Program-made: the position numbers and the translations under genes
The notes under the pieces: model-generated
Database searches by the model: none
Told to the model about the DNA's origin: nothing
The model's input: only the letters and a program-made list of their open reading frames with translations
Assembly (NCBI GenBank): GCA_017506865.1
Contig: JAFCMP010000401.1
Span: 620,001-684,000, forward strand
Source: Tribonema minus
Lineage: Eukaryota; Sar; Xanthophyceae; Tribonematales; Tribonemataceae
Direction: 5' to 3'
DNA: 64,000 nt
In this document: positions 1 through 64,000 of the stretch, one piece after another
How positions within the stretch are numbered: position 1 is the stretch's first letter
Layout of the letters: every line of letters starts with the position of its first letter

Positions 1-1
1 A

Positions 2-1704
2 GTGCACGTGAACAAAGATCCTGCCTCCCTCCTTGACGACTTCACGGCTTTGTCACCAGAGGAGCAGCAGCAGGTTCTGGATCTGCACAGGCTGACGCAC
101 GGCGAAATCAAGCGGTTTGCCAGCTGCGGAGGGGCTGCGGAAGAGCCCAAGGCAATGGCCGACGGTGCAGCTAAACTCTGGATGCATGCCCATGAACAGG
201 GCATGAGAGACGCCGACTGGCGCGCTGCCTATGATGCCATGCGAAACACTGCCTATGAGCTGCTCAGCATAGTCACGCACAACGGCCTCCCCTTTGCGAC
301 CTTGCAGTGTCAGAAAAACAGTCTGCAGGCGCAGTCGCAGCTGCCTTCCATGTCCGCCACTGTGCCGGCCGCAGCCATCTTCCGCCTGGCCTCCACGGCT
401 GCGCACTCGTGCGTCCCGAACTGCGCTGTCACTTCGCAGCACCCCTACGGAGTGATGAGCTACTACGCCGCGCACCCGATTGCCGCTGGCGACCTCATCA
501 CCACGCCTACACACACGTCAGCGGCGGCGGCGCGGCTCCGACGCTGGAGCGCTGGACGAAGCTCGCACACGGCATGGACTTCATCTGCGCGTGCGCGCAG
601 TGCACAGGGCCAGATGTCACGCGCGGCGTCAAGTGCGCGCATTGTGCCAACGGCGTGGTGATGCCGACGTTCGCGCTGCCGCCGGCGCACGTGCCCCAGC
701 TGCCAAAGCTGGAGGACGCCGCGTGGCTCTGCGACACGTGCGGTGACGTGCCGGAGCACACGGCGCTGGCGGCGCGGCTGGCGGAGGCGGCGAGCACGGA
801 AGCGCTCGCGCTCGCCGACATGCGTCAGCTGGCGGACCAGTTGGTCCTTGTGGACCTCGTGCCGGAGATGCAGGAGCTCTACCGGCTCCTGACGCGCGCG
901 CGCGCGGAGCTGTGCGGCACGCACAACATCGTGCACCTGGCGCAGCGCATTCCGGCGACACTGCTTGGGGCTGTATCGGAGTTCAACATGCAGCTGGTCG
1001 CCAGCGGCGTCGGCACGGCGCATGTTGCGGACGAGCAGCTGCGGGACGCCGCCGCACTCAACCTCACGCTGCTGGGGCTCGCGGAGTGCGCGGCGGCGGG
1101 CTGCGCGCGCCGCCGCGGCGCCGAGCGCTGCGCGCGCGTGCACCCCATCGCCGCCGGCGAGCTCGACCTGGCGCGCACCACGCTGGTGACCCTGGCCAGG
1201 CAGCGCGATCCCGCGGGGTTCATTCGGAAGCAAACGGAGGAGGACGCCACCGACGTCGAGCGGCTGGCGCGCTACGTGCCGCTGCTGGCGTGCGCGTCCG
1301 GCGCGAGCGACGACGTGGTGCTCGCCGCCGTCGCGCTGCTGGATCTGCCGCTGCCGCGCTGCGTGGACGCGGCGCCGCGGCGGTGCGCTGGGTGCCTGCA
1401 TCACCGGCGTTGCGGTGTGGAGGCAGGCGGCGGAGCGGCCGGCAGCAGCAAGGCAGCGGCGGCGCTGCTGATGTGCGGCGGCTGCGAGCTGGTGGCGTAC
1501 TGCAGCCGCGGCTGCCAGCGGCAGCACTGGAAGAAGTGCGACAAGGCAGTGTGCAAGAAGCTGGCGGCAAAGGCTGGCAATCGAGGAGGTCAGCGCTGCG
1601 GCGGCGGCGGCGGCGGTGGCGGCGGTGGCGGCGGCGGCGGCAGCGGCGGTGGCGGCGGCGGCAGCAGCGGCAGCGGCGGCGGTGGCGTCAGCATGATGGC
1701 GTAG
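2..1704 (+). CDS. SET-MYND family protein, copy 1 (5'-partial, one frameshift)
   Basis: This is an intronless reading frame cut off at its 5' end by the window edge. Its SET-domain end shows an AHSCVPN motif (the NHSCxPN signature of SET methyltransferases), then a PIAAGDLIT segment and a post-SET CxCxxC cluster (CACAQC). A helical region follows, then a C-terminal MYND zinc finger (CAGC, CGGC, YCSRGCQRQHW) and a long Gly tail from GGC repeats. SMYD-type proteins usually methylate lysines on histones or other proteins; here MYND is C-terminal rather than inserted in SET. Compared with the copy at 3987-5852, one base is missing near 498-505: the frame that begins at 2 must shift to the frame that ends at 1704. 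Either the gene is decaying or the assembly has an indel. The family call is firm; activity is unknown. Confidence 0.72.
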
Positions 1705-2942
1705 AGCGATCCTCACACAGACAACGCATTTGTGCAGTGAGCACTCGGCTGCTGCATTAGAGTCAGTCACAAAGAAGAGGTCACCCATTTTTTGGGGGCT
1801 GGTTTCATGGAGACAGTATCAGAACAGGCACTCATGAATGCTCTCACAACGTGTGCAGGGGGGCGCTTTGGAAGCGTGTTGAAGCAGTTGAGTTTGGTTT
1901 GATCATGGACTGTGTCGGAAGAGAGCGTGAAGTGCGATGTTTGCTGGCGGCACTCGTCCGGCGTGTGTTGAAGCACTTGAGTTTGGTTTGATCAAGGACT
2001 GTGTCCTGGAAAAGTGCGCGAAGTGCGTAGACAACCCCAGACATGGGGCAGCTAGTGTGTGAACGCGCCGGCAAGATGTGCAACACACAGACGGCAGGGT
2101 TGAGCCAGCGTGGCGCACGCGCGAGAGACGTTGAATACATGAATGGATCGGATGCACGTGCATTTGTCAATGAAGGCATGGACGCCCATGCGTTGAACGC
2201 TTGGAAATTGGTACACAAATGACTGCATGCACGCGCAAGTGCATGGGTGGATAGGTGGATTTACATGCATTGAACGAATGAGCACAGCAGCGACTGAGCA
2301 ACTGCATTATGAGTGAGTGTTCAACACTGGTCAATGGCTGAATGGGCGCACATGAGGAAGGAAGGCCAAACAATTTGCTGATGTTCATTGTGTTGTCAGC
2401 CGCGTAAGCGACTCCACACACCCGCCCATCCTGTGCAGCAGTTGACGGTATGTACATCTTCCACTTAGGTCATTATGCAGCGCTTGCCTATAACGTGGTG
2501 TATGTGCATTCATTGAAGATCAGACACGCATGCATTGCTTCTCATCAGCAGTGCAACTTGGTTTCAGCGCTGCTGCTGTGCGCCCAGGTGTTGTCGATCT
2601 TGCCAATTTGAGAACTGGGTTGCGCCAGTCTCCTGTGTGTGTGTGCCGTGAATATATGTTGTTGTTGACTACCCGACCTGCTCCTACCTCGACCCAGCAA
2701 CTCCTGTGTGCTGTGAGAAAGGGGGTCCACCCTGCCTCCCATACCAGCCCAAGTAGGCCACCATGGTTGACAAGAACAAGCAGCAGCAAGGCGCTAAGAC
2801 TTATAGCTTGGTTTTACAGGTGTCTCAGTGATTAGCATGAAGCATCTGCTGTGGCAGAATATGGCACAAAGCCAGTGTGGCAGAATATGGCTAAATTACC
2901 CCCTCTAACCTAGGGTCGCCTCACAACAGGTCACAGATTGAA
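1705..2942. other. 3' flank of SET-MYND copy 1, duplicated at 5853-6800
   Basis: There is no convincing gene here. The stretch matches the flank of copy 2 in order: a 'gctgctgcattagagtca' block near 1750, tandem minirepeats, a block of short cat/gca-rich sequence around 2100-2300, and a 'ttctcatcag' block near 2540. The two flanks are diverged but collinear, so the duplicated unit was gene plus about 1 kb of downstream DNA. Confidence 0.6.
1868..2030 (+). repeat. Minirepeat, two copies of a ~80-100 bp unit
   Basis: Each unit begins with the core 'gttgaagcagttgagtttgg' or a one-base variant, followed by 'tttgatcatggactgtgtc' and a gaagtgcg segment. Units start near 1878 and 1967. The same unit occurs three times at 6020-6250. 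Confidence 0.75.
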
Positions 2943-3640
2943 GTGACGCCCCCCGAGGGAAATTGGAAAACACGCTTTCCGGTGACGCTGCTGGTAGTCA
3001 TAGCCGAGGTCAACATGAGGCATTACCGTGACACTGATGACCTCGAAGCGGCCGACATTGCGGACGAGCAGCTGCGGGACGCCGCGGCAATCAACCTCAT
3101 GCGGCTGGGGCGCGCGGAGTGCGCAGCGGCGGGCTGCGTGCGCCGCGGCACCGAGCGCTGTGCCGGCGTGCATCTTGTTGCCGCTGGCGAGCTCGACCTT
3201 GCGCACGCCACGCTGCAGGTCGACCCTCGTCAGGCAACGCAATCCCGCTGCATTCACTCGGGAGCAGAAGGCGGAGGATGCCACTGACATTGCGCGGGCG
3301 GCGCGCCATGTGTCGCTGCTGGCGTGCGCGTATGGCGCACGCGACGGTGAGGCGCTCGCCGCTGTCGCGCTGCTGACTCTGCTGCTGCCAAGCTGCGTGG
3401 TCATGGCGCGGCAACGGTGCGCTGCATGCCTGCATGACAAGTGCCGCATGGGGAGACAGGCGGCGGCGGCAGTGCCGCAGCGGGGACTTTGATGTGCCAA
3501 AGGGGCGTACTGGTGGACCACTGCAGGCTGAGCCGTGACTGCAGCCTAATACAGCACTGGATCACTGTTGCTCCGCCATGGCAAGCGCCACCAGGCAATG
3601 TGCAAGAAGCTTGCGGCAATTTGGAAAGTCCACTCATCTT
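2943..3640 (+). pseudogene. SET-MYND family fragment (third copy, C-terminal half only)
   Basis: From about 3040 the translation matches the middle and C-terminal part of the neighbouring copies: ADEQLRDAA, LGRAECAAAGC, HLVAAGELDLAHATL, then in another frame EEDATDIARAARHVSLLACA and CAACLHDKC. The frame changes near 3220. A degraded trace of the MYND end (MCKKL-like, near 3598) follows. The SET half and an intact zinc finger are absent. It sits between the two longer copies, so it is probably a remnant of the same tandem duplication. Confidence 0.7.
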
Positions 3641-3986
3641 GGTGTACATGCAAGAAGCATCAGTCACATATGAGATGGATGAGGTGTCGAGTGACTTGCC
3701 TATCTCCATGAAGAAAAGTTATAGCGTTCAAGAGGTGACATGTGGGGTGGGGGGGGGGGGGGGGGGTACGCTGTGCGGTCGACGCCGAAACTTCAAATTC
3801 AACTCCGGAGAAACTTGCGCATCCGCAGGCTAGCTAGGAGTTGTACAGGCACGAGACCTTGCCGCTCCTGATCAAGAGCGCTTTATCAGCACGTCGGCGA
3901 TTGCATGCGGGTCGCCAACAACGCTGCCACACACAAGATTCAGCGAGGTGAACACTTTCAGACTCAAAGGCTAGCCAGCCGAAGCT
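3641..3986. other. Short spacer before SET-MYND copy 2
   Basis: It contains a run of about 18 G near 3749-3767 and no gene. The last part is the 5' flank of the copy whose ATG is at 3987. Confidence 0.5.
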
Positions 3987-5852
3987 ATGGACTTCATCAG
4001 CGGTGTCGCTATCACGACAAGGGAAGGCATGAGCCGCGTGCTGAGTGAGCTGCAAGCGACCAGAGTCTTCTCTCCTGGTGACTTGGTGCTGCGAGAAGCG
4101 CCACTGCTATCATACGACACCAAAGATTCCGTCGCCCTCCTTGACGACTTCATGGCTTTGTCACCAGAGAAACAGCAGCAGGTCATGGATATGTACAGGC
4201 TGAACGACGGCGCGAACGCGCACTTCGCCAGCTGCGAAGGGGTGCTGGCTGAGATCGAGGTGCTGGCTCGCGCTGCAGCTACCCTCTGGATGAGTGTCCA
4301 TCGTCATGAACACCTGCTTGGGGGCCCGGGAGACACCCAGTGGCAGACTGCTCATGATTCCATGCGGAGCATTGCCTATGAGCTGCTTAGCAGGGTCTTG
4401 TTCAACACCATCATTTCTGCGACCTTGCAGTGGCATAAGGGCAGCCTGCAGGCGCAGGCGCAGCATTCTTTTGTGTCCGCCACTGAGGAGCCCATAGCCC
4501 TCTTCAGCGTCGCCTCCAAGGCCGCGTACTCGTGCGTCCCCAACTGCATTTCCACCTGGCAGAACCCCTACGGAGTGATCAGCTACTGCGCAGTGCACCC
4601 CATCGCCGCCGGCGACCCTATCACCGTCGCCCACAGGCATCTCGCATGCAGCAATGCGTACCCGACGCTGGAGCGCTGGTCGACGCTTGCGTTCCGCAGG
4701 GACCTTGTCTGCACGTGCGCGCAATGCAAGAGGCCGGATGTCACGCGCGGCGTCAAGTGCGCGCGCTGCGCCAAGGGCGTGGCGATGCCGACATTCACGC
4801 CGCCACCGCCGCACGTGCGCAGGCTGCCGAGCCTACAGGATGCCGCGTGGCGCTGCGATGCATGCGGCGCCGCGCCGGAGCGCACGCGGCTGGCGGCGCA
4901 GCTGGCGCAGGCGGAGTGCATGGAGGCCCGCGCCGAGGCAGCACAGCTGTCACGGCAGACGATTCGTGATGGCCTTGTACGGGAGACAGCGGAGCTGTAC
5001 CAGCTCATGGCACGCGCGCGCGCGGAGCTGTGCGGCACGCACAACGTCGTGCACATCGCAGCGCGCACCGCGGCGACGATGCTGGAGGTCGTATCGGATG
5101 TCAACATGAGGCAGCGTGCCGGCTACGCCAACACGGCCGGCATTGTGGAGCAGCAGCTGCAGGAGGCCACCCCACTCAACCTCATGCTGCTGGGGCTCGC
5201 GGAGTGCACGGCGGCGGGCTGCGTGCGCCGCGGCGGCGCTGAGCGCTGCACACGCGCGCACCCCATCGCCGCCGGCGAGCTCGACGGCGCGCAGCACGCT
5301 GGTGACCCTGATGCGGCAGCGCGATCCCGCGGCACCCATTCGGCAGCAGAGGGAGGAGGATGCCACCGACGTAGAACGGCTGGCACGCTACGTGCCGCTG
5401 CTGGCGTGCGCGTACGGCGCGAGCGACGACGTGGTGCTCGCCGCTGTCGCAGTGCTGGATCTGCCACTGCCGCGCTGCGCCGATGCAGGCCCGCGGCTGT
5501 GCGCTGCGTGCCTGCATGACAAGCGCCGCGACGGGGAGGCAGGCGGCGGCGACGGCGGCGGCGGCGGCGGCAGCGGCTCCGCCGCCGCTGCGCCGGCGGC
5601 GCTGCTGGTGTGCGGCGGGTGCAGGCTGGTGCGTACTGCAGCCGCGACTGCCAGCAGCAGCACTGGATGAAGTGCCACAAGGCGGTGTGCAAGAAGCTGG
5701 CGGCAAACGCTGGCAGTCGGGGAGGTCAGCGTCACGGCAGCGGTGGCGGCGGCGGCGGCAGCGGCGGCGGCGGCGGCGGCAACGGCGGCGGCAGCGGGGG
5801 CGGCGGTGGCGGCGGCAGCGGCTGCGGTGGCGGTGGCGGCATGGTGGTGTAG
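3987..5852 (+). pseudogene. SET-MYND family protein, copy 2 (two compensating deletions)
   Basis: This is the most complete copy and is intronless. It starts MDFISGVAITTREG and carries AYSCVPN plus PIAAGDPIT (SET), CTCAQC (post-SET), CDACG, and a C-terminal MYND finger (CAAC, CGGC, YCSRDCQQQHW) with a Gly-rich tail. Relative to copy 1 it lacks two bases after GELD (near 5283) and one base before the YCS motif (near 5630). Together these restore the frame, but everything between is out of frame and the first frame hits a stop near 5519. The 350-nt middle is still well conserved in its own frame, so inactivation is recent or the deletions are sequence errors. It is probably not producing full-length protein as read. 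Confidence 0.72.
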
Positions 5853-7300
5853 GGCAGCCTTCACACAGATGCGCATTCTCGCAGTGAACGCTCCGCTGCT
5901 GCATTAGAGTCAGCCACAAATAAGAGGTCACCCCGTTGTTTGAGGCGGGTTTCAGGGAGCCACACTTCAAAACAGGCACGTACGGTGGCACTCACGATGT
6001 TATCAGGGGCACTTTGAAAGCGTGTTGACGCAGTTGAGTTTGGTTTGATCATGGACAGTGTCCCGAAAAGTGCGTGAAGTGCCGTGTTTGCCGGGGGCAT
6101 GTCTTGAAGCAGTTGAGTTTGGTTCGATCATGGACTGCGTTTCAGAGGTACAATCTTTGCAGAGGGCAGTTTGAGTGCGTATGTTGAAGCAGTCGAGTTT
6201 GGTTTGATCATGGACCTTGCCCTGGAAAAGTGTGCGAAGTGCGTCGACAACCACAGACGTTCGTAGCTAGTGTGTGCACACGCCGGCAAGATGTGAACAA
6301 CACAGACAGCAGGGTTGAGCTAGCGTGGTGAACGCGCGAGGGGCGGTGAATGCATGCATGATTGGATTGGATGCACGCGAATCTGTCAGTGAATGCATGG
6401 ATGCCCATGCGTTGAATGCCTGGGTATTGGTACATGAATGACTGCATGCGAGTGCAATTGCATTGGTTGGTGGATGGGTGGATGTACATGCATTGCACGA
6501 ATGGAAATAGAGGTGACGTAACGAATTCACTGTGAGTGAATGTTTAACGCTGGTCGATGACTGAATGGGTGCACCTGAGGAAGGAAGGCGACAGAACTCG
6601 GTGATGTTGTTGTCAGCCACGTGAGCGAATTCGCACACCCGCCCATACTGTGCAGCAATCGATGGTTCGTCATCCACTTCTGCAGGCACGCCATGCTGCA
6701 GCACATGTGAATTATTCGATTTTCATGAACGAACATCAGGCACATATGCACTGCTTCTCATCAGTATTGCAACCAGTGCTGCTGCCATCACGACAATATG
6801 ACAGCCAGATGCAGCACCGTACAGCCATGTGGCTATACATACCTCCCGAACTGGGCCGCAAGGCAAGGCTAAGGAGGCCAATAGTGCGGAGGACAGTGTG
6901 TTGGCCGCGTGCGCGACCAACAGCCCCGAAATGCAGCCAGCACACACAGAGAGAGCAGAGGTCGAGCGTAGCGCCGTGTGATAACCGAGTGCGTTGCATG
7001 CAGCCATGTTCGGGTCGTCGTCATGTCGTCCGCTACTACAGACAGAATATGATGTGCCTGACGCAGGAAGCCATGCGTATTGCCTTGTGGACAACTTCGT
7101 GCCAGCTTCACCCAGGCACACATCGAATACAACTGACAAAGGCAGATAGTGACGCTCCCCGCTGAAAGTTTGGATACGCACACAGGAGAGTAATGCGGAG
7201 CTGAGGATAAGGCTGGTGGCACAAGTAGGCAGCAATAATACTAGATCGCATAGCATTGCAACAACCTCTCAACAACGATCAACAACATTAGGTCCTTTTT
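5853..7300. other. 3' flank of SET-MYND copy 2 and gene-free spacer
   Basis: The first ~950 bases are the duplicate of the flank after copy 1. From about 6800 to 7300 I see nothing recognisable. Confidence 0.55.
6017..6250 (+). repeat. Minirepeat, three copies (same unit as 1868-2030)
   Basis: Units begin near 6023, 6106 and 6183, each with the 'gttgaagcagttgagtttgg' core or a one- or two-base variant and a 'gatcatggac' segment. One more unit than in the upstream flank implies unequal exchange or slippage after the larger duplication. Confidence 0.75.
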
Positions 7301-7647
7301 CGTATTCCTCTGTGTGCTGACAAGCACTACCAGCAGCGCCTGGATGGCAGCATGTAGCGGCTGCCACGGGCACGCAAAGCATGCCATGCACATGGTGAAT
7401 GGGCAGCAGCAGCCGCAGCCGCCGCCGCCGCCAATGGTGGAGCCTGGTGGTGGCATGATCTCGCAAGTTGGGAATCAACAAACTTCAGGTGTGCACGAAG
7501 CCTCGCTCACACCCAATCAACAGCATCGGTGGGGTAGCCACCAGAGCGGAATGTGCATTGCTTCACCTATGGTGGCATTTGTCATCAGCACTGAACTCAT
7601 TGCAGCTTCCACATACGCAGCGGCACTGACCACGCGGCACTCAACTG

Positions 7648-10600
7648 TTGCACTGCCATCTGCACCTGCTGCTCGCGACAGCGCCTGTCACCGCGGCAGC
7701 AGCGGCACCTGCAGTCCCGCCAGCGGGGCCGCTGGCCATCTCCACGGGGAGCTCCATTGTCAAGCACAAGCCCCGGCGCAGCTTCTACATGCGGACGCTA
7801 CCCAGCAACTGCACGGCGTTCGCGTCGCCGCAGGGGAGGGTCCTGTTCCGGGAGGCGCTGTCGGAGGGCACCATGGAGACGTACTTTCGGCTCGCGGACC
7901 ACTTCCTGACGCAGGACGACCCGGCGTTCTGCGGCCTGAGCACGCTCACCATGTGAGTGCGGAGCGCGCCTGATGGTGCATGGTCGACGCGCAATGAAAG
8001 CGCGGCGGTGTTCGCGGCACGCCTGACTCAAAGACAGGTCGATGGAACGCTTTGGAGGAGATGGTGCTCGCGCCCGTCACAGTCACGACATGCTGAAGTT
8101 GCGCTTAGGATTGGCAAAAATTCAGTACCTCGCTTGGCACGGGCCAATCCTTGCCGTTGAGCGCCGCGTGAGCCTCGTGCGCATGATCTTACACATGCCA
8201 CCACGCCCACAGTCGCGGGTCAAAGTTACCATGCAAGCGCTGTTTTTGGCAGAGAGGCTGCATGTACATGTGTTGCGGCAGAAACTGGGGTGCGGTGTCA
8301 TGTGCAATGGAGGGGCTTAGCGAGAGTGGCTGCATGCAGGTATGAATGCGTGTTGAATACCCCGCACAAGCCATACTTGCACAAGCCATACTCAGAGTGC
8401 TGGAGCGCATACGGCACAAGCGATTCGCATTGTAACAGATATGCAACCTCAAAGGATCCCTGCTCTTAGTGTTTCCAAGATGCTGACTCAGACAAACTCA
8501 TTCTCCCACATCTACAGGCGGTGCCATGGGTCCCAGGGAAGTTTGCCCCTGTCTTGTGTGAACATTGTCGCAGCTAACCAAACCTTACAGATCCCCCCTG
8601 AGCATGTTTCTAACCCCAACCCTGACCCTAGACCTAATCCTCAGCAGGACAACCTTTGCACGCCTTGACATCCTCTGGACGGGTACAGCCGCACTGCCGT
8701 TATTTTCGACATAAAACGTCATTGGGGGGCATCGTACCACGGTGCACACCACGCGCGAAACCCCATACCCTCTGCACACACGAAACAATCGCCTGCCCTG
8801 CTTGCATCGCGCCTGCGATCAAAGCGCCCTCCTGCCACGGGCAGCGTCCGTGGTGTCGTGCAACCGCTCGTCTGGCTGACGCCTCATATGGCCACATTCG
8901 TGGCGCCTGTGATGACCAAATTCATGAAGCGCCGGGGCATGTGATGAGTGCATTAACGCCCCTTCTCAAGATCTGTTGAAGATCGATAACCCCATGCAAG
9001 TCGCACGCCCCTAATCACAGCAAGACCGTGCGCCCTCACCACCGCAACCGTGAGCACTTGAAGCGCAGAGACACAACACACTGCTGAGCGTCGCTGCACT
9101 TGTCTCTGCCGCCTGCTCTGCCGCGGCCGCTGCTCGGCAGGGCTCTCAACGCGCTGTCGGTGGACCCCGGGCGCGTGTGGAAGGGGTGAGTGACTCACAA
9201 GTGACTCGCAATGAACTGAGCGCTGCCGCCTTCCTTCATGCGTTCGTTAGTGCATGCATCTGCCCATTCATTCAATTGCAGCGAAGGCGCGAAGGGTGCA
9301 GGTTGGGGTGACCATTGCACATTCACAGCGCCGCAATTTACAACTGCAGTAGCGGCAGCCACTGGTCTCATCTGGTGTTGAGCAGCGCTCAATCAGTCGC
9401 AGCGCTTAACAGCAGCGTCCCTGCGTCCATACGCCAAAACCATCACTTTGCCGCTGGCCCGAGGCGCGCGCCGGCAGCCGGCGCTGCGCCGCGACCAGTG
9501 CTCAGCGGCCGCTAAAACGCGGCGTGCTCGTCCTGCTGGGCTCCGAGCTGTGGCACACCGCGCGTAGTATATACTCACATGCCTGCCGATCTGACGGCGA
9601 CTGCACACACTCGCGCACGCCGCGCGCGCGATCATGTCGGGTATAGGGCGATGTTTGAGGTTGGAGTCCCTCCCTGAACTCGCTGTGGTTGTTCACGTGC
9701 GATGGTCAGCGCCCGATCTGCGCTGGTTGCCTGCTGCTCACGCGTGACAGTCAGCGCACCGCTGCAGTGGCTGCTTGCTTCTCCCCATTGCCTGGATGAT
9801 CGGAAGGACCTCCGCGCTCGTGTCGCCCCCCTGAGAACGCCGGCTGCAGCGCGCGTCCGCACGTGGCACGTCACCATTGCACTTGGCAACATGCACGTGT
9901 CATGTGACTTGCCGCCACCGTCCACTACTTTGAAGTATGACATCTACCCGCACCAGGCAAAGGGGTCACGCAACAACCACTGCCGCCCGCCGTCGCCGTC
10001 GCCGTCGCTCGAGGCGCGTCACCTGTTGCACTTGCTGACGCGGTGTGGCGTGTGACGCGCCGCTACCAGTCGTTAATGCAACATCCACCTTGCCGCCCGC
10101 CGCCGCCGCCGCTCAAGGCGCGTCACCCGTTGGAATTGAGGACACGATACGGCGTGTGACGTGCCACTGGCATCGCTGACACGACGACTGCCTCACCACC
10201 TGCTGCCGCCGCCGCCGCCGCAGCGCGTGGCGCTGGTACCATGAGAGCCTGCTGGACTGCTGCGTGCCGCTGGAGAAAGTGCGCGAGAACGGCATCGTCA
10301 TCGGGCAGGTGCGTCACGAACGTGAGGCGTGTGACGTGCCCAGCCTGCCACACTTCAACTCGTAGATTAGGCTCAGGTTGAAGTTTATGGAAGGCATTAA
10401 CCGACGACGACGCCAACTCCGTGCTGGTGAGCGCCTGAGTCATGTGACGTGCGGAGAACGGCATGGTCATCGGGCACGTGCGCCGTGAAGCAGCAGCGCT
10501 CCACGCGCTGCGATGCTGTAGGATGTGAAATGTGGGGTACATGGGGGTAGGTCAGGCCCCAGTCTCACGTGATGATGTTTTCTAGTGGTGTTACAAGGGT

Positions 10601-13600
10601 TACATAGTATGCTTGTCAGGCCCCGGTCTCACATCTGCTGAACAGCTGCGTGCCGCTGGAAGAGATGCAGGAGAACGGCACCGCCGTCGGGCAAAGGCGG
10701 CTCAAAGCAGCGCTCTGCATGCTGCGGTGATGTTAGCTGGTAAGGTGGCCGGGGGTATGAACTGCAGCGTCGGCGATGCTTGACGTAGCACTGCGGCGAG
10801 TACGGTTCAACCGGATAGAGGGGGTATGTAGGGGGGGTATGCCGGGACCCCGGCCTGGTCGATCCCCAGTGTCGGCGATGCTCAATCGACAGGACGCGCG
10901 GGCGCGGCGTGCGTACGGTCAGCGACGCGTCCTCTCCTTCCTCCGTTCACCGTTGTCCGTTGGGGGGCGTAGCCAACGTGATGCCAGGCCAGCGTTCGCC
11001 CGCGGCTTGTGTGTTGTCGAAGTTGACACGAAGCGCACTGCGCTACCAGGACTCGTCACACCCCCATGTTGTCCGACCGGCGCACAGGTGCTGCTGGCTG
11101 CTTGGGGTCAGGTTTGGGGTTAGCGGTAGGGTTTTATGCTTTGCAGTATGTCGGCATGCCAACCGACCGCGCCATACCCTGCCTCCGGTATCCTACTGTA
11201 ACCCTAGCCCCAGAAAAGCGGACAGGCCACACCCTATTTGAAAATCGAACCCTGAATACCCATGACCCTCGCAACAGAGCGTGCACGAAGTGTGCAAGCC
11301 TTAGGCTTCCTTCCGCCTTCCACAAATTTTAGAACACAACCCTAAGCACGCTCTTGCAAGACAGCGCGCGCTGCACACCCTTCTTCCGGCGGACACATCC
11401 GCCGCTGCCATTCGCATTTGCCAAGCTGCCTGCCTGGCATGCTACTGCGAGGCCTGCGTGTGCGGGCTAGAATTAGGGTTAGGGTTAGGGTTAGGGTTAG
11501 CGCCTGCTGGCAGACGCCTCTCGGCAAGGCTCCATGCTTGTGCTTGCGCACGCGTTCATACCTTCCGCGTTGTGCAAAGGTGCAGGTGGAGGCACACTGG
11601 ACATGCCCCCCTGCGCAAGTTGTGCTGCGTTGTGATTGTGACATTCAGCAGTGTTTTCCCGCACAGTCGCGCCGATGCGCTCGCGTGCCTCGGCGCGCCG
11701 CAGCGGCGGGCACAGGCGCGGACAGCACGCTTGTGAGCGTAGGTGCATCTTCCAGGCATGTACGCAGAAGTTCACTTCAGTCCGCGCTGCAGGGTTGAGT
11801 GAAATACACGCTTGCGCATTCCACAGTGTACAGAGTTCAAGCACAACTGTACACACACTTGCTTGCGCGCTCACTCGCATCGCCTGCCCCCTGCCCCGTG
11901 CCGCCGCCGCCGCCGCCGCCGCCGCTGCCGCCTGCGCCAGTTCGCCTGCCTGGCGCGCTGCAACGGCGTTCGCGCCACCGTTCGGGGACCAAGGCAGATG
12001 ACACTAGAGAAAGCACGGGCGCTCGTCGTTGAAGTCTGCAGCCGGCCCGAGACCGACAGAGTTCTCATCGCGAGCTATCACAGGTCCGCTGAGCGTCATC
12101 GATATACGGCTTCAGCGCTCAGCATTTGCGCGTGCTACGGCAGCGCGGCGCGTAGTGCACTCATGTTGCGCTGTTGAAGTCAGCGGTGCATGGATTGTTG
12201 ACGCATCAGTGGTGCAAGGCATGAAAGGAGGGTTGATGCGGGCCGTCGCGACCGACGCAGCGGCAATGCTGCCTGCGCGTGCGGGGACGGTGGTGACCGC
12301 AGCGCCGCTAGAGTTCCGCGTGAGGAGTGCGTGCAGTCTGGGCCTGCCTTCGGCCGCACTTTTCTATGCAATGTGGTGCAAATGCCAGGTACTCCACATG
12401 GCAGGCGTGTGCCCGCCTGTAGCCGATTCGTACCCGGCAGTTGCACGAGATGTCATGCTGCGCTGTCGCTTATCCAGACCATCACGCCTGCATCAGCACA
12501 CACCGTTGCGCGCGTCTGCACGCCTCGTCCGTGACCCCTGCCGCCGCCGCCGCTGCTGCCGCCGCCGCTGCTGCTGCTGCGCACTGCTGCCCGTGCGCGC
12601 AGAGGGACGCTTGGCCAGACCGGCTCTGGGCACTTCAGCCCGCTCGGTGGCTACCACGCGGCGTCCGACTCAGTGCTCATACTGGATGTGGCGCGCTTTA
12701 AATGTGAGTGATCCACGACTCACGAGTGACTCGTGGGTGACTGCGTGAGTGAGTCGAAAGGGAATGTGACCCGCGCCATGGCGAGAGCACAGTTGAAGTT
12801 GTTGGGTGCCCCGCCTCCTTCTGTGTAAACACTGGCAGACTGCCTCTTGCAAAGCTCCGTCTCCATATGAAGCTCAGCCACTGGACGAGTGTTTGACGCG
12901 AACAAGTATTAGTACAGTCAGGGCGCCTTTGTTGCGTGCGTCGCAGGATCAATGGCATCGCTCCTTGCCGTTGCCTGCACGCCGCCGCCCCTGCCCCGCG
13001 TAAGTCTGCTGCACAGCATGCGCATCATTCATTGGCGTCATTCATTAGGGTTACGGTTACGGTTAGGGTTAGGGTGAGGCTAAACCCTACTCCTAACCCC
13101 AACCCCCATGCGGTGCGCAACGAGACGCGAGCAGGCTGCGCCCGTGCCTCGCGCTGCAGCGCTAACTGCGTGCTGGGCAGCATACCTACTCCCGCCAGCC
13201 ACAGGTGCCTCATCACTCATCATCACGCATTGCGCATGCTCCCGTGCGCAGGCCCGTCGCACTGGGTGCCGCTGCCGCTGCTGTAGGGTTAGGGTTAGGG
13301 TTCGGATTGGATCCCATACGCCAGCGATGCCTCGACGCTCAGCTTCATCACCCCTCACAAAGTGCTCTTCTGCGTTGAAGCACGCGTATTGATGCTGTGC
13401 GCTGACAACGTCTGCGTGCATGCAAATGCCCCCCCGCACGCTCGCAGACCCGTCACGTGACTGTGTGCCGCTGCCGCTGCTGTGGGAGCCCATGCACCAG
13501 CATACATGCCTACTCCCACCAGCCACCCGGTGCCTCATTCCTAATCATCACGCGCTGCACACGTTCCCGTGCACAGACCTCTCCCACTGGGTGCCGCTGC

Positions 13601-16600
13601 CGCTGCTGTAAGGTTAAGGTTAGGATTAGGGTTAGGGTTAGATCCCATACGCCAGCGACGCCTCACGCGCAACTTGATCACCCCTTGCACATGCTCTACC
13701 GCCTTGAATCACGTGCATTGACACTGCGCTCTGCAACTCCCGTGCGTGCCCCCCCCCCCCCCCCCCCCAATGCGCGCAGACCCCTCGCACTGGGTGCCAC
13801 TGCTGTGGCATCCCATACGTCAGCAATGCCTCGACGGCCAGCTTCATCACCCCCCACAAAGTGCTCTCCTGCGCTGAAGCACGCGCATTGATGCTGTGCC
13901 CTGACAACGTCTGCGTGCATGCAAACGCCCCCCCGCACGCTCGTGGACCCCTCACGTGACTGTGTGCCACTGTCGCTGCTGTGGGAGCCCATGCGCCAGC
14001 ATACATGCCTACCTCCACCAGCCACCCGGTGCCTCATTCCTAATCATCACGCATTGCACACATTTCCGTAAACACACCCCTCGCACTGGGTGCCGCTGCC
14101 GCTGCTGTAGGGTTAGGGTTAGGGTTCGGATTGGATCTCACACGCCAGCGACACCTCAACGCCCACCTTCATCACCCCACGCACATGCTCTCCCGCCTCG
14201 AAGCACGCGCGTTGACGCTGCGCTCTGCAACTCCCGCGTGCGCGCGCGCCTCCGCAGACTCCTCGCACTGGGTGCCGCTGCCGCTGCTGTGGGAGTCCAT
14301 GCACCAGCATACATGCCTACCCCCGCCAGCCTCATTCCTAGTCATCACGCATTGCACCCATTCTCAAATGCAGATCCCTCGCACTGGGTACCGCTGCCGC
14401 TGCTGTGGGAGTCCATGCACCAGCTGGACCCGGAGACGCAGGCGCCGCGCGGCTTTGTCCTGCTGCAGCGCTCGGAGCGCCCCGCCGTGGCAGGTCAGCT
14501 TGTGGGTGGTCATCGCCCCTCCCCCCCCCCCCCGCTGCCGGAGGGTGTTCAGCGTGTACAAGCGCGGGCACGGCGATGCGTTGTGCGCATGTACGCCTTC
14601 ACTAACCCATGTCGTCGCGTCGGCATCTTCGCGTGCAATACTAGACATTTCACTGGACTAATAGCATAGCATCATACCCCGACGCAGCAGGTAGGTGTGT
14701 GGGGTGGCCGCAGGCTACCCCGCCTGGGGGGGGTGTCGGATGCAGTGCCGGCGTCGTAATGCGCATTGCGTGTGTATGTATGCATTTATGCGGCGGTTTG
14801 GGTCACATCGTCGCTCGCGCAAGCACGGACACAATTCCACGTTACGTCTCCCGCATGCAAACGCGCGCCTGCGCCTGCAGCGCCTCGTGGTCTTCAGCGG
14901 GTTTGTCGGTTGCACTCGCATCGCGGACGTGTCTAGCTCCTGCGGAGCGCTGCCATTGCAAGACATGCGCCGCTTTCGACGTGGATGAGCATGTGCCACA
15001 TGGGGGTAGGGACAATGTATTCGTAGTGTGTGGAGCGTGAGCCCGCAGCCCCCCCTTCCCCCCTGCGCCCCTCACCCATTGTACGCTGTGCCGTCTGCAC
15101 AGCGTACGCTAGGTAACATGTGCACAGCGTGGCAGCGCTCGGAACTACTCGCGTGTACTGACGCACAGATGTAGCAGTAGGTGTGTGCCTCGATAGCGTG
15201 ACAGCCCTCAAACACTGCGCGCCACGGAGTGGGCCACAAGCGGCACTCGCCGCCTAACCCTGATTCTAAGCGACAACTCCCATGCGAGCGCACTGCGCGG
15301 ATGCACGTGCATACTTGCATAGGCACAGCGTACCAGCGGTCAGCCCTGCGCACCGCAGCCGTTGACTCATGCATCCGCGTTGCAGTCGCAGATGCGTTGG
15401 CAGCCGCGCGCCTCAACAGCGTGGCAGCGCTCAACCACTGCGCGCCATGGCATCGGCCACAGGCCCTTGCTGCCTAGGTAATTCTAACCCTAAGCGACAC
15501 CTCCGCCACAAGCCCACTGCGCGGATGCATGTACATACATAGGCACAGTGCGACAGCGCTCAACCTCGTGCGCGCCGCAGCGCACACAGACCAGCCCCCC
15601 CCCCCCCCCCCCTGCCGCGGCGACCGAAACGCCGCGCACGCACTGCACAGATATACACCAGCACAGCATCGCGCAGCAACAGCGTGCCGCGTCGCTCACA
15701 AAACACTGCGCGCCGTCGTGCAGGTCAGGGGCGCCTCGCCGCGGCGGCGACGGCGCGAGGCGAGCTCGCGGGGTGGCCGCTCGCCATGCAGTGGGCGGAC
15801 CGGCTGTCGCGGCCGGAGGGGGGAGAGGGGGGGGAGGGGGGGGGCTGGGGGGGGGAGGGAGGGGGGGGTGGCAGCGAGCAGCAGCGACCGAGCTCGTGGG
15901 AGGGCTTCGCGGAGGCGGCCATCGCGGCGCTGCCGAGGGAGGTCGCAGGTGACGACGCGCGGAAACGTTTGATGTCGCTGTGGCGTTGTGTGTGACATTC
16001 AGCAGGTGAAGCGGCGTGGAATATCACATTGTTTGTGGTCATGTTGGCGTTGTTTGTGACATTCGTTGAGTGCTGTAGTGGTTTGCCAGCCCCGCAGGGT
16101 GGTGACCGAGGGGGGAAGAGATAGTCACTGCTGCGGAGTCGTGCAGGGGAAGGGGGAGGAGGGAGGGGGGGGGGGGGGGGGCAGCAAGTGATTCAAGCTC
16201 GGCAGGGAATCGCCGAGCATGAGAATTTGAAATGGGAGGTGTCTGGTGAGGAGGCCATGCGGCGCACTCTCAAAAAGGGACTAGCCAAGCCGCATTGGCA
16301 GACTGCGAGTCCCTTGCGCATCAGCGCTTGTCCTATGTATACATAGTCAGAGGGTGACTCTCCTGAACCCCAAGCCCCCCCCCCTGCCCCCCTGACAGAC
16401 GCGCTCGCGGCGCTGGCGAACCGCTGCAACGCCGGCGAGTTTGTGGACGGCCGCCTCTGCAGCGAGGTCGCCAAGCACACGCTCTACCCGCACGTCGCCG
16501 CGCAGCTCGCGCGCCGCTGGCCGGACGTCGACGCCGTGCGCACCTCCTGCTGCGGCGGCGCCGCCGATGCCGCCGGCGGCAGCGGCGATGGTGATGGCGG

Positions 16601-17649
16601 CGCAGCGGCGCTCAATGACAGCGGGAAGGAGGAGGGGGAGGCGGCGCCGCTGATCGCGTGCGCGTCGGGCGCGTGCCAGTTCGCCGCGGCGCACGTCGCG
16701 ACCGTGCTGCTGCTCGGCTTCCTCAAGGCGAGTGAACGCCGCGGCGCGTGCACGTGGTGTGTGTATTGTGGTGGGTCGCGCCAGTAGTGACCGCCGCGCC
16801 GTGTGCGCACGTGTGTGTATTGCGAAGGTTTGGGCCAGCGGATGGGGGAGGGGCGGGGGGGGGGGGGGGCTGGCGTGGTGGCGGGCCACATTGCATCGCA
16901 AGCCCGCTGCCGACTGCTGATAGGCATGCGCGCGGTTGCGCTTGGACTGCTTCATTGGCTGGGGAGCAGGGCCAGGCGTAGCTTTGGGGGGGAGAGTAGA
17001 GTACAGGGTTTGACGCACGATCATACTGGTGGCAACAGCGCTCAGCTCAGGCAGTGCGCGAACGCTGCTCTGGGCAGTCGCCGTCGTGGCTGAGCGCTGC
17101 TGCAGGAGCAGTCGGGCGCGCACAACTGCTGCGCTGCAGCCTCCGCCGCCGCTGTCGCCGAGGCTGTAAGCAGGGAGGCGGACATGCCCGTGCCGAGCAG
17201 CGCTGCCACATCACCTCCATTGCAGGAGTCATCATACAAATCAACTACTTCGTGTGTGCAGCACCGGCGACCGCCTGACTTGCGCGCAGCCCCCAGGGCC
17301 CTTTGCGCCCCACGTTGACGGAGACGTTCAGTAGCTACTCGGCGCGTTAAAAAGCTGATTTCTGCCCCGCGTGCGTGCGTGCGCCCCTCGCGCAGGTCGC
17401 GATGGACGAAGCGGCAGCTGAGCCTCTGCCACCGCCACGGCAGCAGCAGCAGCAGGGGGACACCCCGCGCACCGCCCCCCCCCCCCCTCGCGCTGGTCCG
17501 CCATGGCCGGCGTCTGGGAGGGCTCCCTGCCCGCGTGGTCGAGCCTGCTGCAGGATGAGGTCGCGACGATCGGCGAGATGATCGCGGGGGCGCGCGCCAT
17601 CTCCTACCTGGCCAACGACGCCGGCGCGACGCCTCCCGCCAGCGTCTGA
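7648..17649 (+). CDS. Phytochelatin synthase (glutathione gamma-glutamylcysteinyltransferase), nine exons
   Basis: It makes phytochelatins from glutathione for heavy-metal binding. Exons (phases agree): 7648-7952, 9141-9185, 10224-10308, 11941-12083, 12603-12703, 14374-14493, 15724-15948, 16399-16727, 17396-17649; about 535 residues (plant enzymes about 500). The papain-like catalytic domain reads [79 protein letters not shown]. The triad is Cys95, His203, Asp221, with spacings 108 and 18 (106 and 18 in Arabidopsis PCS1). The last three exons ([24 protein letters not shown]) fit the weakly conserved C-terminal domain less surely. Oddities are a GC donor after 16727 and a 13-C run near 17475-17487 that needs one more C (or two fewer) to stay in frame. 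The start is the first ATG in the exon; an earlier exon is possible. Confidence 0.9.
10440..10695 (+). repeat. Echoes of phytochelatin synthase exon 3 end in the following intron
   Basis: Near 10452-10485 the end of exon 3 (gagaacggcatcgtcatcgg) recurs with few changes, followed by a gtgcg donor. Near 10641-10695 a longer degenerate copy covers [16 protein letters not shown]. Both lie downstream of the true exon (10224-10308). Confidence 0.75.
11472..11500 (+). repeat. Interstitial telomere-like tract (TTAGGG, about 4-5 units)
   Basis: It is a direct run of TTAGGG units inside phytochelatin synthase intron 3. Similar shorter or degenerate tracts lie near 13048-13078, 13286-13302, 13612-13640, 14108-14128, 25436-25458, 30579-30598, 31100-31136, 34117-34142, 35697-35785 and 37487-37590, nearly all intronic. 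Confidence 0.85.
13246..14330 (+). repeat. Array of seven echoes of phytochelatin synthase exon 6 start
   Basis: The exon 6 acceptor region and its first ~30-50 bases (cactgggtgccgctgccgct, often with tgggagtccatgcaccag) recur near 13260, 13455, 13584, 13788, 13950, 14083 and 14265, before the true exon at 14374. Spacing is 114-204 bp. Several copies have an AG just upstream, TTAGGG-like tracts follow copies 1, 3 and 6, and long C runs occur between units. Confidence 0.88.
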
Positions 17650-17759
17650 TGCAGCGCGCCGTCGCTCGCGCCTCTTTGCGCCGCGTACAGGTCTATTGTC
17701 ACGCGCTGCGATCGTCGCTGCGCGCGCGGGGAGTGAAGGCCGCAGTGCGGGCCCCTCCT

Positions 17760-17890
17760 GGAGCTGCGAGATGGTCGCGGGGGCGCGCGCCATCTCGTAT
17801 CTGGCCAACGACGCCGGCGCGACGCCGCCCGCCAGTGCCTGACGCAGCGCGCCGTCGCTCGCGCCTCTTTGCGCCGTGTTCAAATATAAG
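17760..17890 (+). repeat. Echo of phytochelatin synthase last exon beyond its stop codon
   Basis: The end of the coding sequence ([20 protein letters not shown], stop, and the bases to about 17700) is repeated about 190 bp downstream as [20 protein letters not shown], stop and the same trailing sequence. The copy is near-identical, so it is recent. Confidence 0.85.
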
Positions 17891-18896
17891 TTTCAAGCGC
17901 TGCCGTCGCTACGCGCGCGGGGGGAATAAGCGCTGCAGCGCAAGCGCGCCTTGCGAAGCGGGGCGCTGTGGCAGGCGTCACTGAATGGAACGGATAGAAA
18001 TGTTGCTTCGCGCCTGCGGTTTGCTGGCGTGGTCTGCCGCGTCCTTTCATGCACTGTTGCAGTCACTGACCAGTTGCTGCACCATCATGTGTGTAGCTTC
18101 GCCCGTATGTGTGCGAAGGGGGGCCGCTGCTCATTGTGCAAAATGCTGGCAGAGGAGGGAATGCGCAGTTCAACTTGAAGTTTCAAGATCACAATGTTTG
18201 AACGCAGACTCGCCAAGTACTGGCACTGCACAAGTATTGATCATCTGGCACTGCTGTGGCTGCCCCTTTTTTCGCACGCTGCCAAATCAGCCAGCACATC
18301 AAAGTTATGATCCAACGCAAGAGGAGCGGAAGAAATCGCGCGGCCTCAGCACGCAGCAGCGGTAACTGCAGCAGAGCATCAGCAGGAACGTCACATGCAG
18401 CTGACATGAAATCAACCACGTTCAAGCACCATGAGTGCATCGAGCAGCACAACAATCAGGCATCCGAGAATCCATCTGGCCAAACCGAGAGTAAATGTGC
18501 TTGTATTGCTTTTTCAACCTTGGAACACCAGACCACCGAGGCTATCCTGCCATGCGTACATGCGCGTGTACATGCCGAACCGACCGCACACCACAAGGCG
18601 CCTATGCCAGTGAAAAACAACCCTTGCAGATGACCACCGACACGGTAAACGGAACCCACACAGGAAACCAAAATTTTGTGCGCACAACAGGTCTGCTGCT
18701 GCGCAGCGGAGCTGCTGCTGCTGCTGCGACCAGTGCCTGCTGCTGCGGCTGCAGCAGCTCACGTGTGCTTGCTGAAGCCGGGAATACCCTACAGTAGGTA
18801 CGGGGTGAGAGGCCACAGCCTACGAATCACACATTTGCCGAGAGATCTGATTGTGCTACCGAAACGCGGTCTGCCCCTGGACGAGAGCAAAGGCAA
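17891..18896. other. Gene-free stretch
   Basis: I see no coding exon with a family match and no RNA gene. A CAACTTGAAG-type motif is present near 18171. The stretch separates the ends of two converging genes. Confidence 0.5.
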
Positions 18897-19187
18897 TCAG
18901 CACACTACGCAAAAGTTACAGTCGTCGCTCTTTGTCTCCTCTGCGCCACTGGCTGTGACCGTAGGCTGCTCCTCGCCAGTCACGCTGGCAATCGGGGCCG
19001 CGGATTCCCCTAGCTTGTCTTCAGGTGCCGGGGGGGAGGCCTTGGCGGGATGCACCAGCGCCTCCAGGGTCGCGGGCAGGCCCTCGTCGTCGTCGCTAGA
19101 GGACGACGAGGAGCTGGATCCTGCCCTATCTCTAGACTCCAGCTTCGCCTTCGCTGCCTCGACCTTTTCTTGAATAGTCTCCATCAT
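18897..19187 (-). CDS. Small acidic Ser-rich protein with C-terminal CVVC
   Basis: The minus-strand frame starts MMETIQEKVEAAKAKL, an amphipathic helix. A run of eight Ser and three Asp follows (a good casein kinase 2 type site), then a Pro/Ala/Glu-rich stretch and the end CNFCVVC. The last residues could be lipidated (prenylation of a C-a-a-X box, or palmitoylation), which is inference. An acceptor-like 'tgcctgcag' (minus) lies about 25 bases upstream of the ATG, so a 5' intron is likely and this may be the last exon of a longer gene. I do not recognise a family. Codon choice is less extreme in GC than in neighbours. Confidence 0.5.
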   Translation of the reverse strand: MMETIQEKVEAAKAKLESRDRAGSSSSSSSSDDDEGLPATLEALVHPAKASPPAPEDKLGESAAPIASVTGEEQPTVTASGAEETKSDDCNFCVVC

Positions 19188-19229
19188 GGCACGAAGACGT
19201 AGCGGGAGTCTGCAGGCACAAGGCAACCA

Positions 19230-20105
19230 GTTGAGTTCAGATTGACCCTGAACTGGATGGATATGCAGTCAGCGTTCACTTGACGCTACGGTCATGTGGG
19301 AGAAGCCAGCAGAGCGCGGCTTTTTGATTTGACAGCTGTTGTACGTTGTGTGAGCTACAGAACGAGCCATCACAGCATCAAAGCGAAGGATGGTTAAGAA
19401 AACGTAAAATGCAGGCCTCTATCACCTTGCTAGCTTTGTTGGCAGGAGTATGCCTGCGAGCGTGCGCCTCCAAAGCTCTCGGTCGAATTACCAGAGACAA
19501 ATCGGCAGATCGTTTTTGAGAGCTGCAAGGAGCTCGCTTTCAAGAGTTGCAGCAAGGCGCTGCTTCTGTCTGATATTTTAGTCCTTGCAAGCCGGCTTCC
19601 GCATCCTCACCTTGCGTCTCGTCTCTCGTCTCCCAGCTATAAGCTATCGGCAGATTCGGAGCTCTTTGAAAAGGGGTGACGCTCCTGTTTGAAGTTCGAT
19701 CAGTGTTGACATGGAACAACACAAGAGCCCACAACCACGTGCGGCTTGCCAACAACATCATGTTGTACATGTATCAACTATGCAACAGCCGCAACGGCAG
19801 CACTATTTTTGACTTTGCGGTCAGCAAGGAAAGTCTTCGCCTGATGGCAGCTTAAAGGTCACTCGAGGGTGATAGAGGTCGGGGGTGGGGGGTCCAATGA
19901 GTGTGGGTCCATAGTGAGCACCGGAGCGCTGCTGTGCGTGCGGTGGCACATTATTCAATTGGGGTGACGAGCTGCATTGTGTCCTCCTGCTGCTGCTGCC
20001 TTTTAGTTTGTGGCGCTGTCGCACATTGCGCACATGCAGACGCTACGAACAGCTGGCGGAACATTCTGACACGGAGTGCACCTTGTCTGCCTGTGACTGC
20101 TCCAG
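19230..20105. other. Gene-free stretch
   Basis: Base composition is more balanced here. I see no supported exon, RNA gene or repeat. It may hold 5' sequence of the small minus-strand gene and of the plus-strand candidate at 20106. Confidence 0.4.
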
Positions 20106-20460
20106 TACGGTTCATCGATGCCCGCAGATTTCACACAGAAGAAATCCAGATGGTCAATGTCAAGCCTGCTGCCAGAGTCTACACGTGCTTGTTCATGGGC
20201 GCTGTGCTACCTATAGCGCCAGCAACTGATCTGAGAGTGCAGCAAGGGTTTGTGATCAGCACCAATGCTCAGCGCCGCAGAAGTGGTTAGCCAGTCCTGT
20301 GACAAATGGGCAGCATCCAAGGCAGTGCCTCGCATTGTGGTGCATGTTGCAGTGTTGCCACCACAATGCTGGGATAATTGACCGATTCGCCTTCACCAGG
20401 CTGATGGTTCATGTTGCCATGAAGGTTGGCAAGACCCCTACAATGACAGATTGCGGACTA
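20106..20460 (+). CDS. Two coding-like segments of an unrecognised gene
   Basis: Segment 20106-20285 follows a tccag acceptor and reads RFIDARRFHTEEIQMVNV, then ARVYTCLFMGAVLPIAP. Segment 20353-20460 follows tgttgcag, reads NAGIIDRFAFTRLMVHVAMK and ends at a strong gtaagt donor, 36 codons in phase. Both look like conserved protein and have ordinary codon use. I could not make the phases of the two segments agree, and I do not recognise a family, so the exon borders are provisional. Confidence 0.3.
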
Positions 20461-20576
20461 GTAAGTACCCACTGACGCACGGTGATTCGTCATAGCGGCG
20501 CGGTATGAGCACTAGAGAGCAGCACCAGCATGCACGCACAAACTTTAGAACCCATTGCATGCCAGGAGTTCTGCAG

Positions 20577-21022
20577 CACAACCTCCGGTTTGTCTTGTGA
20601 TGTCCGGGGACACGGACCGCATTGGCGCGCAGGTACCCCCGTACACACTACACTGTGAAATGTTCAACACGAGGTCTGGGCACGATGCCGTTGCACCTGT
20701 TGCAGCTGCAGCGCCTGGAGCAGCTGTGTCGCCTGCGTCCGCAACAGCAGGCAGCGCAGCCGTTCTGACTGCGAAAGCGGGAACGGTGGCGGCAGCGGCA
20801 GCGACCAATGCAGCTGCGCTGCCTGCTGTCCCAGCGCCAGCAGCAGCGCCAGCAGCTGCCGCGGCAGGCGGCGCCGCTGCTCCAGCCCCTGCAGCGACGG
20901 CAGCCGTCGGTTCAGGGGTACATCGATCGTGTAAGAGTGACATTGTTTTTGTCGTGATCAATCGTGAGCAGCAAGACGCGCTCGGCCATGAGCACATCAT
21001 GGGTTTGATGCAAGTGATGTAA
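20577..21022 (+). CDS. Ala/Pro-rich reading frame, possible last exon of the 20.1 kb candidate
   Basis: The frame reads PPVCLVMSGDTDRIGAQVPP, then an Ala/Pro-rich low-complexity stretch, then DIVFVVINREQQDALGHEH and a stop at 21022. An acceptor-like ctgcag precedes it. The stop lies four bases from the end of the opposite-strand LRR gene, which would make a tail-to-tail pair. The low-complexity middle is open in several frames, so this is weak. Confidence 0.25.
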
Positions 21023-21025
21023 GAC

Positions 21026-23468
21026 TCATGGGTGCATTGTCGTGCTCTCAGTGTCATGCGTTGAACTCTGCGTGTCTCTGCTGTCCTCAAGCTGGACGAG
21101 CAGCTTCACCACCGCCGTTATCGTCTCAGGAGCACCCTCTGCTGCGACTTCTTGAGCCGCAACGGGGATTACCACCTGGCCGTGCACCTCTCTCTCTCTA
21201 GCGCCTAGTGCGCTGAGCTCGTGCAGGGCGAGCTCGCCACCCCCCAGCACCCGCGCCGCTGCCCCCCTCCTCTCGCACTCGAGTCGGTTGCTGCTGCCAT
21301 CGGCGGCACTGCCACTGTCAACTTCAGCAGCAGGAAGTTCCACCAGCTGCCACGCGAAGTGCCCCCAGCGCAGCCCGTTGCGCAGCATTGGTCCGACGCG
21401 CGCCATGTGCTGCGCGCTCTCCGCGAGGCTGATATCGGTGCTAAGCAGCGCTACGCTGCGTGAGCACTGCCACTGCATGGCATGCGCTGCGCCGCCAGTG
21501 TCAGTGGCTGCCCCGGCTGCCGACGCAGCGGCAGCAGCAGCGGCAGCGGCAGCAGCGCCGGCGGCAGCACGCGCACGTGCTGCCTCTGCGGGCGTCATCG
21601 CCAGGCACCAGCGGTACTGCAGCTGCCAGCGCTTGCCGTCGAGGGAGGGATGCACGGCAGGCACGTCCGCCGCTGCCGCTGCCGCCCCTGCTGCCATGGG
21701 CTTCGCGTCAGCGTGCTTGGCCTCCGCCTGCACACAGGGGACGAGTACGGAGTGGCGTGGCATGCGCCTTTCAGTGCATTGCAACAGGCCTCAGTGCGTG
21801 TGCTGAACGGCAGTGTTGGCGGTGGATGCTGTGTGCGGCGGGGTGTGCAGGCAACAGGACGTGCGCATGTCAGAATTGGTGACGATCACGCGTGCCAACG
21901 CCGGCTATGCTGCACACCCGCGGCGCGGACCGTCACGTGAGCAACTGTTACGGCAGTGGCGGCAAGCGATCGCGTCCGTCCGTGTCTATACCACAAGCAT
22001 TGCTGCTGAAAGAAGCCCTGCCCCACCCCGCATCATGTTCGCTTTGCAACATCACTTTCCTGTGCCGCACATACCAGCTCCAAGCTTGGCCTGGCCAATT
22101 ACAAAAAGGGTTGTGCAGTACACGCTCTTTTGCAGGTGGCAGCATTGCCACTGGTGAGCGATACCATCAATGACTGTGCTGATTTCAGGGGGCTGAGCAT
22201 CCAATGTTCTATGGTCTGACGAGAGTCAGAGCATCAGCTTGACCGCATGAGAAATTGGAGTAGCTGTCAAAGTCTACCGTGGGATCATGTGGCTGATGCG
22301 TGCCACAGCCGTACGCATTATATCCGGCAGGCGCACAGACAGCAGAGTGAAGTGATTGCGCTCGGGTGTACATGAGCTCCAGCACACTGATAACAACCAT
22401 ATACCTTCCTTGAAGTCATGATCAGCCCCAACAAGGACCTCAGCGTGCCCCCCTATAGATGCAAGACTATCTCACCTCCTTGTTGGCCTTCTTAGGTGCC
22501 TCCTTCTCCTTGCCCCCCTTCCCCTTCTCCGCCTTGCCCTTCGCTGCCGCTGCAGCAGGGGCGGCGCCGCCGCTTTTCGCCGCCCCCTTGCCGGCCTTGG
22601 CATCAGGCACCGCCGGCAGCTCCAGTGTGATGCCGGCCACATGCACACGCAGCGCCATCGCATTCGGCAGCGGCTCGCTGTCCGTTTCACTGTAACTGTT
22701 GCGGCCAGGGGAGTCAATGACAGCGCCGTCTAGTGCGCGCAGTTGCGGCACGCGCTGCAGCATGTGGGGCCTCCACTGGCGGGTGAGAGTGAGTGGCGAA
22801 CCCTGTATGCCCAGCACCCGCAGCGCCGCAAGCGCGCGCAGGCGATCCGCTGCCGTCCAGGGGTCACTGAGATGGGACCACGTGAGGTCCAGTGATGTGG
22901 CGTTCGGGCATGCAGAGATCAGCTGGCCGAGAGTCTGCTCGTCCACGGGGTTGTAGGCCAAGTTGAGGGTGGTCAGCTGAGGCAGCGTCGGGAGGTCGAT
23001 GGCGGCAATGGAGCAGCACGATGCTGTGAGGGTGGTGAGGTTCTCGGGCAGCCCACTCAAACACTTCAGTTCTATGTTGTTGCTGATGTCCAAGCTTGTC
23101 AGGTGCCCGAAAGAAGTCAATTCTAGTGTGGCAAGTCCCTGCTTCTGCAAACTCAACCACTTTACACTTCTCGAAATCGCTTCAGGTGTGCGTCGTTGAG
23201 GTAATGTCGACTCCAGCTTTCGTGCGGCCGCGTCATCGCACCAGCTACAACGTTGCTGCTTGCCGCTGCTCGCCGGCGGCCAGCTGTCGAGTTGCCGTAC
23301 TGCTTGTGCATCGCTGGCAGGAGCGTGTTGGACGTCCTTTTTGACACCTCGAAGTGAAGCATTTTTCTGAGCTCGCGTGCCTGTGCGGCAATGTGGCGTC
23401 TCTACCACTGGGCCTGAATACGGAAGGCGGGCTGCCTTGTCAGCAATGATCTCTCTCGCTGCTGCCAT
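21026..23468 (-). CDS. Leucine-rich-repeat protein with Lys/Glu linker and C-terminal beta-rich domain, two exons
   Basis: Exons on the minus strand are 23468-22476 (donor GAG|GTGAGA) and 21727-21026 (acceptor CAG), both phase 0. Exon 1 starts MAAAREIIADKAARLP. It carries LRRs of the short, SDS22-like type (LTSLDISNNIELKCL, LTTLNLAYNPVDEQTLGQL, ATSLDLTWSHLSD), an LRR cap (RVPQLRALDGAVID) and a Lys-rich linker. Exon 2 holds an Ala-rich insert and a domain ending AVVKLLVQLED that could be C2-like. Such LRR proteins are often ciliary scaffolds (for example LRRC43-like), but this is a guess from layout only. An upstream ATG at 23576 is in frame but reads through Cys-rich, non-conserved sequence, so I chose 23468. 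Confidence 0.78.
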
Positions 23469-23667
23469 GCTTGGCGACCTGTGTCGGCATACACTACACC
23501 TACACAAACACACACACCACAATCGGTTACACCAGGCGAAACCGCAAAGGGTGCCTACCTCTGTGAGGTAGGTCACTGCGAGGTGATTTGAAACTGCAAA
23601 ATTGCTGTGATGCTTGCCTTGCCAACGGAGGCACGCCTACTATGCTCCGCCAGCTAGCCCAGCCCAG
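23469..23667. promoter_or_regulatory. Bidirectional promoter region
   Basis: About 200 bases separate the proposed start codons of the LRR gene (minus) and the large membrane protein (plus). No clear TATA element is visible. It holds a short CA-rich tract. Function is inferred from gene orientation. Confidence 0.45.
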
Positions 23668-26600
23668 ATGGGCCCTGTAGGCAAGACAGTGGCGCAGCAG
23701 GGGGAAACCGTCGAGAACCCCCTGCACGCCCACAACTCGGTTACTGTGAGCCAGCACCGGGGCAGCGAAACAGGAGGAGGAGGCAGTAATGGGGGTTCTC
23801 TGTTGCCTAAGATCAGCGAGGGGGGAGAGGCGCTATCGTCACCTGAGGTGTCGCCGAGCAACGCGCCGCTCATTAAGAAGACGCTGTCGCGGCGGCGATC
23901 GAATGGGCGCATGGTGCCGCTCACTACAGGGTTTTCTCTGAGGGGGCCTATGAGGTGGGTCGGCCATCTATGCAGTACTTCATGTTTCAAAGAGTTCACA
24001 TCACTGCTACTCTATGGCTTACAACCAGTCCATCATGCACAGGCCGTCCCAGTAGTGTGCAACTGCAAATGTGGGCAAGAGTCACGTCCTGTCGTCGTGG
24101 AATTATTGCACGAATGTGTCGACTACAGCAGTACGAAAGTGTGCGCATGTGCGCCAGACATACAGCGATGCAGCAGTGCTCTGCCTTTGATTATTTACGA
24201 TTCGCGTCAGATAGAGCAGAATAGGCCAGGTGACAGCTGTTGACAGCTAGCAGTACACCGTTTTCAGGACAGGACCGCCAAGCGCACAGCCACTGCTGCT
24301 GACCAGCGCTGCATGTTGTAGTGCCGACATGGCACTGACAGAGCTGCTGCATGGTACAGCACCATTATCACGTCTCATGCTACAGGCATCTGCGGCGCAG
24401 AGAAGTTGAAGTTACCTGTAATTTGGGCCGTGTGGCAGCCAGCATTGTGCCCACATGCAACCGCAGCTGTGGCGCTCGTCATTGTACTCTTGGATGCCTC
24501 CACGCTGTCAGCATTGCATGCTTATGCCTACAAGACTTGAACATTCAGTGCTGTTAGGCTCGGGCGTGAAATGACCACTTGGCGGATCGCCTACTGCGGC
24601 AATGTCTTTCAATCAGTACTGTAGCTGTAGGTTCGCTGTTAGGTTCGCTGTTGCAAAAACTTGTCGCTGTTCTGCCGGCGCCACAATCTGCGGTCACGGT
24701 GGCTCCTCCTTCATCGTGCTTCACAGACTGCATTTGACTTCTTTTGCTCGGCACTAAGCTGGGGCTGCATCCCGTGCCAGCGCTGCCATGCATCTACCCA
24801 CCCTGCCGTCATCAACCCCCTCCCCCCTTCCCCCCTCTGTTCTAACCCTAGCCCTAACCCCAACCCTGCAGGCTGGGCTCGGTGCCGGAGCTGGATGCGC
24901 GGCCCATCGCGCCGGCGCTGCAGCGCGTCCTCGCGGCGCCCGCCGCCGCCTACGCCGCCGCCATCCTCCTCTGGCTCACGCGCGGCGTCAACATCGAGTA
25001 CGCGCGCGAGCTCGCGCCCGTCAGCTTCGCGGCGCTCTGCATCCACGTCTTTGCCGCGGCCGGCGGCAGCGGCGGCGGCGGCGGCGGCGCGCAGCTCCCG
25101 CCGTCGCCGACGCGCTGGGAGCGCCTGCATTACTGGTCGCACGCCGCGTGCGAGGTGCTCGCGGCGAGCGACTTCACGGCGACGCTCGGCGGCGGCGGCG
25201 GCGGCGTCGCGGCGACGGCGGCGCTCATGCTGGTCTTCTGGCCGGCGGGGTGGGCGTGCCTCGCGACGCTGCGGCGCAAGCTCGCGCACCCGAGCCGCAC
25301 GGCGCGCCTCGGCAGCGTCGCGGAGGGCGCGCTGCGCGGCGGCGCGTGGCTGCTCGGCGTTAGCCTGTACCTGGGGGCGCAGAGCCTGAGCTGCATGGTG
25401 AGCGCGGCGAGAGCAGGATTAGGGCTCGAGTAGGGTTTTGAGTTAGGGTTAGAGTTGGAGGTGGCTATTACAGCGAGGAAGGGAGAGGCGCGCTGCGCGG
25501 CGGCGCGTGGCTCGTCGGCGTCAGCCTGTACCTGGGGGCGCAGAGCCTGAGCTGCATGGTGAGCGAGGGGGCGTGGGGGGGGGTGGGGGCAGTGGTTAGG
25601 GCTAGGGTTTGAGTCAGGTCAAGGGTTGGGGTTGGAGTTGGACAACTCAGCGACGAGGAAAGAGGCGTGCTGCGCTGACTGTACCTCGGCGCGAGCTGCA
25701 TGGTGAGCGCGGCGCGGGGGGGGGGGGGGCAGGGGTCAGGTCTAGGGTTTGAGTCAGGTCAAGGGTGGCTGCAGTGAGACATCACAGCAACGAAGCGCGA
25801 GGCGCGCTGCGCTGACCGTACAACTGCATTGCGCGCGCTGGGGCCGGTTCGGGGCTGGACGCAGGGGTAGGGCTGGGGTCCGCGTGAGAGAGTTCAGCGA
25901 CGGCGGGAGAGGAGCAGTCCCCGTTCGCGCGTTGTTTGCTCGCGCACTGGTTACTGGTCGCAGAACCGGTGCCGCAGATTTCGCAGAGTAAGCTTTGTGC
26001 TTACCTTGCATGATGTGTGCCCTGCTGTTTAAGGGGGGGAGAGGGGGGGAGGGCACATTGGTGCGCAGCCACCACGACTGCGGCGTGCGCTTGCGCATCA
26101 GACGAGTGGAATTGTGGGAGCTGCTTCAGCGGAACGCACACGCAGAGCCTCCGGTGCGTGGCGTTTGTAAGCAGGAGGCGCGCGGCACATTGTGCTGAAG
26201 CTGCATGACGCGTGCGCTCATGCAGGATATCACCATTGTGTGCAGAGGGCGCGCTCCGCTGCTGCACGACTGCGCGCATCCGACGGCGTCACTCTGCGCC
26301 GCCGCCATCGCAGCCACCCGCAAAGCGTCGCCTTGCCGGCAGCGGCGCGGGCCCCCCTTGTTGAGCACTGACTCAGCCCCCCCCCCCCGCGCCCCCCCCC
26401 CCAAAAACTTCGCAGGTGTACGAGGGCGTCACCGACTGCGCGTCCAAGAACTCGGGCATGCGCCACCTCAACTACTCGGCGTCCATGGTGTACCTCATCG
26501 CGCTCACGTTCCGCTACCTCGGCGGCGTCACCGCCAAGCAGGTCATGCTGTTCCGCCTGCGCCCGCACCAGTCGCACGCCGTCGTGCTCACGGTCGCGGC

Positions 26601-27400
26601 GACGGCGTACTCGCTGTACGAGTACGCCGGCAGCGGCATACCGTACGCGACGCCCGCGAGCGAGCTCGTCGCGGACCTGGTGATGTTCAGCGCGTGGTTC
26701 GCTGCGATCGTCGTGCTCGTGCGGCGCACGCCCGCGCACTTCGTGCCGCCGATCCTCAACCTCCACACGGTCATCCAGGACTCGCAGGTGAGAGCATGAG
26801 CGCAGGGGCTGCTTGCAGCTATTTATCCTTCAGGAGTGGGGCTCCCTTGTGCATGTTTTGTGCGTGATTCGCGCTCACCCGCGAGAGCGCGCGGCATATA
26901 GTGCTCACCGCGCTAGGCCCCACATGCGGTCGTCCAGGACTCGCAGGCGAGAACGCAGGGGGGCGGGGGTGGGGTGCTTGCGGCTATCCTCTTCTGGCGC
27001 TCATTTGCAGCGATTCTCTGTGTGTGCTTTGCTCGCCCCCCCCCCCGACGTGTGTGCGCGGCGCTCGCCGCGCTGAGCCGTGCGGCCAGAACGCCTCGCC
27101 CCCCTGATCCCCCCGCTTGTCCCCCCCCTCCCCCATGGGCGCGCAGGCGGTGCTCAACGCGCTGGGCGTCGCGCCCGACGGCGCGCTGTCCGACGCGGAG
27201 CGCCGCTGCCTCGCCGGCGGCGCCCTCGCGCGCGACCAGGGCGCGCTCGCGCGCGTCCTGCGCCAGACGTCCGAGGCCTCGCTCCTCGCGCCGCCGCCGC
27301 CGCCAGCGTCGCCGGGCGCTGCTGCTGCTGCCAGCGGCGTACCGGCCATGCCCGCCGCTATGTCGGCCCCCAACCTGCCCCCCGTGATCTGCGAGCCGCT

Positions 27401-27444
<44 letters not shown>

Positions 27445-30400
27445 TGAACCTTGGCGCGGGGTTCGACCTGCAGTCCCCAGTGCTCAGCGGCGGCGGCGGC
27501 GGTGGCGGCGGCGGCGGCGGCGCGCAGGGGAGCCCGCGCGGGCGCTTCCGCTCGCGCAGCTTCAGCGGTCGACGCATGCTCGATGCTGCCGCGGGGGGTG
27601 GGGGCGCGGCGGCGGCGGCGGCGGAGGGGGGGGAGGGGGGGACGTTGCGAGAGGGGGCACGCGCGGGCGGCAGGGCGGACGGCAGCGGCCAACGGTGAGG
27701 TCTATTCATTGTGCAGGAGGGAGTGGTGGCATGTGTACATGGTAATGCTGTTTGTCGGTTGCTGTGTGGGGCGTGTTTCGGCAGCGTGGCCGCTGAGGTG
27801 CGCCCCAGCAGCGGACCGCGCTGCCGCGAAGGGGCTTCCTTTTCACCAAGGACTTGATGTCACCGTCGAATTTGCCAGCCGCTGCGCTGTGAGCTTTGAC
27901 GCGGCGATGTGTTGTGCGGCGGCGCGTAGCGGCGTGCTGTGGCGGAGCGCAACAGGGAGCTGCTGCTGCCGCCGCCGCCGCTGCTGCTGCTGCCGCCGCC
28001 GCCGCCGCTGCTGCTGCTGTTGCTGCTGCTGCTGCTACTGCCAGCTGCTGCTGCCTGCTGCTGCTGCTGCCGTGGCCCCAATGTCAATGTGTCGTGACCT
28101 CCGCTGTCCGCGGTTGTCGCACTGCTGCAGGGCACTCGCGGCGCCGCGGCCATTCGTGCGGGGGTTCGGCTCCGTGGCCGGGATGAGCCCGATGATGGGG
28201 GCGCCGGGGGGGGGGCAGGGGGGGGGAGGGGGCGAGGGGCGCGAAGACGGGGGGTGGGGGGACGTGCGAGCGGTGAGTCGTCATCACTGCAAAGCGAGTG
28301 TAGCGGTGCGCCCTGACTGCTTCTGGTTCATTCGTGCGAGTGTGTTGAGCGCGCGCTGGCTCACCCGCAGTGTGCGCATTGCTCAGTCGTTGCCTGGTCC
28401 ACGGCAGTTCAATCATGCTCTGCACGCTGCGGGCGCGCTTGCACGCGCTCTCGAGCACGAGCGGTCGAGGCAGCGGAGCGCAGGCGATGACCGCGAGCCG
28501 CGCCGTGGCCGCGCCGAAGGCCCCCCTTGTGACTGACGTCATTGCCTACAGCGTGCATGCGCAGCGCGGCTCGGCGACACACCGCCCAGCAGCAGTGCCC
28601 AATTTCAAAACCGCCTCCCCCGCGCGCGCTTTACAGGGCACGGAGCCCGTGTCCGCGACGGAGGCGCAGCGCGTGGAGAGGGGCGCCAGGTGGCGCGTCC
28701 TGGCGCGGGGCAGGGGGGCCGAAGGGGGGGGGGGCGCCGCGGCAGCGCTCCCCGCCGAGGGGGAGTACGTGCACCCCCTGCTGCTGTACTACCGGCAGAC
28801 GGGGAGGGTGCCGCCGCCGCGCTTCGTGGTGACGTACCTGTGCGAGATCGTCTTCTTCTGGCGCTTCATGCTCTTCACGCTCACGGTCGGCTACAAGCTG
28901 TTCCTGACGCTCGCGGCGTACATCATGCTCAACCGCCACTGGGCGCAGGTGAGAGACGGGGGGGAGGGAGGGTCGCTGCGCCGCGGCGGCGCTGCTGCCA
29001 CGGTCGTCTGCGCGTACTTGCCACCTCGGTCTGCCACGCATGCTTGCCACAGAGGATGCCAGACTTTGCCGTGTCATGCACAACTTTTAGGATACATCTT
29101 GGTATCCGTGTCAATGGGTCGGAATTGCATGGCTGAGTGTACATGTGCAAGATGGTAAGGGTTGGGATGAGGGTTAGGGTTTGAGGGGAGTGTCGTGCAC
29201 CGATGATGTCGTCGGTACGACTGCACTGCTACCTAGCGGTCATCTGTCCAGTACCTCGATGTCCGCAACTGCCTTTTTACGCGCTGGTTGTGCACTCGCT
29301 GCTGACCGTCGGTGCACAGCTTCCGCATCAACCTTCAACTCAAGCTCCCGCCCTGCCCCTCCCGCTCCCCCTGCCCCTGTGCTGGCCCCCCAGAAACGTC
29401 ACCCTGCGCGCCCGTGCTGAGCCGGCGCCTCACACCCCACCCGCAGATCTCGACACCACTGTATATGTCGTCGCCTGATGCACTGAGCTCCAACTCCAGC
29501 CTGCACCTCTACACCCCGTCCCTCAGCTGGCCTCGCGGGACGCTAGCACCACTAGCAATACTACTGCCTCTTGAGCCTGAGCCCGTCTCTCGCGCCGCAT
29601 TGCGTATGCGCGTCTCAGATCTTCACGCCGCTGTCGACGACAGCAGCAGCCCAAAGCTCTCTCACACTTGCAGTCCTGCACCATTGAATTTGTTGGCCGC
29701 CATGCTCGAGCCCTCCCCTCAGCTGGCCTCTGGAGATACTGTCGCCCCCCAGCCCCCCCCGTCTGAGCCTGATCTCATCTCTCGCGCCACGTCACATGTG
29801 CGCATGCGCGCGTCTCAGATCTGCACGCCACTGTCTACGTCGGCGCCTGTTGCACTGAGCACTTCAACTTGCACACCCACCGCCTCAGCTATCCTCAACT
29901 CGCCTCAGAGACGCTACTCTGAAAATACTTCTTGCTCTCGAGGCTGATCCCGTCCCTCGCGCTGCATGGCGTGTGCGCATGCGCGCAACGCAGATCTTCA
30001 CGCCGCTGTCGACGTCGGCGCTCGTGGTGCACTGGCTGCTGGCGATAGGGTGCGACCCGCGCGACCGCGTCAACAACCAGGCCATGAACCTGCACTTCTG
30101 GTTTCACGCGCTGTCCGAGATACCGGAGCTCGCCGTCTGGTGGCACGGCGGCAAGGTCCCGGAGGTGGGTATGTAGGGTCGCGCCTGTTGGGTACTTCAA
30201 CGTGAATAGTTCAACTTGAATACTCCAACTTGAAGTTCATAAAACACAGCGAGACAGACTGTGCGCCTGAGTATCCGACTCTACGCGCAGGCACCCTGTC
30301 ACGAGCCCCACGAGCTGCGAAGCTGCGATTCGCTTGTTCGCGCGGTGACGCGCAGCACGTCAGGAACCCCGTGCACGCGCGCGTTGCCGTCTGCATCGCC

Positions 30401-33400
30401 GCACCGCCAGCTCACGCATCCAAACACGAGGAGGTCGGTGCTTGCTGCTGGCGCAAGTCATCGTCATTGTCGACAACATGTCAAACAGCACGCGCCTGGA
30501 CAGCTCGCGCGCCTCACGCCACCGTTTCGCGCGTTCGGCAGTGCCGCCGGCCGTTGCGACGGTCGCGTGAGTGCGACAAGGGTTAGGGTTAGGGTTAGCG
30601 GCGCCGGGCATCACGCTGCATTGCATGCGAGAGAGCGGGCCTGCCAGTCCATGGCATACGACAGTGCGGCTGTCAGCCTGCCAACAACGAGAGCGCGCGC
30701 TTGAACCGCGGACGGCACGGCCGCAGCTTCTGCCCATCGAGTGCTCGTGCGTGCTGCATTATTCAAAGGGTCATTTCGGGGTTGTCTAGGATTAGGGTTG
30801 GCTCGCCTTTGCTGACACGTCACCCCCACCCCCCCCCCCCCCCCCCCCCGGCCGCCTCCCGTACGCGCAGCTCGTCTTCAACGTGCTGGTCATGATGGTG
30901 CTGTGGCCGTGGGTGTTTGTGTCGTACAAGCGCGTCATCAACACGCTGCGCGCCAACGCGCGCGGGCGCGAGGTCGACACCAGCACGCAGTTCTTCGTCG
31001 AGGGCAGCTTCCTCATGCTCGCCGAGTTCTACCTGGCGTTCCAGGTGAGAAGCGCGGGGGGGGGAGGGGGGTGGCCTCACGGCTCAGCTACTGGTACAAA
31101 TAGGGTTAGGGTTATGACTGGGGCTAGGGTTAGGGTGGCTCGCCGAGTTTTACTTGGCGTTCCAGGTGAGCTGCGGGGGGTGGCCTCACGGCTCAGCGAT
31201 TGGTAAAGTTAGGGGTTAGGGTAAACATTGGTGCTAGGATTAGGGTTAGGGCTGGTGTCAGCATCGCTCCGCGCATGCGTGCGCTGCCGCCGCACGGCCG
31301 GCGCCACTGCCAGCTCGCAGTTCCTTGAGAGATAAATTCCGCTTGCGCTAGGGTTAGGGTCACGATTGGGGTCAGGGTCAGGGGTGGGGTTAGACTAGGG
31401 CCGGTGTCATCATCGCTCCGCATATGCAGCGATGCGGCTGCCAGCTCGGCGCCTGCAGGTGGGTTGGTCGTGGCGAGTAGCTTCCTCTTGCGCGCTGCAT
31501 CGTTGGTCAGTGCTGCAGGGTCAGAACTGGGGCTAGGGCCGGTGTGAGGTCTGTTGCTAGGGTCTGGGTTGAGACCGCGAGCAATCACCGCGGAGGCGCA
31601 CCAGCAGGCGCTGCGGCGGGACAGATGGCAGCGCGCTACTCAATGGACGGCAGCGCTCGCCGCACTGCTGAGTCGTGAGCGGTGCTTTTTGTGAGTCGGA
31701 ATTTACAGTTAGGGTTGGGGCTAGGTCGTCGAAGGCTTCGGAGTCAGGGTTTGCCCATGGCCAGCGTGCACAGGGGATGCTACAGTTGAGCAACGCACAC
31801 CCGCCGCCGGTTTCTTCCGCAGGGCAACTTTATCCGCTACTTCCGTGCATATCCTCTGGCCCTACCATTGTAATTATGTAGGGTTAGGCGTCACGTTGGT
31901 GAGGCATGAAAGTGGCGGGCAGGTGGAGCATCGCGTTGCACCTGCCACATACATATGCTGCAGACGCCGGATGACTGTGCGCGCCGCGTGATGTCTCCTT
32001 TTTGATGGTTCTATACCTGCCCTGCATCACATCACGCGTTCTGACAACGCCAGCGAGCGAGAGTAGTGCAACTGGCACCTCATGATGTGAGCAAGCTTTA
32101 CCGACAGCAGGCCGCTTGTTGCACCGCAGGGGACGACTACGGCAGCCGATCATGATGAGCTCATTGCGACCAGCGCTCATAGTGTATTGCTGCCCACCGC
32201 TGCCATTGTAGACTACTTGGGTACGAAGTCAACACAACCTCTGTGTGCAGGCAACCTACTAACATGTAACAAGCCTAAAAGCAGGCCCTGAAATGGGTAC
32301 GGCCATATTATGGTGACAGCACCAGCTCTCGTCCGATCGCTGAAGTTAAGCACCCTTGAGCGGAGCTAGTACTACGGTGGGGGACCACGTGGGAAGCCTC
32401 CGTGCTGTACTCTTTTTTCTTCACATGCTTGTCTCGTCGTGTAGCATCTATTGCGTCCTCTTGCACCTACTTAGATGCGCATGAAATCCAGGCCTGCAAT
32501 TCTCCTGGCACTTCGAATGCGGGCTGACAGAGACCAAAGACGTAGTAGCATTGTCAGCAATTGCTAAGAGCATCTCCACCGGTGCCTTCTTCTTGGCCGT
32601 CCAACAGCGGCTCGTGGCAGTCAAAGGCTAGCCACTTAATTGACGTGTCCAGCTAAAATCTTGCTGGCCGACTATCGCCACATCGGCAGCATCAAGCCTG
32701 GCTCATTTGCAACCCTTTCGTAAAATCCACCACCAGCTGGCGTCGTTGTGCTTGCGCTGTGCTGTGTAGCTGCTTTGTTGCGTACAGCGCACGCACCATA
32801 AAGTCTTGAAGCATGCACGTCGCGTGAAGACAGGTGCAAGCACACTCATGGTGCTAGCTACTTCAGCCGCCAACGCGCACGCGCGATGTGTGCTGCGATA
32901 ACGCTGTTGTTTTGTTATCGAATGATGTACATGGCTATGAAAGCTGTACGCTCAAGCTCTGGCTGCGTGGTATTCGTTGTGCAATGCCTGGCGGCGATAT
33001 GCAAAAGCCATGCGTCATTGACTGCCGCATCCCATATGCGAGCTATAGTCGCCTCCAATCTCGCCTCCTATCTTGGACGGCTAGATTGTCGAGCAGGTAT
33101 GACATCACCTCTCTAGCCGCCTAAGATTGCTGCCGGTGCGGGGCGACGCCGCCCAACAGCAACTGTTCAGTTTCAAGCGTTGCCCTAGCCGCGTCAGAAA
33201 GGCACCGGTGGAGACGCTCTAAGAGCACCAGTCTACCACGTGCTCCGCTGATCAGTGACAGTCACCGCCTGACCACTTCCCTTTCCCATGACTCACTCGC
33301 CCATTTGCCTTTGCCTTTGCCCCCCCCCCCCCCCCCCCCAAAGGCTCATGGGTGCCTGATCCACCGCCCCCCCGACCGCGAGGCGGAGTGCGCGAGCATC

Positions 33401-36400
33401 ATCCACGCCAACCTCATCTCCGGCATGAACCTCATCATGATCTTCCTTTCCGTGCGCGTGATCCTCTTCAAGCTCGGCGGGCTCACGGTGACGCGCCTGC
33501 TGCACCTCGAGCTGCGCCCCTACGAGGTGCGTGCCTGTTGAAGTTGCTTGTTGCTGTTGAAGTTGATTGTTGAACTTGTGTCCATAAAAGGGTCACGGAA
33601 GGGTCACGGTGATGCGCCTGCTGCATCTCGAGCTGCGCCCCTACGTGCGTCTGTCAAACTTGAACTTGCATGTTGAATTTGGCATCTCGTCCTGAAAAGG
33701 GCTCACGGTGACGCGCCTGCTGCGCCGCGGGCTGCGCCCCTGCGAGGTGCGCGCGTTGAAGTTGCTTGTTGAATTTGCGTCTCGTCTCGAAAAAGTGATC
33801 ATGGTGACACGCTTGGTGCACCTGGTCCTGCGCCCCCACGAGGTTCGCCCGTTCACTTGTTTGCTGAACTTGCTTGTTGAACTTGCGCCAGTTTGTGAAG
33901 ACCGAAAAGTCGTTGATCATGGCTGCGTCATGGTCAGGCCAGGCGGCGCCACAAAGCGTGGACCCGACGCCAGCCTCGCTGAGCAATGCCACGACGCCAT
34001 CAGACACGCGCGCTCGCTGCGCTGCGCCTTCGCAAGGCGCGCGATGGCCCCATGGTCCCGTTTTGCCGTAAACACAAGCGGCCATGCCTTCACAGAGGCA
34101 CCCGAGCGAGCTGCTTTAGGGTTAGGGTTAGGATTAGGGTTGGCTGCTTGGCCGCAAAGTGCTCGAGGCCCATCGCCACAGTTGCTCTGAGCAAACTTGT
34201 CGGGATCCCAGAACGCTACCCCCACCTACAGACACGCAAGGAATGAGTCAATTAGAGCTGAGGCTGCACATGCTGACATGGGTGGTCATAATAAAGAGTA
34301 TATGACTGAGTGTGGGTGAGTGTTAGGGTTAGCATTAGCATATGACTAAGTGCGTGGAGTTGCGGTGAAGTTCCGGGCAGCCAGGTGCACGTGCTGCACC
34401 CACATTTCCCGATTTCATATTGCAGCATGCACACAGCCTCCGTGCCGCCAGTACCTACCAGCATATGCATCGGCCATTCACGTGAGCAGGACAACCGCTC
34501 ACGCTGCCCCCCCCCCCAACATCCTTGGTCCCCCCTCACAATCGCCCTCATTCACCCCCCCCCCCCCCTCAGGTCATGGTGCTGGTGCTCTCCACCGGCA
34601 GCGGCCTCACCTCCCTCTACTTCTTCGCCAACCGCGTCACGGGGGTCTCCAACGAGCTCTCCACGCGCCGCACGCTCGAGTGGGGCACCATGCTCTTCTG
34701 GATCTTCGCGTGCATGCTCATGGCCTTCAAGACGAGCCGCAGGGGGCCCCGCCCCCCCCCGCCAGCCAGCGGCAGGGGGGGGGTGCTCTCGCGATGGCCC
34801 CACTGGGCGGGGCGCGGGGGGGGGGGGGGAGGGGGCGGGGGGGGGTCACGAGGGCAAGCCCGCGCTCAGCGCGTCCGGCAGCAGCGACGCAGGTTTGTGC
34901 TGCGGTTGAGGCCATGTCGTGTTGCGTGCCCCCCGTGTGCACGTTGATCAACATTGCGTTCGCCTGTGTCGCGCTGCGGCGAAGGTCAGTCAGCGGCGTG
35001 CGTGCGTTTGCAAGCGAGGCTCTGGCGTCACTGCGATTCAGATGTGCGCATCACGTCGCGGCGCTGGCGATGGACGGGGGCGTGAGCAAAGGGGTATTGT
35101 TGTTCCCGTGTTGACACTCAGGGGCTTTAAAGCGTGCCTTGTTCGATGAACTCAGTTATCGTGCCTCCGCCAAGCAGACGCTGCTGCGGCAGCGAACAAT
35201 GGCGTCGAAATACGACAGCCCGTTGAGATGTGCTACACATCCTCTCCCCACGAGCCGAGTCTGCTACTGGTCTTCGATCACGAGGTCCAGATGCGGTGCA
35301 ACTCGTGACGAAGGCCACATCAGTGCGGCTCCACCATGGTCACAGCTTCAAGAGTAGGGTTGTGGCATCATTCAGGAGTGGCACTGAGCAAATGAGTAAG
35401 CGTCGCCCATGTCCTTTGCGAAGCTCTATCTCATATGAACTCAACCCCCCCCCCCCTGACCCCCCTGTCCCCCCCCCCCCCCTGCGCGCTGAGCAGATGC
35501 CACCGCGGCAGCAAGCAGCGGCGGCGACACCAGTCCCTGCACGCCCAGCACCGCCGGCGGGCGCGAGCTCACGGAGGAGGAGGCCGTACTTGCGGCGGCG
35601 GCACGACGGCGGCAGCGCGCGCCAAGCCCGCCCATGCGCAGTTTCGGTGAGTGTTGCACTGAAGCTGCGGGCTTGTGGAGCTGTACTGGGGCAGGGTCAG
35701 GGTTAGGGTTACTGTAGGTTAAGGGTTAGGGGGTTAGGGTAAGGGTTAGGTTCAGGACTAAGGGTGAGGGTTAGGGTCAGGGTTGTCCCATTGTCGGCGC
35801 GTGAAAGTCTTATTTCGATTGCAAGCGTGCTCAAAGCGCCTCTCTTTTGTACATGCATACTTCGAAGTACGTATAAATATCCGAGCCTGCGTCATTGCGC
35901 AGGGGGCTGCGCTGCATGCAGCTGTGCCTGCTTGTGGTTAGGTTTTGGGTTAGGGTTAGAGTTGGGATTAGGGTCAGGATGCCCCGCCTCCCAGCCCTCG
36001 ATGACGCCGTACTGTCTGTGGCTGCACCACGCCGCGCCTGCGACCGGTTGCGAAGCCTCATCCTTCACGCACGCCGCCGCCTGCTTGTAGACGCCGCTTC
36101 GCCTCCCAGCTCTGAGAGACACCAAACCATTTTCCTGGCAGTAGCTGCAGCGCACTGCTCTTCATCTTGCGAGTGGTTGCAAATGCCGCTCCCTTCGTTA
36201 ACGCTGCCGCACGCTCCCCTCTCTCCGTGCGCAGCCGGAGCGCTGCCGCAGGGCGACGCGGCGGCGCGGCGAAAGTCCTCGACGCTCAACGCGCCGTCGC
36301 CGCGCGACACCGCCATGGGCGCCTCCAGGGCCTACTCACGCCGCAGTGCCAGCCACGGGCACCTGTCCGGCCCCGCTGCGGCGGCGCTCGCTGCGGACAG

Positions 36401-36789
36401 CGCAGCGGGCGACGGTGTTGAACTTGAACTTGGTGGTGGGCGACGCTCCACGGATTCCCAGGGCGTGGTGGTGGTTGTGCCCAGGTGAGCTTTGGGGTTG
36501 GGGGGGGGTGGCAAATCTGTCGAATCATCAGATTTCATTTGCTCTTGCAGCATCTGTTGATGGTGATGAAGGTCGCCTTGAGCAAACTGCGCTGCGGCCG
36601 CAGCCACGGTGGCAGCTGAAGTTGCTGCCCTACGCAGGTGAAACGACGCACTGGCCCTGAAGCGCCTGTGCCGATGCAAACGACACTGCGCAAGGTGAGC
36701 TTTGGGCAGCGATTCGCCGTTCCACGTGCAGCGCGCGACCGTAACAGCCGCCGCGCCCTGCTTCAACTCAAATGTGCCTCCCATACTCA

Positions 36790-36828
<39 letters not shown>

Positions 36829-39800
36829 TCTCTCTCCCCCCCCCCCCCCCCCCCCCTGTCGCACCTGTCGCCGCCGCCCCGCAGCAGCGCGCTCGACGAC
36901 GTCGACCTCACCTACGACGACGACGACGAGCCCATCGAGGTCGCGGGCCTTGCCTTCCGCTGCGCGTGCTGGAGCCGCTTTGCGTACTGGGTCGACGCGC
37001 GCAACGCTCAGAACAACCTGCCCGCATTCCGCCTCGCATTCATGAGCGCGACGATAGTCTACCTGGCGCTCATGCTCGGGGTCGCCGGCGGCGGCGTGCC
37101 GCGCGGGCAAGCGACGGCCATGGTGAGTGACGCGGCGGCGGCGAGTGACTCGGTGTGGTGATGAGTGACGCAGTGTGGTGGTTGCCTTGGTGCGGTGAGT
37201 GACTCCTATGTGGTGTGTGTACCTGGCATGCTGGGGGTCGCCGGCGGCGGTGTGCCACGCGGGCAAGCGACGGCCATGGTGAGTGACTGGACGGAGCGAG
37301 TGACTTGGTGGTGCGGTGAGTGACTCGGTCTGATGAGTGACTCGCTGTGGTGTGTGTACCTGGCGCTCATGCTGGGCGTCGCCGGCGGCGGCGTGCCGCC
37401 CGGGCAAGCGATGGCCATGGCGAGTGACGCGGCGCAACGAGAGAAGGGTAGCGCCCCAGCCGGTCGATTAGGTGTAGAGTGAGCGTGGGATTAGGGTAAG
37501 GGTTAGGCTCCACGCCATCCACGCGCCCCCCTGTGCTTGCTCAGGGACGCCCCCTTCGCTCTCTCAGTTGGGGTCAGGGTTAGGGTTACGCTCCGTGCCA
37601 CTCATGCCCCCTTTGCTCGCCACCGCCGCGCTCGCAGGTGGGCGTGTCCTTCTCCTCGGTGTGCTTCCACTGGCTCATCAGCGTCGAGCACCCGACGACG
37701 CGCCTCGAGGTCGCGCACCTGCTGCTGCACGCCGCAGCGGAGCTCGTCTCCACGCTGCTATGGCTGCGGCGCGGCGACTGGGTGCCCGCGCTGTACTCGC
37801 TGTGGGCGCTGCTCGCAGTGTACCCGTGCCTGTTCTACGGCATCCAGGTGCGCCACAACCGAGCGGATGTGATGCTAACAATGGATGATTAATCATAAGA
37901 TTGGATTTTTTGGAACTTAATGTTTGAAACTCAATGCGGGCGCTGCTCGCAGTGTGCCCGTGCCTGTTCTACGGCATCCAGGTGCGCCACGACTGAGTGT
38001 GCTGCGAAGTAACGAACAATAGAGCACAAGGCACGAGGTTAGGGCACCTTTCAGAAGATGAAGTTCGAAACTCGCTGTGGGCGCTGCTCACCGTGTCGTC
38101 TTCCCGTGTTCTATGGCATCCAGGTGCGCCCATGTCGCCTGTTTTCTGAAGTCACGAATCATGGAGCACAAAACACAAGGTTGGCATTTCTTCAGATGAT
38201 GAAGTCTAAAATGCGCTGCGGGCACTGCTCCCGTAGTCTACCCGTGCCTGTTCTACGGCATCCAGGTGCGCGCCGCCGCGACCAGAACCTAAAGTGTATC
38301 GCAATGTACTCTGAAGGTACAGCTTCAACAACTGCTTACTTTGTACCCGTGTTCATTCTATGACGTTCATTAGGTGTGCTGTGACCAGCTCTGCAGGTCC
38401 AGGGAGCAGTAATGTCTGGTTTTGGGAGTTGCCTACTTCACCAATACGCGCATGGAATTGCCTGGCCTTACGCCCAGCATGAATTCGAGGCCCTGCTGAA
38501 AACTGATTGGCGCACACCTTTTCCACGCTCACAATCACCCCCCTACACACACACACACCCCTCCGCAGGCCCTGAAGCTGGGGCTTCAGCGCAAGTTTGG
38601 CGAGCACGTGGACCTCGTGCGCGAGGCCATTGGCATCTTTCTCAAGAGCGCCGTCCTCTTTCTGGTCCTCCTGCTGCTGGCCTTTGAGTGCTTCGGCTGC
38701 CTCAACATGAGGCCGGAGTCCGAGTGCCAGGCGCTGCTGTACGCCAACACGCAGGTGAGGTGATGGTCAGTGCGCGTGTGGCGGCAGATTCCGCTGCGCA
38801 GCAAGAATGAGCTTGCGGTCCGGATTGGCGCAGGTGCTTTGATTTCGGGTGCACGGGGGGCGAGCGGGAGGACGCCGCGATCATGTCGACGTGTCGAGTG
38901 CGGGGGGACGTCACGGTGTTCACTGTACTGTTAAGTGTACGCCAGAGCAGTATGGGTGAAAACAATCGATGCTAAGGTCTGCGGCAGCGAGCTACGGCTT
39001 GCAGCCGCGCTGCCCGATTGCTTGCAATACGTCGGGGCCTTTGTGGTCCATGCTGCTCTTTTGCTTGTCAGCATATGTGATGCATCTTGCGCGCAGCGTT
39101 CCAGCGCTTTCTGATCACACGGCGCTGTCAAGCGCACAAGCAAAGCACACTCCTGCAACCCTGACAATGCCCCCCCCCCCCCCTGGCATCATCGCTCCAC
39201 TGCCAGGTCGGCCTGAGCGTGACCCTCGGCTACCTGGCGTACCTGGGGCTCTTCGGCCATCGCGCGCCATTCCCATTCGTCATAAACGTACTGCATCCGA
39301 ACCTTCCCGTCCACCCCCCCTAAATGCTCCTCCGCTCATCCTGACACCCCCCCCCTTGGCATCGCTCCGCTGCAGGAGCCCAACGCGCACCATTCGTCAT
39401 CAACGTATCGCGCGCTTGAGGCACACCCGGCCAAATCTCGCCACATATCACACCCTCATACTCAAATTTGCCCCCTTCCCCGTCCCCCCCCCGCTCTGGT
39501 GCCAGCTCGGCCTGACCGTGACCCTTGGCTACCTGGCGTACCTGGGCCTCTTTGTCGATCGGGAGGCCGGCGAGCACCGTTCGTCGTCAACGTAACGCGC
39601 CTTCAAGGCACCTCCAATTCCCGCTGCATACCACACCCTCACACACGATCATGAAGGAAGCCCCCCTCCTCATCCCCCGATCCTCACCCCCCCTCCTGTG
39701 TGACATCGCTCCGCTGTCAGGTCGGCCTCAGCGTGACCCTGGGCTACCTGGCGTACCTGGGGCTCTTCGTCCTGCAGGACGTCGGCGCGCGCCAGTTCCT

Positions 39801-40605
39801 GTCCATGTCCTTCACGGCGCCGCAGGGCGCGGTGCTCGCGTGCGGCGCGCTCGCCGTCGCGCTGTGCGTCTTCAGCGTCGCCTCGCGCCACCTCAGCAAG
39901 CTCTCGCACGACATGGTCGAGCACGGCCTCGAGTTCGGCACGCTCGGCCTGTGGTACATCGCGCTGCTCATCCTGTGGAGGTGAGCTGCTGCTTGCTGCG
40001 CGCCGCCGCAGCGCTCCGCACTTTGTGTATGGCCACTTGGACTTGGACATGGCAGTTGTGTGGCTGTGGCGCAAGTACTCGAGTTACTTTTGGCATCACT
40101 GGAGTGCGTGCTGCGCTGCGTGCGTGCACGCCGCGCGCGCTGCCGCAGCGCTGCGTGCTCTCTTGTGCGCGCGGCGACTTGACTTCAACGTTGCGCTTGC
40201 GCGGCCGCGGCGCAAGCTTGTGAGTTGATTGACATCGCTGGAGAGTGTGCTGCGCTGCGTTCTTTGGTGCGCTCAGCGCACGGTGCGTGTGGCGCTGCTC
40301 CGTAGTGCTACCCAGAGCTCTGCGCATGACCGCAGCGCTCAACACTTGAACAAGACCCCCAAGCATCCTTCATCATGTCCATGTCTGCATCGTCACGCGC
40401 TCAGGGTGACGGTTAGAGTCAGGACTCTGCGCTGCTCAACAAACCACCACCCAATTCTGCACCTCCGCACATTGACGCCCGATGCTGCACCGGCGCGCAC
40501 CATGCAGGCGGCGCGCGTGGTACGACACGGAGACCGGCATGCACGAGGGCCTGGAGGGATGGGATTCGTCCCCCACACTGAGGGACGATGCGTGGGCGCC
40601 GCCGC

Positions 40606-40636
<31 letters not shown>

Positions 40637-40727
40637 GGCAGCGGCAGCGCCGAGCCCGCGGCGGCACCTGAAGCTTTGGGGGCGTGGCCCTCAGATGGCG
40701 CGGCAGACGAGCGCCAGCATGGTGTGA
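23668..40727 (+). CDS. Large multi-pass membrane protein of unknown function, 17 exons
   Basis: Exons: 23668-23954, 24872-25397, 26416-26787, 27147-27694, 28131-28272, 28637-28948, 29994-30164, 30871-31044, 33344-33526, 34573-34892, 35497-35646, 36235-36484, 36885-37122, 37638-37847, 38569-38754, 39721-39980, 40508-40727; about 1,515 residues. All phases agree except exon 10, where a poly-G tract (34809-34848) must change length by one base. There are roughly 15 hydrophobic segments, for example YLCEIVFFWRFMLFTLTV, LVFNVLVMMVLWPWVFV, GMNLIMIFLSVRVILF, ALYSLWALLAVYPCLFYG and GTLGLWYIALLILW. Exons 4-5 and 10-12 encode Gly/Ser/Arg-rich cytosolic-type linkers, and exon 13 opens with an acidic DDDDEP stretch. 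I do not recognise the family; a channel, transporter or receptor is possible. A small exon near 31822 (GNFIRYF) may be missing from the model. The C-terminus is uncertain because GGC repeats leave other frames open. Confidence 0.7.
25400..25830 (+). repeat. Echoes of membrane-protein exon 2 end
   Basis: The last ~80 bases of exon 2 with donor (gcctgagctgcatggtgagc) recur almost unchanged at 25484-25568, then more decayed at 25667-25712 and 25797-25830, separated by degenerate TTAGGG-like sequence. Confidence 0.85.
26921..26951 (+). repeat. Echo of membrane-protein exon 3 end
   Basis: The bases cgtccaggactcgcaggcga repeat the exon 3 end (catccaggactcgcaggtga) about 160 bp downstream; the donor has become GC. 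Confidence 0.7.
29443..29865 (+). repeat. Three echoes of membrane-protein exon 7 start
   Basis: Acceptor plus exon start (cagatcttcacgccgctgtc) recurs near 29453, 29616 and 29817 before the true exon at 29994. The shared unit also includes upstream intron sequence (ctctcgcgccgc), giving a period of about 165-200 bp. Confidence 0.85.
31138..31200 (+). repeat. Echo of membrane-protein exon 8 end and donor
   Basis: The bases ctcgccgagttttacttggc, gttccag and gtgagc repeat the exon 8 end at 31018-31050. The following ggtggcctcacggctcagc also recurs, so the ~120-bp unit spans the exon-intron junction. Confidence 0.85.
32295..32412 (+). rRNA. 5S ribosomal RNA
   Basis: The sequence has the eukaryotic 5S signature: gtacggccata, cgtccgatc, the box A region gaagttaagc, gtactacggtgggggacca and cgtgctgtac. 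The ends gggtacggc and gctgtactc pair as a 9-bp helix I with G-U wobbles, which fixes the length at 118 bases. A T6 run follows directly. The gene is on the plus strand inside an intron of the large membrane-protein gene (between exons ending 31044 and starting 33344). It would be transcribed by RNA polymerase III from its internal promoter. Only one copy is present in the window. Confidence 0.95.
32413..32418 (+). terminator. RNA polymerase III terminator (T6)
   Basis: A run of six T lies immediately after the last paired base of 5S helix I. Confidence 0.85.
32565..33222. mobile_element. MITE with TAA target-site duplication (PIF/Harbinger type)
   Basis: The left end gagcatctccaccggtgcc (32568-32586) and right end ggcaccggtggagacgctc (33201-33219) are inverted repeats with one mismatch in 19. 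Each is flanked directly by TAA (32565-32567 and 33220-33222). A 3-bp TAA/TTA duplication is the mark of PIF/Harbinger transposons. The 652-bp interior has no transposase-like frame, so it is non-autonomous. It sits in the same intron as the 5S gene, about 150 bp downstream of it, and its lower GC differs from the surroundings. Confidence 0.8.
33597..33895 (+). repeat. Three echoes of membrane-protein exon 9 end plus intron start
   Basis: A ~105-bp unit combines the end of exon 9 (ctcacggtgacgcgcctgct, then gagctgcgccccta) with the first ~55 intron bases, including ttgaagttgcttgttga. Units start near 33597, 33701 and 33799 after the true junction at 33526. GT-type donors persist in all three. 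Confidence 0.9.
36793..36838 (+). repeat. TC dinucleotide microsatellite followed by poly-C
   Basis: About 20 TC units run into a C-rich tract, serving as the pyrimidine tract of the acceptor at 36884. Confidence 0.9.
37216..37432 (+). repeat. Two echoes of membrane-protein exon 13 end
   Basis: The exon end (gtcgccggcggcggcgtgcc, gggcaagcgacggccatg) with gtgagtg recurs at 37216-37290 and 37355-37432 after the true donor at 37123. In the second copy the donor is changed to gcgagtg. Confidence 0.88.
37937..38376 (+). repeat. Four echoes of membrane-protein exon 14 end
   Basis: The bases cccgtgcctgttctacggca plus tccag|gtgcg recur at 37937-37995, 38077-38130 and 38215-38272, with a weak fourth near 38338-38376. 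Spacing is about 140 bp, matching the junction at 37847. Confidence 0.9.
39205..39570 (+). repeat. Two echoes of membrane-protein exon 16 start
   Basis: Acceptor plus exon start (ggcctgagcgtgaccct, ctacctggcgtacctggg) occur at 39205-39265 and 39503-39566, upstream of the true exon at 39721. A long C tract precedes the units. Confidence 0.88.
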
Positions 40728-42961
40728 CGGCGCGCAGCCGCCGCGGCGCTGCGCATGACACTTCGCCACGAACGACATGAGGGGGGATGGGGCGGGACGG
40801 AGCCACTGCGTTGGCTGCGGCCCGCGGCGGCAGCGGCGGCGGCGGCGGCGGCACCAGCGGCAGCGGCGGCTGTTGCGGCTGCAACGATCTCTCCCGCACA
40901 GCAGATCAACGACGCGAGCGAGTCATCGTCCGCGATGGTCACAACGGCAGACAACGCGCAACGGTTCCTGCCGCTGTCGCTGCGGACAAGGGTGCGCCAG
41001 TTGCAGTCCTCCACGACGCCACCATCAGCAGCGGCGGCAGCGACGGCGGCTGCGGCGGCGTTGGTGGCGGCGGCGGCGGCGGCGGCAACAGCTATGCACA
41101 GCACGCGCAACAGCGCTCCGCTGCTCATCAGAGCACGCCAAGGTCGTACGCCTGCTGGCAAGCGCGGTGACCGTGCCGCTGGTGCTTGGATGCACTCGTG
41201 TACACATTCTGGAGAGCTGCCACCCACCTGTATTCATCAAGCTTACACATGCCACCATACCCCGCTTGCGGGCAAACTGTCGTCAGGGCACTTCGGACTG
41301 CAGCCACACACAACCAGTTCTTGCGCATTTCACAAATTTGTTGCTGTACCTTTGCGGAACGTGCAGAGCCATTCCGATCTTGAGGGGTAGTTGGTCAAGT
41401 GTACACGCGCTGTATCTTCCACTTGCTGCAGCAGGAGTTGGATGTCATTAGGCGTGCGGCGTGCGCAGAGCGATGTTTCTAGTTTGACTCCACTGTGAAT
41501 ATACACACACACACACACTTGCGCGCATGCCTATCGAGGATTGTCCAAATTTCCCCTGACACATTGCCTGCGATGCACCACCCGCATTGTAGAAATAAAG
41601 TGATCGAGACAAGTGCGTCCAAGTGCCACAAGTAGGCGTGGGGAGTGTCTAGCGGGTTGTCCAGATCTCCCCCCTTGATGGCATCATGGGTGCCATAACT
41701 GTTTTTCAAGTTAATGTTTTATGTTCGTGACGGTTCCCAGTGCACGCGACGCACGCGGTCACTTGTGCTTACTGAATTGCATGCAAGTGCCTTGCTTGAC
41801 AGGTGTAGTGATGCCGGGTGTTGCAAGCGTGCAGGTGACACTCCTCCTGTGCACGGCGCGCACTTTGAAGTGCAACCTACAAGGCAACTTCAAGATTGTG
41901 TGGGATTTTTATTACAGCTCGCACGTCAACACAGGAATAGAAACCGAGAGCAGCATGTGAACAACACCATGGCGATGTGCATGTATGTTTTGCCGCAGAG
42001 GAGCTACCAGTCTATACACGCATATGCACAACATAGAAGCCGCCAGCCAATGCTTTGCCTGCCGTCTGTCACTGCCACTTGAGCCCTATTGCGGCCGCAG
42101 TTCTGGTGTGATTGTAGTCGGTCTCAAGACCCTGAAAGTAGCAATACGAGGGCCGTGTTGCGCATGGAGTAGCGCAGTGCTGCTGCCTCCTTGCCATAGC
42201 AAGAGCTGAAATCAGCGACGCTGGCAGCCGCTCAAGGCGACATCATGCCCAAAAATTAGCGACCTCTAGCAAGTGAAATGGTGAGATACACCCCTGCCTT
42301 CTAGTGTGAGAACGCACCATGTGCGGGTGGCACCCGCAGTCGTCGTCAACTGACCATGAGGTACGCCCCTGTTTCCCCCCCCTGTATGAGCATCAGCGAC
42401 GTTGCAGAAGAGCGCAGCGGCTCAGTCAGTGACCACCGCCGCTTGGCGTATGATGCTCACCCTACCGCTGTAGCCCGCAAGGTACCAGCGAGCTCTGCAG
42501 AGCCGAAGGGCGCTTTGTCATAAGTGCACTTACTGCAGACCGCAATGCCCCGTGCACACTGCTCAGCATTGGCAATCCAGCGAACTATACAGCGGAACCT
42601 TCGATACCTGAAGGCACGTCACCAGGGACTTCGCGTATTATCACCGCTGTCGCTGGCGTGCCAGCGCAAGTGAAGTCACCTCCGCCATCAGCGCACCCAT
42701 TCCCCACTCGGCCACAACTGCCTGCTTCAAACTTCAAGGTGAAGTTGTATGCGTGTAAATCGCGTCACCCACTTCAGCGGCGGCAGCAGCGCCACCGCGG
42801 CGGCGCGTCCGCTGCCATGTACTTCTTCAAGTTGAAGATGCGCTCAGGCGCGCGCGTCGCGCCATACTTGGGCCGCGGCAACAGCGCCGCCTTGCCGTGC
42901 CGCAGCGGCGTTTCCACCGCCACGTACTTCAACTTTGAAGATGTGCATGCGGGAGCGTCGC
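40728..42961. other. Region between convergent genes
   Basis: It lies between the end of the membrane-protein gene and the end of the acyltransferase. A frame at 40755-41390 reads Ala-rich with a plausible stretch (TISPAQQINDASESSSAMV, LPLSLRTRVRQLQSS). It could be an alternative C-terminal exon, but GGC repeats open several frames here. From 41400 to 42840 I see no gene. A short CA repeat is near 41503. Confidence 0.35.
42850..42927 (-). repeat. Echo of acyltransferase last exon beyond its stop codon
   Basis: On the minus strand YVAVETPLRHGKAALLPRPK repeats the protein end YLAVEAPLRRVEAALLPRPK, placed ~100 bp past the stop. In the echo the stop is replaced by a sense codon. Confidence 0.85.
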
Positions 42962-45900
42962 CTACTTGGGCCGCGGCAGCAGCGCCGCCTCGACGCGGCG
43001 CAGCGGCGCCTCCACCGCCAGGTACAGCGGCACGCTCGCGGCGAACGTCCCCAGCGCGAAGCCCATGTACGTAACGGCGAATTCGGCCTCGCCGAAGCGC
43101 GTCGGGCCCGCGGCCGCGCGGTAGAACCAGGTTATCACCGTGGGGTGCACGAGGTACGCGCAAAATGTGAGCTTGGAGAGGGGCGCCCACGCGCGGTGGG
43201 CGAGCAGCGCCTGCACGGCGCCGCCGCGGTTCGCAAAGCACTGGCGGGGGGGGCAATGTGCGGTGCAACGTCAGGTGTGCAGAGGGTGTACATTCTTGAG
43301 TAGTGATGGATGTGTTGAACATGTATCAATGGTGAGCAGCGGCGCCCACGCGCGGTGGGCGAGGAGCGCCTGCACGGCGCCGCCGCGGTCCGCAAAGCAC
43401 TGTGGCGAGGGGTGGGGGGGGGCGGAAAGGTGGGGGGCGTGGGGTGGGCAATGTCAGGCGTGCACGACGCGGTGTGTGTACATCTCAAGGCGTCAGCAGT
43501 GGTCAGAGGGCGCCCTTGCACAGCGCCGCCGCCGCCGCAGTCCGCAAAAAACGTTTCTTGGAGGGGGGGGGGGGGGCATTGAGGTTACACGGCGAGGCAT
43601 GCACCGCGCATGACTGTCAGAACTGCCTAAAGAGCGCGTGCAGGCCTGTAGTGCAGTGACTACAAATGCATGCGTGTACTTGTATACGTGCAATGGCTCT
43701 ATGTACACGCCGCGTATAATAGAAATAAATCCAGAGGTCGTATACTCCGAAGTATATATGTATAATGCGTGATCACATGGACACAACAAGCACAGAGGGC
43801 AGGGTGAGAGCAGGGCACAAGCCCACTGGCAGGCCACAGCACGATCGACCCCAGACACAAGCTATGCCATGTCTGTTTGGGAGGACAGATCACTCAGGTA
43901 TAGGCTCGGGTTGGGATTAGGGTTATGAAGTCCCCTGCATGGCGTTGGCGCTGCAAATCCCCAGAAAACGCCTGGGGCCTCAGGAAGGCAGGACGTCAAG
44001 ACGCAGTGGGAAGAGACTGTCTTGCGCCCCTGACCCTAACCCTACTTACCCCTAGTCCCAGCCCCTTTAACCCTGATTTCAACTGTAGGGCACAGTGCCC
44101 CCCCGTGTATGCAGGTGTAGCGGCGGCAGCGGCAGCACGTCTAACCGAGCAGCCGCCTCGCGCATGGCTAACAGCGGCGACTGGATACTGCAGTGGTGGA
44201 GGCCGCCTCGTCTGTGCAAGCGCACCCCAACCCTCACCTTGCCATAGCCGCAGGTGCCTTGGGCTTTGAGTTAGGGTCAGGCTAACCCTAAGTTGGCTCT
44301 GGCATTGCTGGAAGGTCTCAGCAACAGCCAGCTTTTTTTGCATGTCCAGGCGCTTGATTGACACTCTTCAGGAACTGCCGACTTGAATGCTTCGAAGTAT
44401 GCAGACCTAACCCTAATCCTAACACCGACCGTCACATGCCTGCGAGCGCACCTAACTCTAGCGCTACCCCTAATCCCAGCCTCCACCCTAAATGCAACAG
44501 CGACGCACCTGGAAGCACAGCGCGGAGAGGCCGAGCAACCACGTGAGTATGCACCGCGGCATTGACGGAAGAAACACCTAAATAGCGGGTACAACGCCTT
44601 GAGAACAGACAGCCTGTGGAGCAGCGAATGCAAATGTATGTGCATCGTTGTATTTGTGCGATATCAGCGTGCAAGCATCGCGTACATTCCCAGCCCCAAC
44701 ACTAAGCGTGACAGCGACGCACCTGGAAGCACAGCGCGGTGAGGCCGAGGGACCACGCGAGCCGCGCCAGCGCCAGGTAGGCTGCGTTCTCGCCCCTGGA
44801 TATTGGCGACGGGACGTCCTGGTAGGCCCAATACGTGCCATACACCTGCGGCAAACGACAGCGAGAGATGCAGCGGACGGCAACCCGCTTTTGAGTGTGC
44901 ACCGCACTACTGAGTAAACACCAGTACAATCAGTACACCTCATTGCATCATTAGCAACGCAGGCGGAGACGCCCTTTGAAAACAAGCAACATGATGCCTT
45001 TGGGCACCCAGCCCCCCCCCCAACCAGCCCCTCACTGCAGTGCACCACACCCTGTGTGCTTAGAAGCTCACATCAGCTTTAACTGCAGCAGCGCCGCTCA
45101 CCGTGCTCCCCAGCAGCGCCGCCCACGCGACCGTCACGGCGGCGTTCGCCGCCGCCGCGCGCTGCGCCGCCGGCCGCCGCGCCGCCGCCGCCGTCGCCAC
45201 CGCAGCGGCGCGCCGCCACCCGAGCGCCGCGAGCACGCCCGCCGCGTACGGCACGACGCGGCTCCACGGCCGAATGTAGTAGTCGGGCCAGTAGCTGTAG
45301 CCGCCGCTCTGGGGGGCGCCGGGCGCGGGGAGTCCGCCGTCGAAGACCGTGAAGCGCACGCCCTGCGCGAGGCCGAGCCAGAGCGCGAAGGCGCAACTCG
45401 CGGCGACGGCGAGCGCGCAGAGCGCCGCCACGGCGGCGGTGGCGGCGGCGCGGCCGCGGAGGGGCTGGCCGAGCAGCAGCAGCGGCAGGAACGCGAGCGC
45501 GAACTGGAAGTCGTTGGCGAGGTACCAGCCGACAGGGAAGCAGGGGAGGCCCGTGCGCCAGGGCACGAGGTTGCTGATGTAGAGCGGGTTCGTCCACCTG
45601 TTGGGGGAGGAGGGGGGGCAAGGGGGGGGGGGAGGGGGTGCGCGCGGGGTGAGGCAGTTGGCGACGCGTTCACCTTTCAGTCAGAGCTGGAAATGATGAC
45701 TGTTGTCATTTGAAGTGAGTTCCTTTGACAGGTGCACGTGTGCCTCAGATGGCCGCACTCGCCGGCGCGCGAGACCGCCCGTGTGGCTGTCGCAGCAAGT
45801 AGCAAAATCATGGCAGTGATGAGACCTTGGCTACGAGCGTTGGACGGGGGCATTTCAAGCGCTTCTCACTCGTGATAAGCGGATGCCAGCAGCACATGGA

Positions 45901-48900
45901 GCTCATCTCATCCCCGCATGCGTATCCGCTGTGCAGCTCGCTGTACCGTTCAATGTACACGGCATATCATCAATATGAAAACCATGCCATCATGATGTTG
46001 GGCATCTTATGACTACTTCAAGCACGCGTCATCGGCGGCGCAGCAGCCCCACGGCACAGGTCCTTGATACATATCCCATGGCTACGTTTAGGACACATGA
46101 TGCAACGAACACCTGATCTCATCACACGTCGAAGCACACATGTACGCACTAGTGGTGGCATCTCGCCAGTATTCTGAGCACGTGGGCGTCGTCGGCGCCA
46201 AAATACCACAGCCCAGACAACGACTGACGCGTGCCACGCGGCTACACTTCTGAAATCACTGTGCAGCGCAAACAAGATCTCTTCACGCACGCGTGTACGT
46301 CGTGAGGTGCATCTCGGCAGTATTTTGAGCACGTGGGCGTCGTCGGCGCCAAAATACCGCAGTCCAGACGACTGACGCGCGCCACGCGGCTACACTTCTG
46401 AGACCACTGCTCGCCGTGCACAGACCCCCTCGTACGCGTGCACACGACAAGAATACGTCAGGCTATTACGCCGCTCGCGCCAAACGATAGATCGAAGTGC
46501 ATCTCACCAGTACTTGAGCCACATGTGCCACACGGCCACGCTTTCTAGGTCATCGTTCAGCGTGAACACGACCTCTTCACGCACACGTGCACGTCATGAG
46601 GTGCATCTGACCAGTATGTACTTGGAGCACGCGGCATCGTCGGCGCCAAAGATCGTGAAGTCCCATTACAGTGGAAGCAGTGACTAGGGGGAAGGGGACC
46701 CCCCTTTGAAATAAAGTCAATGTTCACCACTGCTGCTGATGGTGTTCAGTAGCTCAAATGAATAAGCTAAATGAGCCCTTTGAAATGCACCTAGCCTCGA
46801 GACTCGCAATTTCGAACTTCACAAGTTATAGGCGAAACAGTGGCTTAGTCTGTGGTTGAAGCTACTAGGGTTAGAACTAGGGCTTGGCCTAACTCGGCAC
46901 CAACGAGTTTGCGGTCTCTCAAGGCCTCCACCAATGAACGCCTGACACGTAGGGCTTTTCAGTGGACCGATCAGTTTCAGCGAAAACAGCGGTAAACATT
47001 GATTGCTTTTCAATAGAAGGCTGCTGCTGAAAGCTTGAAAAGAGCGCTTGCTGCTGTCACCTAAGCGGCCGTTGTCTTGCTACCCAGCCCATACAGCCGT
47101 GTTGAGAGACTCGTCAGCACGTGCCGAGCAATTGCCACATGCAGCATGGCCTTGCGTGTGTGTTCCTGCTGCCAGCAGCTACAGCTGCAGCAGAGCGCGG
47201 TCACCAGTGCTGCTCACCCTGCTATGTACACATGACGAGCAGTATGGTGCTGGAACATGCTCACATGCATGTGTACTTCCTCACAAGCCTCATTTTCAGT
47301 CGAGGTTTCGTCATAAAGGAGGTGAAAGCCGGTCGCGATCGCCAAAAATCGACTAAACGGCGTTCGTAAGCGGTTTTATGTGACTTTTTGCGACTTAAGT
47401 CGGCTAAAGTCGGCTCAAGTCGGACAAACTGTCAACTATCCTGCTCCTCAACGGGGATTCTTGTCCTTGTGGTTTGAGATTGCAACTCCCTCCCCATAAA
47501 AAGTTATCCCATATCAACCCCCATCCCCCTAGTCACTGCTTCCACTGTAGCCCGACCGACTGGCACGTGCCACGTAGCTACACTTTTGAGATCACGGCGC
47601 AGCGCGAACAAGATCTCACAACACGCGCGCGTGAGCATCGTGAGGTAAATCTCACCAGTACTTAAGCACGCGGCGTGGTCAGCACCAAAGTTGCACTGCC
47701 CGGACGACTGACGCGCGCCACGCGGCTGCACTTTTGAGATCACCGCTCAGCGTGCGCAGAAGAAGAACCTGTCCGCGTGCGTGCGCACACACATGGTTGA
47801 AAACGCATCAGGGTTTACTCCGCTCACGCCAGAATACAATAACTTCAAAGTACATGAAGCAAATCTCACCAGTACTTGGAGCAGGCAGCGTCGTCGGCGC
47901 CGAAGTCCCACAGCGGGCCCGCGTCGAGCAGCGGCAGCACCTGCCAGTACAGCAGCACCGCCGCCATGAATGTCGGCGTGATGCGCAGCCAGCGGTGCAG
48001 GTACAGGGCGGGCAGCCAGCGCAGCGCGGCACCGCGCGACAGCGGCGCCGCGGCGCTCAGCTTGGAGAGCGTCACGTGCGTCAGTAGGAACCCTGCGCAA
48101 CGTCAAGTTGAAGTGTGGTGCGGAGTCAGTGTTGAAGTGTGCTGGAGAGTAGGCGCGCAAGTGGTGAAGCGCTCAGTTGAAGTGAGAATGAGAGTAGGCG
48201 CACAAGTGGTGAAGCGCTCAGCTCGGAGAGCGTCACGTGCGTCAGCAGGAACCCTGCGCAAACATCAAGTTGAAGTACGGTGCGCCGGCCCGGCAAAGTT
48301 AAAGGAGTGTGGTGGAGAGTAGGCGCGCAAGCGGTGAAGCGCTCAGCTTGGAGAGCGTTACGTGCGTCAGCAAGGAACCCTGCGCACCATCAAGTTGAGT
48401 ATGGTAAAGTTGAAGTATGGTGCAGAGTAGAGATGAAGTGTGATTGAGAGGCGGCGTGCAAGTGGTGCAGTGCGGCGTTTTTGTCGCCTCGTCAAGTTTG
48501 AGGAGCTCAGCGGGGGAGCGCTGCGTCGCACGCAGCAGGGGTGCGATGGCTGACCGCAGCACAGGCGAGACGGGCGCAGCAGGCGCGCTGAGCGCTGCAG
48601 ACACAGCAGCGCTCAACTGGCAGACGGCGCGCGACCACACGACCGCCAACCACACGACCACCAAGGACAGGCGGCAAGATAAACATCAACAAGCACTCGC
48701 GACAGGACGCACCGCTGATATAGAAGAACGTGTCGACGGACAGGAACGCCGAGGTGATTGCCTGAGCGCTGAGGCGCGCCAGCACGCCGCGCCCGCCGCG
48801 CGGCACGAGCTCCAGCAGGTTGCTGTAGCCGCCCGCGAGCAGGCAGAAGATGAGCGTGTGGCCGAGGATCACCCAGAGGATGCTCAGCGCGCGCAGCCCG

Positions 48901-50340
48901 TCGAGCACCGCCAGCCTGTTGCCGCCGCCGCCGCCGCCGCCGCCGCCGTCTCTGCCGCGGCCGACGTCGAAGAGATAGCGCCAGTTCGCCTGCAGGCCGA
49001 AGCAGAGCAGAACGCGCACCGCCAGAGGCGCGCTGCCGCCGCTGCCGCTTCCGCCGTGCGCATCGCCACCGCCGTGGGCGCGCCCGCCGCCCCGCTTCTT
49101 GTCGTCCGCCTGCGTCGGCAGCAGCGGCCGCTGCAGGTTCTGGTCGTCCAGCAGGCCGTCGCTGACGTGCTGCTCGCTGCCACACTGGTCGTCACCGCCG
49201 CCGCCGCCACTGACAAAGTGCGTGGGCGCAGCGGCGTCAGCGGCACCAGAGTGCTCCTTCGCCTTGTCGGCCTGCGGCGGCGGCGGCGGCGCGCCGCAGC
49301 CCGCGAGCTCCAGCGCCGTGCCGACCACCACCAGCAGCGCGACGGCGGCGAACAGCGCGAGCGTGAGCGCGCGCGCGGCGCCGTCGACGCCGTAGCTGTG
49401 GTCCCCGCAGCTCAGCGACACGGACACGGCGGTGAGGTTCGTCATGGCGCCGAGCGTGTCCTGGCGGCACGCGCGCGGCAGGCACGCGCCGAGGCGCAGC
49501 GGCAGCGGCGACGCGCCGGGCGCGGCGGCGACGAGGCAGTAGTGCGCGCCGTCTACCGCGGCGCACGCGTCGGGCGCGCCGAGGTCGTTGACGTACGGCA
49601 GGAACTGCGCCGCGGCCGCGGAGCCGTTGGCGGCCTGCAGCAGCAGGCCTATCGCGGAGGCGATGTGGCCGGAGCTGAACGACATGGCCTCGATGCGGAA
49701 GGTGTCGGTGCTCACCGCGGCGATGGCGCTGCGGCAGGGGTTAGCGGGGCCGCTGGGGTCCGGCTGCGGGAGGGCGTGGCGCGCGTGTTTGTGTGCATGG
49801 CTTCTCTCAGTGGCATGTCACTGTGGATGTTGCGAAGTGGCAAATGTACTGCCGAGCGTGTGTGTACTTAGGCAAATAGCTTTAATGAACGCCGTGGATG
49901 TTGAACACAGAGTGGCACGTTGACAACCTAGAAGGCACCGTACGTCGGAGTCAATGGTCGGCGATCAGATGTGCTGTGACGCAGAATGGACATCACAGTA
50001 TTATCACAGCAGCTGAACACAAGTAGCACAGCTCGACAACTGGCATTGTGCCGGACTGATGCTCAACGTTACTTGTTGCAAATCATGCCGGCTTGCTTGC
50101 TACGCACGCAGGATTTGACATGCAAACCTGCAGCAGAGCCAGGCAGCGCTCTTGGCAGTCCAGCATGTCCTTGCCGATTGTCCCGCAGATGCTGGCGCAC
50201 ACCGCAGTGATGGGCGGCAGAGGCGGATCCGTGCTCTCAGCATCGTACAATTGGCTCCTCAACGGCATCAGCGCCAGCCGTGCGCCGCGGCAGAGTTCAA
50301 GGCAGAATAATGTCAGAAGCAGTCCTAGTGAGAATCTCAT
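42962..50340 (-). CDS. NRF-6-like membrane acyltransferase (acyltransferase 3 family), six exons
   Basis: Minus-strand exons: 50340-50128, 49763-48713, 48092-47870, 45597-45102, 44845-44723, 43240-42962. All phases close, giving 794 residues, typical of the family. Exon 1 encodes a signal peptide (MRFSLGLLLTLFCLELCRGA) and a Cys-rich start. Exon 2 gives the rest of the extracellular NRF domain (Cys-rich, GACLPRACRQD), a first membrane segment, a Gly-rich linker and the acyltransferase-3 start RLAVLDGLRAL with ILWVILGHT and FLSVDTFFYISG. Later exons carry KYWWTNPLYISNL, GWYLANDFQFAL, YYIRPWSRVVPYAAGVL and LSKLTFCAYLVHP, hallmarks of the NRF-6 group first described in nematodes. The likely role is transfer of acyl groups at a membrane; the substrate is unknown. 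Exon 1 joins in phase but is the least certain part; alone it could encode an 85-residue secreted protein. Confidence 0.9.
43325..43560 (-). repeat. Two echoes of acyltransferase exon 6 start
   Basis: The acceptor side of exon 6 (plus-strand ctgcacggcgccgccgcggt, tcgcaaagcactg) recurs at 43330-43401 and 43510-43550 in the preceding intron, separated by poly-G. Confidence 0.85.
44500..44550 (-). repeat. Echo of acyltransferase exon 5 end and donor
   Basis: The plus-strand bases gacgcacctggaagcacagc then gcggagaggccgag repeat 44716-44752, about 215 bp further into the intron. The GT donor is kept. Confidence 0.8.
46155..47720 (-). repeat. Satellite-like array echoing acyltransferase exon 3 end
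   Basis: The exon 3 end plus donor (plus-strand ctcaccagtacttgga, cgtcgtcggcgcc) recurs near 46163, 46315, 46503, 46610 and 47650, with the true junction at 47870. Units of roughly 150 bp also share gactgacgcgcgccacgcgg and ctacacttctgagatcac. Confidence 0.85.
48215..48390 (-). repeat. Two echoes of acyltransferase exon 3 start
   Basis: The plus-strand bases gagagcgtcacgtgcgtcag plus aggaaccctgcgc recur near 48223 and 48350, 125 bp apart, upstream of the true acceptor at 48093. Each copy keeps the acceptor CAG. Confidence 0.88.
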
Positions 50341-50900
50341 TGCTTACTTACACCTGAGGTCTGCTGCACGGAATCGCTATGGACAATAATGGCATGAACT
50401 TACTGCCACCAAGTTATATGCCTCATGCAGCCTGTCGGCAGAGCTCTGCAGAGCAGGTTTCTCACGTTCCGGAGCGTTGAAGTTCGAATGGATCTTTGAA
50501 GTTTTGCTTGAAGTTCGCGTGGATGATCGAACTCTGAATGTTTGGTCACCTGCAGTGGTTCGCCTTAGCATCTGACGAATAGGTAAATGGTCGCGGTCAC
50601 CAGTCCATGCGGCTCTTCTAATCTCGATCTGCGCTTCTACGCGATGCCACAGCTGTGTGCTCAGTCTGGTGATGACTCTGCAGAGGATGCAGCGTTGCGA
50701 TCATCAACCAGACCACGCGGTCACTCTGATTGTCACTCTGCAAATATTGAAGCGTTCGGTCACTCTGCAAAGGTTGCTTGCAGTGCTCGTGAAATTGGTA
50801 CAGCTGCTGCTGCTAATCTTTCATTCTCTGCACCCAGCACAAATCCTGGACTCCAATTCTGCTGCGCTTTCAATGCCATGCTCGCGCTCAGGTCAGGGCG
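50341..50900. promoter_or_regulatory. Divergent intergenic region
   Basis: It separates the acyltransferase start (minus, 50340) and the AIM24 start (plus, 50901). It contains TTGAAGTTC-type repeats near 50475-50520. A 5' exon of AIM24 encoding a targeting peptide could lie here; a frame open from 50587 runs towards 50916 but in a different phase. Confidence 0.35.
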
Positions 50901-52805
50901 ATGGCGCAGGCGGTGAACATGGACGACCGAGGTGAGGTCCAAGTCTTCATCTATGGCAACGAGGTACAGCACATGCAGGTCCTGCTGCGGCCGGGAGGAG
51001 CGCTCATTGCGGCGCATGACGCCCTAGTGTCCTGCGGCAAGCACGCGACGTGCGTGCCGCTGCCGCGCCAGGGCCAGACGCTGTTCGACGCGCTCGCGGC
51101 GGCGCTGCAGCTGCGCAGCGTCCGCACGCACGCCAAATGGGTGAACGCCAGCGCCGAGACCACCACGCTCGGCATCTCGACGCCGTCCCCGGGCAATCTG
51201 GTCCAGATCGAGCTCGCCGATACAGGTGAGCACACGAATGATGAAACATATGACATCACTAGGGGCGTAAGTTGGTGAACGCGCAGCAGCCTTGAGATTG
51301 CAGTGCTCTCGCGGGCGCTTCATTGCTGCGGCTATTGCTACGGGATCTGCTCCAGGCCGGTGGATTCAGGCGGTCTGGATTGTCTCCTCTGCTGCCTTTA
51401 AGCTCAGCCATTGACCCCATACTTCGCCAGCACCATTACGGCAGCTGAGAGCAAGCGAGTGCAGCGCTTGGTCACACTGATGAAGGCCCGTCTTTCACTT
51501 TGACACCTTTTGCTCGGTTTCTCACACAATTTCTATCGTTCACACAGTGCTGCGTGCCTTGTTCTTGGCTGTGCATGACGTGCCAGCCCAATGAATGCGC
51601 TGCAGCATTGCCCCCGCCTGCGCTGCACCTTTTAATTACACACCCCGCATGCTCGAACTCTATGGCATCACGTTATGATGCGCACATACCTACCCCCTCT
51701 GCCCCCCGTCCCCCCCCCGTCCCCCCCCGCCAGGCCCCCTCTGCATGCACCCGCAGGCGCTGATCTGCGCGACGCGCGACGTCCACCTAGCCCCCCAGAC
51801 TCGCTTCAGCCGCCGCAACCACCACCCCTGCGCACACATGATGCTCGTCAAGGCGCACGCCGCCAGCGGTGCCAACGGCGCAGGCAACGTCGGCAGCAGC
51901 GGCGGCGGCAGCGGCGGCCGCGGCTCTGGAACGGCGTACCTTGCGGCGGGGGGGGTGGCGGTGAAGAAGCCACTGCGTGCGGGCGAGGCGCTGCTGGTGA
52001 TGGAGGCGTGCCTGCTCGGCGTTGCAGAGACGTGCGCGGTCAGCGTTCCGCGCCGGTCGGCTGCGCTGGTGAGTGGCGGTGGTGGCGCGTTTGGACTGCT
52101 GCGCTGCCTGTGTTGCGTCGTTGGGTGCTGGGCAGGACAAGAAAACATCAGGCTTGCGGTATGCTGTACCGTGTGCCACCTTCTTTTGATGACTGCTTCC
52201 TTGTTTCACCGCCGTCTGCCCTGCACCCCCTTCAGTCAAGGTTCCCTTGCAGCCGTTGAGGGCACGACAGGGCCCTGCCGTCGCCGTTTGACGACATTAG
52301 GGCAACGTGACAAGAGACACCGCAACACTGCCTCATCGCTCGCGCGCTGTCGCGCAACCGCGAGTCCACTCGTGCCTTGCACCGTGCTGCGCAGTCACGC
52401 AGAAGCTATGTCTGGGCGGCGCGCCATCGCTCCCGCATCAACGGCTCAGTGCCCCGTTAGCGCCGCCGCCCGCGCTACGATCATGCTTCACGCCACTGCA
52501 CAGGGGCCGGTTCTTACTGACCAACTCATCTCTCTCCCTGCGCGCAGGGCGGCGGCGGCCGCCAGAACCGCCTCGGGTACAGGATGATCGAGGTGACGGG
52601 CCCGGGGACGGTCTTCCTGCAGAGCGACGCCGGCGTGGCGGCGGGGCGGCGCGACCCGGGGGGCGGGGCGAAGGGGGAGCTGGAGGCGCGCATCGCGCTG
52701 GGCATGACGCTGGGCGCGTGCCTCATGTACGGCGCGTTCAACATCATCTTCATTGCGATGGAGTTTGCGGGGCTGCTGGACGAGGAGCCGCGCAACGCCG
52801 CGTGA
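50901..52805 (+). CDS. AIM24-family protein (TIGR00266-like), three exons
   Basis: Exons: 50901-51225, 51734-52068, 52548-52805; phases 1, 0; 305 residues. The N-terminal half reads GNEVQHMQVLLRPGGALIAA, matching the family start (a 'sequence that tracks its own level' pattern of G-x-x-x-Q-x-x-x-V-x-L-x-P-G). The second half reads GTAYLAAGGVAVKKPLRAGE and ALLVMEACLLGVAET. The last exon has TGPGTVFLQS, the conserved GPG-xx-x-LQS end of the beta-barrel domain. A C-terminal hydrophobic helix (GACLMYGAFNIIFIAMEF) would anchor it in a membrane. In yeast AIM24 is a mitochondrial inner-membrane protein needed for normal MICOS; bacterial relatives have unknown roles. No presequence is visible from this start. 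Confidence 0.75.
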
Positions 52806-53449
52806 CGCCGCGGCGCCGCTGCCGCGTCTGATGCCGCTGCCGCTGCCGCTGCCGCTGCCGCCGCTGCTGCCGCCGCTGCTAATGGCGGGGCGCCGCTGCT
52901 GCTGCTTCCGCTGTGGCGTCAGCGGCGGCGGCAAAGGCGCTATCGAGGACCTGACGGAGTTGCTGCCCTCTGCGGCGCGCTCCCAACTGCGCGGTACGCG
53001 CACGCTGCACACTTGTGAACGGAGGCTTGCACCCATTCCAAACTGCCAGTCGCGGCCGTACTTGGCGTGGCGCCGTGCTGGGCAGCAGAATACGCCCCAT
53101 TGTCTCGACATGGGGGTCAGCTGGGGAAGCCCGGCGGCAAGCAATGGTGCAACTGTTGCGCACACGACCGACATTTGCGAAGCTGTCACTCCACAGAAGC
53201 TCTTGGGACGCAGCTCACGCATGGTCAGCGCTGCAGGTGAATGCACAAGCGCGCGACAGGGGGCAAGCAAGGGGGGAACATCGGGGAACATCTGAGATTG
53301 GCTCATTGCGCAAGGGCCAAGGCCTCTGTGGTGCTCAGGCGGTATCGCGTTTGTCTGGTGAGGTGACGCGGTGAGCTGTCGCCGGCCTTTTGCAAGGCTC
53401 TGGTGTGCTGCTTTGCCAATACGCACAAGGTCACACCCAGCAGTCCGGC

Positions 53450-53508
<59 letters not shown>

Positions 53509-53869
53509 TGTGAAATGTGTTTGTGTGCCAGAGCCATGCAGCCAGACGCCATGTGACCCCGCGCCTGGCCACTACTGTGGTATGGCGGCAGTGGTCGTGT
53601 GATGGAAAATGAAGAGTGCGCCACACTGCCTTGTATCGTTGTAGTTCAGTTGGCTCCACATGCCTGTGTGCATACTTTTGTCATGCCCATATGAAAGTCT
53701 TCATGTATTATATCTGCTGTCATGTGTTCTGCCTGTAGATATGCATGAGCCTGATTAAATATGATCAACTTCAAGCACACAACACACACACACCACAACT
53801 TCACAACCACAACTTCAAAGTTGAACATCGTGGCTGACAAACCCTTCTTTTCGTGAGGTTGCGGGCGCC
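52806..53869. other. Intergenic, with GCCGCT repeats
   Basis: Right after the AIM24 stop is a GCCGCT hexamer-like repeat (about 52829-52880). No supported exon follows up to the start codon at 53870. Confidence 0.5.
53452..53505 (+). repeat. CAG trinucleotide repeat, 18 perfect units
   Basis: It is uninterrupted and lies between genes. It is long enough to be polymorphic. Confidence 0.95.
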
Positions 53870-56800
53870 ATGGTGAGTGCAGTATTGCAATACTTAAAAA
53901 TTCGAAAATGCGAGCATGTTTTCTTTCACCAGCGTCATGCGCATCACGTGTACTGACGATCACTCCACTTCTGCATGTGATTGTAATGTGCCTCATCCAC
54001 AGGCACCCGTGGCCATAGCTGCGAGAGCTGCTGTAGGCATTGCCTGCCTGGGCTGCTACGCCCTCTCCTGGACGGCCACAGTAGCGCGTCCATCTCAGCT
54101 GCTTGCCACCGCCAGCAGCAGAGTTTGGGGCCGTGGCAAGGTTAACATGAGCTCGGCGCAGGCCACCGACACCGCGGCGGCAGCAGCGAGGGAGCAGCAG
54201 CAAAGAGGGCATTTCCTGGGCTTCGGTGACCCGAACCACAAGCCCTCCATCCTGCAGCAGATCACGGAGAAGCGGTACAGGGATGTCGAGGAGGCGCGTC
54301 ACCTCGTCAGCGAGGCCACCCTCCTCTCCCAGATCGCGTCCTTCGACGCGCAGCACGGCGCCCCCCTGGACCTGTATGAGCGCATAGCGCAGACGGAGCC
54401 GCAGATGGCCATCGCCGCGGAGTTCAAGCGCGCATCGCCCAGCAAGGGCGACATTGCGCCGGGCATGGTGGCGGCGGAGCAGGGACTGCTGTACGCGTCG
54501 GTCGGGGCGGCAGTGCTCAGCGTGCTGACGGAGCCGTTCTGGTTCAAGGGGACCGTGCAGGACATGCGCGAGGTGCGGGAGGCGACGCAGGCGCAGGCGG
54601 AGGCGAGCAGGGCGTCGAGGTGAGCGCCGAGCACGGTGGCAGCTGTTGAAGCAGGGCGCGCTTTAGGGGGGCTCAACAACGAGCGCTGGGGGGGGGGGGC
54701 ACGACGTGTGGCTGCACTGCTGACTTGTAGGCAGTACTGTGTCGCGCGTGTGCACGTGCTGAGGCCTCTCGCATCAAGGTGCCACAGGGGGCCTGCCAGA
54801 GCAGGGCAAGGGGAGCCTGATGCTTGGCGTGATGCAAGGGGGCTGGGCAGCGGCTCAACTGCCTTGCGCGCACCCTCTGGCAAGCGGTGCCAGCAACCGC
54901 CAGCGTGGCGGTGAATGACTGCAAGCAAGCATCTGAGACGTCGTGGCACTGCTGCCGTTGGATCGTCGACGTCCGCGCCTGCACACAGGCAGCAGCTGGG
55001 CATGTTGTCGCTGAGCGTTGAAGTCACTCATCGTAACTGTCGGTCGTCGTAACCGCTGTGGCGCAACACAAGGCACTCACGCTCAATCATGGCCCTACTG
55101 GCCGCGCCCTGCACGGCCGCACCACGCATGATCTGACAGCAATTGCACTATGCCTCGCTCCTGTTATGCCTGATGAGCCGCTCTGCTGCCAGCTGTACAG
55201 CTGCGCCGCTCAACAGAATGTCAGCAAACCTCCGGTGGTTCTCTGAGCAGGAGTCACTGACTGTCATGTTACGCACTCTGCTCTGAGCCGTGCTGCCGCC
55301 AGGCCTGCGGTGCTGCGCAAGGACTTTGTGGTGGACGAGTACATGGTACTGGAGGCGCGCGCGAACGGCGCGGACACGGTGCTGCTGATCGTCGCCATCC
55401 TTGAGGTGCGTGCCCGCAGCCCGCGCAGCTGTCACGTAGGCGCACGCAGCGCTGTCAGAGGCGCAGCAAATATTCATACTGTTAATGCCCACATGGGGCC
55501 CGTGTTCCCCTCTGTACTCATGTCCGTGTATTCATGTACTCACCTGTGCTCATGGAATATACCATCTTTAAAGTACAAATGTCAGGTGCATGTGACCGTT
55601 GCGGTGGTGCCACGGGCAGAGGGCGTTGTCTGTGCCGGCTGCACGGCAGAGTCATGTTGGCGCGGCAGCAGCGTGTGCTTCGCTGTGCCTCGCATTTGCA
55701 GCTGCGGACTTGTTCGGAAGAGCATGCCCTCAGCCCAGTAAACACGGTAGTGCGCTCTCATTTGTCGGAGAGAGTGCCCCCTGACTGCGTGCCCCGTGCT
55801 GCTGCAGTTAATGTGGTCCTCTTTGGTGGCGATTGCGCGCGGCTGCTCACTCATCTGGAGCGCAGTTCCTGAATAATCTGAAGGATTGCTTCACGAGTGC
55901 GTACACCGACCTCATCACGGGTTGACCATGTGCCATTCGGGCAGCGCCGACAGCATTGCGTTGCCTGCCGTCTTGGTACGAACATACTTCAACTGTGAAG
56001 TACTCACTCACAAGTGAAGTGCGTCATAGCGCGTGTACTACGATCGCCCCATCACGCTGCCCCCCCCTTGACCCGCTGTGCAGCGCCGACAGCACCGCGC
56101 CGCCCGCGCACGCGCAGCAACTACTTCACACTTGAAGTGCCTCACACACGCAGCGCACGCGCGCCCTCAACACGACCTCAACTGCGCAGGTGGACCAGCT
56201 CAAGCGCCTCATGGCGTGCTGCCGCGCGCACGGCATCGAGCCGCTCGTCGAGGTGCACACGGACGCTGAGATGGAGGTTGCGCTCGACGCGGGCGCGCGC
56301 GTGATCGGCGTCAACTCGCGCAACCTCCACACCTTCAAGCTCGACATGGAGGCGACGCAGCGCGTATCGCGCATCGCCGCGGCGCGCGGCATCAGGTGAC
56401 TCTCCTCGTCACACCAACTTCAACTCTGTGCTGGCATGAAGTTGAAGTTGCATTGGGCGTCACGCGCATCGCCGCGGCGCGCGGCATCATGTGAGCCTTG
56501 CCTCGTCTATGTGTGGCACGTCATGTGCCATTGAGCACCTTCAACTATGTGCTGGCTTGAAGTTGAAGTCGCATCGTGGGTGTAGCGCGCGCATTGGCGC
56601 TGCGCGCCGCATTAGGTGACGCTCGCCTCGTCCACAAAGTGTGCCCCTCGAAAAACTTCAACTCTGTGCTGTCAGAAAGTTGAAGTTGGGTCATGGGTGT
56701 CGCGCGTGCGTCGACGTGGCGCAGCGCCAGGTGACCGTATGGGGCTTGTGCCTTGTGGTGTGCAGTGGACTAGGAACGAAGATCAAACTTCAACATCACG

Positions 56801-59775
56801 CCTGCCTCTGACAGCGGCTTGGTTCAGCCAGCCGCCCCTGCGCGCTGACCACGGTGTCTGGCGCACATGCCCAACCCACACGCGCACCATCTGTGGCACC
56901 TCTTCAGACATCCGCCGGCGCGCTCTGGTGGGGATGCGGAATTAGCAGGGGCGGCAGTGCTCAGCGGTGCCAGCGGGCGTCAATCATGGAGATTTGCTTC
57001 GAAACATGCTCATAGGGCTATCCTCGCCTCACGCTCAGCCCGTTACCAGTGTGCCAGGGGTCCGCGGCTGCGCACTCACACTGTAAAGTGGCGGCGGCTG
57101 CGCAGGCAGCGCCGACGCCGCGGGAAAACGCGCACAGCAGCGCTCAGTCGCACTGTACGCACGTGCCCCCCCCCCCCCCCCCCCTTCCCGCGGAGCGCTG
57201 TGACGACCTCGCCACGCAGCATCACTACTTACTTCTAGAAGAACTGCAAGCCGGTGACGCTCACGAGACGCCCTCCCTTATACTTTCCGTGCCTTCCGCC
57301 GCGCGCAGGTGGGGGCACCGCGGCGACATCCAGCTGGCGGCGCTGAGCGGCATCACGGGTCCCGCGGAGGTGGACGCGTTCCGCGCGGCGGGCGTGAGCA
57401 TGGTGCTGGTGGGGGAGACGCTCATGAGGGCCGCGGACCCGCGCGAGGCGATCCGCACGCTGCTGGGGCAGCAGGTAGAGTCAACTTCAACTGAAACTTG
57501 AAGTTAGTGTTTGCCAACTTCATCTTGAAGCGGCAGCGAGGCCGCGGCGCAGAAAGAGTGCTCCGCACCGTTGCCGTTGCCGCCTTTGACTCCTGGGATT
57601 CAGGTGATGGCAGCTGCAATTACGTATTGTCAACATGCGCGCACGGCCTGAGGACGCCACCAGAGTGCTTACGCCGTTACGAATGTCGCTTCGTCAAGAT
57701 GCTCTCAAGTGCCGCTCTGCATGTGGCTAGTCCGTATAGTGAAATGACGGCGAGGCTGCAGCGCAGAGAGAGTGCTCCGCACTGTTGCCGCTTGTGACTC
57801 CTGGGTTCAGCTGTTGGCACCTTCACGTTACAGATTGTGAACACACGCGCACGGCCTGAGGACGCCATTGGAGCGGCGGACGAGTGGTGTGGCGTGCGCA
57901 CGTCGTTTGTGCGTCAGTTCATAGTGCTCTCAAGCGCGGCTTTGCATGCATCCGGTCCGCTTCTCTGCCGTTTGCCGCTGGTACGATGACGGCGTCAGTC
58001 AGCGAGCACAAGGCAGCCGCACCATGCTGCGTCGCGCCGGCCGCGCGGGCCAGCAGCAACGCACGCACCCGCGCTGCGCCTGCCGCTGCACCCCTTCTCG
58101 CCACTGCCAGCCTACCTGAACACCACACACTCAACATCATATATGTAGCGCTGTGACAGATGGCGCATATTACGAGCACATCATGACGTCACCGGATGCC
58201 GTACATACTCGTCGTCCACGCGCGCGCCGACCTGAAGCCACACTCCACATCATACAGCGCCATGACAGACGGGGGCGCAAATTACGAGCACACGATGACT
58301 TCACTGGATGCCCCCCCCCCCCCCCTCACACACACACAGCCCGGCGGCGCGGTCCTCACGCGCCAGCTCGCCAAGATCTGCGGCGTGACGCGCGCGGAGG
58401 ACGCGCTCGCCGCCGCCGCTGCGGGCGCCAATCTCATCGGCGTCATCTTCGCGGAGCGCTCCAAGCGCCGCGTGAGCGTGGAGGCGGCGCGCGAGATCGT
58501 CGCCGCGGTGCGCGCGTTCGGCGAGCGCAGCGGCGTAAAGGCGCTCGCGCCGCCGCCGCCGGAGGCCGCCGCCGCCGGCGCCGCGGAGTGGTTCACGCGG
58601 TGGGCGGAGACGCTCACGGTGAGGGGCGCGCGTGCGGGGGGAGGGTGGCTTGCCCATGCCGTACGTTGTGCGTGTGCCCGACACTGTGCTGTATGGATGC
58701 GCAGTGCGCCGGTATGACCACGGGCGCGTCTGGTTGCGGTCAGGGGCGCAGGTGGCAACTGAGGGCTGCGGTGTACATAGCGGTGTCGGTGGGATGGTAG
58801 CTCTGAGCTGAGCGCTGCCGCTGTGATGATGCATGACACCATCAGAGGGACGTCGTCGGCGCTTATTGATCCACGAGCACCGATTGTGCTTTCCTCTGAG
58901 GCCCAGAGCAGCAGAATCGGTGTGTGCGCAGCTGTGCTGCGCAGGGTTCAGTCCGTGATCTTGCCTGTACCGTTGAGTAATGAGCAGCTGACGCTACACT
59001 ATGGTGGTACCTTGCAGCCGACCTAAATCAGCGACCAAGGGAGCGCTGGCTGCGTGCAAGCGGCATACCACTGCGCGTGTGCGTGCGCACTGTGTGTTTA
59101 CACACACACACACAATGAGCGTATGTGGCTTGACCCGCGCAGTGCACCTCAACGTCTGTAGTGAGAGCACTTTCAGCAGTGCTCATTTGCCCCCCTTCCC
59201 CCCTCTGTCCCCCGCCCCCCCCCCCCCCCCAGGAGGGCAGCCGGCGCACGCCGCTCGTGGTGGGCGTATTCCAGGACCAGCCGCTCGACCACGTGCGCGA
59301 GACCGCCGCCGCCGCCGGCCTCGACCTCGTGCAGTTGCACGGCGACGAGGGCTGGGACGCGTGCGCGCACTGCGGCGTGCCAGCGCTCCGCGTCGTCCAC
59401 GTACCTACCAGCCCCTCCGGGGAGGGGGAGGGGGACGCTGCTGTCACTGCGGACGCGATCCTCGCGGCGCTGCGCCCCGGTGCCGCCGCGGCGGTGCTGC
59501 TCGACACGAGCGTCGGCGGCGCGCGCGGCGGCACGGGCGCGGTTTTCGACCACGCTCTCGCGGCGCGCATCGAGGCGGCGGGCGTCCCCGTCATCGTCGC
59601 GGGGGGGCTCGCGCCGGGGGGCGTGGGCGCGGTGGTCGCGGCGGCGCGCGCGTGGGGGGTCGACGCGAGCAGCGGCGTCGAGGGGGAGGTGCCGGGGGTG
59701 AAGGACGCGGGCAAGGTGGCGGCGTTCCTGCGCGAGGCGCGCGCCGCGCACGCCGCGCTCGCGCGCGACGGCTAG
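53870..59775 (+). CDS. Indole-3-glycerol-phosphate synthase / phosphoribosylanthranilate isomerase fusion, seven exons
   Basis: It catalyses two successive tryptophan-synthesis steps in TrpC-TrpF order. Exons: 53870-53872 (start codon only), 54003-54619, 55303-55405, 56190-56395, 57309-57474, 58340-58618, 59233-59775; 638 residues, all phases agree. The N-terminus [20 protein letters not shown] resembles a signal peptide, then a Ser/Thr/Arg-rich stretch, suggesting bipartite import into a complex plastid (inference). IGPS motifs are [12 protein letters not shown] (Lys143), [37 protein letters not shown] and [13 protein letters not shown] motifs are [14 protein letters not shown] (catalytic Cys), [26 protein letters not shown] (catalytic Asp), [33 protein letters not shown] and GVKD. 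In IGPS the usual ESG motif reads LSG (AALSGI). The start-codon exon is inferred from an ATG abutting gtgagt and an in-phase acceptor. Confidence 0.92.
56456..56740 (+). repeat. Three echoes of IGPS exon 4 end, each with a TTGAAGTTG hairpin
   Basis: The exon end cgcatcgccgcggcgcgcgg plus catca|ggtgac recurs near 56465, 56588 and 56700 with growing decay. Between units is an inverted repeat (caacttcaact, then agttgaagttg) with a 'ctgtgctgg' loop at 56410-56451, 56532-56570 and 56651-56690. The unit is about 115-125 bp and starts at the true junction (56395). Confidence 0.9.
57520..57880 (+). repeat. Intronic tandem duplication (~230 bp period)
   Basis: Blocks agagtgctccgca, tgactcctggg and gcgcacggcctgaggacgcc occur in the same order at 57550-57662 and 57765-57872. 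No exon edge is included. Confidence 0.75.
58154..58312 (+). repeat. Intronic duplication before PRAI exon
   Basis: The stretch gacagatggcgcatattacg, agcacatcatgacgtcac is repeated at 58263-58305 with few changes. It is close to, but does not include, the acceptor at 58339. Confidence 0.75.
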
Positions 59776-60560
59776 GTTGGGAGGCGCGGAACCGCATGAA
59801 GCGTGCGCTGGCTTGCTGCTGCTGTGTAATGTATGGCAGTGACCACACTGTGCCGCTGCTCTGGCTGTGCTGGTGCTTTTTCTGCTGTCCACGCTACACA
59901 CGGGAGCACACATCAGGCAGGCCTGTGTGGTGCGGCTGCTGCTGCCACAGTGACCGTTTTGGATGACACCAACTTCAACTTGAAGTTCTACTACACTTCC
60001 AGCCCAAAAAGCAGTTAAAACAAATGCATAAACCGTGCCAGCAGCACCTCGACCTCAACGCCACTGTGTGACCGTGCTGCTCCTGCAGACGCCCCCCTCT
60101 CCCCCTTCCATAGCTGTCACACTGTGCTGCCGGGCAGCTTGGCGGCGCAGCGCCGTGCCATAGTGACCGTGCCGCCGCGCATTCAGAGGCACCACCACCC
60201 ATCATTGCGACCCACTAGAACATATGCGGCCTGCGTAGAGGGTGACAGCGGCCGTGCGCATGGCTGCAGCGCTGCGTTTGTGAGCCCCCATCCTCTGCAA
60301 GTGTACATGGCAGCGGCGGCGGCAGCAGGGGACGCGCAAGAGAGATTTGCGGCAGTCATGAGCACTCAAGATTGCACAGCCTCATACGGGGGGATCTCCA
60401 GGGTGGGTCTCAGACCCTGTTGATAATGGCAGTGCCATGTGCCATGTGAGCCGGTCACTGTGATGTTCGGGTCTACTGTGGCTGCAGCCCACATATACAT
60501 AGAGCCTATGGTAGAGGCACTTCAAGTAGTACAGCACATCCGCGCAGCAATGTGCCTACA
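59776..60560. other. Gene-free stretch downstream of the IGPS-PRAI gene
   Basis: It contains a short caacttcaacttgaagttc inverted repeat near 59969, otherwise nothing I can support. Confidence 0.5.
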
Positions 60561-60569
60561 TATGCCCAC

Positions 60570-61030
60570 TTGGCGGGCGGCGCTGCGGTCGCGGCGCACG
60601 CCTACGCTCGTTGGCGGGTGGCGCTGCGGCTGCAGCGCACGCCTAGGCCTTTGGCGGGCGGTGCTGCAGCTTGCGGGCTGCGCCTACGTTTTTTGGCGCA
60701 CCGTGTTGCACTGGCAGCACGTGGCCGGCGCATTACTTGCGCTTACATCTTGACGATCAGCGCGCGCCTGCGGATTGCGGCGTCCTCGCGGCGGGGGGCG
60801 CGTTACTCGCGCCTGCCTACTTTCGGCAGCGGCTGGCGCGTTCTCGCGCCTCCTTCGCCATTTCGGTGACGGGTGCGTTACTCACGCCTGCGCCCTCGCG
60901 GCGGCGGGCGCGTTATTCGCGCCTGCGCTCTCTCAGCGGCGGGCGTTGCTCGCGCCGGCACGCTCGATGGCAGGCCTGTTCGCGCCTGGGTTTTCGGCAG
61001 CGGTGACCAAGTTACTCGCGCCTGCACCCG
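60570..61030 (+). repeat. GC-rich minisatellite
   Basis: Two related motifs alternate: ttggcgggcggcgctgcgg (60570-60680) and gcgttactcgcgcctgc with variants (60790-61025). Units are about 45-60 bp and all variants are imperfect. Frames are open across it, but the peptides only reflect the repeat. Confidence 0.8.
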
Positions 61031-63461
61031 TACACATGCCTGCGAGCAGCAGTGCAGAGCTTGGTGGTGACAGCTAGCTGATGTGAGTGCTGTGGACATG
61101 CTCCGGGCCTGTATCTGCTAGTCCCCTTGCCTGCGTGCCAGCAGCCACAGCATGGCGCATTCTGGCTTTTGTCACAATGTCTACTGTAGTTTGAGCGTTC
61201 CCTATGCAACTCGCTAGTTCTCCGCGACTCGCTAGGAGCCTGTGGTAAGTGTCATACTAGGTGACAAGTGGGAGCGTCACCTGCCGCGCACTTGAACAAG
61301 AGTTTGAATGAATCAATTAATTGAGCGTGTGTGCACGGGATATGGTAGTGGGGGCGTCTTGCTGACCAGTGGGCCCCGTGTGGGCCGAAAGGCATTTCAA
61401 GGCCCCAATGTAAGCTAACCCTGCTGATGGTGCAGTGCAGGCCCAGTGTTCAACTTCTGCTGCGCTCCTGTATGAGTGCAATATTCGTACATGGCTGCTG
61501 CTCTGTCTGTGCGCTGTGAACACCAGTCACTTACGCCCATTAGCATGTAGAGCGAGTCCACATGCTCACTTGCTGGGAACGACTGCTTGATGATCATGAA
61601 AAGCCTCACAGCCTTGTGACCAGCAACAACCTGCACGTGATCCTTTGTGAGAATGCGAGGACGTGACTTTCATGTACGACGGTCTGGCCATCAAATCGTG
61701 CTGCTATTGCGGTAGGGGAGGGAGCTGCGGTGTGATTGTGCAATTCATCCCACGGAGCCACCGCCATTCACTTTCCACGACCGCTCCAAGCCGCCGGAAC
61801 CCCACGTCCTGATCTTGCCTGCAGCTCAAGCTGCGCCTCCAAAGAGAGAACACACGCAAAAGAGTATCTGAGCCAGACGAGCACCTCACTATTGAGCCTC
61901 AGGCGCCTCCAAAGGGAGCACACGCACAAGAGTACTTAAATACTGAGCCTCCAAAAGGAGAGAGACCTCGTTTACCTCGCTCTCGCTGCTCAATGATCAA
62001 ATGCAATCTTCCAACTTCTCGATGTAACGGCAGCCACCTGCGGGCCCGGTGGGCGCGTGCCATGTGACATCTGCTGCACCATGTCATGTCTGCCGTAGCT
62101 GTCTCGCCGACACAGCATCGGTGGTATGGTGAGCCGTGTAATACGTACTGCATACACTTCTTGAGTGTTTTGACCAACGTGCTGTGTCACAGTCACCTGC
62201 TCTGCGGCTGGCTAAAGCTACCTGCGGCTTCAATCTGGCTAAAGCAGCTAGGTTCGACTGCAGTTGATTACGGGCATCACAGCTTGAGATTGGCCAGAGT
62301 CGTAACGTTGCGCAGGCAGATTGGGTGCCGAGAAGTACCGCTTCACACGCGGGCGACGGCGACGGAGCTTGTTGCCTACAACTCACTGTGAAGTATGCCT
62401 TGCCTACACACGGTGGTGCGCGTGTACATGTATTGGTCGCGCTCCTGCTGATGTTACACACAACGTGCTCAGATTACGAAATCAGCACTTACTTGTCGCC
62501 GGGGCACGGTAGCCCAGTTGATACTCCAACGACTAGCGTTGTCGAGGTCCTGGGTCCCTGGTATATAATGAAACGTGAATTGCAGCTGCGATCACACTCA
62601 TTCGTGTGCGCCGCTGCGGGGTCCTAGGCTGGCTTTGTCGAAGCTTTATCCTGACGAAGCTGGATGAAGCCTTATTCTGCCATGCTATTTTATGCTGACG
62701 AAGCCTTGTTTGCCATGCTCGCTGTTGACTGGACCGAAGCCTTCTGCAACAAAACGTCAACCTGACGAAGCCAATTTTTCGCCTGCCGCGGCTTAAAGAT
62801 GGTGGACAAAGCCTGATCTGCCACAGTCAGTTTGACGAAGCTTTACCTGTCATGCGTTGTGAACAACGATGCCTTTTCGGCTATGAGGCGCGCGGTGATA
62901 GACTGACTTACTTTTCAGGTGCCGTGCAGCCAGTACTGCAAGGCGACGGGTCGGCAAAATTGCGCAAACGAGGAAGGGGCAAGGTTTCAGATAGACTCAG
63001 CAAAGCGTGACTGGCTGATCGTCGGGCCTGGACGACGCCAGCCAGCCTGGCAGCCGTGCTGCGCCGAGCGGCCGAGCGGCGGTTATCGGGTCATAAATGG
63101 CCTTCCTCACCTTTCAACCGATAAAATGCCGATAATCCCTAGTGTCGCTCTAGCCACAGGCGATGGCGCGAGCTCGCCAGTCGCGTACCTTAGTTTGGTC
63201 ACCATTCATGCCTATTCTGAGAAGCGCGTCGCCTATCGCGGCCTGGTTCGTCCCATCAGGGGCAGTTGCGAAAGTGTGACATTCTCGTGTTGACGCCCCA
63301 GCGGCTAAGACCTAGGCTTTTCAAGCCTAGGAACTTGTTGGGTTTCTCATGTGTGTTGATTTTTCTCATTTGCAAAAATCTCAAACAACATCAGCCCACA
63401 AATCAGGACAACGCTATCAATGTGCTCGTAACCTCGCAACGTTGCATTTCAATCAAATATC
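61031..63461. other. Mostly gene-free, two small degenerate repeats
   Basis: Three copies of a gcctccaaagggagcacacg-like unit lie at 61838-61960. A tgacgaagcctt-based unit recurs at about 50-bp spacing at 62635-62850. A 124-codon frame at 62919-63293 has no motif I recognise. Confidence 0.5.
63311..63331. repeat. Perfect 9-bp inverted repeat with 3-base loop
   Basis: Arms cctaggctt and aagcctagg flank ttc. It could form a strong RNA or DNA hairpin. It does not match the histone 3' stem-loop consensus closely. Confidence 0.8.
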
Positions 63462-63996
63462 ATGGAGGATCTGTCCTGGTGTCAACCCGGCTGCATACAA
63501 GTGTCAGACGGGTCCTTCTCAACTTCGGACTCTACTACACATGTGAAGGCCCTCGACATTCCAGGAGTGAGAGACAATTGTATAGAACTTAAGGTGATGC
63601 ACGAGATCTGCTCGTTGATAGTGCACACAATCCCCCTGTCATTCTCACACGGCAGTATGTACCTGACTTGTCCCTGCTCGACGCCTGCTGCATGGGCATG
63701 CATCTGTCATTTATGTCACCCTGCACAGACTCTGAGGCTGGATGCGCTACAGTCAGTTGAGTATTAGCGTACATGCTGTTGCACTGGACTCTCGAATGAA
63801 TTCACCGGTGGATCAAAGTACATACTCGTTCTGTAAATGCAAATGGGCATCAATTGCAGTAGGTGGTTATCTTCAGGTTACTGGTCAGCCTTGTGCTCTG
63901 CACCCTCCAGAACCGACTTGGTATCTAGATGGCTCGTGCAGCATGTCAGCACGTGGACGCGTGAATTACACGAAAGATGAAGCTTCAGAGTGGTGA
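63462..63996 (+). CDS. Possible two-exon small gene
   Basis: Exon 63462-63593 starts MEDLSWCQPGCIQVSDGSFS and ends at AAG|GTGATG. Exon 63877-63996 follows cttcag and reads VTGQPCALHPPEPTWYLDGS to a stop. Both are phase 0; the protein would be 83 residues. No family is recognised and base composition differs from the GC-rich genes, so this is tentative. Confidence 0.28.
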
Positions 63997-64000
63997 ATAC

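Follow-up and report, generated by a model that had tools for sequence, protein, structure and literature searches.

The 64,000-nucleotide window analysed here (Tribonema minus assembly GCA_017506865.1, contig JAFCMP010000401.1, positions 620,001 to 684,000) carries genes for a phytochelatin synthase, a large membrane protein, a putative acyltransferase on the minus strand, and IGPS-PRAI. A gene model from it agrees with a public T. minus protein. Gene models were prepared ab initio with a strict gene finder; exons with a coding score below 10 were dropped, and exon edges with fewer than 150 bases of flank were left out. The 67 edges retained in the window and 70 from outside it give 137 tested edges, a sample rather than the whole genome. 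The IGPS and PRAI pieces reach or nearly reach the Pfam cut-off, the acyltransferase match is weak (21 bits, cut-off 31), and three further gene pieces have no Pfam match. The membrane protein has a homologue in a brown alga, with which its exon edges agree. One predicted donor, at 57408, was judged by eye to be a probable model error. GC content is 0.728 in exons versus 0.596 in introns.

The initial annotation had proposed that introns in this window carry degenerate tandem copies, or echoes, of the adjacent exon edge with its splice site, and these exon-edge echoes are confirmed as a real feature of T. minus introns. Echoes were called at a score of at least 22, and a looser call took any score above the maximum from 60 random draws of intron sequence. 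At the stricter threshold, echoes lie in the edge's own intron for 15 of 67 edges in the window and 15 of 70 outside it (30/137), compared with 2/98 for mid-exon segments and 0/136 when the opposite flank of the exon was searched with the same edges. The looser call yields 42/137 for the own flank, 2/136 for the opposite flank and 11/98 for mid-exon segments, the last of which indicates that exon cores yield some background. Exon boundaries at both the 5' and 3' sides are affected (13 of 68 acceptors and 17 of 69 donors), and echoes are present in 8 of the 13 sequence-and-strand groups tested. All four genes singled out originally bear them: phytochelatin synthase at donor 10308 and acceptor 14374, the membrane protein gene across 24872-40723, the minus-strand acyltransferase gene across 42966-48092, and IGPS-PRAI at donor 56395 (Table 1). 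The early count of about 15 arrays agrees with the 15 echo-bearing edges in our recount, and the arrays have the claimed size of one to seven copies and the claimed orientation, with donor echoes downstream of the exon and acceptor echoes upstream.

Table 1. Echo arrays and a related duplication in the window, in window coordinates.
Feature	Span	Strand	Echo positions
Phytochelatin synthase exon 10224-10308, donor-side array	10224..10748	+	echo ends 10477, 10694
Seven acceptor-side echoes before exon 14374-14493	13181..14493	+	junctions 13251, 13450, 13576, 13779, 13946, 14075, 14257
193-bp tandem duplication of the end of open frame 17422-17646, its stop and downstream sequence	17568..17980	+	
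Membrane-protein exon 24872-25397, donor-side echo	24872..25888	+	echo end 25558
Acceptor-side echoes before exon 29994-30164	29444..30164	+	29618, 29818; weak 29256 just outside
Exon 30871-31044, donor-side echo	30871..31545	+	echo end 31165
Exon 33344-33526, donor-side echoes	33344..33885	+	echo ends 33647, 33746, 33842
Exon 36888-37122, donor-side echoes	36888..37444	+	echo ends 37278, 37419
Exon 37638-37847, donor-side echoes	37638..38271	+	echo ends 37981, 38123, 38265
Acceptor-side echoes before exon 39721-39980	39172..39980	+	39206, 39505
Acyltransferase-gene exon 42966-43240	42732..43577	-	donor-side 42867, 42772; acceptor-side 43399, 43544
Exon 44723-44845, donor-side echo	44474..44845	-	44508
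Exon 47870-48092, five donor-side echoes	46001..48092	-	47655, 46615, 46317, 46166, 46010
Exon 47870-48092, acceptor-side echoes	47870..48473	-	48253, 48379
IGPS exon 56190-56395, donor-side echoes	56190..56735	+	56490, 56615; extra degenerate copy to ~56731 by eye

The seven-copy array in the phytochelatin synthase gene appears by eye to hold two subunit types in higher-order repeats, whose exonic parts match and whose intronic parts differ. The public model of this gene terminates within an echo and misses the genuine exon 14374-14493, an error that the echo arrays explain. In the 193-bp duplication, the open frame has coding-like composition and is probably the last exon of its gene, although the strict gene finder made no call there. 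Within the range given in the initial annotation, some arrays are confined to introns, for example those at 15097-15581 and 39998-40298.

Chance overlap with junctions is insufficient to account for the arrays. In this sample 29 of 44 arrays overlap a junction, where 8.8 +/- 2.6 are expected, or 17.3 with the most generous null, so that the excess whose absence would have spoken against the original claim is present. When exons were removed from the comparison, 18 of 28 intron arrays still lay within 30 bases of a junction (expected 3.7), both in the window (11/19 versus 2.1) and outside it (7/9 versus 1.5). This result indicates that anchoring amounts to more than exon conservation.

The repeat units measure 95-215 bp (mean 152) and comprise roughly 50 exonic and 100 intronic bases. 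How short the exonic reach appears depends on which copy of each array is chosen. For nearest copies it is 50.5 +/- 16.5 bases (range 23-101), whereas random units predict 80.5 (KS p = 2e-7), and for the median copy it is 50.3 (p = 1.5e-8). For the longest copy per array, the reach is 64.8 with a maximum of 193, which falls inside the simulated random range (KS p = 0.017). Exonic reach of the nearest copies and unit length are uncorrelated (rho 0.16, p = 0.40). On the intron side, many echo alignments extend far into the intron and others end no more than about 15 bases past the junction.

Identity to the exon ranges from 74 to 100% among the copies. Decay with distance, as described in the initial annotation, holds as a tendency (Spearman -0.35, p = 0.004) and not as a universal rule, given that the nearest copy is more similar than the farthest in 13 arrays and less similar in 7. 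Differences between echo and exon fall at codon positions 1, 2 and 3 in 70, 56 and 145 cases (approximately 903 sites each), a pattern in which echoes contribute change spread evenly over the codon and exons contribute silent change. Exonic identity is 0.883 between echo and exon and 0.815 between echoes, as for copies radiating out of a slowly changing exon. Between echoes, the intron-derived parts are 0.518 identical, compared with that 0.815 for exon-derived parts and with 0.298 for unrelated sequence. Within each echo, exonic and intronic identity correlate (rho 0.30, p = 0.013). A gapped comparison of the intronic parts was uninformative because unrelated introns reach 0.79 identity under gaps.

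Related sequences also bear on unit number. Four ABC paralogues, a set chosen after double matches in the search, have 2, 3, 4 and 2 echoes, respectively, at a single junction. A transcript-derived protein of a near relative has about one unit fewer than the T. minus genome. Independent transcript-derived evidence comes from the protein P0127, which includes echo-like intron sequence. Searches with three of three loci returned no near-identical second copy (allele) among the matches listed.

The proposal that introns are filled with copies, and that this is the main way they grow, is too strong, as junction-abutting arrays make up 12.4% of intron bases. The growth itself is borne out in part: introns with echoes have a median length of 1090 bp (n = 18) versus 630 bp for those without (n = 40; p = 0.0015), a comparison in which longer introns also offer more room for echo detection. 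Echoes would lengthen introns modestly. The suggestion that introns are born here by duplication of an AGGT-containing exonic segment (Rogers model) fared worse. Although this DNA has many tandem duplications close to splice sites, neither the upstream exon end before the acceptor nor the downstream exon start after the donor was found in any of 58 introns, and many units include intron sequence. We regard this explanation as extremely improbable.

The observations at the core of any explanation are the arrays themselves, their anchoring on junctions, drift-like decay, and a unit number that differs across four related genes. The reading we prefer, to which we give about an even chance, is that echoes are minisatellites of the 'mirage' type, produced by tandem duplication and unequal exchange, in which the exon edge, held by selection, acts as a lasting master copy. 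The first event would be a short tandem duplication of about 150 bp across an exon edge, tolerated as long as one copy is still correctly spliced. Slippage or unequal exchange among copies would then add and remove units. Because selection keeps the true edge unchanged, it could persist as the master copy from which an array is lengthened and some of its units renewed, whereas arrays lying wholly within introns would diverge beyond homology and disappear. Units carrying more exon sequence might be purged, as they would be read as additional exons. This master-copy model only partly accounts for how strongly junctions are preferred. Preservation of the exonic parts exceeds the at most twofold gap that drift and a frozen exon would give, and we would guess at gene conversion as the cause. 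The correlated exonic and intronic identities, and the nearest copies that are not always the most similar (13 versus 7), also sit poorly with a master copy. The short reach of the nearest copies hints instead at a directed process, a hint that weakens when the longest copy is used.

Such a process would be mutational, aimed at coding/non-coding edges, and would duplicate approximately 50 exonic and 100 intronic bases, possibly through DNA breaks or slipped replication where a GC-rich exon gives way to GC-poorer intron, or on a nucleosome scale. We consider it possible but clearly less probable. The short nearest-copy reach, its independence of unit length and the GC step are consistent with it, as are a mean unit like that of amphioxus globin mirages (150-160 bp) and array counts of 40 for the 77.2 kb of non-exonic DNA within genes versus 14 for 105.5 kb outside. 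The apparent stop-codon edge at 17568-17980 is duplicated likewise; however, that case was noticed before testing, and none of the 11 further predicted gene ends shows such a duplication. The longest-copy reach also argues against it. Strand folding of the intronic flank was rejected as a driver, as fold z-scores are alike (p = 0.72), and poly-C/G tracts are not enriched (p = 0.22). One unit has a strong hairpin (z -3.8). A broader form, in which edge duplication of this size is independent of the splice signal, is shared by a yellow-green alga and amphioxus, continuously adds exon-derived units and constitutes a general way of lengthening introns that has been overlooked, is more doubtful still. 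Alternatively, duplications might be placed at random and recognised only at junctions because the exon copy is conserved. Exon conservation does prolong the detectability of copies, and their decay is drift-like, but the anchoring that survives removal of exons makes this reading unlikely.

The copies have no detected function. That they serve as decoy or spare splice sites or as alternative exons is very unlikely: GT or AG is kept in most of them and the public phytochelatin synthase model terminates within one, but retention (53/67, or 0.79) matches the drift prediction of 0.81 (identity squared), so that no constraint on echo splice sites is seen. Distances from echo to true site leave remainders of 2, 1 and 0 in 28, 20 and 19 copies; an in-frame extension of the exon free of stops would result from only 3 of 67. 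An assembly artefact is scarcely credible. Tandem repeats misassemble easily; however, the divergence of the copies from the exon shows that they are not clones, echoes recur across most of the sequence-and-strand groups, and P0127 provides independent transcript-derived support.

Introners, in which a single element is present in many introns, also add sequence to introns. Unlike introners, each T. minus echo resembles its own exon edge, and no match occurs at opposite flanks (0/136). A review (PMC3443670) covers the gain of introns when AGGT segments are duplicated in tandem. The likeness lies in local tandem duplication near splice signals, but that process converts exon into a new intron, whereas in T. 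minus an existing intron gains copies of its own edge (birth layout 0/58). In human segmental duplications, PMC2812944 describes variable internal tandem repeats in primate-specific paralogues (mean unit 30 bp, half in coding sequence) that may alter gene structure when at an exon-intron boundary. Repeats in T. minus share that position, with a unit of about 150 bp versus the human mean of 30 bp. A T. minus genome paper was not among the matches listed in one open-access library.

The closest system is that of amphioxus, whose mirages were reportedly first described by Canestro et al. in 2002. These minisatellites occur in Adh3 and the globin genes BflGb6 (units of 150-160 bp) and BflGb9 (157 bp), and carry AG/GT in many but not all copies; unit number varies between alleles, concerted evolution is reported, and RT-PCR suggests normal splicing (PMC3087553). 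The portion available of an amphioxus huntingtin paper holds nothing on mirages (PMC2206037). As in amphioxus, the T. minus unit spans the exon-intron boundary, arrays lie at both 5' and 3' exon boundaries, and copies often, though not always, keep GT/AG. Unlike the handful of amphioxus genes, 30 of 137 tested edges are affected here and junction anchoring was tested. With decaying copies at approximately one in five tested exon edges, T. minus preserves a legible record of local duplication, from which the rate and positions of such events can be measured and which is relevant to intron growth. The phenomenon is already known as amphioxus mirages; the novelty lies in the lineage, in how often edges are affected and in the test of anchoring.

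Some exon edges recur in the introns beside them. With the terminal 50 bases of an exon, last or first, as query and the exon's own flank (up to 1.5 kb, ending at the next predicted exon) as target, matches scoring at least 22 were obtained for 30 of 137 edges (15/67 in the window and 15/70 elsewhere), compared with 0 of 136 when these edges were sought in the flank at the exon's other side. Mid-exon pieces, used as a control, matched at this score in 2 of 98 cases. Under a looser criterion, by which a match had to beat 60 random draws, the values were 42/137 (own flank), 2/136 (other-side flank) and 11/98 (mid-exon). These results confirm the proposal of the initial annotation that introns carry echoes, or degenerate tandem copies of the adjacent exon edge with its splice site. 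Echoes were found at all three edges of one sampled stretch (L032) and at none of the 15 edges of another (L020).

The window is C401:620001-684000 in an assembly of 158 Mb and 554 contigs from Tribonema minus, a yellow-green alga. A small custom gene finder yielded 78 exons. It covered the window together with 13 more stretches (L017-L029), six stretches centred on genes (L030-L035) and one paralogue locus. The gene-centred stretches were picked from domain matches before any search for echoes there, and the random stretches all occupy positions 20001-30000 of their contigs, so that contig ends are over-represented. A brown-algal homologue of the membrane protein bears out its predicted exon edges. 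The ABCF gene has whole-length relatives at ~60% identity, and its LDEPTNHLD motif, the usual one, is made whole across an echo-rich intron, as judged by eye. The top database match of the window's phytochelatin synthase is T. minus JKP88DRAFT_279734; by eye, the common exons and the doubtful extra model pieces agree. The end of P0001, the public model of this gene, is apparently an annotation error brought about by the echo array.

Features of the window, in order of position
Feature	Position	Description
Repeated segment	946-1570, 2973-3619, 5071-5706	~640 bp, three copies, ~72% identical, upstream of echo region
TTAGGG hexamers (examples)	11473-11500, 13045-13079, 35693-35784	telomere-like, common in window introns
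End of P0001	13252-13282	terminates within first acceptor echo (13 protein letters, then TAG)
Phytochelatin synthase exon edge	14374	repeated seven times upstream
Coding-like open frame end with stop	17646/17647	duplicated downstream, 193-bp unit
5S rRNA	32295-32413 (+)	complete match (103 bits); intronic, between membrane-protein predicted exons 30871-31044 and 33344-33526
Exons with similar arrays downstream	33344-33526, 36888-37122, 37638-37847	
Palindromic motif TTGAAGTT/AACTTCAA	56415-56455	also in many introns; ~20-fold above expectation

Tandem arrays are also anchored at junctions. Genic spans contain 45 arrays, one of them wholly exonic; of the remaining 44, 29 extend across a junction with 20 or more exonic bases in the overlap. 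When arrays were placed at random, 8.8, 13.7 or 17.3 fell on junctions, depending on the exon coverage allowed (maxima 19, 23 and 28 in 2000 runs each); chance placement does not explain the junction overlap in this sample. When exons were cut out and intron sequence only was used (58 introns), 18 of 28 arrays lay within 30 bases of a junction (11/19 in the window and 7/9 elsewhere) versus 3.7 expected. Because anchoring persists under these conditions, it is not accounted for by conservation of exon copies. With two satellite-like loci (L026 and L028) omitted, 40 arrays occur in 77.2 kb of genic non-exonic DNA versus 14 in 105.5 kb outside.

The repeat period is 95-215 bp (mean 152, 30 arrays). 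Nearest copies reach 23-101 bases into the exon (the lower end being fixed by detection), with a mean of 50.5 and sd of 16.5; units placed at random give 80.5 (KS p = 2e-7). The observed reach is independent of period. The corresponding values are 50.3 for the median copy per array (p = 1.5e-8) and 64.8 for the longest (four >100, maximum 193; p = 0.017). Exonic reach tends to be short, without a demonstrated sharp limit.

Edge duplication is perhaps not confined to splice sites. The open frame whose stop-containing end is duplicated is probably the last exon of phytochelatin synthase, although the strict gene finder used here did not call it. This case was tested only after it had been spotted, and 11 further predicted gene ends gave downstream-duplication scores of at most 15.5.

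Decay was assessed in the 67 of 74 copies that come within 3 bases of the junction. These copies have an exonic identity of 0.90, and 53 of the 67 keep GT or AG, matching the drift prediction (0.81). Differences by codon position (70, 56 and 145) are consistent with free drift of the echo combined with silent change in the exon. Echoes resemble one another less (identity 0.815) than they resemble the exon (0.883), the relation that copying from a slowly changing master should produce. We consider duplication plus exchange, in which the exon edge would serve as master copy, the most likely mechanism, with about an even chance of being correct. A directed process acting at coding edges ranks next and seems rather unlikely. 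Intron-derived parts of echoes are far more diverged (identity 0.518; unrelated introns 0.298), and their excess divergence over exon-derived parts exceeds the theoretical twofold. We would guess either that exchange with the exon refreshes the exonic parts or that introns undergo faster indel turnover. In the array before 14374, two subunit types were seen by eye, with exonic parts alike and intronic parts unlike, a pattern that would follow from unequal exchange by way of the exon edge. The tests run support neither an echo function nor intron birth, both of which had been raised initially.

Unit numbers differ among relatives. When an ABC exon was used as a DNA query, several paralogues showed a short exonic stretch that matches again nearby; in four of these, selected because of such double matches, one junction has 2, 3, 4 and 2 echoes, respectively (exon identities 0.78-0.96). 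A protein derived from a transcript (EukProt source, Trinity name) is identical at 306/311 residues and begins within the ABCF intron. Apart from 34 missing residues, its leader corresponds to the stretch preceding the last ABCF echo of the T. minus genome, indicating that about one 103-bp unit of this genome is absent there. In the L037/L038 paralogue pair, exon stretches are 96% identical, yet the alignment of the first 194 intron bases (51.5) is no better than in other echo-sharing pairs (41.5-48); this contrast may reflect rapid turnover of the intron or gene conversion of the exon. Equal-scoring kinase matches on separate contigs (G000:C144:145514, C223:530795 and C278:13472) suggest that the assembly contains alleles left uncollapsed or duplicates of recent origin, and these loci could be used for allele comparison.

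Two short motifs are also enriched. TTAGGG occurs 61 times in 61 kb of introns (8.9 expected under a first-order model), 27 times in 56 kb of gene-free DNA (10.6 expected) and not at all in 24 kb of exons; the intronic hexamers are possibly scars of break repair. The palindromic motif occurs 33 times in introns and 25 times in gene-free DNA (1.4 expected in each), and its wider family lies near 9/30 echo edges versus 10/107 other edges (p = 0.007, one of three tests).

The closest known system is in amphioxus, where tandem repeats across exon-intron boundaries were named 'mirages'; units measure 150-160 bp in a globin gene, both boundaries are affected, and two haplotypes have 6 and 3 units (PMC3087553). 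The T. minus arrays fit the anatomical definition of mirages. As far as literature searches show, what is new is the lineage, the frequency and the demonstrated anchoring.
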